Positions 1 to 64,000 of a DNA stretch of 64,000 nucleotides are shown here, one piece after another. The notes beneath the pieces are model-generated. The model was given only the letters and a program-made list of their open reading frames with translations. It made no database searches and had not been told where the DNA came from. The stretch lies in the NCBI GenBank assembly GCA_947034885.2, contig OX344752.2, positions 24,928,386 through 24,992,385 on the forward strand, in the 5' to 3' direction. The position numbers were made by a program, and so were the translations under genes. The DNA comes from Thuidium tamariscinum. Taxonomy: Eukaryota; Streptophyta; Bryopsida; Hypnales; Thuidiaceae. Within the stretch, counting starts at the first letter, position 1. Each line of letters starts with the position of its first letter.

Positions 1-37
1 CAGGTTTAGATGAGCATCATGAGGTTCATCGTAAGTA

Positions 38-1375
38 ATGGAGGCCTTCGATCGAGGAGATGCCCTACATGTGGAGGTTCTTGATAGTGTTCATGTTGAA
101 GAGAATGATGACTCCGGTAGTGATACCATGGATGGATTGGAGGAACTATATGAGCAAGCCACGACACCGTTGTACGCTGGATCAAAGAGTAGCGTCGTCT
201 CGGCCACAATTGTATTGATGAACATGTGCACAGTTTTTCGTATCAGCAACAAGTTCACAGATGAGCTGCTGCGGTACTTGTCAACGGATCTGCTACCAGC
301 GAATAACAAGTTGCCATCTTCGCATTATATAGCCCGCCGGAGTATACGGAAACTGGGATTGACTTATAACAACGTGCATGCTTGTTCAGATGGGTGTATC
401 TTGTTTGAGGAGGAGTATGCCAATTTGGACACTTGTCCACATTGCAATCGATCTCGTTGGATCGAAGGCAGTACCACAATACCCACAAAAGTGATTCGGC
501 ACTTTCCACTAATTCCTCGCTTGAAGCGCATGTGGAGATCCACTGAGATAGTAGGTATGTTGACTGGCTATACAAAACATGTCAGTACAGATGGCATAAT
601 GCGTTCGGTTGTTGATAGTCTAGCATGGAAGCATGTTGACACAGATCCCGTTTTTGGTAACTTCGGGGCGAAGATTCGGAACATGCGTTTTGCATTAACT
701 CTGGATGGAGTGAATCCTTTCAAATTGAGCAACACGAACTGGTCAACATGGCCAGTGCTTATTTTGATATATAATTTTGAACCATGGTTTGTCACGAAGA
801 AATTTTTCATGTCGCTGTGCATACTGATATCAGGGAAGCACTCACCAACAGGAAAGGGTATGGATGTATTTCTGCGACCACTCATGAGGGAGCTAAATGA
901 ATTATGGGAGGGTGTACGAGCTGTTGATTTCTCTCAGCCAGAAGGTGCACATAGTTTTGTACTTCGTGGGCTGGTGATGTGGACCATATCAGATTTTCCA
1001 GCGTATGGTCTGATTTTAGGCCTGTGTTGTAAGGGTTACAAAGGATATCCTCCATGTGGACCAGACACTGATGCACGCATGGCACGAACTGGAGATCTTC
1101 TAGCAGGTGGGAGAATCAGAGGTTCAAAAATAGTGTATGGAGGCATACGACGTTACTTACCTCGCCATCATCCTTATCGTCGAAATAAGAGGTTCAATGG
1201 AGCAATTGAAGACCGTGAGGAGCCAGCTATAGTATCCGGACTTGATGTCATATAGTACGCTGCATGGCGGCAATCTTATTTAGATATGGGTGGAAGAGAA
1301 AATGGAAAAGATGATCTAGTGCATTACACAGGCGTGAAACGATTGTGCGCATTATACGGACTAGCGTATTGGCAG
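38..1375 (+). pseudogene. tnp2: TNP2 transposase of CACTA-1, upstream exon (Transposase_21 domain)
   Basis: The protein read from 38 matches plant CACTA TNP2 (Transposase_21/tnp2 domain). Visible hallmarks are the CPHCNRSRW zinc-knuckle-like stretch (about residues 130-140), PLIPRLKRMWRS, and the RNase-H-like acidic residues in LDGVNPF (Asp ~223) and ISDFPAYG (Asp ~319). TNP2 catalyses cut-and-paste excision in the nucleus. An in-frame TAG at 1253-1255 interrupts the reading. The family sequence carries on in the same frame afterwards (YAAWRQSYLDMGG... to GLAYWQ) up to a splice donor CAG|GTTCTC at 1375/1376. Stops occur in frame just before 38, so the real exon starts either at an acceptor near there or at this ATG, and the N-terminal Transpos_assoc exon lies outside the window. 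One stop makes this copy non-functional unless read through. Confidence 0.85.
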
Positions 1376-1470
1376 GTTCTCATCCATTCAACCGTGCTTG
1401 TTTTTATTACTAAGATGTGGCAGTAATTCTGAGGGAGACAGTATGGAGGTTAGAAGAGGTTGTAGTATGT

Positions 1471-1478
1471 GGTGTGAG
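1471..1478 (+). repeat. Left 8-bp target-site duplication of the giant hAT (GGTGTGAG)
   Basis: GGTGTGAG lies directly before CAGGGATGAC. The identical 8-mer follows the right end at 23893-23900. Eight base pairs is the standard hAT duplication length. Confidence 0.95.
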
Positions 1479-1505
1479 CAGGGATGACGGGACGTCCGGA
1501 CGTCC
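1479..1505 (+). repeat. Left terminal inverted repeat of the giant hAT
   Basis: It starts CAGGGATGACGGGACGTCC and contains two abutting GGACGTCC palindromes. The partner at 23866-23892 starts CAAGGTTGACG on the minus strand. The match is imperfect after the first 11 bases, as is common in hAT elements. Confidence 0.85.
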
Positions 1506-1557
1506 ACGGGACGTAGGCGCTAACCCTCGGACGTCCATTGACATTTGAAATTTTTTT

Positions 1558-1870
1558 TTACGTACGTCCAGCGGACGGATGACCGGACACTTCTGCGGAC
1601 GGCATTTTGGACGGACACAGTGCGGACGGGCACGCCGCCAGCTTGCGGACGGGCGGACAGAGTGCGGACGGACTGCGGACGTCGTGCGGACGGGCGGATG
1701 GTGTGGAGAGCGTCCGCACCCTGTCCGCCCGTCCGGAATGCCGTCCGCAGGCCGTCCGCACCGACGACGACAACTTCTGGCCGCACGATCTCCCGTCCGC
1801 TCTGAAGGCCGTCCGATCTCGATGGAGACGTCGCCCGCCGTCCGCGAGTATAAGTAGCATCGCGGACGGC
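1558..1870 (+). promoter_or_regulatory. GGACGG island 1 with GTATAAG box, upstream of the UIM-like gene
   Basis: A GC-rich block in AT-rich surroundings is built of short GCGGACGG-type units. The units read GGACGG on the plus strand up to about 1710 and then CCGTCCGC, so the island is roughly palindromic. A GTATAAG box lies at 1848-1854, 215 bases before the ATG at 2069. The same box follows islands 2, 3 and 4. It probably acts as promoter and, being near the left end, possibly as a subterminal transposase-binding array; both roles are inference. Confidence 0.7.
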
Positions 1871-2068
1871 TCATTCAGGCACAATCGTCCGCCTTCCGAA
1901 GTGGGTAATCCAGTGCCTCGAGCTCTGTGAGCCCCTTTCATTTTGGTGAGATGGTTGTGATTAAAACTTGAATACTTTCATAGTATTGAGTTTTAATTAT
2001 TATTTGCTTTTGGGCGGCCCTGAAATTCCCATCACCCTAATTCTGGACTTTGGGGTAATTTTATTACC

Positions 2069-3142
2069 ATGCCTCGCAACGATAAACCAAAATCTAGTTC
2101 CAAGGGCAAATCCCAAGACATGAATTGGGAGGATTGGGCAAACCCTTTGTGTGTAGCAGAACCTGGATGGGAGGAGGAGCCGAAGAAATCTTGGGACTGC
2201 ACAACATGCAAGAAGTACGTCAAAATGACGCACCTCTCAAAAATGTGGTCAAGAGAACGTGCTGAAAAGCAAGTTCGTCGTTGGGAGGGACAAATTTCGA
2301 CGTGCCTAAGCAAGCACTTTGTCCACCGGTATGAGGAAGTCACACGGTCAGCTGAAATACGTGACTCCAAACCGAATGTGATGAACTACTCCAACATGGC
2401 CATGGTTTGGGCAGAGATTGTGCTCCACAAAGATGTGGATTGGCGCACAATTTACGGCAAAAATGTCCACGAACTGCATCGTACTGATGCTGTTATTTAT
2501 ACGAGTTGGACTGGTATAAGTGATTGTATGCCAGAGTGGTCTAACCGAGGCCAACTTGGATATGCACCGGTTGTATTGCCGGATGCTGAGGATGATTGGT
2601 CGGAGGAGGAGGAGGAGAAGGATGCTTCAGCGCCTGTGTCATTTGGAGAGATACCTCGGCGTAGACAAGAACGCGAAGACATCCAATACGAGCAAGAAAT
2701 GCGAGATGCAATGCAACGAAGTCTCGAGGATCGTGGTCGACCACATGGGCATCATGGATCGTATCAACATGACCATAGTGTTTATGGGACCCAAAATCGC
2801 CAAAGTGATCCACACTACAGTAATGACCCTCGAGGTGGCTATGGCAACTACCAAGGTAGCCAAGGAACCACACGTGATTATGGTTCCAACCAAGGTAGTT
2901 CTCAGTACTATCCTGGATTCTCTGGAAGTAGTTCTTATAATGATACACGGTACAGGGGATCTCAGCGTGATGATTCAATTCCTTCTCCAACTTTTGGAGG
3001 ACCTTACTATGGAAATTATGGGCATGGAGGTGCATCAAGCGGATCTGGAGACATATGGGGTGGTGGACCATTTCTCGGGACTTTTGGATCTGGTTCAATT
3101 GGCCCAACTCGCAAAGATGACACCGATTCGGAATCTGAGTGA
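2069..3142 (+). CDS. hAT cargo protein A: shared CKKYVKM domain, UIM-like helix, low-complexity tail
   Basis: An uninterrupted 357-residue protein starts at ATG 2069. Residues about 45-150 (CKKYVKMTHLSKMW..., HFVHR, NYSNMAMVWAEI, VDWRT) are clearly related to residues about 55-155 of the RING protein at 13244, so the two genes share an unnamed N-terminal domain. An acidic run (EEEEEK) follows. A helix around residues 207-220 (YEQEMRDAMQRSLED) resembles a ubiquitin-interacting motif: Ala-hydrophobic-x-x-Ser followed by acidic residues. The last ~130 residues are rich in Gly, Ser, Tyr, Asn and Gln and look disordered, ending in acidic DDTDSESE. I do not know the function. The UIM call is a motif reading only. 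Island 1 and its GTATAAG box lie upstream. Confidence 0.75.
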   Translation: MPRNDKPKSSSKGKSQDMNWEDWANPLCVAEPGWEEEPKKSWDCTTCKKYVKMTHLSKMWSRERAEKQVRRWEGQISTCLSKHFVHRYEEVTRSAEIRDSKPNVMNYSNMAMVWAEIVLHKDVDWRTIYGKNVHELHRTDAVIYTSWTGISDCMPEWSNRGQLGYAPVVLPDAEDDWSEEEEEKDASAPVSFGEIPRRRQEREDIQYEQEMRDAMQRSLEDRGRPHGHHGSYQHDHSVYGTQNRQSDPHYSNDPRGGYGNYQGSQGTTRDYGSNQGSSQYYPGFSGSSSYNDTRYRGSQRDDSIPSPTFGGPYYGNYGHGGASSGSGDIWGGGPFLGTFGSGSIGPTRKDDTDSESE

Positions 3143-3422
3143 GGGTTTAGGGTTTGGAAGATTGTAGCGAAACAATGGTTGCTTTAAAATAGAAATATAG
3201 TAATTAGCAATCGATTTTTGTATATTCTTGCCATAGGATATAGATTGGCATAAGGACGATATGAGGATGTTCGCCATTTTTTGAATATAAATTTTCAGTA
3301 TGCCTATTTGTAAATTCCGATCCAATTATGTCCCATTTTCTTTGTGAAGCTTCTATGCTTCCTTCTTATTTCCAAAGCTGTGAGTTTGTGTGTTCATTAT
3401 GTTTGCCCCAAAAACAAATTAA

Positions 3423-6400
3423 CCCCTAAGTTACCAAGGCATTTTCTGACTATCAAACCACTGAAAACTGCCATTTCTGCTGCAATCACTCAAGAAACCT
3501 AAGAACACTTTTTTTCTTAGAATCTAACCGTAGGATCTTGTACTTCACTTCTCTAACAACATGTGGTAAAAATTTCATGAAGTTTGACCGTACGGATTGG
3601 AAGATATGAGCATTCAAAGTTGGAAAACAAAGTTTTTTTCAACTACGCCCTGCAATTTCAGGTGACTTTGATGGCCATTTCTGGATTTTTTTTGCAGTAC
3701 ACACCATGAGGTCAAAATTTTTTATCTTCAGCATTTGAGTTGAGAGTTCGTAAAAAAAATTTTACAATGCCAACACTTGATTTCCACATTAAAAAAAATT
3801 GTTAAGTAGAAGTAGGTCCAAAGTTGAAGAAAAAACTGAATTCTTAATAGCCCTTATATTGAATAAAAAAACCATAATCCGAACGGTGGGATTGTTCTTG
3901 AAAACAAACTTAAGCTTTAAGAAAAAAAAATGGTACAAATTTAAAATTGCACTCAAAAATAAATTCTACAAGCTGTTTAGGGTTGAAGATGCGTACATTG
4001 TCCAAAAAACAAGACTGTCCATAACTTTCTCATTTTAGTCCAAATAGGATGAATCAAAGCTTCAAATGGACACAAAAACTAAATTGGTGACAGGTCCTGC
4101 ATCAAATTGAAACGCATTAATTCCAATGGTGAAATCGTTTTCAAAAAAAAAAAAAAAAAATTATGCAATTCTCTATTCAACTATTACAATGGATGTAATG
4201 CTTCTTCTTCTAAAAAGTCTACTGTTATTGCTTGAAAAACAAGAAGATTCATAGTCGTCACAACGTCCTAGGCAATGAAAATAAATTAAGTTTCTCTACG
4301 TAGAAAAAACTGCTATTAAAAAAAAAATGTAATTTTCAAAATCATGCTTGTTTTTCTTTCTATTGCCTACATTGGGCCTTAGGGGGAATAAATTTTCTCT
4401 CAAATTACAATTGAAATAAAATTATATTACCAAAAACCCGATCAATTTTCCCATACCGAAGAAGGCCCAGAATTTGTTGCCACTAATTTAGTTGAAGTGT
4501 ACTTCTTGAACACTTCAATATCCCAAACCTTCCAAAGTCCTTGAATATATAGGACTCCTGAGACTGTAGAATTAGTACTTTAGTAGATCTTCACATTGTT
4601 TTCTTTTAACAAATAATGAACAAGTTCAAAAGGCTGATACATTTTGAACCCCTATAACCCCAATGGGTTAGGACAAAACCCAAATGTGTTATAAAATATT
4701 AACATTACGATTGTTTTGAAGTTAGTATCAAAGAAGAATTAGAAGATAATGTAAAGCACAAAAAAAAGACAGTACACATCCAATCGAAGTAAAGAAAAAA
4801 TTCCGATTATTTTTAAATAAATGTTGAATATAAACTTTCAATACCTCACCAAAATACTATTTCGATTGTCAGTTTGTCACGGTTCGAAATTCTTCTTGAT
4901 TGGTGTAAATTCTGTTTTTTATTGACTTATAAAGAAATGCAAAATATTCAACCTCTAACAGCACAAGGTATTAAGGGCCGGTTTATATTGGGCCTGGGGC
5001 CGAATGGAAAGTCGGCCGGATTTGCCTTCAATCCGGCCTTCTATCCGGCCCTAATTTTCCCATCCGGCCCTAGTTAATATAAACCCCTTGGGCTGGATTC
5101 TAGGGCGCAATTTCTAATTCATGTTCTCTTAGATTCTCTCAATGCTCAATGAAATCAATTAAAAAAAATTTTAAAAACTTAAAAATACGCGTGCTTATCT
5201 TTTCTCTACCTCTAATCTTTATAGAAAAATAAACAACAAAATTTTTGTTTGTGTTTCTCTATTTTCTTCCAATTTATTTTACTTCCAAAATAAAAACATT
5301 GTTTTTCTACAAATTTTTTACCTTCCAAATTAGTGGGAGGTGGTGCAAATTTAATTAGACCATTCAAAGATGTATAAGATGGACTATCAAGGAAAAAAAT
5401 TCATTGAAATTTCATACTATCTAGCAGACCAGCACTAGAATGGCTATAGAAAGAGGTTTTAGATGTTTGAAAGGAAGATGGAGGATTCGATGTGCTACTA
5501 ATTTACAGAATTGATTTATGCGAAAATATAAAATGACTTCAATCAAATGCCAAATTCAACTTCACTCTTCCTAGTTCCTACAATTTTTTGAAAATTGTTT
5601 GAAGGAGCTCAAATTCTTTGAAAAGTCAATAAGATATGAAATAGTAGCTTGAAAAGTAGACTAGCATATTTTAATAAAACTATTTTGAAACATAAAAATA
5701 TAATATAGTATCCAAATGTTGCGTTCTTTGGTCTATAGGAAATTCCTTTTACATTCCAACTCCCAAGTTCCCAACAATGAAGTAGAAAAATATGAACTAT
5801 TTGTAATGGTAACTTTTAGCAAGTAAACAATTAAATTTATTCAAATTGTTAAACACAATAATTTTTAAAAAAATTTAACCATATGAGGTTTATTTATTTA
5901 TTTTAAAAACTATTATGTTATTATTATGAAGATTAAAATTATTTAAATAATTGTTTGACCTCAATTTCTAATGAATCTTTTTGAAAATTTCTCATAAGAT
6001 AGTAAAACTGATTAGCTTCATGGGAATGTAAATTTTATTTCAATTGGTGACCGGGAGAAAACGTTATACCACTAAAAGCCCAAATTTTCATTCGCCGGGC
6101 AGAATTTTATTTTTTGCAAAAAGTCAGAATTTAATTTTTTTATTTAATTTTTCTAAAATAATATAATATTGCTTACATGTGAAGCTTTGATTCACTCTTT
6201 TTGGACTTACAATGAGAAAGTTATGGACAATCTTGTTTTTCGGTCAATCTAAACAATTTCTTGAAAAAATAACTTATAGGAATACATGATTCATTTAAAA
6301 ATGCAGTTTTCACTATTTTTCAAAACAAATTGTTGGACAGGGTAAGGTTTACTTTCTAAAACAATCTCACCATTGGGATTATTGTATTTAGATCCCATCT

Positions 6401-6827
6401 TAGAGTTATTAACCATTCGTTTTTTCTTTCAATCTTGGACCTACATCTACTTAACAATTGCAAAAGAATGAAAATCAAGTGTTTTTGTGTGAAATTTTTT
6501 TCCTAGACTCTCAACTCAATTTCTTGACACAAAAAATTATAGATTCAAAGTCTTCAATGCGATTTTTTAATACAAATTCCAGTCAAAGTCATCTGAAATT
6601 GCAAACCGCAGTTCAAAAAACTTGTATTTCCCACTGTGAATGCTCATATCTTCCAATCTGTACGGTCAAACTTCATGAAATTTTTACCACTTAATCTCAA
6701 TCAAGTTAAGTACAAGATCCTACGGTTAGATCCTTAAATTTTTTTATTTTTTTTTTTCTTCGATGAATGCAACAGAATTGGCAATTTCGAGTTTATTGAC
6801 AAAAAGAAGGCCTTGGTCCTTTAGGGG
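3423..6827. mobile_element. 3.4-kb CCCCTAAAG-ended inverted-repeat element, non-coding
   Basis: The left end CCCCTAAGTTACCAAGG and the right end (minus strand) CCCCTAAAGGACCAAGG are inverted repeats flanked by TAA (3420-3422 and 6828-6830). The similarity continues inward for hundreds of bases: the stretch around 3527-3620 (CCGTAGGATCTTGTAC, GGTAAAAATTTCATGAAG, GAAGATATGAGCATTC) reappears inverted around 6630-6730. No coding ORF is present. Related copies occur at 17137, 43079 and 61110. The TAA/TTAA duplications allow PIF/Harbinger- or piggyBac-like mobilisation; the family is not decided here. It is inserted in the giant hAT, so it is younger. Confidence 0.7.
4980..5085. repeat. 106-bp inverted-repeat element within the 3.4-kb element
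   Basis: The ends GGTTTATATT and, on the other strand, GGTTTATATT are followed on both sides by a near-identical GGGCCGRATGG. The interior is GC-rich (repeated CCGGCC) in AT-rich DNA. It is probably a small MITE; no target duplication was established. Confidence 0.5.
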
Positions 6828-6830
6828 TAA

Positions 6831-7322
6831 GAAGGATTTCCCAATTAATGTACAATTTCATTTTAAAAATCTAATTGACATAGTAATAGAGTTATCGATA
6901 TGGATGTAATCATGGGTCATACTTTAAAATTTTAAACTAGAAGTGACACATGTAACCCTAAGATCTTCTAGTGCACCAATTGGGAGATGTACACAAAATT
7001 CCAGAAAAATTAGTAAGTCCCATAGGGCCTAATGTTCATCTTACAAATCAAAATGGAATTATTCAAAACTTTCCAAGTAGATCAAAATCTAAAGAACCAA
7101 TACTTCAAGGCTTCAAGGGTCAACTCATCATGACAGGTTCCAAAAGACCAAAACATGCAAAAACAAATGTGAGATAGAAGTGAATTGCACATATATTTGG
7201 GAAAATTTGTGATGCACACATCTTTTTAAGATATAGTTGAGGACTTGAAGTACATAGGGATATATTTCCTTGCCGGTACATCTATTCAATACTTATGTAC
7301 TTCTACGTAAAACACTAAAATA
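6831..7322. other. Non-coding AT-rich spacer in the giant hAT
   Basis: It lies between the 3.4-kb TIR element and the 3' end of the kinase-like gene. I see no coding region or clear repeat; its right part probably includes the 3' UTR of the kinase-like gene. Confidence 0.4.
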
Positions 7323-8810
7323 CTAATATGAATGGCGGAAATGTTCATCTGGGATAGGCCAATTGTAACCTGGGCCAGTAAATCGTTGGACGATTTTAGT
7401 CAAACTTACTGCCCTCTCTACATCTGTAGAACACAGAAGTTCCAAATAATTATGAAACACAAGTCCTAACTCATGGTGGCTCCACTTCGTATGTCCTTTG
7501 TTATCACGATGGAGCGCCGCGTACTCCTTGGACATGCATTGCTTGTTGATCTGTTGAGCTAGTTTACCAACCGCAAACTCTTCTGATTTACGTGATAAAT
7601 GTGGAATCGTTTCCACATCTGCATCTTTCTTATGCACATACACAATAGACGGATCCACCCACCATCTTCTTTGCAAAGCTTCTTTCTTCTCACTTTCAGA
7701 TGTGAAAGTGTACAAGGATTTGGGTGGATCACTATGTACGGTAGTCATGCCCCAATCGCAAACCCCAATATATACACGTGACTCATCATCCGGAAAGTGA
7801 AACATGATGTTGTTCGGCGAGAGATCGTTGTGTAGATGCCCCGCTTGATGCACCGCATGCAAAATGTGCACCAATGCCCATGCGAGCTCCGTTCGTTTCC
7901 TTCTCCATTGAGCTAGAAAGAATGCTCGATTCACCTCTTCGGGTGATGGCTTGGAATAAGCCAATCGAATGTGAATGTCATCTGGATAGTCCCTATCCAT
8001 GTTCAACATTTGCCTCAACGTTCCACCATTCCACCAATACATGTACCCTTCATTGTTTGTTCCATGGACTGCTGCGAATCGTATAACTCCGTCATGTGGA
8101 ATCCGCACTGCCATTGACTCGTTCTGGTGTTCCAACTTTGCGAGTTGAGGCCTCAAGCGTTGTTGATGCGATACCTTCGCTGCAAACTCCCAAGAGGCAG
8201 GTATCTCAGCACATCCTTCAATTCGCACCCTCTGTATTGTTGCATAGCCCCCCTTCAAGACCGTACTGTCTTGTGGAATCACCCTTGCGGTAATGGGCAA
8301 TGCCACAAGATGCCGCCGCCCACGTTGCAATTCTAGAGCTCCTTCATCCGTGTTCCACCACCCCAATGATCCTTGTCCCTTCCGTTTCCTAGCATTCTTT
8401 GTAAACGGAGCACATCGTTGTACAAACAAGTCCGCCTTCAAAATGACTTCTTCAAATGTGGGATCATCCACCCGATGTTCCTTCCCGTACTTTGTCAATA
8501 CCACTTTGGCATTCCACAATGAATCTTGCACCCTGTTCTGCAGAAACCTTTGGAAGCCTCTCTTCTCCGTTTCATGAATCCATCCTGGAACAAAGAGAGC
8601 ATCCGTCATCCTCTTCGTCATATCCGATTTGAACTTCTCAATGCACTCCTCTTCGTATCGGATGTACTTGGTATCAAGGGATGCAGTGCTCTCCTCCTCA
8701 TAAAACTGCACTATGATACGGATGACATATGCCTTGCAATCATCCGAAGGCATGTCCTCAATGTCTAGCGCTACCGGTTTTGCCTTTGCTACCTTCTTTC
8801 CTTTCGGCAT
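7323..8810 (-). CDS. hAT cargo protein B: protein-kinase-like protein
   Basis: A 495-residue protein runs uninterrupted from ATG 8810 to TAG 7323; the longer reading from 8819 begins with TTG and is not needed. The C-terminal two thirds is a kinase fold. It has a glycine-loop-like LKGGYATIQRVRI, a beta-3 lysine in WEFAAKVS (Lys ~212), the catalytic loop HLHNDLSPNNIMF (Asp ~329 and following Asn) and CDWGMTT (Asp ~352, DWG instead of DFG). All core catalytic residues look present, so activity is plausible. The first ~190 residues are helical, charged and unrecognised. Compared with plant receptor kinases it has no signal peptide, ectodomain or membrane segment. It stands opposite in direction to the other intact genes and has its own island and GTATAAG box upstream. 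Substrate unknown. Confidence 0.8.
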   Translation of the reverse strand: MPKGKKVAKAKPVALDIEDMPSDDCKAYVIRIIVQFYEEESTASLDTKYIRYEEECIEKFKSDMTKRMTDALFVPGWIHETEKRGFQRFLQNRVQDSLWNAKVVLTKYGKEHRVDDPTFEEVILKADLFVQRCAPFTKNARKRKGQGSLGWWNTDEGALELQRGRRHLVALPITARVIPQDSTVLKGGYATIQRVRIEGCAEIPASWEFAAKVSHQQRLRPQLAKLEHQNESMAVRIPHDGVIRFAAVHGTNNEGYMYWWNGGTLRQMLNMDRDYPDDIHIRLAYSKPSPEEVNRAFFLAQWRRKRTELAWALVHILHAVHQAGHLHNDLSPNNIMFHFPDDESRVYIGVCDWGMTTVHSDPPKSLYTFTSESEKKEALQRRWWVDPSIVYVHKKDADVETIPHLSRKSEEFAVGKLAQQINKQCMSKEYAALHRDNKGHTKWSHHELGLVFHNYLELLCSTDVERAVSLTKIVQRFTGPGYNWPIPDEHFRHSY

Positions 8811-9000
8811 CGTGATCAAATCAATGATAAGAGTTTAAAAACTCTTGATTTCAAGCACAATGCACAAAAGATATACAAAAAAAGGGCAACAAGTTGGCCC
8901 TAAATCCCACTCCTAACTTCCCTTAGAAAGGAGCCAATGGAGGATTAACCACCAAGCTCTCCGCTCTCTCTTGTGAAACACAAGAGGGAAGATAAGAATG

Positions 9001-9465
9001 CGGTTGCGGACGGGCCGTCCGCCTATCTTATACCTTGCGGACGGACCGACCCGTCCGCAACCTCGTCGGGGCCGTCCGATCCGTCCGCCTCGCCTCGTCA
9101 GGGCCGTCCGATCGCGCTGGCCGTCTGATCGGGGCCGTCCGCGTCGCCTCGTTAGGGCCGTCCGATCGCACTGGCCGTCCGACCGGGGCCGTCCGACCGG
9201 GGCCGTCCGCCTCGTCGTCATCGGGCCCGTCCGATCGCGCTGGCCGTCCGATCGGGGCCGTCCGCCTCGTCGTCATCGGGGCCGTCCGATCGCGCTGGCC
9301 GTCCGACCGGGGCCGTCCGCCTCGTCGTCCTCGGGGCCGTCCTTGGGGCCGTCCGATCGCAGTGGCCGTCCGATCGCGGCCATCCGCCTCACCTCGTCGG
9401 AGTTGTCCGCCTCGACGTCCTCGGGGCCGTCCGATCACTGTGGCCGTCCGATCGGACGGCCCCGG
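9001..9465 (-). promoter_or_regulatory. GGACGG island 2 with GTATAAG box, upstream of the kinase-like gene
   Basis: A dense array of CCGTCCGATCG and CCGTCCGCCTCGTCG units on plus reads GGACGG on the coding strand of the kinase-like gene. The GTATAAG box is at 9027-9033 on the minus strand, 217 bases upstream of the ATG at 8810. Units are near-periodic and long open frames across it are repeat artefacts. Confidence 0.7.
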
Positions 9466-10837
9466 GGCATTCCAACTTCAAAATTTCATAACTAATTCTA
9501 CGAAGCTTTAAAAAATACAAAACCAAATGGGGTACACATCAATTCCACTTGTCTTGAAAGAGAATATTTTTTAGAACTACCTCAAGAAGTTTTACCTACC
9601 TATTATTTACTTTTAATCCTTCAATGGTCAATTGTCCTTGAAAGATATGTGCAATTAGCATGTAAACCAAGTTCTTTGGAACTTTGTGGAACTATGTCAA
9701 ATTAGTTATGAATTTTTAGAGTTGAAATGGCATGGGGACCTAAAATCGCCCACCTCCTAAAATGTACATTGTTTGCACATTGCTGAAGTGTACAGGAAAA
9801 CAACATGTTTAAATAACTTACATTTGAAGAAGTGGGTGGTCTTCGGTCTTGAGCACTTTTAGGACCTCCTCTCATTTACTGATTGCACAACCTGTTTGTA
9901 TACCATATTCAGGTTTTAGAATTGTGAATAAAACATTTGTTATGATAAAAACAGATATGCTTTTTTGATTCCTAGTATCTTAGTTTCTTATATATAATAT
10001 TTTATTTTTAGAATTTGGAAAAAATTGTAGTGTAATCGTATTTATTACTTAAAAAAATTGACCTTTAAATTGTATGACTATGCGTAGAATATGTTTGAAA
10101 AAAAATATCAATATAGAAATCCATTATGAACACTTCTGTTTTCATGTGTAAAATAAAACAATGTGGTCTCATTAGTCCTTTATTATGTTTATTTTGAAGA
10201 TGTCAATTCAAAAATTATTATGTCTACAAATTTCAATCTATAACCCCTAAACAACGAAAAAAAAATTGAAGCAACTTATAAAAATTTGAACATAAATTAG
10301 TGCGAAGTTCATGGATGGAGTGATTGACTCTAACTTATTTCACTTTCTTTTGATGTGGATGGGATTCTAATTCATGAAAACTTGAACATAAAATAGTGCA
10401 ACAATGCTAGTAAATGAGCATGAACACGAGCATGTGAACTCCTAATATGTATATAAGTAGTTATACTTCCACCTAAGAAGGTGTTTATAGTAAAAATACC
10501 TACAATATAGGGCTCTATAATATAAATACACTCTTATTATACAAGGTTTCTATAGTGTAAACAACTACATTACAGGTGCATCATCTTTGAGGCTTACAAG
10601 CTCACAGTTAGGGCATAAATTTGACACCCTAGCCAAATTTCTAGGGGACACCGTGGTCAAAATTTTGGGTGTTAGAAGGACACCCTTGTCCAATTTTTGG
10701 GTGTCCCTCATTTTCCATACATTTTTTTTGGTGAGTTTGAATATTATCAATTTTGAAAAATTTGTAATACCAATATGAATTTTTTGTTGCACATGAAAAG
10801 AGTCACTATATACCATAGCGTACAAAAGAAAACAAAC
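9466..10837. other. AT-rich non-coding spacer of the giant hAT
   Basis: No convincing coding region. Around 10600-10710 there are short direct repeats with the words GACACC and TTTTGGGTG. Nothing else could be assigned. Confidence 0.4.
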
Positions 10838-11100
10838 CTACAAGCCACGACCTTTCATGCCACACCATTTCACCCAAACTTGTTCAAAGTCAATGGCTTC
10901 TATAGGAATTCTTGCCACTGCAACTCGAATTTCTGCTTCCAAAGTCTCCAATACTAAACTAGAATGTAAATTAGACTCAATATAATTTTGAGTAGAAAAT
11001 GCCCTCTCACAAGAATCTGTGCTACCAGGAATTACAAGAATACTTTGCCACAGCTTGGACATGTGAGGCTACCTTCCAATATAGTCCAAATTGGAAGAGT
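10838..11100 (-). pseudogene. Fragment of a different hAT transposase (C-terminal dimerisation domain)
   Basis: On the minus strand 11062-10838 reads LWQSILVIPGSTDSCERAFS, then YIESNLHSSLVLETLEAEIR. This is the hAT dimerisation motif (IP.S...CER.FS, then L...L...L). Upstream sequence (YWKVASHVQAVAKYS) is in another frame, so there is a frame change, and no other domain is seen. It is not part of the 18547 transposase, whose corresponding stretch is SSSSCERNWSSYSFVHNKS. It is a relic of an older hAT within the giant one. Confidence 0.7.
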
Positions 11101-11146
11101 ACACTATAATTGCTTGGTGCATTTTCAAACCACCACATGAAATTTG

Positions 11147-11185
11147 AAGAGTACCAAAGATGATCGATGGTTGGCATGGATTCAA
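11147..11185 (+). repeat. 39-bp near-identical copy of part of the RING gene
   Basis: 39 bases match 15134-15172 with one difference (KSTKDDRWLAWIQ when translated). It lies beside the old hAT dimerisation fragment. No further matching sequence was seen on either side. Confidence 0.75.
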
Positions 11186-11246
11186 CTCCTGTGGAGTCTT
11201 GGAACTGAATTTTACCACCTCGAGAAACGTCCAAGAAATGTGCCAC

Positions 11247-12570
11247 AAATTTCGTATCTGCATCAAACTCCTCATTATTTTCTAGTAATCCCTTATTTAA
11301 ACATTTATAATCTTCTCAAAAATTGAAGATTGGAAAAAAATCATCATCCAATATTATTTGGAAAATTATTTTAGAATTGATGATGTACAAATCAAAGTTG
11401 TAGACTTTGAATTTGAGATTCCGTTTGCATATTAGTATATTACCTATACCACTATTGTCACCATTCTCTTTTTTTTAAAATAAAAACATATATATAATTA
11501 CCTTTTCATACATTAATGCTGTATTGGATATTTGATCCATTAATACCAATTTTTGAAAGCAAAAATCTACAGTTCAAATTCCAATGTTTGAGCTAAGGAC
11601 TTTCAATTTGTGAACAAATGGATAGTGTAATATAGATAAGACCTAGACATCACGGTAGATGGGGTCTTTGGCTCTTGGTGGATGGAGTCAGGTAAGACAA
11701 GAGCTTACACGGTGAAGGACATCCGGTTAAATAGGTGAGCGGTTTAAGGTGCCTCAGTAATTAAGGTTTTGACAAACAGACAAACATGATTGCGTCAAAT
11801 AAGATTGAAGTGTATAGGGTTGGTATATATGGGGTTGGGGTACAAATACTTTAGGAGGTTTGTTTGGATATAACTAATGTGTTTTACATCCCTTGGGGGC
11901 ATGAGTGCCAGTAGTCATAGTGAAACAAATTTGCCAAAACTTTGCATAGGCAAGTAAAATTTCCAAAAAATTTCATATATGCTCTATATTATGTATTTAT
12001 ATGAGACCCTATGGGTACAATTGTACGAACAGTGGCTAAACATGTGTATTGTAGAGCTAGTGAAGTCAAACATGAATGACTTCGAATTACCTTCTATCCA
12101 ACAATGTCTTTTGTCAAACATAAGTTAGAGGACATTGTGGACTACGTAGTAAAATATTGGCTGTTGTAAATCCTATAGTTCCAACTAATCCTTGAAATTT
12201 TATTTATTTTGCTTATTGCTCATTTTTAGAGTTAGCTTGGTAAAAAACAAAAACAAAAAGTATTAATAAAATGCTTGAAGGGATTCCCTATAACGATGAA
12301 AATTTAGTTAGAATAGACTAAGAGTTGCTCAATATGTACATGTAAAGTTCAAAATCATTCTATTTTGATTAGTCACATGAGTACATGACTACATGACAAG
12401 ATAAAAGTATTGCATTCGAAAGCAAATTCATATATGTGTTGTTGACTTGTTGTGTCTGTCTTCTACATTATTGGATATTCACTTTAATCATTTACATAAT
12501 GATGATATTTGGCATACAAATTTCTTTTTCAATAGAATGTCATGAAATATGAAAATTGCCACTAAACAAT
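11247..12570. other. AT-rich non-coding spacer with a dispersed repeat
   Basis: No coding region. The part around 12210-12320 (GCTTATTGCTCATTTTTAG and a later GGGATTCCCTATA) resembles 31735-31850, so both are copies of an unnamed dispersed repeat. Confidence 0.4.
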
Positions 12571-12622
12571 AAACCCTAAACCCTACGAACCCTACGAACC
12601 CTAAACCCTAAACCCTAAACCC
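12571..12622 (+). repeat. Interstitial telomere-type repeat (CCCTAAA)n
   Basis: Seven units of CCCTAAA type, two of them altered to CCCTACGAA. It lies inside the giant hAT, so it is interstitial. This is the Arabidopsis-type plant telomere motif. Confidence 0.9.
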
Positions 12623-12852
12623 TTGACCTTGAGAAAGTCTCAGAAATATAAAAAAATTGCACATATTACCATTGCTTGCTTTAAATTCCTTCTATAATTT
12701 TACAAGAACTAAATTTAAATAACTTGAACATTGGATCCCTATCCTGAATTAGTGAATTCCTCATTGCGCGCTGTTTGCTTTGCTGGCGGACTTCGAATCC
12801 GAGGACACACGCACAGGAGAATCCCAGGCTTAAACGCGAGTTTACAGAGCCA

Positions 12853-13105
12853 TCGGACGCGCGGACGGCACCGGCGGACGCGCGGACGGCGCACGGCGCC
12901 TCCGCACCTGCGGACGGCAACTGCGGACGGCGGACTAGGTTTGGGCGTGCGGACGGGAGCTTGGCGGCGCTTCTAGGGTCGAGAGCGGACGGCGGCGGAC
13001 TGTCCGCCCTCGTGGCCGCTTCGCGTCGTTCGGGCGGACGGTCGGTGCCGACCCCAGTTAGGTTCGGGGTCGGACGGGTATAAGGGCGGACGGCGGACGG
13101 ATTTC
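12853..13105 (+). promoter_or_regulatory. GGACGG island 3 with GTATAAG box, upstream of the RING gene
   Basis: GCGGACGGCG-type units on the coding strand form a GC-rich block. The box GTATAAG is at 13078-13084, 160 bases before the ATG at 13244, and one more GGCGGACGGCGG follows it. Confidence 0.7.
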
Positions 13106-13243
13106 TTTCACTCCTCTCCATTATTGGGTTCAACCTTGTCGGATGTTCTACTATGGCTTCATTGTGCCAGTTGTATCCTACGAGGTGGAGAGTTGGGTGA
13201 TCAAACTGATTTTTCATTTCCCGACAGTGGTGGACTCAAAGTC

Positions 13244-16200
13244 ATGGCAAGTGAGGGTGAAGAACGTGGTGGGGGAATAAATCCAGCGGGTGGTGACAAT
13301 CGAAGGCATAAGCCAAAGGGCGCCAGTCACGAATTACATTATGAGATTTTGGATGACCCAAACATCAAAGCGGAAAACGGATGGGAGGATGAGGCAGCAC
13401 CGTATTGGTCTTCAAAAATGTGCAAAAAATACGTGAAAATGTATCACATTGACAAGTTGTGGCCTAGGGAGGCCCATGAACTTCATACACGTGGATTTTT
13501 TTGCAAACCCACCAACTGCAACAACGCGCATTTTGTGCATCGCGCTTTGGAGGTTTGGCGGGCCCTCTTTGGAAAGAAAGCAATGAGTAAAGGGTACATA
13601 AACTACAGCTTGGCTTCTATGGTGTATGCAGAATTGATATTGGAACGCAAGGTGGATTGGAGCACGTATCCGACGACAGCACAAACTCCATTTGTACAAG
13701 AAATGAATAGAAAAGACATTCCCGATTTGTACAATCCTCAAGGAGGGCCAAGTGAGGTACCGAAGCCCAAAAGAGTATTAAAAAATACTAGAAAAATTGA
13801 AACAAAAGTCTCAGAGGTACCAAGTGATGGACCACGCTTGCAGCCTAGTGAGCCTACACACACTTTGAGGACAATGGAAGATACTGAAGGTGAAGGTGTG
13901 GAAGGAGAAGTGTTTGCAACTCCTCCTACAGATTTAATATGCACACCAAATATTACGACGGTGGCTGAACAGGGCATTCTTGAAGATATTCAGAGTGGGA
14001 AGAAAGAAGGTGGGCCCCCATTGGCTCGATGTGAAGGTACTGAAGATACGGAAGAGGTAGCCGAGGGAGAAGTTGCTGAGGCCAATGCTACAATTCATGA
14101 TATTATTGACAGTAATGCTCTCGACATCTTCGGGCTAAACCCTAAACCATCATGTTTGAGCAAACCAAGCGTTTCCAGCCCCGTACAGAGCGCCAGAATT
14201 GAAGCAGCTACCGCCAAAAAAAATGGAGAGGCGTCTCAGGGAAAAGGAAAAGAAGTAGTCATCGATGTTGAAGTCATCCCCAGCCAATACCCGCATTTGT
14301 CCACATTGAACACATCACAATTGGAGGCTCTTTCGAACATGCCGAATGCCGCAGAGCTGGAACGGGTGTTGGAGGGTTCAGTTATATTTGAGTCTCACCT
14401 TCTTGACCTAAACCGGTCAAAAGAGACAAGTGAGGCCACCACAAGCATTGCAACCCAAGGTGAAGCCAATCGTCACAGTTGGGCAACTATTGCTGAAATC
14501 CAAGTGACATTGGCAACTCTAGGTCGATTTGTAACTGAAGTATCTCCGCAACTTACAGAGGTGGCACAGGAGTTTGCAAAATTGTCACCTGAATTGTTGG
14601 CAAGTGCATTGACGTTTCATAAGTTCACCGAGTCCTTGTTACCGTTTTTGGACGAGCGCTTCGAGGACAAGCGCCAATTGGTGGCCTTCTTGGAAGAGAA
14701 TACAAAACTGCTGGCCTTGCAGAAAGAATTGAAGGGAACCTCAAACGAAATGGTAGAGCAATTGAGGACTTCTAAGAATACGGCACAATTTCAAGTTGCA
14801 ACTGTGAAATGGCAAAGTGATCGTATTAAAGATTTGGAGTCAGAAGTTGAGAAATTGAAGGACGTGATCAAAAAAGGTGAGTTCACCGAAGCTAAGGAAG
14901 GAGATGGAGCTAAGCATTTTAGTGGCGATGAGAAAAAAAAGATACATGAAGTGACACCTCTAATGGCCATTGAAAATCGCAAAACTTCATTTCAAGATGC
15001 TCCCATTCAAACAGAATGCCATGAAGTTGATGAATTGAAGCAGAAAGTGGAGAAGCTCACCGAAGAAAACGCGTCTTTGCAGAGTGAATTGCAACGACTA
15101 GAGCATGTTCTTCGATTGGATGACTCCCTTCCAAAGAGTACCAAAGACGATCGATGGTTGGCATGGATTCAAAAACTAGAAGACAAACCAACTGTAGTTT
15201 CGCGAGCAATGAAAGGGCTTCTCAAATTGGCTGGAAAATCGGATGAGCAACAGCAAATAGTAGAATCTTCACTGATGAGTATGAGGAAGAGGTTTGAAAC
15301 ACATCCGAAGGGGACTACAGAAATCACATGTTGGGGAGACATGGACGCGATGTTCGAGCGGTTGAACCACACAAAGAAAGAAGAATCACCCCACATCAAT
15401 TGGGCCTTGGAGGTAGAAGAAGGTTGGGTTTCGTACAACACTCTTTCGGCACACATCAAGGACAATGAGAAGACAGTGGTGCATGCTTCTCACACTTCTC
15501 GAGGGATCTTGGAAGGTAAATGCAGCATTTGTCAAGGTCCATTTGGTCCCGAGGGAGCCCTAACTATGGGCCAATGTCGTCACACTTTCCATGTGACGTG
15601 CATAATCAAAGCCTCACTCGTTCGCTCGGTTTGTCCGGAGTGTCGTTCTCCTTTGAGTTCAAGGTTTTACGAAATGGTTGGGACCTTGGAATGTATGCCC
15701 CCTAGTCACGAATACAATCGATGGACCCTTCCACTTGATCAAGCCCCGTTTTACTTCCAAAATTATATGCATTGGGGAAAACCTCTCACGTGGGATTCAT
15801 TGGAAGAGAAGCATGGGTTGTACGAAGAGGCAATGGTGCCGCTAGATCCCTTTGTGTGGATGACCCAAGATCGACACGTGGAATTGCGAGCAAGGGGTAT
15901 TGAAGATCCCGAAGCTCGCGAATTGTTTTGTCGCGGCATGGGTGGGCATTGGAGCATAGACCATCACAAGTTCTTTCGATTTCCAGAGAAGGAAGTGAAC
16001 AAAGGACCAGATGGCAATTGGGTGGATGTGGAGCATACAAAAGAGTTGCAAGAGCGATACGGGGCGTACAATCACACATTGATAGGGAGGGCCCTCTTCC
16101 TGTCAAAGTTGGAAGAAGCTGCGCAGGTTCGAGCTCTTGTAGAGTTAGACGAGGATTCCAACTCCTCACAGTCAATTGTGGAAGTGGCAGGGGCTTTTGA

Positions 16201-16561
16201 CAGGAGGATGAGCGAGGCCATAATGTCTTTTCGAAAATTTTTAGTGGGAGGAGATGGCCCCGGCCCGCACTGGTTTTCCGTTGGAGATGTCAATGTAACA
16301 CTGAACTTAATGGTAGCTTCAGTAGATGATGCCTTGGAAGCATTAAAGGCACATGAAGTGGATCTGCCTCAGAAGCGAAAGAATAAGCGGAGGGTGGAAG
16401 ATGAGGATGACTTCTCTCCAGAAACAAAAAGACAATTCAGTGCTGTTGATATGGCAGTGGCTTCGAGAGGGTCCACTGGTGACGGAAGCCCCGGTCCTCA
16501 CACTCGCCGTACAAGTGCAAGACTTAGGGATAGAGAGGGTCCATCTCGTGTTACACCGTAG
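13244..16561 (+). CDS. hAT cargo protein C: large coiled-coil RING-H2 protein
   Basis: An uninterrupted 1105-residue protein begins at ATG 13244; the frame is open further upstream but only from a TTG at 13124. Residues ~55-155 repeat the N-terminal domain of protein A (MCKKYVKMYHIDKLW, HFVHR, NYSLASMVYAELI, VDWST). A long acidic, low-complexity stretch follows, then coiled coils at about 480-550 and 590-635. A RING-H2 finger starts at Cys ~760: C-x2-C-x13-C-x-H-x2-H-x2-C-x10-C-x2-C. This pattern marks E3 ubiquitin ligases. The C-terminus has a basic QKRKNKRR cluster (~1042), a likely nuclear signal. It probably recruits ubiquitin machinery in the nucleus; the target is unknown and could be the transposase or a host factor. 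Upstream are island 3 and a GTATAAG box. Confidence 0.8.
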   Translation: MASEGEERGGGINPAGGDNRRHKPKGASHELHYEILDDPNIKAENGWEDEAAPYWSSKMCKKYVKMYHIDKLWPREAHELHTRGFFCKPTNCNNAHFVHRALEVWRALFGKKAMSKGYINYSLASMVYAELILERKVDWSTYPTTAQTPFVQEMNRKDIPDLYNPQGGPSEVPKPKRVLKNTRKIETKVSEVPSDGPRLQPSEPTHTLRTMEDTEGEGVEGEVFATPPTDLICTPNITTVAEQGILEDIQSGKKEGGPPLARCEGTEDTEEVAEGEVAEANATIHDIIDSNALDIFGLNPKPSCLSKPSVSSPVQSARIEAATAKKNGEASQGKGKEVVIDVEVIPSQYPHLSTLNTSQLEALSNMPNAAELERVLEGSVIFESHLLDLNRSKETSEATTSIATQGEANRHSWATIAEIQVTLATLGRFVTEVSPQLTEVAQEFAKLSPELLASALTFHKFTESLLPFLDERFEDKRQLVAFLEENTKLLALQKELKGTSNEMVEQLRTSKNTAQFQVATVKWQSDRIKDLESEVEKLKDVIKKGEFTEAKEGDGAKHFSGDEKKKIHEVTPLMAIENRKTSFQDAPIQTECHEVDELKQKVEKLTEENASLQSELQRLEHVLRLDDSLPKSTKDDRWLAWIQKLEDKPTVVSRAMKGLLKLAGKSDEQQQIVESSLMSMRKRFETHPKGTTEITCWGDMDAMFERLNHTKKEESPHINWALEVEEGWVSYNTLSAHIKDNEKTVVHASHTSRGILEGKCSICQGPFGPEGALTMGQCRHTFHVTCIIKASLVRSVCPECRSPLSSRFYEMVGTLECMPPSHEYNRWTLPLDQAPFYFQNYMHWGKPLTWDSLEEKHGLYEEAMVPLDPFVWMTQDRHVELRARGIEDPEARELFCRGMGGHWSIDHHKFFRFPEKEVNKGPDGNWVDVEHTKELQERYGAYNHTLIGRALFLSKLEEAAQVRALVELDEDSNSSQSIVEVAGAFDRRMSEAIMSFRKFLVGGDGPGPHWFSVGDVNVTLNLMVASVDDALEALKAHEVDLPQKRKNKRRVEDEDDFSPETKRQFSAVDMAVASRGSTGDGSPGPHTRRTSARLRDREGPSRVTP

Positions 16562-17136
16562 GGTATTCGTGAAAAGATTTAGTAGAAGTGGATCTTTTAT
16601 TAGCTGTTAGATATTATATTACGGAGGACTTGTTTTAACTTTGAATCTTTCGGAGATTCATTGCAAATCATTCATAGTAGCTATAGTATGGTTTGTATTT
16701 TTTTTATCAATACAAAAATAAGTGTAAAATACAGAGTTGCAAATGTGTATATATATTCAAGAGTTTTATTTTAGTTGAAGTCTGACATGTACCATCATAT
16801 GATCAATTGATCATATATGAAGATGTTTTTGTTTGATGATGCAAAAGGCTAATTTTAATTCTAGAAGAGAATGGGATATGTGAATGAAGGTAGGAGCCAT
16901 GCAGGAAAAAAAATAAAATTACTATGTTCACTGTAGAACTTCATAAATTCATTTTTGATCATTCCATATTTTTTTCCAAATGCTTTTTTAATTACCATGA
17001 TCTTGAAGAGTTTAAAGAAACCAAGTTCAATTTAGTCTACAAGAAAGTCTTTTGTGATTTGTTGTCTCTAAAACAAAGTTTAAGATGTTTGAAGTCCAGT
17101 TGTAAATTTGTAATAACAATTTAAGTATAATTGAAA
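16562..17136. other. 3' flank of the RING gene, AT-rich, non-coding
   Basis: It contains the likely 3' UTR and otherwise nothing recognisable. Confidence 0.4.
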
Positions 17137-18020
17137 GCCCTTAAAGACCCAACTGGGTTTTTTGGAACATAGGAATATCGAACAACTCATTATGAATGGT
17201 TGTTTTTTTGGGTTTTTCTTTCAGATTTTCACAGAAGTTGTATCCAATGTGGTGGAAATTTCATGAAGTTTGACCCTAATATGAGCATTCAAAGTTGGAA
17301 AACAATGTTTTTTTGAACTTGAGTTTGCAAATGCAAATGACTTTGTCCTCCATTTCTGTAATTTTTTTGCACTACAGACCTTGAATTTAAACTTTTTTCT
17401 ATTGAGAAATTGAGGTAACAACTCAGGAAAACAAATTCAGCAACAAAAGTGTGTTTTTTCATTCTTTAAAAAATTGTCAAGTACATGTAGGTCCAAGATT
17501 GAAAGAGAAAGTAAATTGCAAAGATCTCATACATTGAATTGAAACACTATAATCTGAATGGTGAAATTGTTTTGGCAAGCAAAAACAACCTTGCCCAACA
17601 ATTTTTTATTGAAAATTGTGGAAATTGCATTCACAAGTGAATCCTAAATTTTTTTAAAAAAAAACATGCTTACATTGTCTAAAAAACAAGATTGTTCATG
17701 ACTTTCACATCACTAATCCAAATTGAATGAATCAAAGCTTCACTTGTAGTCTTGTAGACAAAAATAAAATCAATTAGAAAAAAAAATTATTTTTTTAATT
17801 CTGAAGTTTTTGATGATTTTTTTCTTCCCGGCGACATGAAAATGATATTGAAGATGGCATAACTTTTGCTCACGGTCACCAATTGGAAAAGAATAATATT
17901 CCCACAGAGCTAATCAAGTTTTCTATCTGAGTTATGTGAAAATTTCTAGCGAATTCGTTCAAAATTGAAGTGACAAGTAACTGCCCAAATTCTTGAAGTC
18001 CCCCAAGTGCACTCTTGGTC
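17137..18020. mobile_element. Probable copy of the CCCCTAAAG inverted-repeat family
   Basis: The interior (17240-17560) is closely related to 3560-3870: TTTCATGAAGTTTGACC, ATGAGCATTCAAAGTTGG, GTAGGTCCAAGATTGAA. The ends CCCTTAAAGACC (17137) and, on the other strand, CCCAAAGGACCAAGAG (~18027) are diverged. No target duplication is clear. It abuts island 4, directly upstream of the transposase gene. Confidence 0.55.
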
Positions 18021-18029
18021 CTTTGGGAT

Positions 18030-18289
18030 GTAGGCCGTCCGATGTAGGCCGTCCGCCTCGTGGGGCCGTCCGATCGGGGTCCGTCCGCCTCGTGGTAGCT
18101 GTCCGCTAGACCCGTCCGCCTCTTGGTGGGCATCCGAGGGGGGTCCGTCCGCGACCGCTCGCCGTCCGCCGTCCGCCGATCGGAGTACCCTGTCGGGCCG
18201 TCCGCAGTTCCGTCCGCAGTGTCAATCGGGATTGTCTCCCGTCCGTTGCAACAGTCACGAAGAGCAACCTTAGAACTAAGGAGTATAAG
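18030..18289 (+). promoter_or_regulatory. GGACGG island 4 with GTATAAG box, upstream of the hAT transposase
   Basis: The repeat units read GTCCGCC/GCCGTCCG on the coding strand here, opposite to islands 2 and 3 relative to their genes. GTATAAG lies at 18283-18289, 258 bases before the ATG at 18547. A short upstream ORF starts at ATG 18389. Confidence 0.65.
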
Positions 18290-18546
18290 TTTCCAGAAAT
18301 TGTCATTCGCAAGCACTCCTGTAAAGCTGAATGCTAAGATTTCCAAGGGCTAGGCGCTGCAATTTCGGTTGTGTCCCTTGCTTGGTAATGCATAGTTCAG
18401 TGGTCAGGGGGGCTTTGGTTTCCAAGGCTTCTTTCAAACTATATCGGTTACTTTATTGACGATTTTTATTCCTGCGGAGATCTTCACCCTTTTTGTGGTT
18501 ACACTCGGAATTTGAAGTTCCAAAGACGCACTTAAAATTCATCATT

Positions 18547-21500
18547 ATGAGCAAGGATTGGTCTTCTTGGTATGGCGCCCCTTCAGTTGGGAAGGTACAA
18601 TGCAAAGCCTGCAACCTAGTGTTTGCCAAAAAAACATGCCGTATGTTTAGCCATCTTGGTTATGAAGGTGCATCGGGGTCTCGTGATCGAGGAATCAGTC
18701 TATGTCCACGACTCACATCCCAAGTTCAGAAGCTATTTCGTCAATGCAAGGGGATAATCCCACGAAGAGGTGAAAACGAGAATTTGGGTGGAAACGGGAC
18801 ATTGGAGGCCACGGTTGAAAATGATGCAGGAAATGAGAGACCTTCGACATCGCCAATACGTCTTACACCGGAAGATTCTTGTACAATACCAAAAGAGACC
18901 CTAAACCGCGTGTCTTCTGGAGCACTTGCCAGTACTCAAGCATCAGATGAAGGAGACACAGGGGTAGGATCAACTAGTAGGCCTTTGGTGCAGCGGCGGA
19001 TAGGAGATGGCTTCGAAGAAGCGAGTAGACGGAAATTGCATGCAGTGTGGGCTAATTTTTTTAATGCTGTGAACATACCATTTTCGGTGGCACGGAATGC
19101 AGCATTTAAAGAAGCGGTGAAGAAAACGGCTGAGTTTCACAAACCCTATACCCCACCGTCATACCATGAATTACGACATAAGTTGCTTGATCAAGCGAAG
19201 GCAGACATTAAAGTGAATATGAAGAAGCGAACAGAAGACAGCATCAGGAAGTTTGGAGCAACATTGTCTATTGATGGGTGGACTTCGGCGGCAAATCGTC
19301 CTTTGGTAAATGCAATGCTCGTGTCTTCTGCGGGCGAGCAATTCCTAGGATCGGAGGATACAACAGGAAAAGAGAAGAATGCCGCCTATTTAGCCTCTAT
19401 ATTGGAAAAATTCATAGAAGAAGTGGGTCCTCACAAAATAGTACAAATAAGCGCAGATAATGCGCCTGTGAATGAAGCCGCATTCAACTTGATATCTCCG
19501 AAGTACCCTCATATATTTTACCAGGGTTGCGTGGTCCATGCCCTGAATTTGTTATTGAAAGATTGGGGCAACGAACGGTGGATTGAGGAGGTCGTGGGCA
19601 ATGCCCGTAACGTAGTGAAATTCTTCAAAAAGAGGCACATGCCTCTTGCAATATTTCGAAGGTACTCACCGGACTGCATGTTGTTGATGGCGGTGGAAAC
19701 TCGGTTTGCTTCCAATTACAACATGGTGGACCGTATGTTGAAGGTGAAGGGGAAGTTACAGCAAACGGTGACGGACCCACAGTGGGAACAATACGTGAAA
19801 ACATTGGGGCGGAATACTCATCCTCGCAATGTGAGCCGAAGGGTGAAGGACATCATTTTGAACGAGCATTTTTGGCGGCGTTGTCAAAATTTCAAGGATT
19901 TATTGGCTCCGGTGGTACATGGTCTACGCGATTTGGATGCAAAAAGGCCATGTATGGGGAAGGTGCTACATATCATGAAGAAAATACAGAAGCACGTTTT
20001 GTCGTTGGACGAAGCACCTTTTAGTTTGTCCTTGGATTTAGCCATCCATCTACAAGAAGCCTTTCATGAACGGCGAGCGATGGTAGAGACAGATCTACAT
20101 TATGCAGGGGCTTTGTTGAATCCCTATCTTCTTCACGACAAAGAGCTTGCTGATGATCAAGATGCAATGGATGCATGCAAGCGTGTTTTAACGAAAGTAT
20201 GTACCACAGAACAGCATGCCGCTGTTGTGAAGGAATTTGTAGCCTTTCGACATAGGGAACCCCCTTTCCACAAAATGTTGGACCCCAACGAACAACAATT
20301 GTCAGCACATGCTTGGTGGGATTTTGAGGGCGCGTGCGGGAAGTTCATTGCTCCAATTGCCAAGCGTATTTTGGCCCAATCGGTATCTTCCTCTTCGTGT
20401 GAACGAAATTGGAGTAGCTATTCATTTGTTCACAACAAATCTCGAAACAAGTTGACGCCACAGAGAGCACAAGATTTGGTGTATGTGTACACCAATACTA
20501 AAGTGCTTTCCGCATCTCAAGAAAATGATGAGAAGAAGTGGTACGAAGAGCAATTCGAGAGTGTGGATATGGAAGAGTCCATGTCAGAGGATGAAGGTGG
20601 TGAAGATCATGGCGATGGTGAAGAGAGAGATCCCCTATTTGATGATGAATATGATGCGGAATACAATGTGACTAGTTTGGTTGATGAACCATCCCAAAAC
20701 CCTCATCATAATGATGAAGACTTTCAAGACAATCCATTGGATGTCTTCAATTTTGAAGAGGACGAGGAGAATTACGACTATGATGAGGGTGTCCCATCAG
20801 AAGCTAAATTTGTGGATGGAACTACAGTATTGAGTAGTGAGAATGTTCGAGCACATAGCTGGGACACTAATGTGGCAATGGAAGAGAGAAATGGGGCAAC
20901 GATGAACATCGGTGGGACTTCGACCCCGGATGAATTGATTCCAATTTCTAAATGTCCATCGCCAGTAGGGGTCGAAGCAAAAGAACTTGGAAAACAGAAC
21001 GACTTGGGAGACAGTGGAGTGAAGGTGGACAAAAATGTTGGTGATATAAGTGTTGCATTCGTTGAAGTATTGGCGTGTAAGAAAAGTTGTCTTGCAAGTA
21101 CCGAGAAAGGTAAAGCACGGGGAGTAGCAACATATGTAGATGCAGGTATGATGGAGTCTGGGAGCCCCATGTCATTTGATGTTGGCAAAGGCAAGAAGCC
21201 CCTCGTACGAGATCCAACCCTACCCCCACGTAGCGGTCCTCCACGCATACTATTCAAAAACGGCAATGCAAGTTTAGGTGGTCTCGGTAGTTTATGCAAC
21301 GGAAATAAGGATCCAGAAGAAGATGAGACATTGGAGTCTATGTTTGGTCGACCTTGGGTGAAGTCATCGGATCGATCACTCTCTTTTGGCGCAAATGAGA
21401 TCATCATTCCAAGCGGATCAAAAGCAAGACAACCAGCAATGAAAGAGTCCAAGAAAGCTAGAACTAAAAGAATACTGGAGGCCTTTTCAAAATCACCATC

Positions 21501-21816
21501 GAAGCGGCAAAGTCTAGGTCGAACCCCCCTTGATGTATGTGAACCTTTCTCACAAAGCAAAGTGAAACCGGTTAATGGTCTTGAACAAGGGATTGGGAAG
21601 TCTACACTAGGAGGTAGAGACATGGTGAAAGAAAAAAAGAAGGGTAGACGCAAGAAATCGCTTGCATCAAAGCAAGTATCCGGAAGAAAAGAGCGAGCTC
21701 TACAGTCTTCATCCGATAGTATGGATAGCACAAGTAATGAAGAAGACTCGGAATGGGATTCAAGAGGTCATAGTAGTGGAGCTGAGGTGAGAGGAGACGT
21801 TGATTACAAGCCTTAG
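18547..21816 (+). CDS. hAT-family transposase of the giant element
   Basis: An uninterrupted 1089-residue protein starts at ATG 18547 (the frame opens earlier at a TTG, 18493). Order: BED-like zinc finger (KVQCKACNLVF...HLGYEG, about 17-60); DUF659/RNase-H part with Asp ~243 in LSIDGWTSA and Asp ~304 in ISADNAPVN; QGCVVHALNLLLKDWG; and the hAT dimerisation region with HAWWDFEG (~588) and SSCERNWSSYSF (Glu ~618). These are the DDE-type residues of hAT enzymes, so it should cut and paste with an 8-bp duplication, as seen at the element's ends. An extra ~430-residue tail is acidic, then Lys/Arg-rich (KEKKKGRRKKS), and is unusual for the family. No stops or shifts: the copy looks active. It is convergent with the SUVH fragment. 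Confidence 0.92.
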   Translation: MSKDWSSWYGAPSVGKVQCKACNLVFAKKTCRMFSHLGYEGASGSRDRGISLCPRLTSQVQKLFRQCKGIIPRRGENENLGGNGTLEATVENDAGNERPSTSPIRLTPEDSCTIPKETLNRVSSGALASTQASDEGDTGVGSTSRPLVQRRIGDGFEEASRRKLHAVWANFFNAVNIPFSVARNAAFKEAVKKTAEFHKPYTPPSYHELRHKLLDQAKADIKVNMKKRTEDSIRKFGATLSIDGWTSAANRPLVNAMLVSSAGEQFLGSEDTTGKEKNAAYLASILEKFIEEVGPHKIVQISADNAPVNEAAFNLISPKYPHIFYQGCVVHALNLLLKDWGNERWIEEVVGNARNVVKFFKKRHMPLAIFRRYSPDCMLLMAVETRFASNYNMVDRMLKVKGKLQQTVTDPQWEQYVKTLGRNTHPRNVSRRVKDIILNEHFWRRCQNFKDLLAPVVHGLRDLDAKRPCMGKVLHIMKKIQKHVLSLDEAPFSLSLDLAIHLQEAFHERRAMVETDLHYAGALLNPYLLHDKELADDQDAMDACKRVLTKVCTTEQHAAVVKEFVAFRHREPPFHKMLDPNEQQLSAHAWWDFEGACGKFIAPIAKRILAQSVSSSSCERNWSSYSFVHNKSRNKLTPQRAQDLVYVYTNTKVLSASQENDEKKWYEEQFESVDMEESMSEDEGGEDHGDGEERDPLFDDEYDAEYNVTSLVDEPSQNPHHNDEDFQDNPLDVFNFEEDEENYDYDEGVPSEAKFVDGTTVLSSENVRAHSWDTNVAMEERNGATMNIGGTSTPDELIPISKCPSPVGVEAKELGKQNDLGDSGVKVDKNVGDISVAFVEVLACKKSCLASTEKGKARGVATYVDAGMMESGSPMSFDVGKGKKPLVRDPTLPPRSGPPRILFKNGNASLGGLGSLCNGNKDPEEDETLESMFGRPWVKSSDRSLSFGANEIIIPSGSKARQPAMKESKKARTKRILEAFSKSPSKRQSLGRTPLDVCEPFSQSKVKPVNGLEQGIGKSTLGGRDMVKEKKKGRRKKSLASKQVSGRKERALQSSSDSMDSTSNEEDSEWDSRGHSSGAEVRGDVDYKP

Positions 21817-22014
21817 AAATTCAAGGAATGTAGACTTAGGTGTTTAGATATTCATGGTACATGGAGCTTGTAATGGAAATGGTTTGTTTGAACCTTTGAA
21901 AGTAATACAAGTTTTCATGCGCATATTAGAAACGTCACTATGATTTATTGATTTTTGATTTCTTGGTTTCATGGTATTTAAAAATAATGAACAAAAATTA
22001 AATTGTGACAATGT

Positions 22015-22869
22015 TTACACCTTGTGACCATCTCGTGCCACCTCAAGGTTGTAACGCTTCACCTTGTACAATCCATCATAGGAATACATTTTGTTCCATC
22101 CAGCGTCCACATCATGGCCCCTAATCAAACGAACAACTTCCCCACGTTTGTAGGAGTTAATAAGCGCTTTGTTCCCTTTCTTGGGCTTTGGATCCCCTTA
22201 AAACCGCTTGTCACCTTTGTAATCGTTTCCACCCTCGCTAGTGTATTTGACTGTCTCCCCATGGTCATCATCATCTCGGTAACCACCTGAGATCACCACG
22301 CTGCAAGCCACCTTCTCCCCTCGATCTTCAACCCATGCAATCCCTCCTTGCACTTGCCGGTGCAACTCAATGGCAAACATTTCTGACCAAAATTCAAATT
22401 GATCATCGACTACGATTCCGGGAACGTGACCAAACTTTTGAAACTCATTAGATTTTCCTTCTTCATTCATCTACTTCATTGCCTGCAAGTCAGGCCGATT
22501 ACCAAGCAACTGACCCCTCGTCTTGAGTTTTTGATAATGTTGTAAGATCCGGGAGTACAGAGCACGCTGCTGCAAAAATTGATCCCTGACACTGACCTGG
22601 TCAAAATCTCTTGGTAGTTCTCCATCTACCTCATAAGCTCCCGCTCCATTAGGGTCTGAAATTGCCTCTTCCTCTACAGTTCCCGCTGGTTGTGGCCTTG
22701 TGGGGTTCTTCGTGACTTTCCTCGGCAATCTCACACAACCCTCAGGAAAATCTCGCGTGGCAATAGGACCGTCGCCATCTATATGGAATAAGGCTAGACA
22801 GACTGAAGCAATGGATTGAACTGGCTTGGCTTGGCTTGGCTTGGCTGCTTTGTACTCTGTGTTTTGCAA
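22015..22869 (-). pseudogene. Captured SUVH-type fragment with SRA-YDG domain
   Basis: On the minus strand this reads as the middle of a plant SUVH histone H3K9 methyltransferase. It has ATRDFPEGC (family RDFPPGCG), a helical QQRALYSRILQHYQKL..., NRPDLQAMK, then an SRA domain: FGHVPGIVVDDQFEFWSEMF, VISGGYRDDDD, YTSEGGNDYKGDKRF and NKMYSYDGLYKVKRYNLE (22060-22080). SRA domains bind methylated cytosine. Two in-frame stops interrupt it (TAG at 22471-22473, TAA at 22198-22200); the family sequence continues in the same frame after each. No start Met is seen upstream, the frame ends at 22015 soon after YDG, and the pre-SET, SET and post-SET parts are absent. It was probably captured from the host as cDNA or genomic DNA; the (TTGGC)n run at 22820-22845 lies inside the reading. 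Confidence 0.85.
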
Positions 22870-23600
22870 TGGAATTCCATTTGTTTAAAAAAATAAAAAA
22901 ATAAAAAAAATTTACGACAATAATTAGGCTTCAAGGAAAACATAACCCAACACATTTTTTGGAAAACTAACATTTGATGAAAAAGATACAAGCCACTGAA
23001 GTTGAAGCCATCTCAATGCAGTTTGGTGAATTCAAATTGAACTTGTGAACTTTGATTGACTCCCAAGTAATCAGTGTAACTTAGATTGTTCTAAAAATTT
23101 TATCACACAAACTAGAAGAGAGTGTGCAAATTTTCCGACAAGTTTTGTTGAATTTGGAAATTGGGTACAAAAGTTATAGCACTTTCAATTGGACTTAAAA
23201 GTATATGAAGACAATGTTGGTTTTAGGGCTTAATTTTAGTAAAGGTCACATTTAGGAATCTGAAGTATTACTTTTTGAGCGCTTCATTGCTTGTTTTTGG
23301 TCAGGCAATGGTTTTTTCCACACTGCACTTGTGTGGGTTTTGCAACTTGCAAGACCTAGAATCACAAATACATACCTATGCTAGAATTCTTTGAAAACAT
23401 AAGTAATTTATAAATGATTGGAAATATATGAAACCATTTGGTTTAGATTTCGCATCAATGGTTCTTGAAATGAAAAATAAGGGGAAATATTTTTGGGAAC
23501 CCTAAACCCACTCTAAACCGAACAGCCCTTAAAGGGTCGCTTTTCAAGCCATCTACCTTACATGTTATTTGAAAACCCTAAATCCAGAAATACAAGTTGT
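22870..23600. other. AT-rich non-coding stretch near the right end of the giant hAT
   Basis: No coding region. Short CCCTAAACC-like words occur at 23500-23585. Confidence 0.4.
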
Positions 23601-23605
23601 CGACC

Positions 23606-23850
23606 GCCCACTCATCCGTCCTCCCGTCCGCAGTGCCGTCCACCCGTCCGCACTTTGGTTTGCCCGTCCGCTGGCCGACCGCCCGTCTACCCGTCCGCAG
23701 TGCCGTCCGCGCGTCCGCACTTTGGTCCGCCCGTCCGCTGGCCGACCGCCCGTCTGCCCGTCCGCAGTTTCGTTCGCTTCTCCGTCCGCCGGTCGCCGAG
23801 GACAACGTCCACTACGTCCACTAAGTCCGGACGTCCGGACGTCCGGATTT
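23606..23850. promoter_or_regulatory. GGACGG island 5, right subterminal
   Basis: CCGTCCGC units on plus, including an internal direct repeat of about 65 bases (GTCCGCACTTTGG then GTCCGCTGGCCGACC, twice), run into GGACGTCC palindromes at the right end. There is no GTATAAG box, and the only candidate gene it could serve is the broken SUVH fragment on minus. It mirrors island 1 near the left end, as expected of subterminal transposase-binding arrays in hAT elements. Confidence 0.65.
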
Positions 23851-23865
23851 TGGACGTAATTTTGG

Positions 23866-23892
23866 CCTGGACGTACCGATTCGTCAACCTTG
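23866..23892 (-). repeat. Right terminal inverted repeat of the giant hAT
   Basis: The minus-strand reading is CAAGGTTGACGAATCGG followed by TACGTCC, with GGACGTCC palindromes just inside (about 23827-23845). It is followed by the duplicated GGTGTGAG. Confidence 0.85.
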
Positions 23893-23900
23893 GGTGTGAG
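23893..23900 (+). repeat. Right 8-bp target-site duplication of the giant hAT (GGTGTGAG)
   Basis: Identical to 1471-1478. CACTA-1 intron sequence resumes immediately after. Confidence 0.95.
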
Positions 23901-24037
23901 GTAGTGCAGGTTTCTGTTTTAGTTTGTGGTGGAGGGTTGTTTTCAATTGACATCCTTAGTATCATCAGTTCAAGTTGTTGTTTTATAAGTATTTGGAAAC
24001 GTGCAAAGAAACTAATAGTGAGCCTTGTGTGTAACAG

Positions 24038-26256
24038 TATTTACTCATCCGACATTTATTGGATGTTATGCATTGCGAGAAAAATATTTGTGAGAATATC
24101 ATGAAGACATTGATGGCTATGAATGATAGTGCTGGCAGTCGTCAAGATGTACAAGACATGGGCATACGCGAAGAAATATGGCTACAACCGACTGAGCAAC
24201 ATAATGCGGAGTATTTCATGCCTCAAGCGCCTTATGTGCTGGATGCCGAAGAGCGCAAGGAATTCATTGGTATCATATCAAGTATTCGAACACCAACTAA
24301 TTATGTGGGCTCAATTCACAAACGTCTAGTGGATGGAAAGCTTCAGTACATGAAAACACATGATTATCATGTCCTCATGCAACAGGTACGTATTGTAAGG
24401 AAGTAGTCATCAGAAAGAGCGATTGCTTCATGCGGAATCGTTGTGCATGAGGAAACGGTTTTATTTATGTTCAGTAATTAATAACGGAACATAATATGGT
24501 GTACACTATGCATGGACGAGTGAGTACGATATGAACAGTGTTCAGAAGAACATAATGTATTTATGAGTGGGTGATAAAAATCTCTTGTTTGGCAGAAGGA
24601 AACAGAGTACTTGGAAGTACTAAAACGAGGTTCCGTTCTTTTTTGGAATGCAGATACTCCCAGTGGCAGTGCGCGGTGTCCTCGACGAAAATGTACGTCT
24701 GGCGATTATAAAGATAAGCAGAGTTTTCCAGAGAATTTGTGCAAAACAGGTACGGAAGTCTGACGAAGCGAATCTACTGAAGGATGTGGTGATGGCCACG
24801 TGCTTGGTAGAGAAGGAGTTCCCACCAACATTCTTGAACGTCATGACACATCTTCCAGTACATCTTGTGCAACAATTATTCATATGCGGTCCAGTGCATT
24901 GTCGATGGATGTATCCCATTGAAAGGTACATGAAAACATTGAAAGATTACGTTCGTACATATGCGCATCCTGAAGGAAGTATTGCGGAAGGGTATCGAAT
25001 GGAAGACACACTAGGGTTCTGTACTGAGTACATGAAGCAATATAGAGGAACAACGCAACGTGTGTGGGATGCAACGGAAGATGCCATAATGAATGACAAA
25101 ATTTTGCCAACTCATGAAGCAAAGAAGCGCAAAATGACACAGGAGATGCGGACCTATGTACATGGCTTCGTCTTAGAAAATGCAGGGAGTTTGCAGTCAT
25201 GGCGAGAGTAAGTGTGCATCTTAAGCGTGGGAGCATTTCTTTCACTTGAGGGTGCTTTTTGTGTAGAAAATAGTGAGCATGTTCTTAAGTGTAGAAGGTC
25301 ATGTTTAAGAATGAAGAAGAAGTGTTAGAAGAACAATGTTCCAGATGCCCTAGGAGAAGTCAATAGTGTCAAACTCAAAGGAGGAGCACGTTTCTGAAAG
25401 TGCTGCGATTACTGTTAGTTATGTTTCTTTAACCTACTTTCTTTGACGTACATATTAACATGGAACATAAATTGTTTCTGGCAGAAAATATGTTGTTCAA
25501 AAAACAAGAAGGTGGGAAGAGCGAGAGGAGTATCGCCTGCACAGTAGGCGTCGACATGTAGTAGGGGGAATGCGGTACCCGATTGAGTTGGCGGAGCTGC
25601 CATCATTTGCAGACTGGTTTCGTGGAGAAGTAAGTGACGTGCAAAGTAGAGGTGAAGATGTGGCAGCAGATGTTCTTCAGTATACTGTACCACCTGAAAG
25701 ATACGCAACATCACATCGCCAAATGTATTGTTACGGAGTCCACTTCAGGGTACGTAGCTCTGAAGCAGCGCTAGTAACAAGGGATTCTTGTGTTGTTGCG
25801 TCTTTTACAAGGGAAATGCGATGGGGTATTCGAAATGGGAGACCCGTTGAAAGTACTGACGACTATGTAGGATACATAGAAGAGATATTGGAGTTGGACT
25901 ATCGAAGTCATTGCACCACCATTTTCGTTTGTGATTGGGTTCGTGCATCGCATGATGCTCGATCACCGAACATTGTGCGAAACAAGTATGGATTCACAGT
26001 GGCGAACTTCAACCATATGGATAGAAAAGTGCATGCTGATTCATTTGCTTTTCCTTTGCATTGTCAGCAAGTATTTTTTTCAGATGATCCTCACAAACGT
26101 GGATGGAAGGTAGTTTGTAGAACAGATGTCAGGGGTAGACGGAAGGAACCGATATTTGCAACAAATAGTGAGAACATGTTGCACGTAGGGAATGACGCAG
26201 AGTTTGTTGGTTTGCATGCCCCTATGGTACAAGCTGAACCGGAACGCCAACCTTGA
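24038..26256 (+). CDS. tnp2: TNP2 transposase of CACTA-1, downstream exons (DUF4218 and DUF4216 regions)
   Basis: These exons continue the TNP2 of CACTA-1 beyond the hAT insertion. I read three: 24038-24385 (LLDVMHCEKNICENIMKTL to HDYHVLMQQ; donor CAG|GTACGT), 24654-25207 (ILPVAVRGVL... FPPTFLNVMTHLPVHL... GPVHCRWMYPIERYMK, the DUF4218 region; donor GTAAGT) and 25485-26256 (KYVVQKTRRWEEREEY... to a stop at 26256, including the DUF4216 region with LDYRSHCTTIFVCDWV and NKYGFTVANF). The last junction splits a Glu codon (GA|A). No stop or shift is seen in this part, unlike the first exon. Ends of exons are set by GT/AG signals plus family continuity. The TNP2 identification is firm; the splice model is good but not transcript-checked. 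Confidence 0.85.
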
Positions 26257-27863
26257 ACCGTCGACGGCACGTACATTCGGATAGGACGGGGAAGAGCAGC
26301 GCAGCAAGAGCCAATGTAGTGAATGTAGAGAAGTGTATGTTAAGTGGAACAATATGTATAGGACATTGTCTAGAATGTATCCAAACTGAACAGTTTGACA
26401 AAAACACAGTACAAAAAAACTGCGTTGTATTTGACAAAATCTATATTCGAACTGTGATGCATTCAATGGAATGTGTGGAGTACATTGTGTAGAAGTCCTG
26501 TAACGTCAAGCAGAATGTTTCATTGAAACATACAATTCACTGTGTTCCTTGTTGAATGATGGTTTGTTGTTGTCTTACTCCGTGGAGACACTTTGAAACG
26601 CAGAACTTCGAATTACGAAGGGAGCATTTTGCACACCCCACATTCTGTTGGAAGCAACGCAGTCTAAACGCAGTCTTCCATAAGTGAGACAGAAGTTGTG
26701 GAAGTTGAACGCAATTCTTGGCATCAAGACTGCACTTTCTACTTGTTACTATAAGTTCTACGAATCGTCTAGAAGGTTTTCGTGAAGGGTCGTGGACATT
26801 TTATCTGAAAGCGTGAGACGTCTTTCCAAAAAGTTGGTAGAGTGGTAGAAGCGTACTAGGAAACACAGCTCCATTTGTTATAGCAGTGGCACATATAGAG
26901 GAAGACGTATTGCGCTCTTGCGGGTTGTCGAGTGAGACGTTGGTGGACAATGTGTGGTACCGTACACAAGAAAACGTAGGTGAAGTACAACAAGGGGTTT
27001 ACAATTAAGAGTGTTGTACGTAGATTCTCTGGAAAAGAAGATTTCATGTTTCACTGAAGTGAACACTAGAGTGTGTAAGGAATGTAACGACATCAAGTGA
27101 AATCATGCTGTGTTACTTGCATTAGTGGGAAACAATTTTGAAACATCGATTACGAAGCAAATTTGAATGTTTTTGCCTAAACCAGTCCACATTATAATTG
27201 AAAACATTAATGACTTCTTAAAAATTTTCTCAGACGTATCAATTAAAAAAACGAAAGAACATAGAGAGAGATGAATGAATAAAGGAATTTTAAAGAAAAC
27301 CTTGAATGTAACCAATAGTGCACAGAATAATCTGCGATGAAGCTTCCTTGAGTTCTATTCTTATAGTTTTTAATGAATGAAAGTGGTGGCTTCAGCACTT
27401 GTAGTATCGTTATTCAAATAATTCTGACTGTACAATGCAATTGGTGATTGTAACCAAAGAGTATGTACTGCCTGAAATGTACAAAATTGGAACACTGTCT
27501 TCTGGAACGACCGCAACCGCGGTACAACCAATTCTTGAAAATGCTGTGGACATTGTGAGGATCCATTCCTAGTTGACAAGGAAAGATAACTATTTGTAGT
27601 ACCTACGAAAACAACACAGGAAGTAGTGTTTCGTTTTCTACTTGTATGTTGTTCTAAAACACGTGGACATTGTATATGGCGTCCACAGGAACAGTGTCTT
27701 CATGATGAGCAGGAACATTATTTTCAAGAGCACTGCCTTCGTTTCATGAAGTGCCACTGAAAATTCTCAAACCGAACGCCTTTCTTCTTCAGATGTCTGT
27801 GTGTTCAATACAACACAAGGCGTTCTGAACTAACGTCACTAAAAATTGAGGTTTCTTATAGTG
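26257..27863. other. 3' subterminal region of CACTA-1, non-coding
   Basis: About 1.6 kb lies between the TNP2 stop and the CACTATAAGAA terminus. It has no supported coding region. CACTA elements usually hold short TNPA-binding repeats here; I see recurring fragments such as GTTCTAC, GAACGC and GGAAGT-like words but cannot define a consensus by eye. Confidence 0.5.
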
Positions 27864-30800
27864 TAACTTAGGATGTACATATAGGTAAAAGAGTATACAA
27901 TAAAAACTTCAATTATATTTTATTGTATGAATATAATATTTAACCTTGATCTATTATAGTATATCACATTAAATTACATTAAAGTGTTTCAATTGTTTTC
28001 AACAATGTCTTCTAATAAAATAATAAAATGATATAATAGAAATGATTTATTTATTTCTTGTAGGATGTATACTTTGGTGTTTTGAACTATCAATGCATTT
28101 TACAATATAAGTACAAAATCAAAAGAAACACTTCAATCTTTAAGTCATATTTGAATGTTTCACTTTTATATAGGTAGTAGTAATGTAAAACACTTCAAAG
28201 CCAAACAAGAATTGATGACCTAAATCCCACAAAATATTTAAAAAACAAAATAAATGAATTAGTGAGGTCTACACTTTAATAATGACATTAAAAAAGAATT
28301 GAAGGTCAAATATGTACACATTGCACCAATATTTTTGGTAAGTAATATACAATTTGAAGTTTGGATAGGGTTTAGGATTTAGAGTTTAAGGTTTAGAGTG
28401 TAAATGTATGGAGAAATAACTTGAATTACCATTTTATGCATTCATACTACATTGGATACTTCTACCATTCAATAGCTGTCAGTTAAAGAATGGAAGTGAA
28501 TTGGTCTTTTTCAGAATCCAATGTTCTTGTACTTGAGGACTTTCAAAAATTTTAAACACTGAATACATAATGAACAAAGAAGCAAGCATTTTGGCGAATA
28601 GGCGAACGGCAGAGCGGTCGATCAAATGAGCTGTCAAATACAAGCGATTGGGTGGAGTGATGGACGAGTGGTTGAACTTCATATGTACTTAAGGTGTGCT
28701 TGAGATAGATTTGAAGCACACTTCAAACACATTTTGAATCTTCTCATTCAATTTTAAGCAGAATAAATTTTCAAAATGATGTTTTAAAGAAGAAAGTACA
28801 AGTGTACTTGAAGTAGACCTCAAGCACACCTCAAGCACATTTTTAATCTTCTTATTGAATTTAAAGCAAAACAAGATGTGTGGGCCCCAAAAAAACACAT
28901 ATAAAATCAATTGATTATTGTTAATTTATAGTATAAGTCAATGAGGAAGGAGATATAGAATTAAGTTTTGACCAATGTTTATGCACACAAACACAAACAC
29001 AAGTTTAAACTAGTTCAAGCAATTTGATGTATTCAAAAAGTTTGATAAGTTTATTGTAACAAGTATTTGATTTATCTGTGACATTTGTATAGTACAAATA
29101 TTAAAAATTACCATAATTAAAGGAGATGAGATGGATGAAGGAAATTATTTTGGATAGTGTGGACAGTGAATCTTCTAATTCTTGCTGGAATAGTTGTTTG
29201 ATTGAATATTTGAATAGGGATGGTACCAGAAGCTTGTTTGAGTATAAATGGTGCAAATGTCTGGCTCTCAACATCTATAACTTCAATTAGCATTGAAAGT
29301 GGAGCAGAAATCATCATAAAGTTATATTTGGAAGAATATTTTGGAATTGATAAACAAATAAAGGTTATAGATTTTGAGTTTTAGATTGCATGTATATGGT
29401 TAGATTCACCAATGTTATCACCAATATTTTTTCTTTGAATTTCGAAAGCAAAATTTCAAAATTTCTTCTAAATTCAATTACAAGTAAAGCATTGTCATTT
29501 ATTGAGTAAAATTTGTTGGAATGCATTGGAAATGAGTTTTTCTTGATATAGTGATTCTTTAAAAAAAAATTCTTTAAATCTATGATGCCATTTTTGCAAA
29601 TCTAGTTTAAAACTAAAGTCAGTGCAATTTTGGTATAGTCAATAACTTGATACACTTTTACATTTGAACTCTAATAATACCAAATTCAACCATTAGATAA
29701 AAAAAAGACTTGATAAAATGTCTTGCCAAATTAGAATGACTTTCAACCAACCAATAATTAGAGAAAAAGTGATTTTTTATCTATTCATTGTCCCAAAATT
29801 GGACTTTGGAGCATTTGGAGGTTAAATTTGGCTATCTCCATTATAGATTCACTTTCTCACTTTGTTTCAAAATAACTCTATGAATATTCAATTCTTAATC
29901 CTTTGAACAACAATTTCTCCAACACTTTGAGTCACACACTTTTATTATGATGAAAATATTGCATTGTTTTATTATTTCCAATTGAAAGTTTGAAAGATGG
30001 AACATAATTTTAAAGTAATTTCATCTTCAAAATTTTGTATTGTTTTGAACTGTGATTTGAAAATAGGTAGGACTATTGTAGTTGCAAGTGTGGTTTTAGC
30101 ACTTTGATGCAAATGTCAACAAATGTTGACACATTAGGATAAAATTTTGTCATTATTTTGTTTGTTTTGTTTGGAGATCATATACACTTAAAAATTATTT
30201 TATTAAAGCGAATGAAAGTGGCTTCATTTGACTACTGCAAAATCATTAAGGAAAAAAAAGTTGCATTGAGGCAATTTAAGTAGAAATGAACCTACTTACC
30301 TTAAATTGTTGTGGAGGGCTGGTCTCGCAAATAACCTTCTTTGGCAATCACATTCTTATTGTGTGCTATTAATTTACTAAATGTTCATGTGAATGCATAT
30401 ATCTTATGTTCAGCATTCCTTGGATAGAATGGTTTTTGAAATTTATAATGAGAGTCTTGCACAAGTCTATTACGAGATTCAAGATTCCAAATACTTGTCT
30501 TTTTAATAACACTGTCTCTTTTGCTTGTAGGTCCTGGTGATCTACCAATTTTTTTATCTTCTTAGTGTTTTTTGGAAAGCAGATTGGTTTAGGAAACTAT
30601 GAGATTCTGACAAGCTACTCCGGTAAGTCAATATATAGAAGTCTTTAAGTTTGAGTTAGAAACTACAAAATTGCAAATATACCAATGAAATATTGCTTGG
30701 TTGTTGCAGTCTCGCTAGGTCTATCTTGCAGCCATTTAAAAATAAATGTTATTTGGTGTGTTGCCAAATGCGTATAGACAGCTACTACTGGATATCATCT

Positions 30801-33800
30801 TAAGCTAATTATTTAATTGGTTTCTAAGCAGACCTTGGAACTTAAGTGTTTAAACTCCATATCACTCTGAATTCTCTTCTGAAAAATGTGGTACTTCAAG
30901 TTCTACAAGGACACTCTTAACATTCTTTCTTGAATAATACAAAGAGAGTTCAAGTTGAAGTATGGGCTCAATTTTCTAGTTTGATGTAGGGCCATGAAGA
31001 ATCAGTGAATCAGTTTGTGTCTAGTAAACTTGGTTACAAGGTTTTTGAGCGACAAATTGAGCCGTTCCATTCTAGTATAGAAGCATTCATCGTATATTCA
31101 TATTAATCTAAAGAAATTATTCTCTCTTTGGGAGGTCTTTAAAATTTCTCCTTTTATTAATATTGAATCCATTTTGTTAAGAAACTAATGGAGTATGTAT
31201 GCAGGATCGACAGGTGACAACGTACTGATTTGGATGGACTGTAGGTGTTTATGCGGGAGATCCTTTAAAGTTGAGCATGAAAGTTGTTTTTGGTAGGGTG
31301 TAGAAGCTACCCGAGAAGCTACTGTAGACCTTGGACTATAGAAAGCACTAAAAGTTCCACAAAACTTTGGATAAAACGAAGGGTAGCACAAAAATAAGTC
31401 GCTCTCCAACTAAATGTCATCTTTAAAACCTACAACACTATTTGTAACTAATAGATACAACAATCAAGGGAATGTTTAGACACTAGGAAATGCAGATCAT
31501 GGAAAGAACGGTGTTGTACCCATGGCAAATATCATGCCATATTCAGGTCCCAAATACCTGATGAGAGCGTCCATAGCAACACCCAAATCCACGACCACCC
31601 ATCAATACAATTTAAAACAATTTAGAACCTTATTTAATAAGGTTTACTGATCTTACACATCCATATCAACTGCAAAAAAACACTAGTATGTGTGAGTCCC
31701 ATAGTTGTCACCGAAGCCTCGGATTTTTCTTTTTTTCGCTTATTGCTCATTTTTAGGATTATTATGGTTTAAAAACAACTAAAAAGAGTATTCATAGATA
31801 GATTGAGGGAATTCCCTATATCCATGGGAAATTGGTTGGAATTGTCTAGGAGTGCTTTAAAAACTTCTCGAGATTAGATTTTAAGGTTTATGTTAGTGTT
31901 AGATTATGGTTTAGTGGTCTAAAAGGATTTTGAAGCTATCAACATTCCGAGAACAAATTAGTGCAAAAGCACTAAGTATACGCATTTGTCGGAATTCTCT
32001 CACAGACAAACCTGACTGGTTTGGGTTATGATCATGATAGAGAGAGTCCAATAGAACAATGGGGTTCTATACAAAGAGATTCCCTAGATACATTCCGGCT
32101 ACGGAATTAGAAGAAATTGGAGACACATACACACAAGCAAGGAGGATATCGTGGACAAAGATAAATTGCAATCAAGGACCAAGGATAGGATTTTCTAGCC
32201 TAAAAACATGCTTGAAGCACAACAACAAAGTTGGACTATGAAGATTCCCTAGCACGAGAATGATTCCTCCCCGGAGGAATTAATTCCATTATAGTCTAAT
32301 TTCTATTTTATTTAGAAAGTGTGAGTTTTTACTGAAACTTTGTACTTGGTTTTAAAAATCTTCCTAGAAATTCCCCTAAAAGTTTTGTAATTTTCTGAAT
32401 TGTGAGAATGACTCCATAGGAAGTCAACCGCTTTTACTGGCAATTGGAAATTTGTATAAAATTCCAAGGTAATGATAAAATCCCACTAAAAATTAGGATA
32501 GTGTGTTTTAGCATAAATAAGCGCCTTGATAAATTTCAAGACATTTTAACACCAACAAGTACCAAAACCGACAGCAGCAACAACTTTTTATGGTTTTACC
32601 AAATTCTTTGCGAGTTGACTGGAGTACGGGGAGCATACAGTGTCTTATTTGAGTCAATTTAGACTCTTTTCTAACATTCTTGGACCTTCCCAACAACCCT
32701 AGCTAGTCAAAACTTTTGGAAAAAATCAATTCCAAAAGATAGATTTTCTATCCTTTTCATTTGTTAGCTTTTGAGTACAATTAGGCCCCGAGGGTAAGGG
32801 TATGCCTTTGGTAAGGCTAATTGGGGTCTTTTGAAGCTAATGGCGTTGTTTGTTTGGCAATTGGACCATTTTTCCAAAAGTTAGAATGGTCACAGTAATA
32901 GAGTAGATTTTTAAATATTACTTTGGTTTTTCCTAGGTAGTTTAGAATGTAACTTGAGGGGGGAGGAGGTGTTGAAAAAGTATAGAAGGCCTCCCCTTCC
33001 CCTCATTTCACATCCCTTATACTCTTTTCAAACATCCTTTTATTTTGATATTACATTTCATTCTCTACGCATCCACATTGCAAAGTTTGGTACTATCCAA
33101 AACTCTTGTTTTTTTTTAATACACTTTGAATTTCATTATATTTTTGAGCTTTCTTGTTGTGAGCCCTTTCAAAGAACTTTGGGGTACCTTTGGAGCGCTT
33201 AACCATTACACTTGTGTTCTAATTTTGAAGTCTTGATACTAAAATCATTTTATTTAAGCTTTTTGATAAGGGATTCACAACTTGGATTGGCTTATCGAGG
33301 ATCCCCCTAAGCTTAAACATTTAATTGAGGTCCTAATTGCACCTTAGGAGTTTGGATAGGATCCAAAACTCCTTTTAGTCCCTAGATAGACAAAGCTCTA
33401 GCAAAATTATCCTACAATTTGAGGTTAATTCTTCTAATATGGCAAAGCTATCGCCAAAATTCTAGGATTTTTATTACAAAATTCCATCACTTTGTTTTCA
33501 AAGTTTGAGCTTAATCCCCTGGATGGCAAAGCTTTGACTTACTAACAAATTCCGTGTTGATTTTGGTTTAAAGGGTCCTTCAAGGAGACCCCAGTTTGGT
33601 TTTAAAAAAACCTTTGTGGCAACAACCACCAAAAAATTTCAATTCAGTCCCTAGCAGCCAGATCCCAAAGGAAAGCAAGCAGTCATCAAAACTAGACTCC
33701 GAAAGGAGTAGGTAGTCATTGATACCTGCCAACCACCAGTCAGCCCATACCCGGCCAAATTAGGTCTCGACCGAGCCAAGCAAGCCGACTAGCGGTCATC

Positions 33801-33988
33801 ATTCGAAGTTAAGGCTACCAAATTACAATAAGGGCTGGTATTAGCCAAACCATTTTCACATCATCCATACTGTCTGATTAGACCAAAACTAGGAGGATAC
33901 CTTTGGGTCCCATTTTGGTTCTTTTTTCTTGAATTTTCAAGGCAATTAGCTTTGGAAAAAACTAAAGTTAAAGAGAGAAATCATAGAG
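27864..33988. other. AT-rich intergenic DNA without supported genes
   Basis: I find no coding region. A 110-bp unit is tandemly duplicated at 28685-28900 and recurs at 39455-39600. The part around 31735-31850 is related to 12210-12320. Short splice-like blocks around 30530-30750 gave no recognisable protein. No LTR pair or primer-binding site was found by eye. Confidence 0.4.
28685..28900 (+). repeat. Two tandem copies of a ~115-bp unit
   Basis: CTTGA.GTAGA..T.AAGCACAC, then TCAAACACATTTT.AATCTTCT.ATT, occurs twice in a row. A third dispersed copy lies at 39455-39600. Confidence 0.65.
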
Positions 33989-34194
33989 ATGGTCAATTTC
34001 GTTAAAATGGCGGTATTCCAAGTGCCATTTTGATATATTCCGTGTGCCAGTTTGACAAATTTCAAGTGCCATTTTGACATATTTTGTGTACCATTTTGAC
34101 ATATAGGCTTAGTGGTAGAGGAAGAAAATGTGCCATTTTAACGGAATGTCATGCCATTTTATTGGAGTACCACCATTTTAACAAAATTGACCAT
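33989..34194. repeat. 206-bp foldback element with internal tandem repeats
   Basis: The terminal inverted repeats are about 32 bp (ATGGTCAATTTCGTTAAAAT and inverted ATGGTCAATTTTGTTAAAAT, few mismatches). The centre has several 17-23-bp units of GTGCCATTTTGACATAT. No target duplication was established. Probably a MITE. Confidence 0.7.
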
Positions 34195-36183
34195 GAAGAA
34201 ATTTTCCAAAGAAACATTAAATTCCATTTGTTCGGAATTTCTTTTCCCATAAACCCAAGGTGGGAAAAATCCCCAAAATAGATAGTTTGTACCAAGATTA
34301 GAGGAGTGAAATTGGAAAAGGCCCAAAATTCTGAATTTGTGAGGTCAACGAGGTTTGACCAAGGCCAGAGGGTGAGAGGAGTAGTTTCCCACATCAGATT
34401 ACTTACAAATTCCAAAACAGAGCTAGTGAGGTATAAAAAACCCAGTCCAAAGTTGAGAAGGGATATTAAGTTGAGAAAATTTGAATTTAGCTAAAGTCAA
34501 TTCAATTTGACCCAATCAAAACTTGGAGGAGGCAAATCATCCCATCGAGAGTACATCAGCCCATTGAGCAACTTACAAACTGAATTCAACTTCAAAAAAC
34601 CTCAGAGTACATTCAACTCACAAGCTAGAGGGTTATGTGAACCAGGGAGTAATCCAGCATAGAAGTCAATGAGCTCAGTTACTTGTTCCAAATTCCAGTA
34701 CAAGTTGCCACTCAACAATCCAACACAATTGCATTCAAGCTAAAACATCTCTCAAACTTTCAAGCTACAAGTTCTTAAGTGAGTGTGGAAGTTGGAATGA
34801 TATGCAAGTGTTGGTGTTAGGGAAGGAAAGTTAGACCCAAGTAGAGAATCATTGACTTTTGCATCACGTTTAGGCTTGATAGAAAAGACAAATAGAAAAA
34901 AACAAAGAAAAGAATAGTTGACTTTGGAGGAGTTTAGAGGTTTGCCAAATTAGAGAAAAGTTGGAAAACCTTAATTGTAGTGTAGTTTGACTTTGATAAC
35001 CATTTAGTGATTAATCCCCAAAATTAGATTATATTAGGATATTTTATAGTTGGACTTTGGAAGTCATTGAAAAGAAAAAAAGGAGTTCAAAAGATAAAGA
35101 AAAACACAAAAAAGAAGGTAAAAGAAAGGATGGAGCTGTAAAGGATAATACAACATTCAAATGTGTTTTATAAGTATACTAAACACCACATTCAACTATA
35201 AGAGCATCGAGATGGAAGTAGAATTAGCACAGTGTGAAGGAGTTATGGGAACACACAAAGACCTCAAAGTTGTCATGATGGAGGTTAGTCTATGAGAATC
35301 TCTTTCTATTTCCATTTTTTTCACAATTTCAATTAAAGTAGAATTTAAACATTATTTATTGAACTTTAATTTAAGATCGGACACATATAGCCATTAGTGA
35401 TTTACCAATTAGAATTTGAAGTAGTTAGTTTGTATAATTAGATTCTCCCAACAAAATAAAACTCAAAAATCAGATAAGAATTTAGGAGTTAATCAAAACC
35501 AACATCATTTCCAAAAATAAAGGTAGAATTTAGACCTTTGGAATTAAGACTTTTGATTAGAAGTAGAAGTAGAAAACTAAAAACCAAAAGCACTTCCAAT
35601 GGAGAAGTAATTAATAGGTAATTTTTGGTAAACTGGATAATAGTCAAAATTTACTTATGATTAATTTTATCCAAGGATTAAAAAGCAAAATTTGACTTTG
35701 ATTAAAAAAGGAAGGTAAAAGGTAAATCCAAAAGAATTTGACCACTTAGATAAAAAAAAGAGTTTAACTGGGTAAAACTTTGATGAATTAGTCAACAATC
35801 AAAATTTCCTATAAAAATTCACATTTACCCCCCAAAGTCAAAGATTGAGGTTTTTTACTTTTGAAAGGATAAAATCATTCCTTTTGAGATAAGACTCAAA
35901 TTGACTATTCCGGTATTCAGTCAAAATAGTAAAAGAGTAGTTAAGCAATACATTAATCAAGATTAAAAGGCAACCAAAAAACAAGTCAAGGATAGAACCC
36001 TATAAAAGATATCTTAGAACAGAGAAAACCCAAATCTACTTTGAATTTGATCAAACATCAAAGAAGTTAGACTAGATCGAAGTTTTAGCTAAAAGTTTTG
36101 CTCATTTGGATGAAAGTCAACTATAGTTGATCAAATAAAGTGAAATGATAAACTCCAATAGAGATTAGAAAAATAGAAAATAA
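34195..36183. other. AT-rich intergenic DNA
   Basis: No supported genes or repeats; rich in AAAG/AGTCAAA words. Confidence 0.35.
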
Positions 36184-36923
36184 GGGTGATTGCAAGAAAC
36201 ACTTGTCCTATTTGTTGCATTTTACTACAAGACTCGTGACTTTTTCTGGAGTACTTTAAAATTAGAAAATTAATTTGAAATTTTTTTGAAAAATATGAAT
36301 AATGTATACACCTCTTAGATGATGGTATTTAATAAAGGAAATTGATAGAAAAATTCTCTAAGTAGGAGAACTTAAAAAGCACCAAACCTCAAGAAAATAC
36401 ATATTTTCATGTTTTAATTCGGGAAAATTAGTAAAAATAAGTAAATACAAAAAAAAGTGTCCATTTGCAACAACTCTATGGAGATGGTCATTCATCAAAA
36501 AAATCACTAAAATAATACTTTATATGTTTAAAAATGCAACTAGAAAGAAGCTCACTTTGTAGACTTCCACACGGCATAAAAATAATTTTTTTCAAAATCC
36601 CTCAAAAAGGAGAGCTGTAAGTCTTCTAGAAGACCATCTCATCCAAATTTCATCTCAAAATTATTAAAAAAAAGGTACTCCTTAGTGACTAAGAACCCCT
36701 AAAGGCCTAAACTGCGAAGTGTGACATTCAATCACTAGTACTATTTTGAAATCAAAATATTTTTGAAAATAATGAAAAAATTAGAGAATGTGTATGGTAC
36801 CTATGAATATCTTCCCTATAAATCTTGAGTCATTTGGAGCCAAAACATAGAAGTTATGGCCAAAAAACAAATCAGTACACTAGGTGTGACAGAAAATAGG
36901 ACAAGTGTTTCTTGCAATTGCCC
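36184..36923. mobile_element. 740-bp inverted-repeat element, GTGATTGCA family, copy 1
   Basis: The left end GGGTGATTGCAAGAAACACT and the right end (minus strand) GGGCAATTGCAAGAAACACT both go on to TGTCCTATTT. It is non-coding. Its right half, inverted, resembles 40979 onward (GATTTGTTTTTTGGC, TTAGCTCCAAATGA). Confidence 0.7.
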
Positions 36924-37777
36924 ATAAACAAAAAATACTCATTCAATTTTGATAGTTAGAACACTTGCAATCCACGGATGAAGTTTTAAGGGTTAATATC
37001 CAAACTTCATCTGCAATTATTCAATAGGGAATTAGGTTAACCATAGGTTTCTTTAACAAGTTAGAAAGAGCAAAACAAGCTCTATAAATTTAGCCCAACT
37101 TACTTGATCTTTGAGTGTCATTTAGCAAAACTTAGTCTAGATTGTGGTAGCCAAAACTGGTTGAATCTTAGCGTGAAGCCATTTCAACCTAGCAATTGCA
37201 AGCGGGCCAATTAGGAGTAGGAATTTAAAAAGATCCATTGCTTGGAAGGCATAATTGGATTACATGTAGGTTAGACACCCACTAGGAACCGTTAACAAAA
37301 TAGTAAACCCTAATTGTGTACACTTTATTCCAAGGGTGGGAATAAAGCATCCATAGTATGCAAATCCACGAATGTATCATTACCTACCAGAACCACCTAA
37401 TTACATGATAGTCCGGAGAGTCGTTAAATCGCACCTTGTATAGTGTATTTTTTCTCCTGTAGAGCCACTCTTTCCATCAGTAAATGAGTTGAAACATATG
37501 AACAATGAATTAGATTTTGCATGTATTGGTTATGATAAGTAGACTTCATTGCCATCACAATATGTTGTGAACACAAGAATGCCACTAATTTCAATATGAA
37601 GTATTAATTGTAAATCATTATTCAAAATATCACAAGTTCCAGGAATATACTTACAACCCTCCAATAAGACTATGTTTAAATCAACGTAATTCACTGAGGG
37701 AAGAAGAGCTTCAACTAAATCATATCTAACAGTTTTCTCCTTAAAGCTCACGCCCACCTTGAAGCTTGCGCTCTTGA

Positions 37778-38744
37778 GTGATTGCACAAAACACTTGACA
37801 ATTTGATTGCGTTCTGATTTTAGAGCGCTATAACTTTTGAAGTATGAATCCAATGCCAAAACCAAAAAAATTGTTTTTAAAGATCTTGACAAAAATCATT
37901 TTTTCCTTATTTTTCAAATTTAAAAAAAATCATTTTATATTTAAAAGTTAATTTTGTTAATTTGTCAGACTTTCAGATAGTGGGGTTTTTAGTACTATCA
38001 AGCAGTTAAAATTAATGTTTTTTAGCTGAAATTTCTATGGTATATTTTCTTAGAAGGTAGACATGTTCCTACCGAAGAACATCTAAAAATACATTATTTT
38101 ATATCCTCCACATTCATGCAAATAGGCCTCCTTTGCGCTTGCAATTGCAAACATTAGAAATGGTTTTGACCTCATTTTTTTAGCCAAATATCATCACCAA
38201 AAAGTCTTACCAAATGGACTAGTTTTACTTTGGTTGAAAATTATTTAACGTTTTAATTTGTAGAAAATAGAAAAAACAATTTTCAACCAAAGTAAAACTA
38301 GTCCATTTGGTAAGACTTTTTGGTGATGATATTTGACTAAGAAAATGAGGTCAAAACCATTTCTAATGTTTGCAATTGCATGCGCAAAGGAGGCCTATTT
38401 GCATGAATGTGGAGGATATAAAATAATGTATTTTTAGATGTTATTTGGTAGGAACATGTCTACCTACTAAGAAAATATACCATAGAAATTTCAGCTAAAA
38501 AACATTAATTTTAACTGCTCGATAGTACTAAAAACCCCACTATCTGAAAGTCTGACAAATTAACAAAATTAACTTTTAAATATAAAATGATTTTTTTTTA
38601 AATTTGAAAAATAAGAAAAAAATGATTTTTGTCAAGATCTTTAAAAACAATTTTTTTTGGTTTTGGCATTGGATTCATACTTCAAAAGTTATAGCACTCT
38701 AAAATCTCTATGCAACCAAACTACCCGGTGTTTTGTGCAATCAC
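37778..38744. mobile_element. 967-bp perfect-looking foldback, GTGATTGCA family, copy 2
   Basis: Ends GTGATTGCACAAAACAC on both strands. Arms of about 460 bp are almost identical inverted copies meeting near 38243/38277 with a spacer of about 35 bp. For instance, CTATAACTTTTGAAGTATGA at ~37830 reappears inverted at ~38680. Transcripts would form a long hairpin, a likely small-RNA source. No coding region (the 37530-37892 frame spans the left arm and is not supported). Confidence 0.8.
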
Positions 38745-39690
38745 CATCTTGCCCTCCGTTCCCTGAAGTGTCTATTTTCAAACCTTAGATTAAAGAATCA
38801 AAGGATTGGCATACTGTCTCTCCATCAGTAACTGTGATAGGGCCATTGGCTTGCTTTCCAATCAAACCAATCTCCACCACTATCTGCAAAGTAATAATCC
38901 ACCCCACAAACATAAAAAACTCTCCTAGAATCATGACAGCAAACCCCGCGTGGAAAACCAACATGAGCTCCCCAAATTTGCAATTGAGATCAGAATTTCA
39001 TATACTTTGAAAAAGAAAATTTGAAAGAGCCTGACCCCTACCTCCATGTTGCCAACTAGAATTTTCATAGAAATCAAATGGAGTAACTATAGGGAAACTG
39101 GAGTGGACGTTCCAAAGCTATCACCTTCTTTCTTCTTCTTTCTCTTAGCTAATTTCACACCATTTTTTGGTTCACTCAATTTGAACAATCCAAACCATTC
39201 ACCATAATTCAAGCTTTCAACCTGCAAGAAGCATCACCTTTGCGCGCTCCACCTCCGACATGGGGTTTGTTTTTGGTCAAATTTTTGTTATCCTCCAACC
39301 CTCGATGCCCCCTTTCGCCAACACACCTCAACATTCCCCGAGTTCCCAATTCCCAAAGTTCCCAAAGTTCCCCTCATTGGGAACGTCCACGTCCCCTAAA
39401 GGGACCCTTAATAAATTTTTAAAATAAAGTGTTCAATGAAAAATGTAAAAGTGCCACACAAGCACACCTCAAGTACATTTTTAATCCTCTCATTGAATTA
39501 GAAGCAAAATAAATTTTAAAAATTTGATGTTCAATTAAAAAAGTAAAAGTAGGTGGATGTGTACTTGAGGTAGACTTCAAGTAAACTTCAACAAACTTTT
39601 ATTTCTTTTAGGATTTAGGACCCAAATTTTGGTGAATTTTGGGCCAAAACTTGGTGGGTTTTAGGCCAAAACTTAATAAATTTCAGGATT
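38745..39690. other. AT-rich intergenic DNA
   Basis: No supported gene. It includes the third copy of the 28685 repeat unit (39455-39600) and a short duplicated CCCAAAGTTCCC around 39350. Confidence 0.35.
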
Positions 39691-39695
39691 AGTGC

Positions 39696-39945
39696 AATTA
39701 GTGACAAAGGATTTTTTTTCTATAATATGAATTTGTCACTAACTATACTAACTTCAATTTTGGGACTTAACTGTGTGGTTAGAGACAAAGGATTTTTTTT
39801 CCACAATATGAATATGTCATTAACCATACTAACCTCAATTTTTGGGCTTAGTGTGGTTAGTGACAAAGAATTTTTTTTCCAATGTGCCGTGCATCAGTAA
39901 TAGTACTAACCTCAATTTTTGAGATTAGTGTGGTTAGTCACAAAG
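39696..39945 (+). repeat. ~85-bp tandem repeat, about three units
   Basis: Units of GTGGTTAGTGACAAAGGATT, then poly-T, AATATGAAT.TGTCA, ACTAACCTCAATTTT. The units have diverged. Confidence 0.7.
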
Positions 39946-40024
39946 GAAATTGAATCCCTTGCACTATTTATTTTAGATTAGGTGATTCTCCTCGACCTCA
40001 TCACTAGATTAGAAGCCTAGTCAA

Positions 40025-40336
40025 TTGACCATCGGAATGCCCATTCAAAAGCTTGTTCAAAAGTAGATTGCGTGTTCGCGCATCCACTCATCCACCACAT
40101 CTCGGCCGTTAGCCCAATCCGCCCATGCGTCCATGCGTTCACCACATCTTGGCCATCCGTGCATTCGTTCGTTTGCCACATCTCGGTTGTCCCCCCGTCG
40201 GCCCATCCGCTTGTGCGTCCGCCCGACCATCTGTCCCCCCAATCGTTGGATGTATTGTACAATTTTGCAAATGTCAAATGACATCCGGGGAGCCACGGAC
40301 GTTGCCACGGGACGTCCGAACGTCATGTCAATCCTA
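40025..40336. mobile_element. Remnant or solo right end of another GGACGTCC-ended hAT
   Basis: A GC-rich block of degenerate CCATCCGC/GTCCGCCC units ends in GGGACGTCC and then GTCAATCCTA. Read on the minus strand the end is TAGGATTGACATGACG, like the giant hAT's right end CAAGGTTGACG. The island has many C-to-T type changes (CATCCGC for CGTCCGC), consistent with age and cytosine methylation decay. No partner end or coding part was found. Confidence 0.55.
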
Positions 40337-40978
40337 ACTACTGCATTACAAGGTCGCCAAATCCAAAATTGTGGTAGTTCACATCATGAAAAGGACATAC
40401 TCACGCTCTTCACTTCTCTGCCTTTACACAACAATTTCTCCTACATTTTTTGAAGCATTTGTACACTTGAGCTGCTGTGATGAACTCAGAAGTAACGATG
40501 TGTCTACTGAAGTCATTAAACGAAATTCTCAGTCAAACCTTATAATTTTTACATCCACCACCTTCCCTGTTATTCGTACACTGAATAAAAGAGTAGCAAA
40601 CCATACGGTTACTTCCGAAATTGCAATCTTCAAATTTGAAGCATTTGACTGGGAAGATTCTACACTTTTGTCACCACTTCCTACTCACCAAATGAACCTT
40701 GACATTCCAGGGTTAAACCATCTATTGAAGAAATAAAAACAAATCTTATCAAGGTCCATTGTAATCTACAATTCAATTTCCCACAATTCAAGTGTCTATT
40801 TCATAGCCCCTATTAGACAGTTGAAAATGCCTACTTAGTTTTAGAGTCCTCTCCTATGAGTTGAACTTGGACCAATAGTTGGTGAAAATCCACAGTCGAG
40901 TCATAAGGGCTTAAACTTGTTCACTTCTATGCGATTTGGGATTTAAGTCAACATTTTCTTTTAAATATTCGCAAAGTT
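40337..40978. other. AT-rich intergenic DNA
   Basis: A 121-codon frame at 40371-40736 shows no recognisable domain and starts inside repeat-flanking DNA. I see nothing else. Confidence 0.35.
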
Positions 40979-41400
40979 GGGGGTGATTGTAAGAAACACT
41001 TATACTATTTGTTGCGTTTTGTCACACACTCACACCTTAGTTTGTGATTTGTTTTTTGGCTATAGCTATTGTGTTTTAGCTCCAAATGATTCAAAATTAA
41101 TAGAAAATCTACTCATAACCATTATACCTTACCTAATTTTTGAAGATTTAAAAAAAAAAATTTATTATTCTTAAATAGCCCTAATAATTTCTCACAATGG
41201 ATGATTTAGGATTTTTTTAAATAAAAATATTTATTTTTATGTTGTATAGAAGTCTATTAAAAGAGATTCTTTCTACATTTTTTTTGAAGGTATAAAACAT
41301 TATTTTAGTGAGTTTTTTGATCAAATCTCATCACCAAAAAGTCTTCTCAAATGGAAAATTTTTAGATTTTTTTTAAAACCCTCTTATAATATTGAAATTT
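40979..41400. mobile_element. GTGATTGCA family, copy 3 (partial)
   Basis: Starts GGGTGATTGTAAGAAACACT and is related to the inverted right half of the 36184 copy. It also shares CATCACCAAAAAGTCTT with the 37778 foldback. No matching right terminus was found. Confidence 0.55.
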
Positions 41401-43074
41401 AGGAGGTATGTAATTTACATGATACAAGATGAAAATGTCAAAAAAATAATCATGAATAGTGTAAAAAATTCACTCTAGAAGGAAGTAAAGTTTTCAAGCT
41501 TGTTGGGCAAGGTTGGAAAAAAAGATTTTCTCTCTAAACTTCAAACATTATAATCTTTTGACTTGTAAAGTCAAAGTTTTTGAAATTTTTTCTACACATT
41601 CTCACGGAGGTCTAGTACAAATTTGTAAAGTTGAATTTTTAATTTCTTTTTTAATTTCTTTCTTGTTGCCCTAAAAAGTGACAATTTTTGACAATTTTTG
41701 CCTAAGGGAGGACACTTCCCATTTTTTAATAACCTACATGCGGTGGAAGATAGGGTACATTTAAATAATCTTGGGTAAAATTTATAAGAAATTTTTATAT
41801 AAAATAGGGGACATTAAAAAGGCAAAGTGTTTTAAAAATAAAATAGGGATGATAATATGGCTGATTTTTCCGCTTTATGGTAAAATAGGGGCTCTTTTAA
41901 TGTTGCCAAGTAATGATTACAAGTAATTGATAGCCCCCCTAAAAATACCCCACCGCCACACGTGGGTCCCCCAAATACACAAGAAGTGTCCTCTTAGGGA
42001 TTTTTGCCCAAAATGTGCCCTAGTCTTTTAGGAGTTATACCCTATGTTTTGATTATTGATATAGGAAAAATGGATTCAAAAATCCATCCATCAAGTTATT
42101 TTTTGGAGGTACTTTGATTGCCCAAAAAACAAGTAAACCTCTATTATTTTCCCATTGTTAGATCTATCAAAATGAATCAAATCTTTTGTGCAAGTTATAA
42201 ATAAATTTCCTATGAAAAAAAAATTACTGAAATTTGGTTTGTTTTTGTTTTTACCTTGTTGCCCAACAAATTAAACAAACTCCATTTTGAGCTTAATAGG
42301 TTGGCATAACTAATGCCCAAAGCATAGATTGAAATAAAAACTACATTTCTACAAAGCTAGAGTGTTTTTATATCTTGAAAAAGGTTTTCAAAACTCACAC
42401 TAATATTTGCGATCATAAAAGTCTCTTTAAATCATCATTCAACCTTTAGGGGTTTGTAGGATTTTAGGGATTAAAATACAATTTTTATATCCCAGAAGAT
42501 GATTTTTCATGTGATTGCTCTCAAGTGTCAAAAAAATTGTCAACTACTACAAGTAGTTACAAGTGCTTCAAGAAATGTAGAAATTAAATGTTTGATGGCA
42601 AATCAAGCACTAAATTATTTATAGAAAAGCATCAAAACTTGCATGTGCGTACAAATTATTTTTTCTGTGTTTGTAATTTTTTTAAATGCACATTCAAGAA
42701 TATAAACTTTCTGTGCAAACAAATCAAAAGTCAAATCACTAAAATTGACTACACCCTTCAAAACCAAAATGTGGTTGCAATGAATTTGAAAAATCAATCT
42801 ATTAGAAATTTGAATGACTATTTTAGAGATCTTCAAAAAAGATGTCAACCATCTAAAAAGACAAAATACTCTTAATTCTTGATTTTGGATATCCTTTTAA
42901 GATTAGATTGAAGTAACCACATTCTAAAAGTGTATAAAAACATTTAATTAGGCATGAATCCTATTACCAAACTATCTTACTTTTTGTTTGTTTGTGTAGG
43001 CAATTAAATAAAAAAATTTAGATTCATATCTTATTTTGTTTGTATGGACACTATATAAATGATTGATGCAATGT
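41401..43074. other. AT-rich intergenic DNA
   Basis: No supported gene. The 95-codon frame at 42588 looks like chance in AT-rich DNA. Confidence 0.35.
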
Positions 43075-43078
43075 TTAA

Positions 43079-43623
43079 CCCCTAAGCACTCAAGCGACCC
43101 TTTTTTGGTTGTTGCCCAACTTTAGGTAGAATTTTCGAGCAAAAATAAAAATTCAATTTTATTTTATTTTTTCATAATTTGAAAATATTGGGTTGTTTTT
43201 CAACATTTATATTCAAAACAAAGATTAGTACATCTAAACAAAAACTATAAGAGAAATAGCACAAAGTATTTACAATTGCCTAGTATTAAAAAAACTTACT
43301 ATTTAGGAAAAGTGTTCATGCTCTCATGACTAGATTTTTGCTTCTTTTTTACAAATTGATGAAAACCACAATTTTGACCAATCAAAAAAAAATTTCAAAC
43401 CCTAAGGAGAGAAATTGTATTTTTGATGAATTAGTGAAGTTATATCTTCAAAATTCATTTGAAGACAATTTAAAAATAATTTTATAATTTTGACTATACA
43501 AATACTTTCTATTTTTTGTACTTCACATTATTTTTTGTGATGATAACTTCAAAAAAGTTATAGAACTTATATTTTACATGACATTATTTTGTGTTTTGTC
43601 CTAACCCCTTAGACTTTTAAGGG
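43079..43623. mobile_element. CCCCTAAAG-type inverted-repeat element, ~545 bp
   Basis: Left end CCCCTAAGCACTC and right end (minus strand) CCCTTAAAAGTC, flanked on both sides by TTAA (43075-43078, 43624-43627). Interior non-coding. It lies 33 bp from CACTA-2. Confidence 0.55.
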
Positions 43624-43660
43624 TTAAAGTTTTGATTATAAGTGCACTCAAAATTGATTC

Positions 43661-46600
43661 CACTACCGCATATGTGGGTGCTTTCAGTACGGGAGAATAG
43701 TAAGAATTTACTGGAAAGATGTGTCATTTCTGTAAAAGTCACTCTAGGAAGTCGAACACCCTTCATTCAGTCAATCACTCGAGAAGAGTCAGTCCAGGCT
43801 CTTGGAAAACAAGTTTTTCAGTCACATGGAGTTGGGCTCATAATTTAAGGCAGTTATTAAGCAATAATTTGGACTCCGCTTGTACTTCGAGCGCTCTGTA
43901 TAAACGGAAGTCACAACAGTGCTGCCCGTAACTTCTGGACGGTGCCAGCATCTGACATATTCACACTGTTCAGACACACTTGTCTTCATGTCGTAAAAAA
44001 GTAAATCAGGAAGTAGACGGAACACTTGAAAGAATTGCTGCTTGTAACTCCCAACCTCTTCCCATTCACTGCCACTATGTCTTCAACCTCTACTCTTCTT
44101 TAATTTCTTCATTTCTTGAGGACGTTTCAGGAATAATTCTCTGACAACACAAGTTCCGTCCTCAAATCATTCAACGAATAGCCACTTCATTTGAAAAAAC
44201 CCAGGATAAAACTTGAATGCCAATAACTGAAGTAGTGAACAATAACAGCCATCTCTTAATTTACGTGGAAGCACTATTTCAGTTCATCGTCATTAACTTT
44301 TCAACTCACAGTTGCCACAACTGAGAAGGTACTACTACCATGACATTGTGCGCCCCTCCAAGTTTAGTGCTCCTCTACTGATGTAGAATACACCAGAAGC
44401 AAATAACCTGCCTCCAACTACAACATTGCAGAACGTATGACCTGTACAATGAAGCACAACACTCTCTCCACCTTGAGTCCCCGGAAAAGAATTTAAAACT
44501 CCTCACTGAGTTCATACTCCTCCTACCAAATTCAGGACATTGCCGCGGCTACCTAACTGCACGTCCCCTCTAACCCCTCTTCTCCCGCACTCTTCACATA
44601 CTGAATGGTACAGTGCGTCCTCATTCCTTCGTAAACCTGCATTGTCATCCACGATTTGCTTCAGTGCGAATGATTTCGGCTTTCACGACGACTCATTTTT
44701 TGCTTCCCAAGCTCCTTCCGCAATTACAGAACGCAAGCCATTTCCTGACCAACCTCAGGTTCACAAATTCCGATGAGGACTTCATCCAGGTTCTGCTATT
44801 CATTCCGTCTTCCAAGAACTGTGGCCTGCACAATGCGATGAATTCGTACTTCAACCACGTCCTACGATTCCATTAACAGGAACCCATTCACAGAAGATTC
44901 ATTTTATGCACAGAAGCTCTAAGTCCTCGAGATTTCACACTAAACAGTCATGCATACCATTAAGACCGCACATGCTGGCCTGCTGTAAGCACAGAAATGA
45001 GTTGACATGCACAATCTCGTACTCCTCCGCTACGTTTTTAGACTCATTCTCCATTCACAGAAATGTGGTTCATTTATCCCACTTCTCCACTGAAATGAAA
45101 CATTTCACTACACTTTGCTTGCACGCAAATGGCAGTTGATCCCGATTTCGAAAGCAAAGGGAATGCAAAACAAAAAAATCGACTCGGCTACGCTACAGAT
45201 ACCAGTGCAGACATTTTCTCTGCCTACCCATTACAACCATGCGATCTGCTGACTCCCACCTTCTTCCCGCTTCTTCAGGAGTCATTCCATACCAAAATAC
45301 AAGGACGGCACATGGACAAGTTTAAATTCATTGCCTTCCGTGGACGTCCTCTGATCCTGTACTTGCAAACCACCTCAGTATCCTTTTCAGAACCAAAAGG
45401 ATTTTACCAATCACATATCATTCCATTCCTTTTTTTAAAAAAAGAAAAGAAGGAAGCAACTGCCGACTGAAAATCCATCCCCCTAACGCAAAGCCAAATT
45501 CATTTTGTATCCGCTAATTTCCATGCTCACGGAAGAGCATGCATTACTACCCCTCCCTTGGATGTGCTGTACATGCATTTGTTTAATTAACATGAACCAT
45601 TGCTTGAACCTTCGTCTTCAGCATGTACACAACACCGTCGGTGGCTACGTGACTGCGAACATAGTATGCAACACATGGACGTGACAAGTAAGCGGTTTAA
45701 ATTGACTTCCGAACTCATGCGGCCGCTTACCATTGCACTCACGAATAGCACGTACACTTCTCCGTGTCTCAATTGCATCGTCTCATTTCAGCACTGGAAG
45801 TGAATTCTTCTTGTCATCGTACTGACTTTGTGCACACCTCTTCCTGGCGAACACATTTGTCAGAACAAATCATTAAATAATCTTAGGTTCACCGTTTGCC
45901 CTTCTCTGCGACGTCATACTGTCATCCACGAACGCCGCCTTCACACTCCCTTCCTACAGCCTTCACTATTCAAACACCGACGACTATTAGTACCATCTAC
46001 ATGAACTAATTCACCATGGAGCTCATAATCGCTAATGCATTAGCCAAAGAAGCATACCTGACGCGCTACTTCCTCTGCACATAGAGAAAACAATGTCTTC
46101 CTCTTCAATCCCCCTCCGCCTAATATAAAGAGCATAACGCTTCCCGCAATCTTTCATGCACTGAAGTCTCCTCTGTGAAGCAACTGAACACAGTCTCCAA
46201 CTTCACGTCGCCGTCAACCTCGCTGGAGGCTGTGCCGAACATTCTTCGTAGTCGACTTCGAAGTGAAAACCACCCAGACATAAGCAAGCAACAAAGAACA
46301 CTTCTGTTGCACTTCGAATTCAACTCTCCGATAACCTTTCACTAAGGAAGACCTGCCCTTCCACCATGTCATCGAAATATATGACAACAAAACAACTGTG
46401 CACACTAAAGGTGCCATGCCGCACACTGTCCATTCGAAAATGAATTTCCCTCACCAGCAAATCTCCGCCCACTTTTTTCTCACTGTATCACATAGTGCTG
46501 TCTAATTACTAAAATTGATCATGACCTCCTTCACAGACCTCGGTGCACACATTCATGCATCGTGCTTACACAATGTCCACATGCATTACCAACTTCATCG

Positions 46601-47097
46601 GACAACACCAGCACTCATATGTTCGACGATAAGCACACCACGTCCACACCGAAGTCCTCCACTAGAAATTTATGCACAGAACCTCGAAGACGTCTTCCTT
46701 AACAACTAAGTTGACGGTAATGGAACATTTCAAATACATATTCAACATTACATTCACCAACCCCGACGTCCTCGTCCCCCGTGCTCTCTACTGACACGGG
46801 ATATTTCAGTGGACTCCGTCACCAAGCACACACCCTCGAAACGACTTACACACCCAGACCCCACTCCTCTTCGCCCAACTCCCTGAAATTTGTTGACACA
46901 ACAGCGATTCACAAAGTACTTCACATTTAAAAACTCCTCCCACATCCCACAATACATTACTTCACGCCAATCTGACAGTCCAGTGCCTCTGCTCACTGAA
47001 TACCTCAGCCCCTCCACCACAGGTACGTCACCGCCTATGATATAAAATCTCAAATCGCTCTCAAAACGTCAGAATTCCACGTAACGCTCTCCATGCA
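43661..47097. other. Subterminal and 3' region of CACTA-2, non-coding
   Basis: About 3.4 kb between the left terminus and the tnp2 stop. No supported coding region. It is C- and T-rich on plus (pyrimidine-biased), with repeated CTTC/CACTTC words that may include TNPA-binding repeats. Confidence 0.4.
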
Positions 47098-50000
47098 TCA
47101 CAACCTGTTTTCATCTGACTCGTCTTGAAATAGCGTATCATCTTCAGAGCCCTCGCTCTCACCTTCTTCGGGGAGATGACGGTCATTACATTCAGACAGG
47201 AATAAATCCTCGGGGGTTACATGTTGCCACTCTCCGTGACTACTTCCGCTCCATTGCTGTCCTTCCACTTCCCCGCTTAATTCTTCCACCGTGACCTCCG
47301 AATTACCCTCTTCCCTGTCCAATACTGGATCGGTGACTTCCGATTCTCTTTCTTGGAAAACTCGTACTGATCTGGATTCAACGTGTAAAGCGATACACCA
47401 ATCCGAGTCTTCAATGCAATTGCAGTAAAACACCTTAGAAGCCTGTAGGGGGAACACGAAAGAATTTGCCGACCTCCTCATGAGCCTACTGAACTTCAGC
47501 AACGTGAACCCATATGTATCCCTCTTCATGGAAGGATGGAGTCCCCTCCAAATTGGGGATACCCAATCACACAGTAGTAGTATGGGCTTCAGCCGACCGT
47601 AATCTAACTGTAGAATTTCAACGACCTTCCCATAATATGTGACAGCGCCCGATACCATATTTGAATCCGACAGTCCGCTACGCTGCAATGTCTCACAAGT
47701 GGTGGTCACTCCTGAATCTGCAGTCAGCAAACTTCGCTCACAATCCCACGTTCGGAACTTGTTTCCGTAGGCTTTCATGGATTTGAAAGACTTCGCTTGT
47801 ACCTTGGGAGGCATGCTCAAATCCACAACGTCGTCCGAATGCAGGTCGTCACCCCTTTGCACCAGATTTTGTAACCACTCCGGGAAATCAGGGAGAACTC
47901 TCAATTCATTAGGATAGTTTAGACGGTGCCTTTGTCGGGGATGAAATCCTTGTCTGTATGTTGCCCTCTCACTGAAGATCTCAGAGGAACGATGCCTATG
48001 AGTTCTGCACACAACCCCACCTATCTTTAGCCTCCGCATACTACCGAAACTAACATGACTAGGAGAGTTGCTGCGCTTCTCTGAGGGCTTTTCACCGAGC
48101 ACTCTTGACAAGGAGGACACAACACATTTGCAATAAACGAAGAACAAAGAATTCGGCAACTGAATGAATTCAGCACTTACTCCCTGAGCTCTTCCAAGCA
48201 ACTGGAGTTCTCTAACACATATGAATGGGCCCACTGCAGTTCCTCCGTAGAGAGAGTTCTCATCTTGTACGCAGCGCACAACTCTTCACCACAATCCCCC
48301 ATTTCTTCTTCAACATCCCAGACTCGTTTTCCAATCGATTCACATTCAAGAATGTATTCCGTTGCCAAACCAAGACCAACTTCCATAGCAGTTCCTCGTC
48401 GCCATGCACCCCTCTGGTCTTGCCTTGTTCCGTACGTAAGTCTTCATGTACTTCATGTACCTTTCCATAGGGTACATCCACCTGTTGTGAACCGGACCAC
48501 ACAAATGTAACTCCTCCACTAAGTGAATAGGTAAATGCGACATAGAATCAAAGAAGGAGGGAGGAAAATCCCTCTCCAATGAGCACAAGGCTAGTGCGAC
48601 ATCTCCATCCAATTTCAACATCTGTTCAGGTACTAAAGTCTTCAAGCATAGTTTCTGGAAAACTTGACTGAGTTGTAAAACGCTTCTCATTATGCGATGT
48701 GGAATCAACCCACGCAAACAAGCAGGAAGAACTTGTTGAAGAAGAATATGGTAATCATGACTTTTTAAACCATGCAAAGTACCGTCGTCATCAATTCTCG
48801 ACTTCAGATTTGACATATAACCAGAAGGCATTTTCAAATTTCAGAGCCCCTGAATTAGCTTCTTCCGATTCTCTACAGACAGGACGTAAGGAGCTGATGG
48901 AACTTCGAAACCAGTCTGCGGTGGCCTCGCTGGACGGATGTGTAACGATTTCTTGCAACCAGATTCCTTCATGTCATGCCGAGTAGCCAATCCATCTTTC
49001 ATTCCCAACAATGTCAACAATAAATTCTTCGCTATATTTCGTTCACAGTGCATGGCATCTAGTACATGCCTCACCAGGAGTTTCTAAAATAAAAACCCCG
49101 TTTATTACCCAGGGATTGAAAACAAGAATTAGAAGCAACAATATGCAATGCAAAACTAATTCAGCGACGCATATTTCCCCTACTCCTCATTTCACATTTT
49201 CATACTGCACTACAACACTGGAAGCAATTGCTGGATTATACAAAGGTATTTGCGAACTCACATCCCAGTAAGGCAACCTGAAGAGAAGTGAATGGCGCTT
49301 CACACCAAACCGCTTCACGGGATCACTTTCATTTCCTGCGATTCCACCTGCATCCAACCACCTCTGCCGTGCTTCTCCACGTCTTCTATGTTGCATGCCG
49401 GTAACTCTTGCAGGCTTCGTGCGGTGCTCCACCTTCCCGTTGAAAGCGTCAGTCATAAACCGGAAAGCATGGTTCTCAGGCAAGTATCGTCTATGTCCAA
49501 GAAAAACGTTTTTCCGCAAACTTCTGGAGAACCGGGACTCCACTTCAGGTCCACAAATAGGACATCCTTTATACCCCTTTGTGGCGCATCCGGAGATGAG
49601 CCCATATGCGGGAAAATCATGTATGGTCCACAAAAGCATTGCGCGGAGCTTGAATTTTGTAGGATGGCTGGGATCAGACATGTCAATTGCAGGGACACCA
49701 TCCCACAGAACCAACAACTCGTCTACCAGCGGTTCCAAGTAAACATCAATGTTTGCTGACTTGACGGACTCCTTCCCAGGGATCAGAAGACATAACATGA
49801 CGAAGAAGCGTTTAGTTACCAACTAGCCAGGGAGGTTGTAGTTCAGAAGGAACACTGGCCATGTCGAATGCCTACTTGACTTGTCCGCAAAAGGGTTCAT
49901 TCCATCCAATGCCAAGCCCAATTTAATGTTCCTACCCTCTTCAAAGAAAGACCTATCAATGTTCCTCACTTCTTTCCAGGCTGGGCTATCAAGAGGTGAT

Positions 50001-52255
50001 CTCATTTTTCCATCCGTGGATCCGTTTTTCTTGTGCCATCTCATAAGCAACGATATGTCGCGACAGCGATATATTCTAAGCAGTCTGGGAATTAAAGGGA
50101 AATGGCGAAGCACTTTCATAGGAACTGACGAGCTGCTTGGTACATACCTCGATGTCTTACACTGAGGACACTCAGACAATGTGGCTCTGTCCTTCCAAAA
50201 TAGGGTGCACCCATGTCGGCAGACATGGATGGTTGAGAAAGATAAGCCTAAGCGATCAATCAATCTACGTGCTTTATGACGAGTCTGTGGTAATCCATTT
50301 GAGACGGGGAGGACATCGAACCTGAGAAACGAAAGTAACTCGTTCATGAAAGAGTTGCTGACGTTGTGCAAGTGCGCTAAATTCATAAGCACCAGTATGC
50401 AAGCAAGGGCTGAGATTTTAGCTCCACGGAAAAGAGGTTCCTGACATTCACGAAGCCAGTCGTCCATGTCTGGGGCACCGGCATCTACTTCATCACTGAA
50501 GGAACTGTCATTTTCTTCTTCGTCAACGTCCTCATTGTCAGCTGAATTGCTCCTCCTTTGATCCACTCGCTCAAACCATTCTGCTGTCATCCTCTGGAAG
50601 TCGAATCCCTAGTTGAAGTTCTCAGCCCGGGGAATACTGTTCTACTCCTCCTCAGGGTCGACGGGTACACTGTCTCGGTCGTTGTTCATGTCTATCCCAT
50701 CAGCGTCTTCTAGCTACAATAACACGAAACCAAGATCTGTAGGTTAATGAAATGAATTCCTCTACATTTGGGAACTGCCATGTACAGAACAAGAGTCATG
50801 GAAATAAATGTCAATAATGAACAAAGTTGGCACTAAGGTGGACGACTTCAACGGGAGAGTTTCCTTCGACATTGTTATCAAACCGCATTAAATGGACAGA
50901 GAAGGAAGAATGATAAGCGAAAACAGAAGTCAGTGTGACGGAGGAAGTAATCATTTTCCACTACTGGTCGCTATATTCATGTGTGAAGTTTACATTAGAA
51001 TGTAAGTGTTGTGCACAATTTCATCTCCGTATGCAGTTCCTTGGAGTTCATGGAACACTCAAAGTCTTGTAAGCAATGAAGTGGTTCATTTTCAATGACT
51101 ACACTATAAGAACCCCTTGTTTTGGGTGACAAACCCTAATTTTTTATGACGGATTTTAGGTGATGTCAATGTTGACAACCCAAAAAATTTATGTCAACAA
51201 AAATGTCCAATGTAACATCAATGTTGATAGTCCAATGTTCTTATGTTAACATTGATGTTGCATTGCTTATTTTTTTTGATATAGAATTTTTGGGTTATCA
51301 ACATTGACATCACCTAAAATCCGTCATAAAAAATTAGGGCTTGTCACCAAAGACAAGGGGTTCTTATAGTGCTACTCTTACAGCTTCAGCCCTCACAGGT
51401 ACTCCAGTAAAGAAATTAACTTCGGAGGGAGCCCTAGACATAGAGTGAGTTCAGGTGGCGGACTTCATTCAGTCCCTACGCTACTATATAGTCGTACTCA
51501 CTCGGAAAGCTATATCGACAGGATTGTTGCATTCACCGATATCTGAGAAGCGGAGTGCCGACAGAGTCTGTAAATACGTGAGATGTGGGTTCAAGGAAAA
51601 TGAAGCGAGCTTCCTAACGTTTGCAAGATTTACCTTATGTAGTCAAGCCGTCTGTTCATGTGGTCATTATTTTCAGTGCATGAAGGATGTTCGAATGAAC
51701 CCTATACCTTGTGCACGACGGTGGAAGGCATAGAATTCGGAAGCATGCAATCAATGTTTAGGGTAATATTCCAAAGCTGCCTGGATTCTCTACATTTTGA
51801 GCCACAACCTCCGGAGTCCTAGTATGTGATGGTGCTCTACTACGCACAAGAAGTTCTTCTTATGTCACAGAAACCCTAAGACGGACTTCTCAAAACCTTT
51901 GATTCAAACGTTGTCCGTAGTTTTGCATTGCTCGTTTTCTATTTCTGTGCCAGCGGCATAGTACGCCCTCACTGTTATCGCTCACTGCAATTCATTTATC
52001 ATGCACTGGAAGAGCGGGGAGAGTACGTACCAGCATGCTGTGAGTGAGATTTGGATCCCTGCTGTTTCGTCGTAAATGTGTTTCAATTGTTGAACGAGCA
52101 ATAGGTCTGCCACCGCCTTTGCAAGCATTGCATGGGCACTTGTAGCTACCCAGCAGTCGTTCGTTGGCACGGGAACGTTCGAGCGCGTTCAATGTATTCA
52201 CAAGAAGTGAAAACTGGGCGTCCGTTTGTCCGCCACCATCCTCCATGTTGTTCAT
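47098..52255 (-). pseudogene. tnp2: TNP2 transposase of CACTA-2
   Basis: The minus-strand gene reads from 52255: exon 52255-52031 has YKCPCNACKGGGRP...IETHL, the Transpos_assoc N-terminal motif (donor GTACGT). Exon ~50610-49262 carries the Transposase_21 domain (CPQCKTSRY, LALDGMNPF, LLWTIHDFPAYG; donor GTGAGT). Exon 49083-48181 has RHVLDAMHCERN, FPPSFFDSMSHLP and GPVHNRWMYPMERYMK. Exon 48004-47098 has the DUF4216 part (LDYGRLKPILLLCDWV, RDTYGFTLLKF). Stops interrupt it at 49823-49825 and 48841-48843, and there is a frame change near 48390. CACTA-2 lacks the intron that CACTA-1 has between HDYHxLxQQ and xLPA. This gene would have encoded the cut-and-paste enzyme. It is related to but well diverged from CACTA-1 TNP2. 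Confidence 0.85.
51102..51371. mobile_element. 270-bp CACTA-type MITE
   Basis: The inverted repeats start CACTATAAGAACCCCTTGT on both strands and continue with few mismatches through ATTTTTTATGACGGATTTTA for most of the element, so it is a near-foldback. It is flanked by CTA (51099-51101 and 51372-51374). It shares CACTATAAGAA with the CACTA-1 right end, so it could have been mobilised by that family. It lies in the central intron of the CACTA-2 tnp2. Confidence 0.9.
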
Positions 52256-52662
52256 CGTATTCCTCTTGGAGTGGAAGACGAACCCCGCAAACAGAGAACA
52301 AAAACGAAAGCTAGGGTTGGAAGCGCACGGCGGTGCAGTCCGCGGAGAAGGTAAGCGCTTGCATCACCTCCAGGAATGTAGGGTTTGTGCACATGCGGTG
52401 ACGTGGACTTCGTTGTTTCCTATTTAGGGTAGAGGACCTCCTGACATGGAGTATTTCGAGTTCTGCTCTCCAATATAAAGGCATTTTTTTAATACGGACT
52501 GTGGAATTCCTATTACTGTAGACGGGTCACGTAACTTCCGCAGCTGTGTAGTGATGTGCGGAATTGTGCAGGTGCTCTACCTGGTAGTGCTGACGTGAAC
52601 ACCTCCTCCTATGTTCACGAAGCCTCAAGGAAGACTACTTACGGCATGCTGCGGTGGAAGTC

Positions 52663-55600
52663 ATGAACTCTTCATTGACAGTGTGTAGAGCTTCAACGGA
52701 GGAGGTATTCGGAGGTGCAGGCACAGAGGACCACTTTTTCAATTCAGAGGTCGTGAAGAGTATGGAGTCTGAGGATGTCTCTGCCTCTTACGAAGACATT
52801 CGCAATCGAAATGTTGAGAGGAACAGGGACATGATGCGGAAGTTGGGATTGCTTCAACCCAGGTGCGCTCCTCCAATTTAATTTTTGCTTTTTTTGTTTT
52901 TGAAGGAAGAAAGCGTAGACTGCACCTGACATCGTAAGTACGGGAAGCAGTTCGGGAGGAGTAATTCTGTAGAGTCTACTCTGTGTTGTCGGCTTACATT
53001 TCTTCAAGAAGTGGGCTCCTCATCTGCCTACGGAACTCCTCCAAGGAAGTCAAGTGTTCCGTGCTGAGTGATAGTGTTCGGAAGAACGATTGCTTGCATG
53101 TGTGTAAGTTGTGCTCAGTGACGTGCATTGGAGGAGTCTCGGGAAAGTGGAAGTGAGGAGTGTGGAGAGAGAGCAATATCCCATGCACGACGACAGAAAA
53201 TGGATTTTCTAGGAAACTGTTCAGGGTAGAGAATGACAGGAATCGTGGAGTGGCTATTTAAAGTGCGCCGTCATATTTGGAATTCGGCCGCCTTGATTTC
53301 GACGTTCTTACTGTATCATTAAAAGTCTTTACTAAAAACTCGAATTTCCGTGTCATCTGGTGCTGGACTTGGGTGAGATCAGTGGTTCACGATTGTATAA
53401 TGTGGACGACTGCCGTCAAGATAGTGAGAACTTTGTCGTATTTCGTCCTACATACGTGGTTCATGTAGTTGACTTAGAATCTGAACATTAACTGCTGAAG
53501 TCTGCGGGATGAAGGTGAATGACTCCAACTCCTTCTAATATAATGTAGCCTACAGCAGCTATAGGAAGCTAGCCGCTCATACTGCTGGTTCTGAGTGCAC
53601 AGGTCAGGGAGTGAAGAAGACCTTGACTCTTCTAAGAAGCGAAGGTTTCGAAAGAGAGGTCTTGACTTGTGAAGCACGCTAAGACGTAGCGAAAGAGTGT
53701 CTGCAGCCTTGAAGCAGTCGGAAGTGAGAAGCGACGGCAAAGGAAGTTCAGGTACATGTAATTCAGTGAAGCGGATTTGCCAAGCAGAGCAGGTACAGGA
53801 CTCATTGTCGGTCGCACATTCAACCTCGTCGTCAGTATCAACTGAGAATCATGTAAGCACTACTGGTTTTATGTTTTCCTCTTGCTGCCTAGTACGTAGT
53901 TGGATCAAGCACAGGTCTGACTCGTTATTTCAGTCTCTCAATTCAGTTTCAGAAGGTGTCACAAAAGGTGTTTATTATTGGACAGGTGCGCGAAGTACAA
54001 GACGTCATGGACCAGGACGACAATTTAGATGGATACAGCACTGATGTCTCAGAGGACAGCATGTACGCTGTAGAATTCGCTGTTAGTGGTGGACAAATCG
54101 TCAGTGTACCGGAGGCATGTGACAAGCGTGTTCAGGAAGCAGTGCCTGACGAATCTCCTGTGCCAATGACTACGGAGCCTTCTCATGCCGAATTAGTAGC
54201 TGCTTTTGGGAACAAGTTCCAGGAAATGGTATTTCGTGTTCTCATGCAGTCCTCAGGAGCCTTGGCCGGGATTTCGAACGTTGTGAATCCAGTTTCGGGA
54301 GAACAGTCAGAGGTTACAGTCCTGTTGACTTCGCGCGCAGGGGAGTCACCGAAAACTTGGAGTGATCGCACTTATAACGTCGTGAAAGCGAGACGACGAA
54401 GGGAGACACACATGACTCGAACATCAGCTGGAGAGGGGTCTGATTCACAGAAAGACATGCAGATCCCTGAAAATGAAAGTCCTCAGCAGCGAGCCGTAAG
54501 AACGCGGAGGCTGAACCGTTTGAGAGTGAGAAGGGCAAATGACTTGACGAACAACCAGAAGGCTTTTAAGAAGAGACCATACGTCCTCCATGTTGATGGC
54601 ATGGGCAAAGCGAAAGGAATTCACAGGCACGTGTGGCGGTTAGCATTAAGGGGCTAGTGCAGTCGTCTTGATCCGACTATGGAAAACATCAACCACCACC
54701 CGAAGGCTGTGGTGGACAGCATATGGCAAGCTTTGTTGAAGGAGTGGGAATTTGAAGGATTCTCTCACCGGGCCAGGGAGATGTTTGAGAGGTCGGCAAC
54801 AAAATGCATGCGGAATAGGAAGATGCAGTTCAAGTACAAATGCCAGAAAATAATTGATGACTCGAAGCTTGACGACGTGAACGAAATGCACTGGAAGAAA
54901 ATACAGAAGGAGACGAAGAACATGACGAAGGGGAAAACAGCGATTGAAGAATCCAACATCCCTGGAAATGCTGCGGAGGCGGTTCAGCCAATGGAGAAAG
55001 AGACATGCGAGGACTCTGTGCAGGTGAGTTCTGAATTCGGGAATGATATGGAGTGGGCGGAAGTCATGTTATCAGGGTTGCTTTGTTTCCCGGTTTGCAG
55101 TGCATGTATAGTGTTGTAGTAAGTTTATTTCAGTGTTTTTTTTTTCTGTCCCTTACTTGCTCGGTGTAGCCGTGTTCATGTACATGACCCCGTCACAGAC
55201 TCGTCCCGTAGAGAAATGAATTACAAGTTGACGTGTGCAATGGAAACCGAGCTTCCATTCCGGAATGTGATGTCCACAGTTTGCGGTTAATGCATGTGGG
55301 CTCAGGATTATTTTAAGAAGTGCAGGAGTTGTACAAGATATTTTTCCTTGACGACGGAGAGTACTTCGTGAAATGCATGTATGTTTATTGAGTGTAATGT
55401 TTGCAGGAGGTGGCACATGGCGTAGGCTCTTCATGTTTTGACGCTTCTGCGTATGACAACGAAGCTTTTACGACAGAGGCATTGGATGTCGATGCTCAGA
55501 TTCAGAATCTGCAGAATGAACTATTGAGACTCTAGAAGTCTAGAGAGGTACGAAGAGTATTTGTTAGAAGTGAGAAAGGCAAGGGCAGGATTAAGTGTAA

Positions 55601-58178
55601 GCGGGTCTTATATGTAAGCAGTAGTGGTAAGTCGGTGTCTGCGTTTCGTGAATTCTGTTTCAAGCTTACGGAAGTATTTGTTTCTGTGTTGCATTGCTTT
55701 CACGTGTAGTATGAGAACTTCTCTGGAATGGAAGATGTTCACATGTTGATGGAATGCTCCAAGTGTCGTAGGGAGTTAGGGAATGTACATTGATGGCTGC
55801 AGCGGATGTGGAGAATTTCGATTCATTTGTTTCGTTCTTGTTTTCTCCGATGTGCAGGTCAATTTCCAGGTGCCGCAGGACGGTGGTACTAGGGGAGCAC
55901 AGGACGGCGATGGAAGCGTGCCATTGCAGAGGCAGGGGAAAGGTAACTTCCACATTCTTATGTGAAGTGTGCTTCAATGTGGAAGCGTCTTAAATGATTT
56001 GGAAGTGCATTGTCGTCGTGAAGGTTGTGTATTGTTCGTTTGGTTGACGGTCTCTGTGGAAGTCCGAACCTGTGACGTGGTTCATGTTATGTTTACGGCA
56101 GTAGATGGAATGTGAAGTAGGTACAGGATGCTGTGGTTGGGTATGTACATTGTTTCAAAAAGAAATGATTTCAGTAGTGCAGGTGGAGTCAGAAGAAGTA
56201 GTCGGACGTAGGAAGACTGAAGATTGAGCTTCTGTGATCAATTCGGGTGGAAGAGATTGAATTCTCTTGAACTCGTGTCATAGAGAAAGGTAGTGCAGGT
56301 CGTTTAAGGAATGCTTACAGAATTTTGTGAATCTAATTGGAATTGGGATATTAATGATGAACAAGACGGTAATGAAGTGAAGGATATGAATTTGGCGTCA
56401 ATAGGGGAATGTCTTTGTCGCACATGCGTGTAATAAAGAATAGGTTGAAGGTTGAGGCTTCTAAGAAAGAGTCCACAGTGCATGTTCCTGATGATGTTGT
56501 AGGGAATGTCAGAGGTCATCGTAAGGGCAGAGGTCGAAAGGTGAAGTGAAGTTGTCGTCGGTTGCAAATGGAAAGAACATGCACAGAACTGAACGGATTA
56601 AATGAAAAGAGGATCACATGTACATAGTGTTTTTTTATTTTATAAACTGCAGTTGGGGACGGCACAAGGAATATTTTGAAATCTCAGAAGTCGTCATAAG
56701 AAATGGTTACCACTGAGTCCAAAACAATGTCATGTATAGGGTAGCTGTAGTGAAGAAGTATTCGTGGTTGATTAAGAAGTAGGACAAGAGGAGTTGAAAG
56801 CGAATAACATGTGATGTTCAAATATAGAGATTTTTAGGTCTGCTGGAAGTGCAGAAAACGTCATTATCTCGGAGAAGGAGAAGTAGGACGCGGAAATACA
56901 TATTCGATAAACTGTTGTCCCTCTCTGAGGATGGGTAGGCATGGTAATGTTTAATTTCAGAATCCCAGAAAAATTTAAAAGGAATAGGATGACAGTAAGG
57001 CAGTACCCCTTGACTGAGATCTTGATGTCACTGGCATGGACGAGTGCAGTTGTCTTGCAAAGCAACAAGGCATTCTTCTTGGGAAATAAGGTTCAGTTGA
57101 ATTGTAGGCAGGTCTGCATGGTCATGTGGGGAAGTCATGCTGTTCAAGTGTTTGGGAGGCAGAGAGAACTGAATTGGAATAAATGCTGGTTTTGGAGACT
57201 GTTATTTGACAACGAATACTGTTTTCAACAGTGTCGAGGAACATGAAAGAAAACGTGCCGCCGGGAGACAGGAGTGCGGTATCAATTCCGAGGAGTGGAC
57301 CTACTCAGAGCATTGTTGAAGGAGATGTGTTGAAGGAGACATTTGTCCTACAGGACAAAGGCAAACGAAAAGCGGAAGTGGCTGATGAAGTTGAAGGGAA
57401 GCAGAGTCCAGCGGACTCTGTTTCTAAAGTGGAGAACAGCGAGGTACCTGACCGTGAACTCTCAATTTTTCGTTTTATTTGTAAGGACAATGCAGTGCAA
57501 TAGTTGTACTGACATTGTGGAGCGGAATTATTTATCAGTGGAATATTACTGTGGTACTGATGAATGACAAGCAGGATTGAGAATGCATCAGAAGTGGTTG
57601 TTTATTTTGTCGGAAAGCATTTAAAGAAGTCGACATGTAAAAACATGGCGAATGGCAGTGTGTTGATACTTTGATTAGCAGGTGAAGAACGTAGTACCCA
57701 TATCCGTGAGCAGGAGGTCCTCAGTGTCTCTATCAAGGGGGACTTCGTGAATTGCTTAGGAAACGAGAATGTTAGTGAGAGGGGAGGGAAAGAGCTGTGG
57801 AGGTAGCCAAATTTGGACGTCGTCAATGTCAACGATATGGGTTCAGCCCAGAAGTCCTGGATTCAATTACTGAATGCATGTTTGTCATCCCAATTGCAAA
57901 TGGATTGTGGAGATGTTGTGCGAGTTTTCGCTTACACTGGCGGGATTAAAGAAGAGATTGGGAAGGGAATTGTTATGGGTTTGGCCGGTTCGAAGTTCGC
58001 CAAAAAAAATATTCCTCCTGCCTGGCGCAGCATCAAGGTGACATCATGCAGTGCTAGTGGAGGCTCCAAAGTATGTCCATTTCCACCGGGATGGACCGAA
58101 CAACTAAAGAGTAAAATAGTAAAGGAAGTGAACGGGAAAATTATCCTGTGGCCAGATATGCTTCTTCGATGCCTCTGA
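52663..58178 (+). pseudogene. TNP1/TnpA-like accessory transposase gene of CACTA-2
   Basis: The multi-exon gene runs opposite to tnp2. Exon 52663-52862 has YEDIRNRNVERNRDMMRKLGLL, the usual plant pattern (YE.IR..R...N...M..LG). The main exon, about 53985-55023, has ...RPYVLHVDGMGKAKGIHRHVW..., then MENINHHPKAVVDSIWQALL...SATKCMRNRKMQFKYKC, like the Transposase_24/En-Spm DNA-binding domain. Later pieces: ~55408-55548 (coiled-coil IQNLQNELLRL), 55859-55941, 57232-57443 and a last exon to 58178 with GKIILWPDMLL, matching the C-terminal Transposase_23 ending (G..I.WP). In-frame stops lie at 54655-54657 and in the coiled-coil exon (~55534). In CACTA systems this class binds subterminal repeats. 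Exon limits are approximate. Confidence 0.65.
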
Positions 58179-58901
58179 GAGGCTGTACTATAGCAGAGTA
58201 GCGTGAGAGTGGTTTCTGGCAGTTCGTAGTTTGAAAACAGCGTCCTGAATGATGTAGTGTTTAAGTTTCAGCACTATCTCTGGAGAGGAGGGTGCGATGC
58301 AGTAAGTAAGTTTATTTGGAGCTTGTGGACGTGTAGTATAGGTTTGTGTTAAGTGCATGTGGCGGCCTCTTAGGACGTCAGTAATAGCAATGTTAGTCAG
58401 TGCTTCAAGTGTTGGAAATCGACAACTATGTTGGCTACATGGAACACCCGAAAGGGAGGTTCAGTAAATAAATGGAATTGACCACGGTACAAGATAAATT
58501 TCTGTGACCTCTGTGCATTGAACATGTGGAAGCTTGAGTGCCGCTTATATGAATGTCAGATCTCGTCTGCAATAGGCTGCATGCGCTCCTGAAATCAACG
58601 AAACCAGAAATGGCATTGTGCCACATGTCAAGGTAATAGCTGAAGTGAGAAAAACATTCCTGAGTAGGTAACTCTATCCAGTTAATCGTAATTAACCAAT
58701 TCCCAGTGTAGCTGTTCGTAACTGGAACTGAAAGGTCACGCAAAAGCTTGCTGGAAAGACAGTCTGTGACCTCGGAGTCGGGTACATTACTGCAGGTCCT
58801 AGACACATGTTTTCCAGCACATTTTACTGAAAATACATGACTTCTTAGTATGGTTTTCTTGCCTTAAATTCCATCTTAAATCACCCCTCCCCCTTGTAGT
58901 G

Positions 58902-61105
58902 TTCTCATTTTCAAAAAGTTTATATTTCAGGCAAATCAAGAATGATGTAGGGGTTGATCTTATTTTGTAGTCCCAATTAAATGTAGTTTCCATCATTATG
59001 TTTTTTTGTTGTTCTACTACAAAACCTTTAACATTGTCATACAAGTGCAAATACTAAGTGTTTGCTTGGATGACTTTAAGCCTAAGACTCCAATATAGGA
59101 AAAAATGTTTTTCACCCTATTTTTGGGAAAAAAATCTTGAGTAATTTTCAATGAATAGTAATGCAAAATTTCTTCATGATGATATTATTGACTTTTCTAA
59201 AGAAGAAGATGTTGAATCTACAAATCACCTTTATAATTTGTTATATCCATTTCTTGCTATTAACTCTTTATGGGAATTTTAGGCTTAAAAACAATATTTT
59301 AAAATTTGAATCTAATCAATTGAATAAAATTTACTAACTGAAGTTTCTACTCCAATTGGAAATTTTGAAAAATTCATAAATTCCTATATTCTGTAGAATT
59401 ATGAACTTTAGGCCTATAACCATGATTTATTGATTTTTTTATTTTAGAGTGATATGGTAACTTTGGTTAATTTTGTAGTTTAATATATTACAGTAATGTA
59501 GAACTACTCATAATCAACCAACATCCTATAGCCAACCTATCAATAGATGTATTTCTAACCAAGGCTAGAATGTTTTTTCTTCTCTTTTTCAAAGCTCGGA
59601 ATAAAAGTTCATGCACATGTTCCAAATTAGTGGACAAGAAAGTAGGGAAGGAGTGAGTAAAAAAATAGTTTTTTGTGTGATTAGAATTAGAAGAGTCAAC
59701 AAATTGGCTATGGATTTGGCATACTTTTTGCCTTTCAAAATTCACAGTGGATTTCAATTCATACAATAAAATTACCAAAGTTTTTGCAATCTCCATCATT
59801 TCTATCATTGCACGTTTGAAAATATTTGCTTTACCTTGCACTATGCTAGATCATGTCTAGAATACCTTAAATGATTGATTATAGGTGATTCTACCTAAGT
59901 CATGTCTTGTGGAAGTTTCAAAATTTTCAAATACAATTTATATAATTGTATTTGATATGAATTTTTTTAAATTCAATTTTCATAATTATTCAATTTAATA
60001 AGTTCTTCATGGTTCTGTTTGCTTTCTAGAATAATTTCTTAAAGAATAACATCAAATTCAAGATCAAATTTTATTTACTTTTTAGATTCCTCGACTTAAT
60101 TCAATTCTTTAGCATGAAAATTAGAAAATTGAAATATATCATATAAATACTTGAAGTTAAAAAAATTCAAAGTTTTATAATCTAGTCATGTAAAATGTAA
60201 AAAAATTATTTTCTATCATTGTAAATGGTTAAATCTTGGAATTTATATTGTCAAGATTTTTGAAATTTCTTCCATGTCTATTATGAAATATAAACATTTA
60301 AAGCAAAGAAAACAAGAATTTTATATCTCTACTAGATTATAAGGCTTAAAATCTTGTTAGCTTGATATTTTTGTACTTTAGATTCTAAATTTAAATTTTT
60401 AATGTTGAAGGATACAATTCAAAATTTGGAATGAAAATTTTAATAATAATTTTTTTATTCCTTAAAATTTTATTAAATTGAAGTAAATTTATATGAAATA
60501 GAAGGAAAAACTAAATTATTGATAGATTTAAGATGGAGTTGAAATACACTTAATCCAACAATGAGATTTTTCTATGAAATAAACTTAAATATATGCCCTT
60601 TTTTTTTAGAAAAATTGTTAAAATTTTATTCACAAATGGATCTTGTATATTATTTTTTCAAAAATTTCCTAAGATTGTTTGTTAAAGAATCTTCATAATT
60701 TTCACATTACTTATCCAAATAAAAATGAATTAAATTAATTTGACATATCCAAAAAAATAATCTACAAGGAATAATTTATTTTAAATATTTCCCAAAAAAT
60801 TACTACCTACCTTGTATTTTAGTTGCTATGGCATTTTTAGGTCTTGGCTACTTATTGAAATAAAAATTATATTCTTGGAAAAATACTAGCAGAATTCACT
60901 TAGTGCATTTTCAAAACTAAGTGCAACATAATATAGATAGGATTTTATTTGTTTGAAATAAATTTATAAAGGACTTTCAAATAAATTAGAAAACATTCTA
61001 AGAAGGATATTTGATATAAATAATATAGGTAGCCCATAAATGTGGGAAGTTCTAAAATTATACATCTAATTAAGGGATTGCAAAATTGAATGTCTATTAT
61101 TGTAT
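58902..61105. other. AT-rich intergenic DNA beyond CACTA-2
   Basis: No supported gene or repeat recognised. The small frame at 59488-59841 has no known domain. Confidence 0.35.
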
Positions 61106-61109
61106 TTAA

Positions 61110-62042
61110 CCTTTAAAGCACCAAACTGCATTTTTTGGCAACATAGCAATTTTGGGCAGCTCACTACGAATGGAGTTTTTATTTTTTTTCTTTAAAATTT
61201 TCACATAACATGAGCCTAAGGAGTATCTTTAAGGCTCAACAATTTTCGTAGCTTTTGAATACATGGTCAAAAAGTTATGGCATGATATGTCACTTTCCTT
61301 ACTCGGCGGGCAGTCTAGGCAGAAAAAAACTTCTTTAAAAATGATTTTTTAAGAATTAAAAAAAAAATTGGTTTATTAGATTTTTATCTAAGTGGAAAGC
61401 TTTGAATCTTTTCATTTGGATCAATGAGTCACAAGTTATGAGGAGTTTTATTTTGGAGTAGCTTGTGGCTAGTTATAGAATCTCTACACTACAAAATAAG
61501 TTTGAAATCCTTCATTTAAAGCAATTTTTAATATTTTGGGGAAAAATAAAAGCAGTAGGTATAGATTTATTTATTACAACATTTTAACCATTGGAATCGG
61601 CATTTTACAATTCCATAAATTAATTTTTTTATAATTTTGTATTTTAGCTCATTTTCTACTTCTATCTACTCACTATTTTTTTCCTATATGTTGTACAATT
61701 TTGAATGATTTGAAATTTTCTGAGCATGTAGAAAACCTGCCTTTAAAGATGAATTCAAAGAGTTTCAACCAACTTGAACTTTTTTTCTTACAAATGTGGC
61801 CTTGTGAATTGGATTTTCGTAGTGGTAAAAAAAGACTTTTTGTAGCTTCAAACACTAAAATCTTGCAATCTACATGGTGAAAAATTCTGAAATTTTTTCT
61901 TCATCCTTTCAAAGAATCATACTACAAGATCTAATGGTTATATGTGTCAAAAAACAATCCTTTCTCTAAGTTTTGGTACATGTATTAGAAATGGCAGTTT
62001 TGGAGCAGTTTTAGTGAAAACATAGTCATGGTCCTTTAGGGG
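61110..62042. mobile_element. CCCCTAAAG-type inverted-repeat element, ~930 bp
   Basis: Left end CCTTTAAAGCACCAAACTGC and right end (minus strand) CCCCTAAAGGACCATGAC, flanked by TTAA (61106-61109 and 62043-62046). Non-coding. Confidence 0.65.
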
Positions 62043-62046
62043 TTAA

Positions 62047-63557
62047 TACAATATATATGTTGTGGAAAGTAAGTTGCATTTATAGTGGCTAGTCGACTAG
62101 ATGAAAATTAGTCCACATTCCTATGAGGTTTTGGTAGATGAAATTTCCCCTTCGTTTTAATAGGAGTTGCATGTTTTAGTTTTAGTTATATTTCCATGGA
62201 TAATGAACTCTTCTTACTTGTTAAAGTACCTCGTATGGTTCCCTAGGTTATTTTGTTGCTAGCTTGGTTGCTTGAAACTAAACAAAAGAAGATTTCTAGC
62301 CGATTTAGAAGACTGCGAGTTCCTGAATACTAGGATTGTTGTAGGAACGCCGGGAACTTTGCTACATCACTATGTTGACATGGTCAGGCAACTACCATGT
62401 CAAATCATATTAATTAATTATTAAAAAAATTTAAAAAAATTAAAGAAATATATATTTTTTCTAAAATCTTTTTTCCTTTTTAATACACTCTAAATTTTTT
62501 GAATTTTTTTAAAATTTCAAATTTTCAAAATTTCAAAATTCATACTAGAAGGTTTTGGTTTGCAACAATGGCAATAGTTTCAAAGAACAACCCTAAAACA
62601 ATCTTCCAGAGGCCCAAAACTTCTCTTATACTACATAGATAGCCCACTTGTATTCCTTTCAACAATTTGTAATTGTTTGAAGTATAAGATGCAATGCCAA
62701 GTTCAATTTTTTCATTAATCTTTTAAGAAGGCATTTGACTAATGTAAGAGGCCTTTAGAAAAATCAATCATATTTTTTTCTATTGAAGGAATCTTTTGTT
62801 CATATTTGTGGGAACAAATATCAAATTGATCTTTAAACCAAACTTTTTTTGTACTTTTGAGACCTTCTAGGAATTAGTTACAAACTTTTTTAAGGTGATT
62901 GACAATGGTTAGAGAGATGTACATCTCATGTACATGGAAGAAAAGGCAAAATGTAATTTTGTATCATGATCACAAATAGTTAGAAAATACCTAGTGGATG
63001 CATGAGAATGAATTGAATTATTTTTTATCCTTATACTTTTGCTTTCACCTTGCTTTTCAATTTGTTTTTTTTCCTTGTAAATAATATTTGTTAAGAAAAT
63101 TTGTCTTGATTTTTATTTATACGTAATAATAGAAAATCATAATATAGACTATATTTTTTAATTAAATAATTATAGGGAGGATTTAATTTTGACCTTGGAG
63201 GTAAATATCCCCCTATAAAATACCCCATCGTTGCATGTGGTATACAAAAGTTACTAGGAGTGACCTACCCAGGAAAACTAATCAATTTCTGAGTCAATTT
63301 CCTATCTTCAAAAATTGTTTACAAAAATCTAGCCATAAATTGAGACTAAAGGTACTCATTAGTCACAATGACAATGAAGACTTCATTCAAAACAATCTTA
63401 AGAAAACATGACATTCAAAATGGATAACTAAACCGCCTTCAAGAGTCCTCTAAAGAGACTCTTTGGACATTAGGGGTTAAATGTGAGAGCCTATTGTTGA
63501 TTAAGAATACTTACACTTCATTCATTGCTTTGAAAATTTATAGTTTGTCATATTGCA

Positions 63558-63560
<3 letters not shown>
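62047..63560. other. AT-rich intergenic DNA
   Basis: No gene. A short A/T-only mirror-like stretch lies at 62410-62540 (repeated ATTTTCAAAATTTCAAAAT). Confidence 0.35.

Positions 63561-63639
<79 letters not shown>
63561..63639 (+). repeat. (AT)n microsatellite, about 39 units
   Basis: An uninterrupted AT dinucleotide run; the purity suggests recent expansion. Confidence 0.98.
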
Positions 63640-63644
<5 letters not shown>

Positions 63645-64000
63645 TGGACTTTTGAATGTAGGATCTTACATTTAATTATCATGAAAATGTGTGGAATAAA
63701 TTTCAAATATTTAGATTGCACAAATTACAAGATATTTGTGTTTAAAGTGAAAATAACAATTTTATTAGCACATTGTAAGACTAGATTTTTTTGACTTTGA
63801 ACCTTCTTAGCTTAAAAAATTTTGCATTACAAAATTTTGAGCTAAAAACATGTATAGAGGAAAATTTGATTGGCAATCTATGAAAAAAATGAATTCAAAA
63901 AAACTTTATTTTCATTCTAAAAGAATTATTGAGTAAAAATAGATAGGAGATAGAAAAAATATATAAATTATTAATATCTCTAAGATGAAATTAAAATGCA

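What the first reader, a model, noticed from the sequence alone, without database searches (positions are those of the whole stretch)
1479..23892. A 22.4-kb giant hAT transposon with an exact 8-bp duplication and several cargo genes
Both ends are visible, the 8-mer GGTGTGAG repeats exactly on each side, the host intron closes when the element is removed, and the transposase inside belongs to the hAT family. The usual plant hAT carries one gene; this one holds at least four intact long ORFs plus a captured fragment, resembling in concept the cargo-bearing giant transposons known in fungi. This is the strongest candidate here for an undescribed system.
Basis: partly seen in the sequence, partly recalled or inferred. 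Interest (0 to 1): 0.93.

Follow-up and report, generated by a model that had tools for sequence, protein, structure and literature searches.

The report
Giant hAT transposon with promoter arrays
A 22.4-kb jumping gene of the hAT kind carries its own enzyme plus three other intact genes, and all four genes are preceded by the same repeated DNA tag that also marks the two ends, as if the element runs a small gene network of its own.

Summary
Window 1479-23892 is bounded by an exact 8-bp duplication and short imperfect hAT-type ends. Removing it leaves a 240-bp intron, but of a broken CACTA transposase gene, not an ordinary host gene; a second CACTA in the window has that intron without an insertion. 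Inside are four intact ORFs: a hAT transposase (1089 aa), a RING protein (1105 aa), a kinase-like protein (495 aa) and ORF1 (357 aa, sharing a domain with the RING protein), plus a broken SRA (methyl-DNA-reader) gene.

New here: the 7-mer CGGACGG/CCGTCCG occurs 65 times in the window, every copy in five arrays of the element: both subterminal regions (the left one also precedes ORF1) and just upstream of the other three intact genes. All four intact genes have an array, TATAAG and then the ATG. Within the element a different palindrome, GGACGTCC, is confined to the ends. The arrays keep their CpGs; other non-coding DNA of the element has lost them. I read it as an autonomous-looking giant hAT whose accessory genes form a regulon, by analogy with VANDAL/VANC anti-silencing (inferred). 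No genome was held: copy number, recurrence of the gene set and true empty sites are untested.

The parts
1471..1478 (.). Target-site duplication GGTGTGAG, left copy
   Evidence: exact match to 23893-23900
23893..23900 (.). Target-site duplication GGTGTGAG, right copy
1479..1489 (+). Left terminal inverted repeat CAGGGATGACG
   Evidence: 9 of 11 bases agree with the right end; CARGGWTGACG without mismatch only here and at 23882-23892
23882..23892 (-). Right terminal inverted repeat (CAAGGTTGACG on the minus strand)
1490..1536 (.). Terminal palindromes GGACGTCC (starts 1490, 1498, 1529)
   Evidence: 5 of 5 copies within the element lie within 64 bp of an end; 2 more lie outside the element
23829..23844 (.). 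Terminal palindromes GGACGTCC (starts 23829, 23837)
1479..1920 (.). Array 1: 13 copies of CGGACGG/CCGTCCG, mixed orientation; left subterminal region and upstream region of ORF1
1849..1854 (+). TATAAG, 220 bp before the ORF1 ATG
2069..3142 (+). ORF1, 357 aa; N-terminal domain shared with the RING protein; the rest looks low-complexity (by eye)
   Evidence: zf-C3HC/NuBaID only at E 0.0063, below cut-off
7323..8810 (-). Protein-kinase-like gene, 495 aa; glycine-loop-like, AAK, HND-x4-N and DWG motifs present (motif meaning recalled)
   Evidence: Pkinase E 6.9e-6, 26.1 bits, cut-off 31.7; APH 21.6 bits, cut-off 23.2; best PDB kinase E 0.006; motif positions
9027..9032 (-). TATAAG, 222 bp before the kinase-like ATG
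9000..9480 (.). Array 2: 23 motif copies upstream of the kinase-like gene
12770..13120 (.). Array 3: 10 motif copies upstream of the RING gene
13079..13084 (+). TATAAG, 165 bp before the RING gene ATG
13244..16561 (+). RING protein gene, 1105 aa; N-terminal domain shared with ORF1; RING-H2 at about residues 759-801; middle probably coiled coil (weak matches below cut-off)
   Evidence: zf-RING_11 E 9.8e-8 and zf-RING_2 E 2.3e-7, both above cut-off; RING finger protein 24 in the PDB, E 1.8e-6
18020..18270 (.). Array 4: 11 motif copies upstream of the transposase gene, in the opposite orientation relative to the gene from most copies of arrays 2 and 3
18284..18289 (+). TATAAG, 263 bp before the transposase ATG
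18547..21816 (+). hAT transposase, 1089 aa: DUF659, hAT dimerisation region, about 440-aa C-terminal extension; N-terminal pattern looks BED-like (recalled; no Pfam match)
   Evidence: DUF659 E 2.2e-35 and Dimer_Tnp_hAT E 3.2e-8, both above cut-off; motif positions
22015..22884 (-). Broken SRA-domain gene: in-frame stops at 22473-22471 and 22200-22198; no SET part in the three pieces scanned
   Evidence: SAD_SRA E 8.2e-20 and 8.1e-12 on two of three pieces; one piece compared with the PDB: SUVH9 1.1e-13, SUVH5 2e-13; stops
23600..23892 (.). Array 5: 8 motif copies, right subterminal region (about 0.7 kb upstream of the open start of the broken SRA frame)
   Evidence: inverted match 1621-1694 with 23766-23690, 77.5%, partly made of the motif itself

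Best explanation
A single giant, autonomous-looking hAT transposon inserted into an intron of a CACTA transposase gene. Its transposase would cut at the CARGGWTGACG ends and join into 8-bp staggered sites (inferred from the TSD and from the family). Beyond the transposase it carries an accessory gene set (ORF1, RING protein, kinase-like protein, perhaps formerly an SRA protein). Shown: one 7-mer, CGGACGG, is concentrated in both subterminal regions and upstream of all four intact genes, where TATAAG lies in or just beyond the gene-side edge of the array, before the ATG. Inferred: one element-encoded DNA-binding factor (the transposase's N-terminus or the ORF1/RING shared domain) binds these arrays, so that ends and promoters answer to the same protein, while the GGACGTCC palindromes mark true ends. 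Inferred with lower confidence (about 0.3): the purpose is to keep the element's promoters free of DNA methylation, with the RING, kinase-like and SRA products acting on host silencing proteins, by analogy with VANC proteins of VANDAL elements.
For: Exact TSD and unique TIR pair. Uninterrupted intron at the same exon junction in a second CACTA. Inverted subterminal homology between the ends, partly motif-driven. hAT transposase domains above cut-off in an open 1089-aa frame. Motif: 65 of 65 copies in the 64-kb window lie in the five arrays; expectation 3.0, largest 10 in 300 order-1 simulations within the arrays, and 1.3, largest 4 in 200 order-2 simulations of the whole element; motif and array borders were chosen after looking at the sequence. 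43 one-mismatch neighbours against 65 exact copies. TATAAG at -220, -222, -165 and -263 for 4 of 4 intact genes, the only TATAAG in the 1000 bp upstream of each. GGACGTCC within the element only near the ends, 5 of 5. ORF1 and RING protein share a domain, 39% over 124 aa, E 2e-23. CpG observed/expected in the arrays is 1.18 with the motif masked (1.08 with half-sites masked too) and TpG 0.75 (0.73), against 0.43 and 1.25 in three intergenic stretches of the element and 0.64 and 1.15 in the right flank. VANDAL21 carries dense same-orientation motif arrays in non-coding regions, bound by its VANC21 protein (PMC5735166, passages).
Against: One copy only. No protein of the element has been shown to bind the motif. 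The transposase gene's array runs opposite to the others relative to its gene and the ORF1 array is of mixed orientation. The broken SRA gene has no TATAAG in the 1000 bp examined, so it may never have been part of the set. The kinase match is below Pfam's cut-off. CpA in the arrays (1.03-1.07) is only slightly below the intergenic 1.16, and no G+C-matched control was made; high CpG could reflect young arrays or high G+C rather than absence of methylation. Dispersed repeats, a decayed hAT fragment (19.9 bits, cut-off 21.4) and a 45-bp copy of RING codons lie inside, so part of the length is accretion.
Confidence: 0.65

Rival explanations
1. Ordinary hAT that swelled by accretion: host gene captures (kinase, RING, SRA) and nested repeats were caught between the ends, and the genes are passengers without a role in the element's life.
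For: A broken SRA gene, a copy of RING codons 631-645 at 11147-11191 (14 of 15 residues, E 0.003), a decayed hAT dimerisation fragment at about 10976-11083 and dispersed repeats show that accretion happened.
Against: Independent captures would not be expected to bring the same array and TATAAG in front of each of four intact genes, nor a domain shared by two of them. Four frames of 357-1105 codons remain open.
Confidence: 0.22
2. Composite element: several smaller hAT relatives, each one gene with an array-bearing end, fused by nested insertion or end loss; the arrays are relics of old ends, not regulators.
For: The motif is subterminal at both true ends, so an internal array could be a former end; arrays 2 and 4 share a 67-bp stretch at 82%.
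Against: Internal arrays have neither the GGACGTCC palindromes nor a full match to the terminal 11-mer; matches with up to 2 mismatches are at chance level in the window (38 found, 35.3 expected). The internal arrays end 124-277 bp from the start codon of an intact gene, and none begins within 1.4 kb downstream of an intact gene's stop (coordinates).
Confidence: 0.12
3. The arrays are transposase-binding sites alone, as the AAACGG repeats of Ac are; the internal ones titrate or autoregulate, and silencing has nothing to do with it. (This overlaps with the best explanation, so the confidences do not add to one.)
For: Ac transposase binds subterminal AAACGG repeats cooperatively (PMC3260210, passages). 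The motif is subterminal here too.
Against: Most copies are internal: 44 of 65 lie in the three internal arrays. A separate palindrome marks the ends. The arrays keep their CpGs.
Confidence: 0.3

Closest known systems
hAT superfamily DNA transposons (plant Ac/Ds type)
   Same: 8-bp TSD, short TIRs, DUF659 and hAT dimerisation region, short-motif repeats in the subterminal regions (Ac repeats from passages).
   Different: 22.4 kb against 4.6 kb for Ac; three further intact genes; motif arrays also at internal promoters; about 440-aa C-terminal extension of the transposase.
VANDAL21/VANC elements of Arabidopsis (Mutator-like)
   Same: Dense short-motif arrays in the element's non-coding DNA, specific to the element (passages; here).
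   Different: Other superfamily (hAT). No VANC relative was sought by a dedicated profile; binding and anti-silencing are untested.
ToxhAT of fungal wheat pathogens
   Same: An element of about 14 kb carrying a gene, ToxA, beyond those for movement (search listing only).
   Different: Fungal; nothing about shared promoter arrays in the listing seen.
Enlarged En/Spm (CACTA) families of the red alga Chondrus crispus
   Same: 16-20 kb with 4-5 ORFs in place of 1-2 (one passage of the review PMC6431247).
   Different: CACTA, not hAT; no shared promoter array mentioned in the passage seen.
Starship giant transposons of fungi
   Same: Large element with several genes (concept only; listings).
   Different: Described in Pezizomycotina (listing) and moved by a tyrosine recombinase (recalled); this element has a hAT transposase, TIRs and an 8-bp TSD.

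Membership tests
hAT superfamily | 8-bp target-site duplication | tested here: met
   exact GGTGTGAG on both sides
hAT superfamily | short terminal inverted repeats | tested here: met
   9 of 11 bases, imperfect
hAT superfamily | transposase with hAT dimerisation region | tested here: met
   Dimer_Tnp_hAT 33.7 bits, cut-off 21.4; DUF659 122 bits, cut-off 34.7
hAT superfamily | catalytic D-D-E residues | tested here: inconclusive
   candidate motifs IDGWTS, SADNAPVN and SCERNWS are present; their assignment is recalled and no solved structure matched at E 0.01
hAT superfamily | mobility (other copies, empty sites) | tested here: inconclusive
   the same intron in a related CACTA has no insertion, but no genome is held in which to look for a second copy
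VANDAL/VANC-type anti-silencing system | element-specific dense motif arrays in non-coding DNA | tested here: met
   65 of 65 copies in the 64-kb window lie in five arrays of the element; the rest of the genome could not be examined
VANDAL/VANC-type anti-silencing system | an element protein binds the motif and removes methylation | not testable with these tools
   needs binding and methylation assays; CpG retention in the arrays is indirect
VANDAL/VANC-type anti-silencing system | Mutator-like transposase | tested here: not met
   the transposase is hAT; a works-like claim only
Starship | tyrosine-recombinase captain (recalled feature) | tested here: not met
   no such domain among Pfam matches of the four ORFs at E 0.1 or in six frames of 3143-7322 and 9500-12770 at E 0.01; 16562-18020 and 21817-23600 were not scanned in six frames
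SUVH/UHRF1-type SRA protein | intact SRA-domain gene | tested here: not met
   SAD_SRA on two pieces but two in-frame stops

The most novel reading that the evidence does not exclude
A hAT transposon that has evolved, independently of VANDALs, its own sequence-specific anti-silencing regulon: an element-encoded factor binds CGGACGG arrays at both ends and at every promoter and keeps them unmethylated, and the RING ligase, the kinase and (once) an SRA methyl-reader disable host silencing proteins.
Probability: 0.25. Interest if true: 0.88.

Novelty: new variant of a known kind. Interest (0 to 1): 0.66.

Why it matters
hAT elements are usually small and carry one gene (recalled). A 22-kb hAT whose four intact genes are all tied to the element's ends by one 7-bp motif would be a self-contained regulon on a cut-and-paste element. 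If the arrays are protected from methylation, it would be a second, unrelated case beside VANDAL/VANC of a plant transposon countering silencing in a sequence-specific way, and would make the evolution of such systems testable in another superfamily.

Tried and rejected
Relatives elsewhere: the transposase, RING protein, kinase-like protein and ORF1 were each searched in viral contigs, the transposase also in genome contigs and plasmids. None of the 6 searches gave a confirmed relative (searches had 14, 2, 3 and 41 pattern matches, none confirmed; one search had none). Single-protein scans find close relatives only, and these collections hold viruses, prokaryotes and plasmids, so this says little about plants.

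Structure prediction of the kinase-like protein (mean pLDDT 30.8) and of the ORF1/RING shared domain (35.0) failed; no fold search was made. A profile of the shared domain found nothing convincing in the PDB (best E 0.62). No Rfam family reached its threshold in 1400-24000. NCBIfam gave only matches far below cut-off (kinase domains of lanthionine synthetases for the kinase-like protein).

The 3' flanks of ORF1, the kinase-like gene and the RING gene share a repeat about 70% alike, in the same orientation relative to each gene. It also occurs scrambled at 60-64 kb outside the element, so I treat it as a dispersed genome repeat and not as part of the system.

Internal transposon ends: not supported; matches to the terminal 11-mer with up to 2 mismatches are at chance level (38 found, 35.3 expected).

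dN/dS on the ORF1/RING domain (149 codons): pS 0.725 is close to saturation and pN 0.467; it hints at constraint but gives no usable ratio.

Literature: six searches aimed at giant or gene-carrying plant hATs listed 20 of 167, 15 of 49, 15 of 99, 12 of 12, 12 of 118 and 2 of 2 papers; judged by titles and the starts of abstracts, none describes one. Two further searches were for VANDAL/VANC and for Ac subterminal repeats. The term hAT was not found in the main text of two reviews, PMC6431247 and PMC13317346. The library lacks most subscription papers, so this is weak evidence of novelty.
Full report
Observation. The window holds GGTGTGAG at 1471-1478 and 23893-23900. Between them lies a 22,414-bp stretch beginning CAGGGATGACG and ending, read from the other strand, CAAGGTTGACG; 9 of these 11 bases agree. 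Of 97 CA[A/G]GG starts and 86 CC[C/T]TG ends in the window, this is the only pair more than 200 bp apart with identical flanking 8-mers. The terminal 11-mer pattern occurs without mismatch only at these two places. Inner parts of the ends are also inverted repeats of each other (1621-1694 with 23766-23690, 77.5%), though this stretch is partly made of the repeated motif described below. These are hAT-type ends and an 8-bp duplication.

Insertion site. Leaving out the element and one copy of the duplication gives a 240-bp intron with donor at 1376 and acceptor ending at 24037, between two exons of a tnp2 (CACTA) transposase, PF02992 E 2.6e-54 for the ORF in the first exon. This gene has an in-frame stop at 1253-1255, so the CACTA is itself broken. 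A second CACTA on the minus strand is 43% and 39% identical over the two exons and splits at the same place with 184 bp between (50581-49265 and 49080-48730). It shows the uninterrupted state of the gene, at protein level only.

Genes. Four frames are open: ORF1 (357 aa), kinase-like (495 aa, minus strand), RING protein (1105 aa), transposase (1089 aa). Their G+C by codon position (0.38-0.56) stands above the intergenic 0.31. The transposase has DUF659 (E 2.2e-35) and the hAT dimerisation region (E 3.2e-8), an N-terminal cysteine/histidine pattern that I recall as BED-like (no Pfam match), and motifs that I assign from memory to the catalytic D, D and E (positions). The RING domain passes Pfam's cut-off and matches RING finger protein 24 in the PDB (E 1.8e-6). 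The kinase-like match is weak (26.1 bits, cut-off 31.7; best PDB kinase E 0.006), but the glycine-rich loop, AAK, HND-x4-N and DWG motifs are all there (motif names recalled). ORF1 and the RING protein share an N-terminal domain, 39% identical over 124 aa, E 2e-23; its family is unknown (NuBaID at E 0.0063 in ORF1 alone, below cut-off; nothing convincing in the PDB). A fifth gene, on the minus strand at 22015-22884, has an SRA domain on two pieces (E 8.2e-20 and 8.1e-12); the first of these was compared with the PDB and is closest to SUVH9 (1.1e-13) and SUVH5 (2e-13). It has two in-frame stops. Before the first stop the frame has no ATG except next to that stop, and an ATG directly follows it. 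No SET part was found in the three pieces scanned.

Arrays. CGGACGG or its complement occurs 65 times in 64 kb and every copy lies in the element, in five arrays of 13, 23, 10, 11 and 8. Within the arrays 3.0 would be expected from their dinucleotide content (largest of 300 simulations 10); in the whole element 1.3 (largest of 200 simulations 4). The motif and the array borders were chosen after looking at the sequence, so these are descriptions, not blind tests. There are 43 one-mismatch neighbours in the arrays. Arrays 1 and 5 are the subterminal regions. Array 1 also lies before ORF1, and arrays 2, 3 and 4 lie before the kinase-like, RING and transposase genes, ending 124-277 bp from the start codon (149 bp for array 1); no array begins within 1.4 kb downstream of an intact gene's stop (coordinates). 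In 4 of 4 intact genes TATAAG stands in or just beyond the gene-side edge of the array, at -220, -222, -165 and -263 from the ATG; in three of the four, one or two motif copies lie on the ATG side of it. The element has 7 TATAAG on each strand in all. The broken SRA gene has the fifth array about 0.7 kb upstream of its open frame but no TATAAG in the 1000 bp examined, so it is not counted. The palindrome GGACGTCC has all 5 of its copies within the element no more than 64 bp from an end (two more lie outside the element); internal arrays lack it. So there appear to be two signals: one for ends, one shared by ends and promoters.

CpG. After masking the motif, CpG observed/expected in the arrays is 1.18 (1.08 with half-sites masked too) and TpG 0.75 (0.73). 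Three intergenic stretches of the element (3143-7322, 9481-12769, 16562-18019) have 0.43 and 1.25, the four intact genes 0.73 and 1.29, the right flank 0.64 and 1.15. CpA is less telling: 1.03-1.07 in the arrays against 1.16 and 1.20. The stretches between TATAAG and ATG have CpG 0.73, no higher than the genes. Arrays thus lack much of the mark of methylated-CpG decay that their surroundings show. Youth of the arrays or G+C content could also explain it; no G+C-matched control was made.

Reading. In Ac, transposase binds subterminal AAACGG repeats (PMC3260210, passages). In VANDAL21, dense same-orientation YAGTATTAY arrays in non-coding DNA are bound by VANC21, and VANC proteins bring about loss of methylation (PMC5735166, passages; PMC10398659, abstract). 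The present element combines the two layouts: motif arrays at the ends and before all four intact genes. The best-supported reading is an autonomous-looking giant hAT with a co-regulated gene set of its own. That one element-encoded factor binds the arrays is inferred; that the set counters silencing is a weaker inference (about 0.3), resting on the analogy, the CpG pattern and the nature of the proteins (RING, kinase-like, SRA).

Against it. There is one copy and no genome. Orientation of the arrays relative to the genes is not uniform. The element also shows accretion: a decayed hAT dimerisation fragment at about 10976-11083 (E 0.00064, below cut-off), a 45-bp copy of RING codons at 11147-11191 (E 0.003) and dispersed repeats. 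The source species is not known; that it is a land plant is inferred from the CACTA genes, the SUVH-like SRA piece and AAACCCT-like repeats.

Verdict. Observation confirmed; interpretation partly supported; new variant of a known kind.

Noticed in passing
37778-38744: Large palindrome: the 967-bp stretch matches its own reverse complement at 94%, like a fold-back element.
   Followed up: no
51102-51371: A 270-bp palindrome (86%) about 0.5 kb upstream of the minus-strand CACTA gene (50590-47098).
   Followed up: no
47098-50590: Second CACTA element on the minus strand (Transposase_21 in two ORFs, DUF4216 in a third), used here as the uninterrupted comparison for the intron.
   Followed up: partly
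3422-4068, 5958-6828, 17247-17971; also 60.0-61.6 kb and 63.5-64.0 kb: A diverged dispersed repeat lies 3' of three of the four intact genes in the same orientation relative to each, and scrambled in the right part of the window.
   Followed up: partly
10976-11191: Decayed hAT dimerisation fragment (minus strand, below cut-off) next to a 45-bp copy of RING codons 631-645, as gap-repair filler might leave.
   Followed up: partly
12562-12623: Short telomere-like CTAAACC array within the element.
   Followed up: no
18547-21816: The transposase has a long C-terminal extension (about 440 aa after the dimerisation region) without any Pfam match at E 0.1.
   Followed up: no
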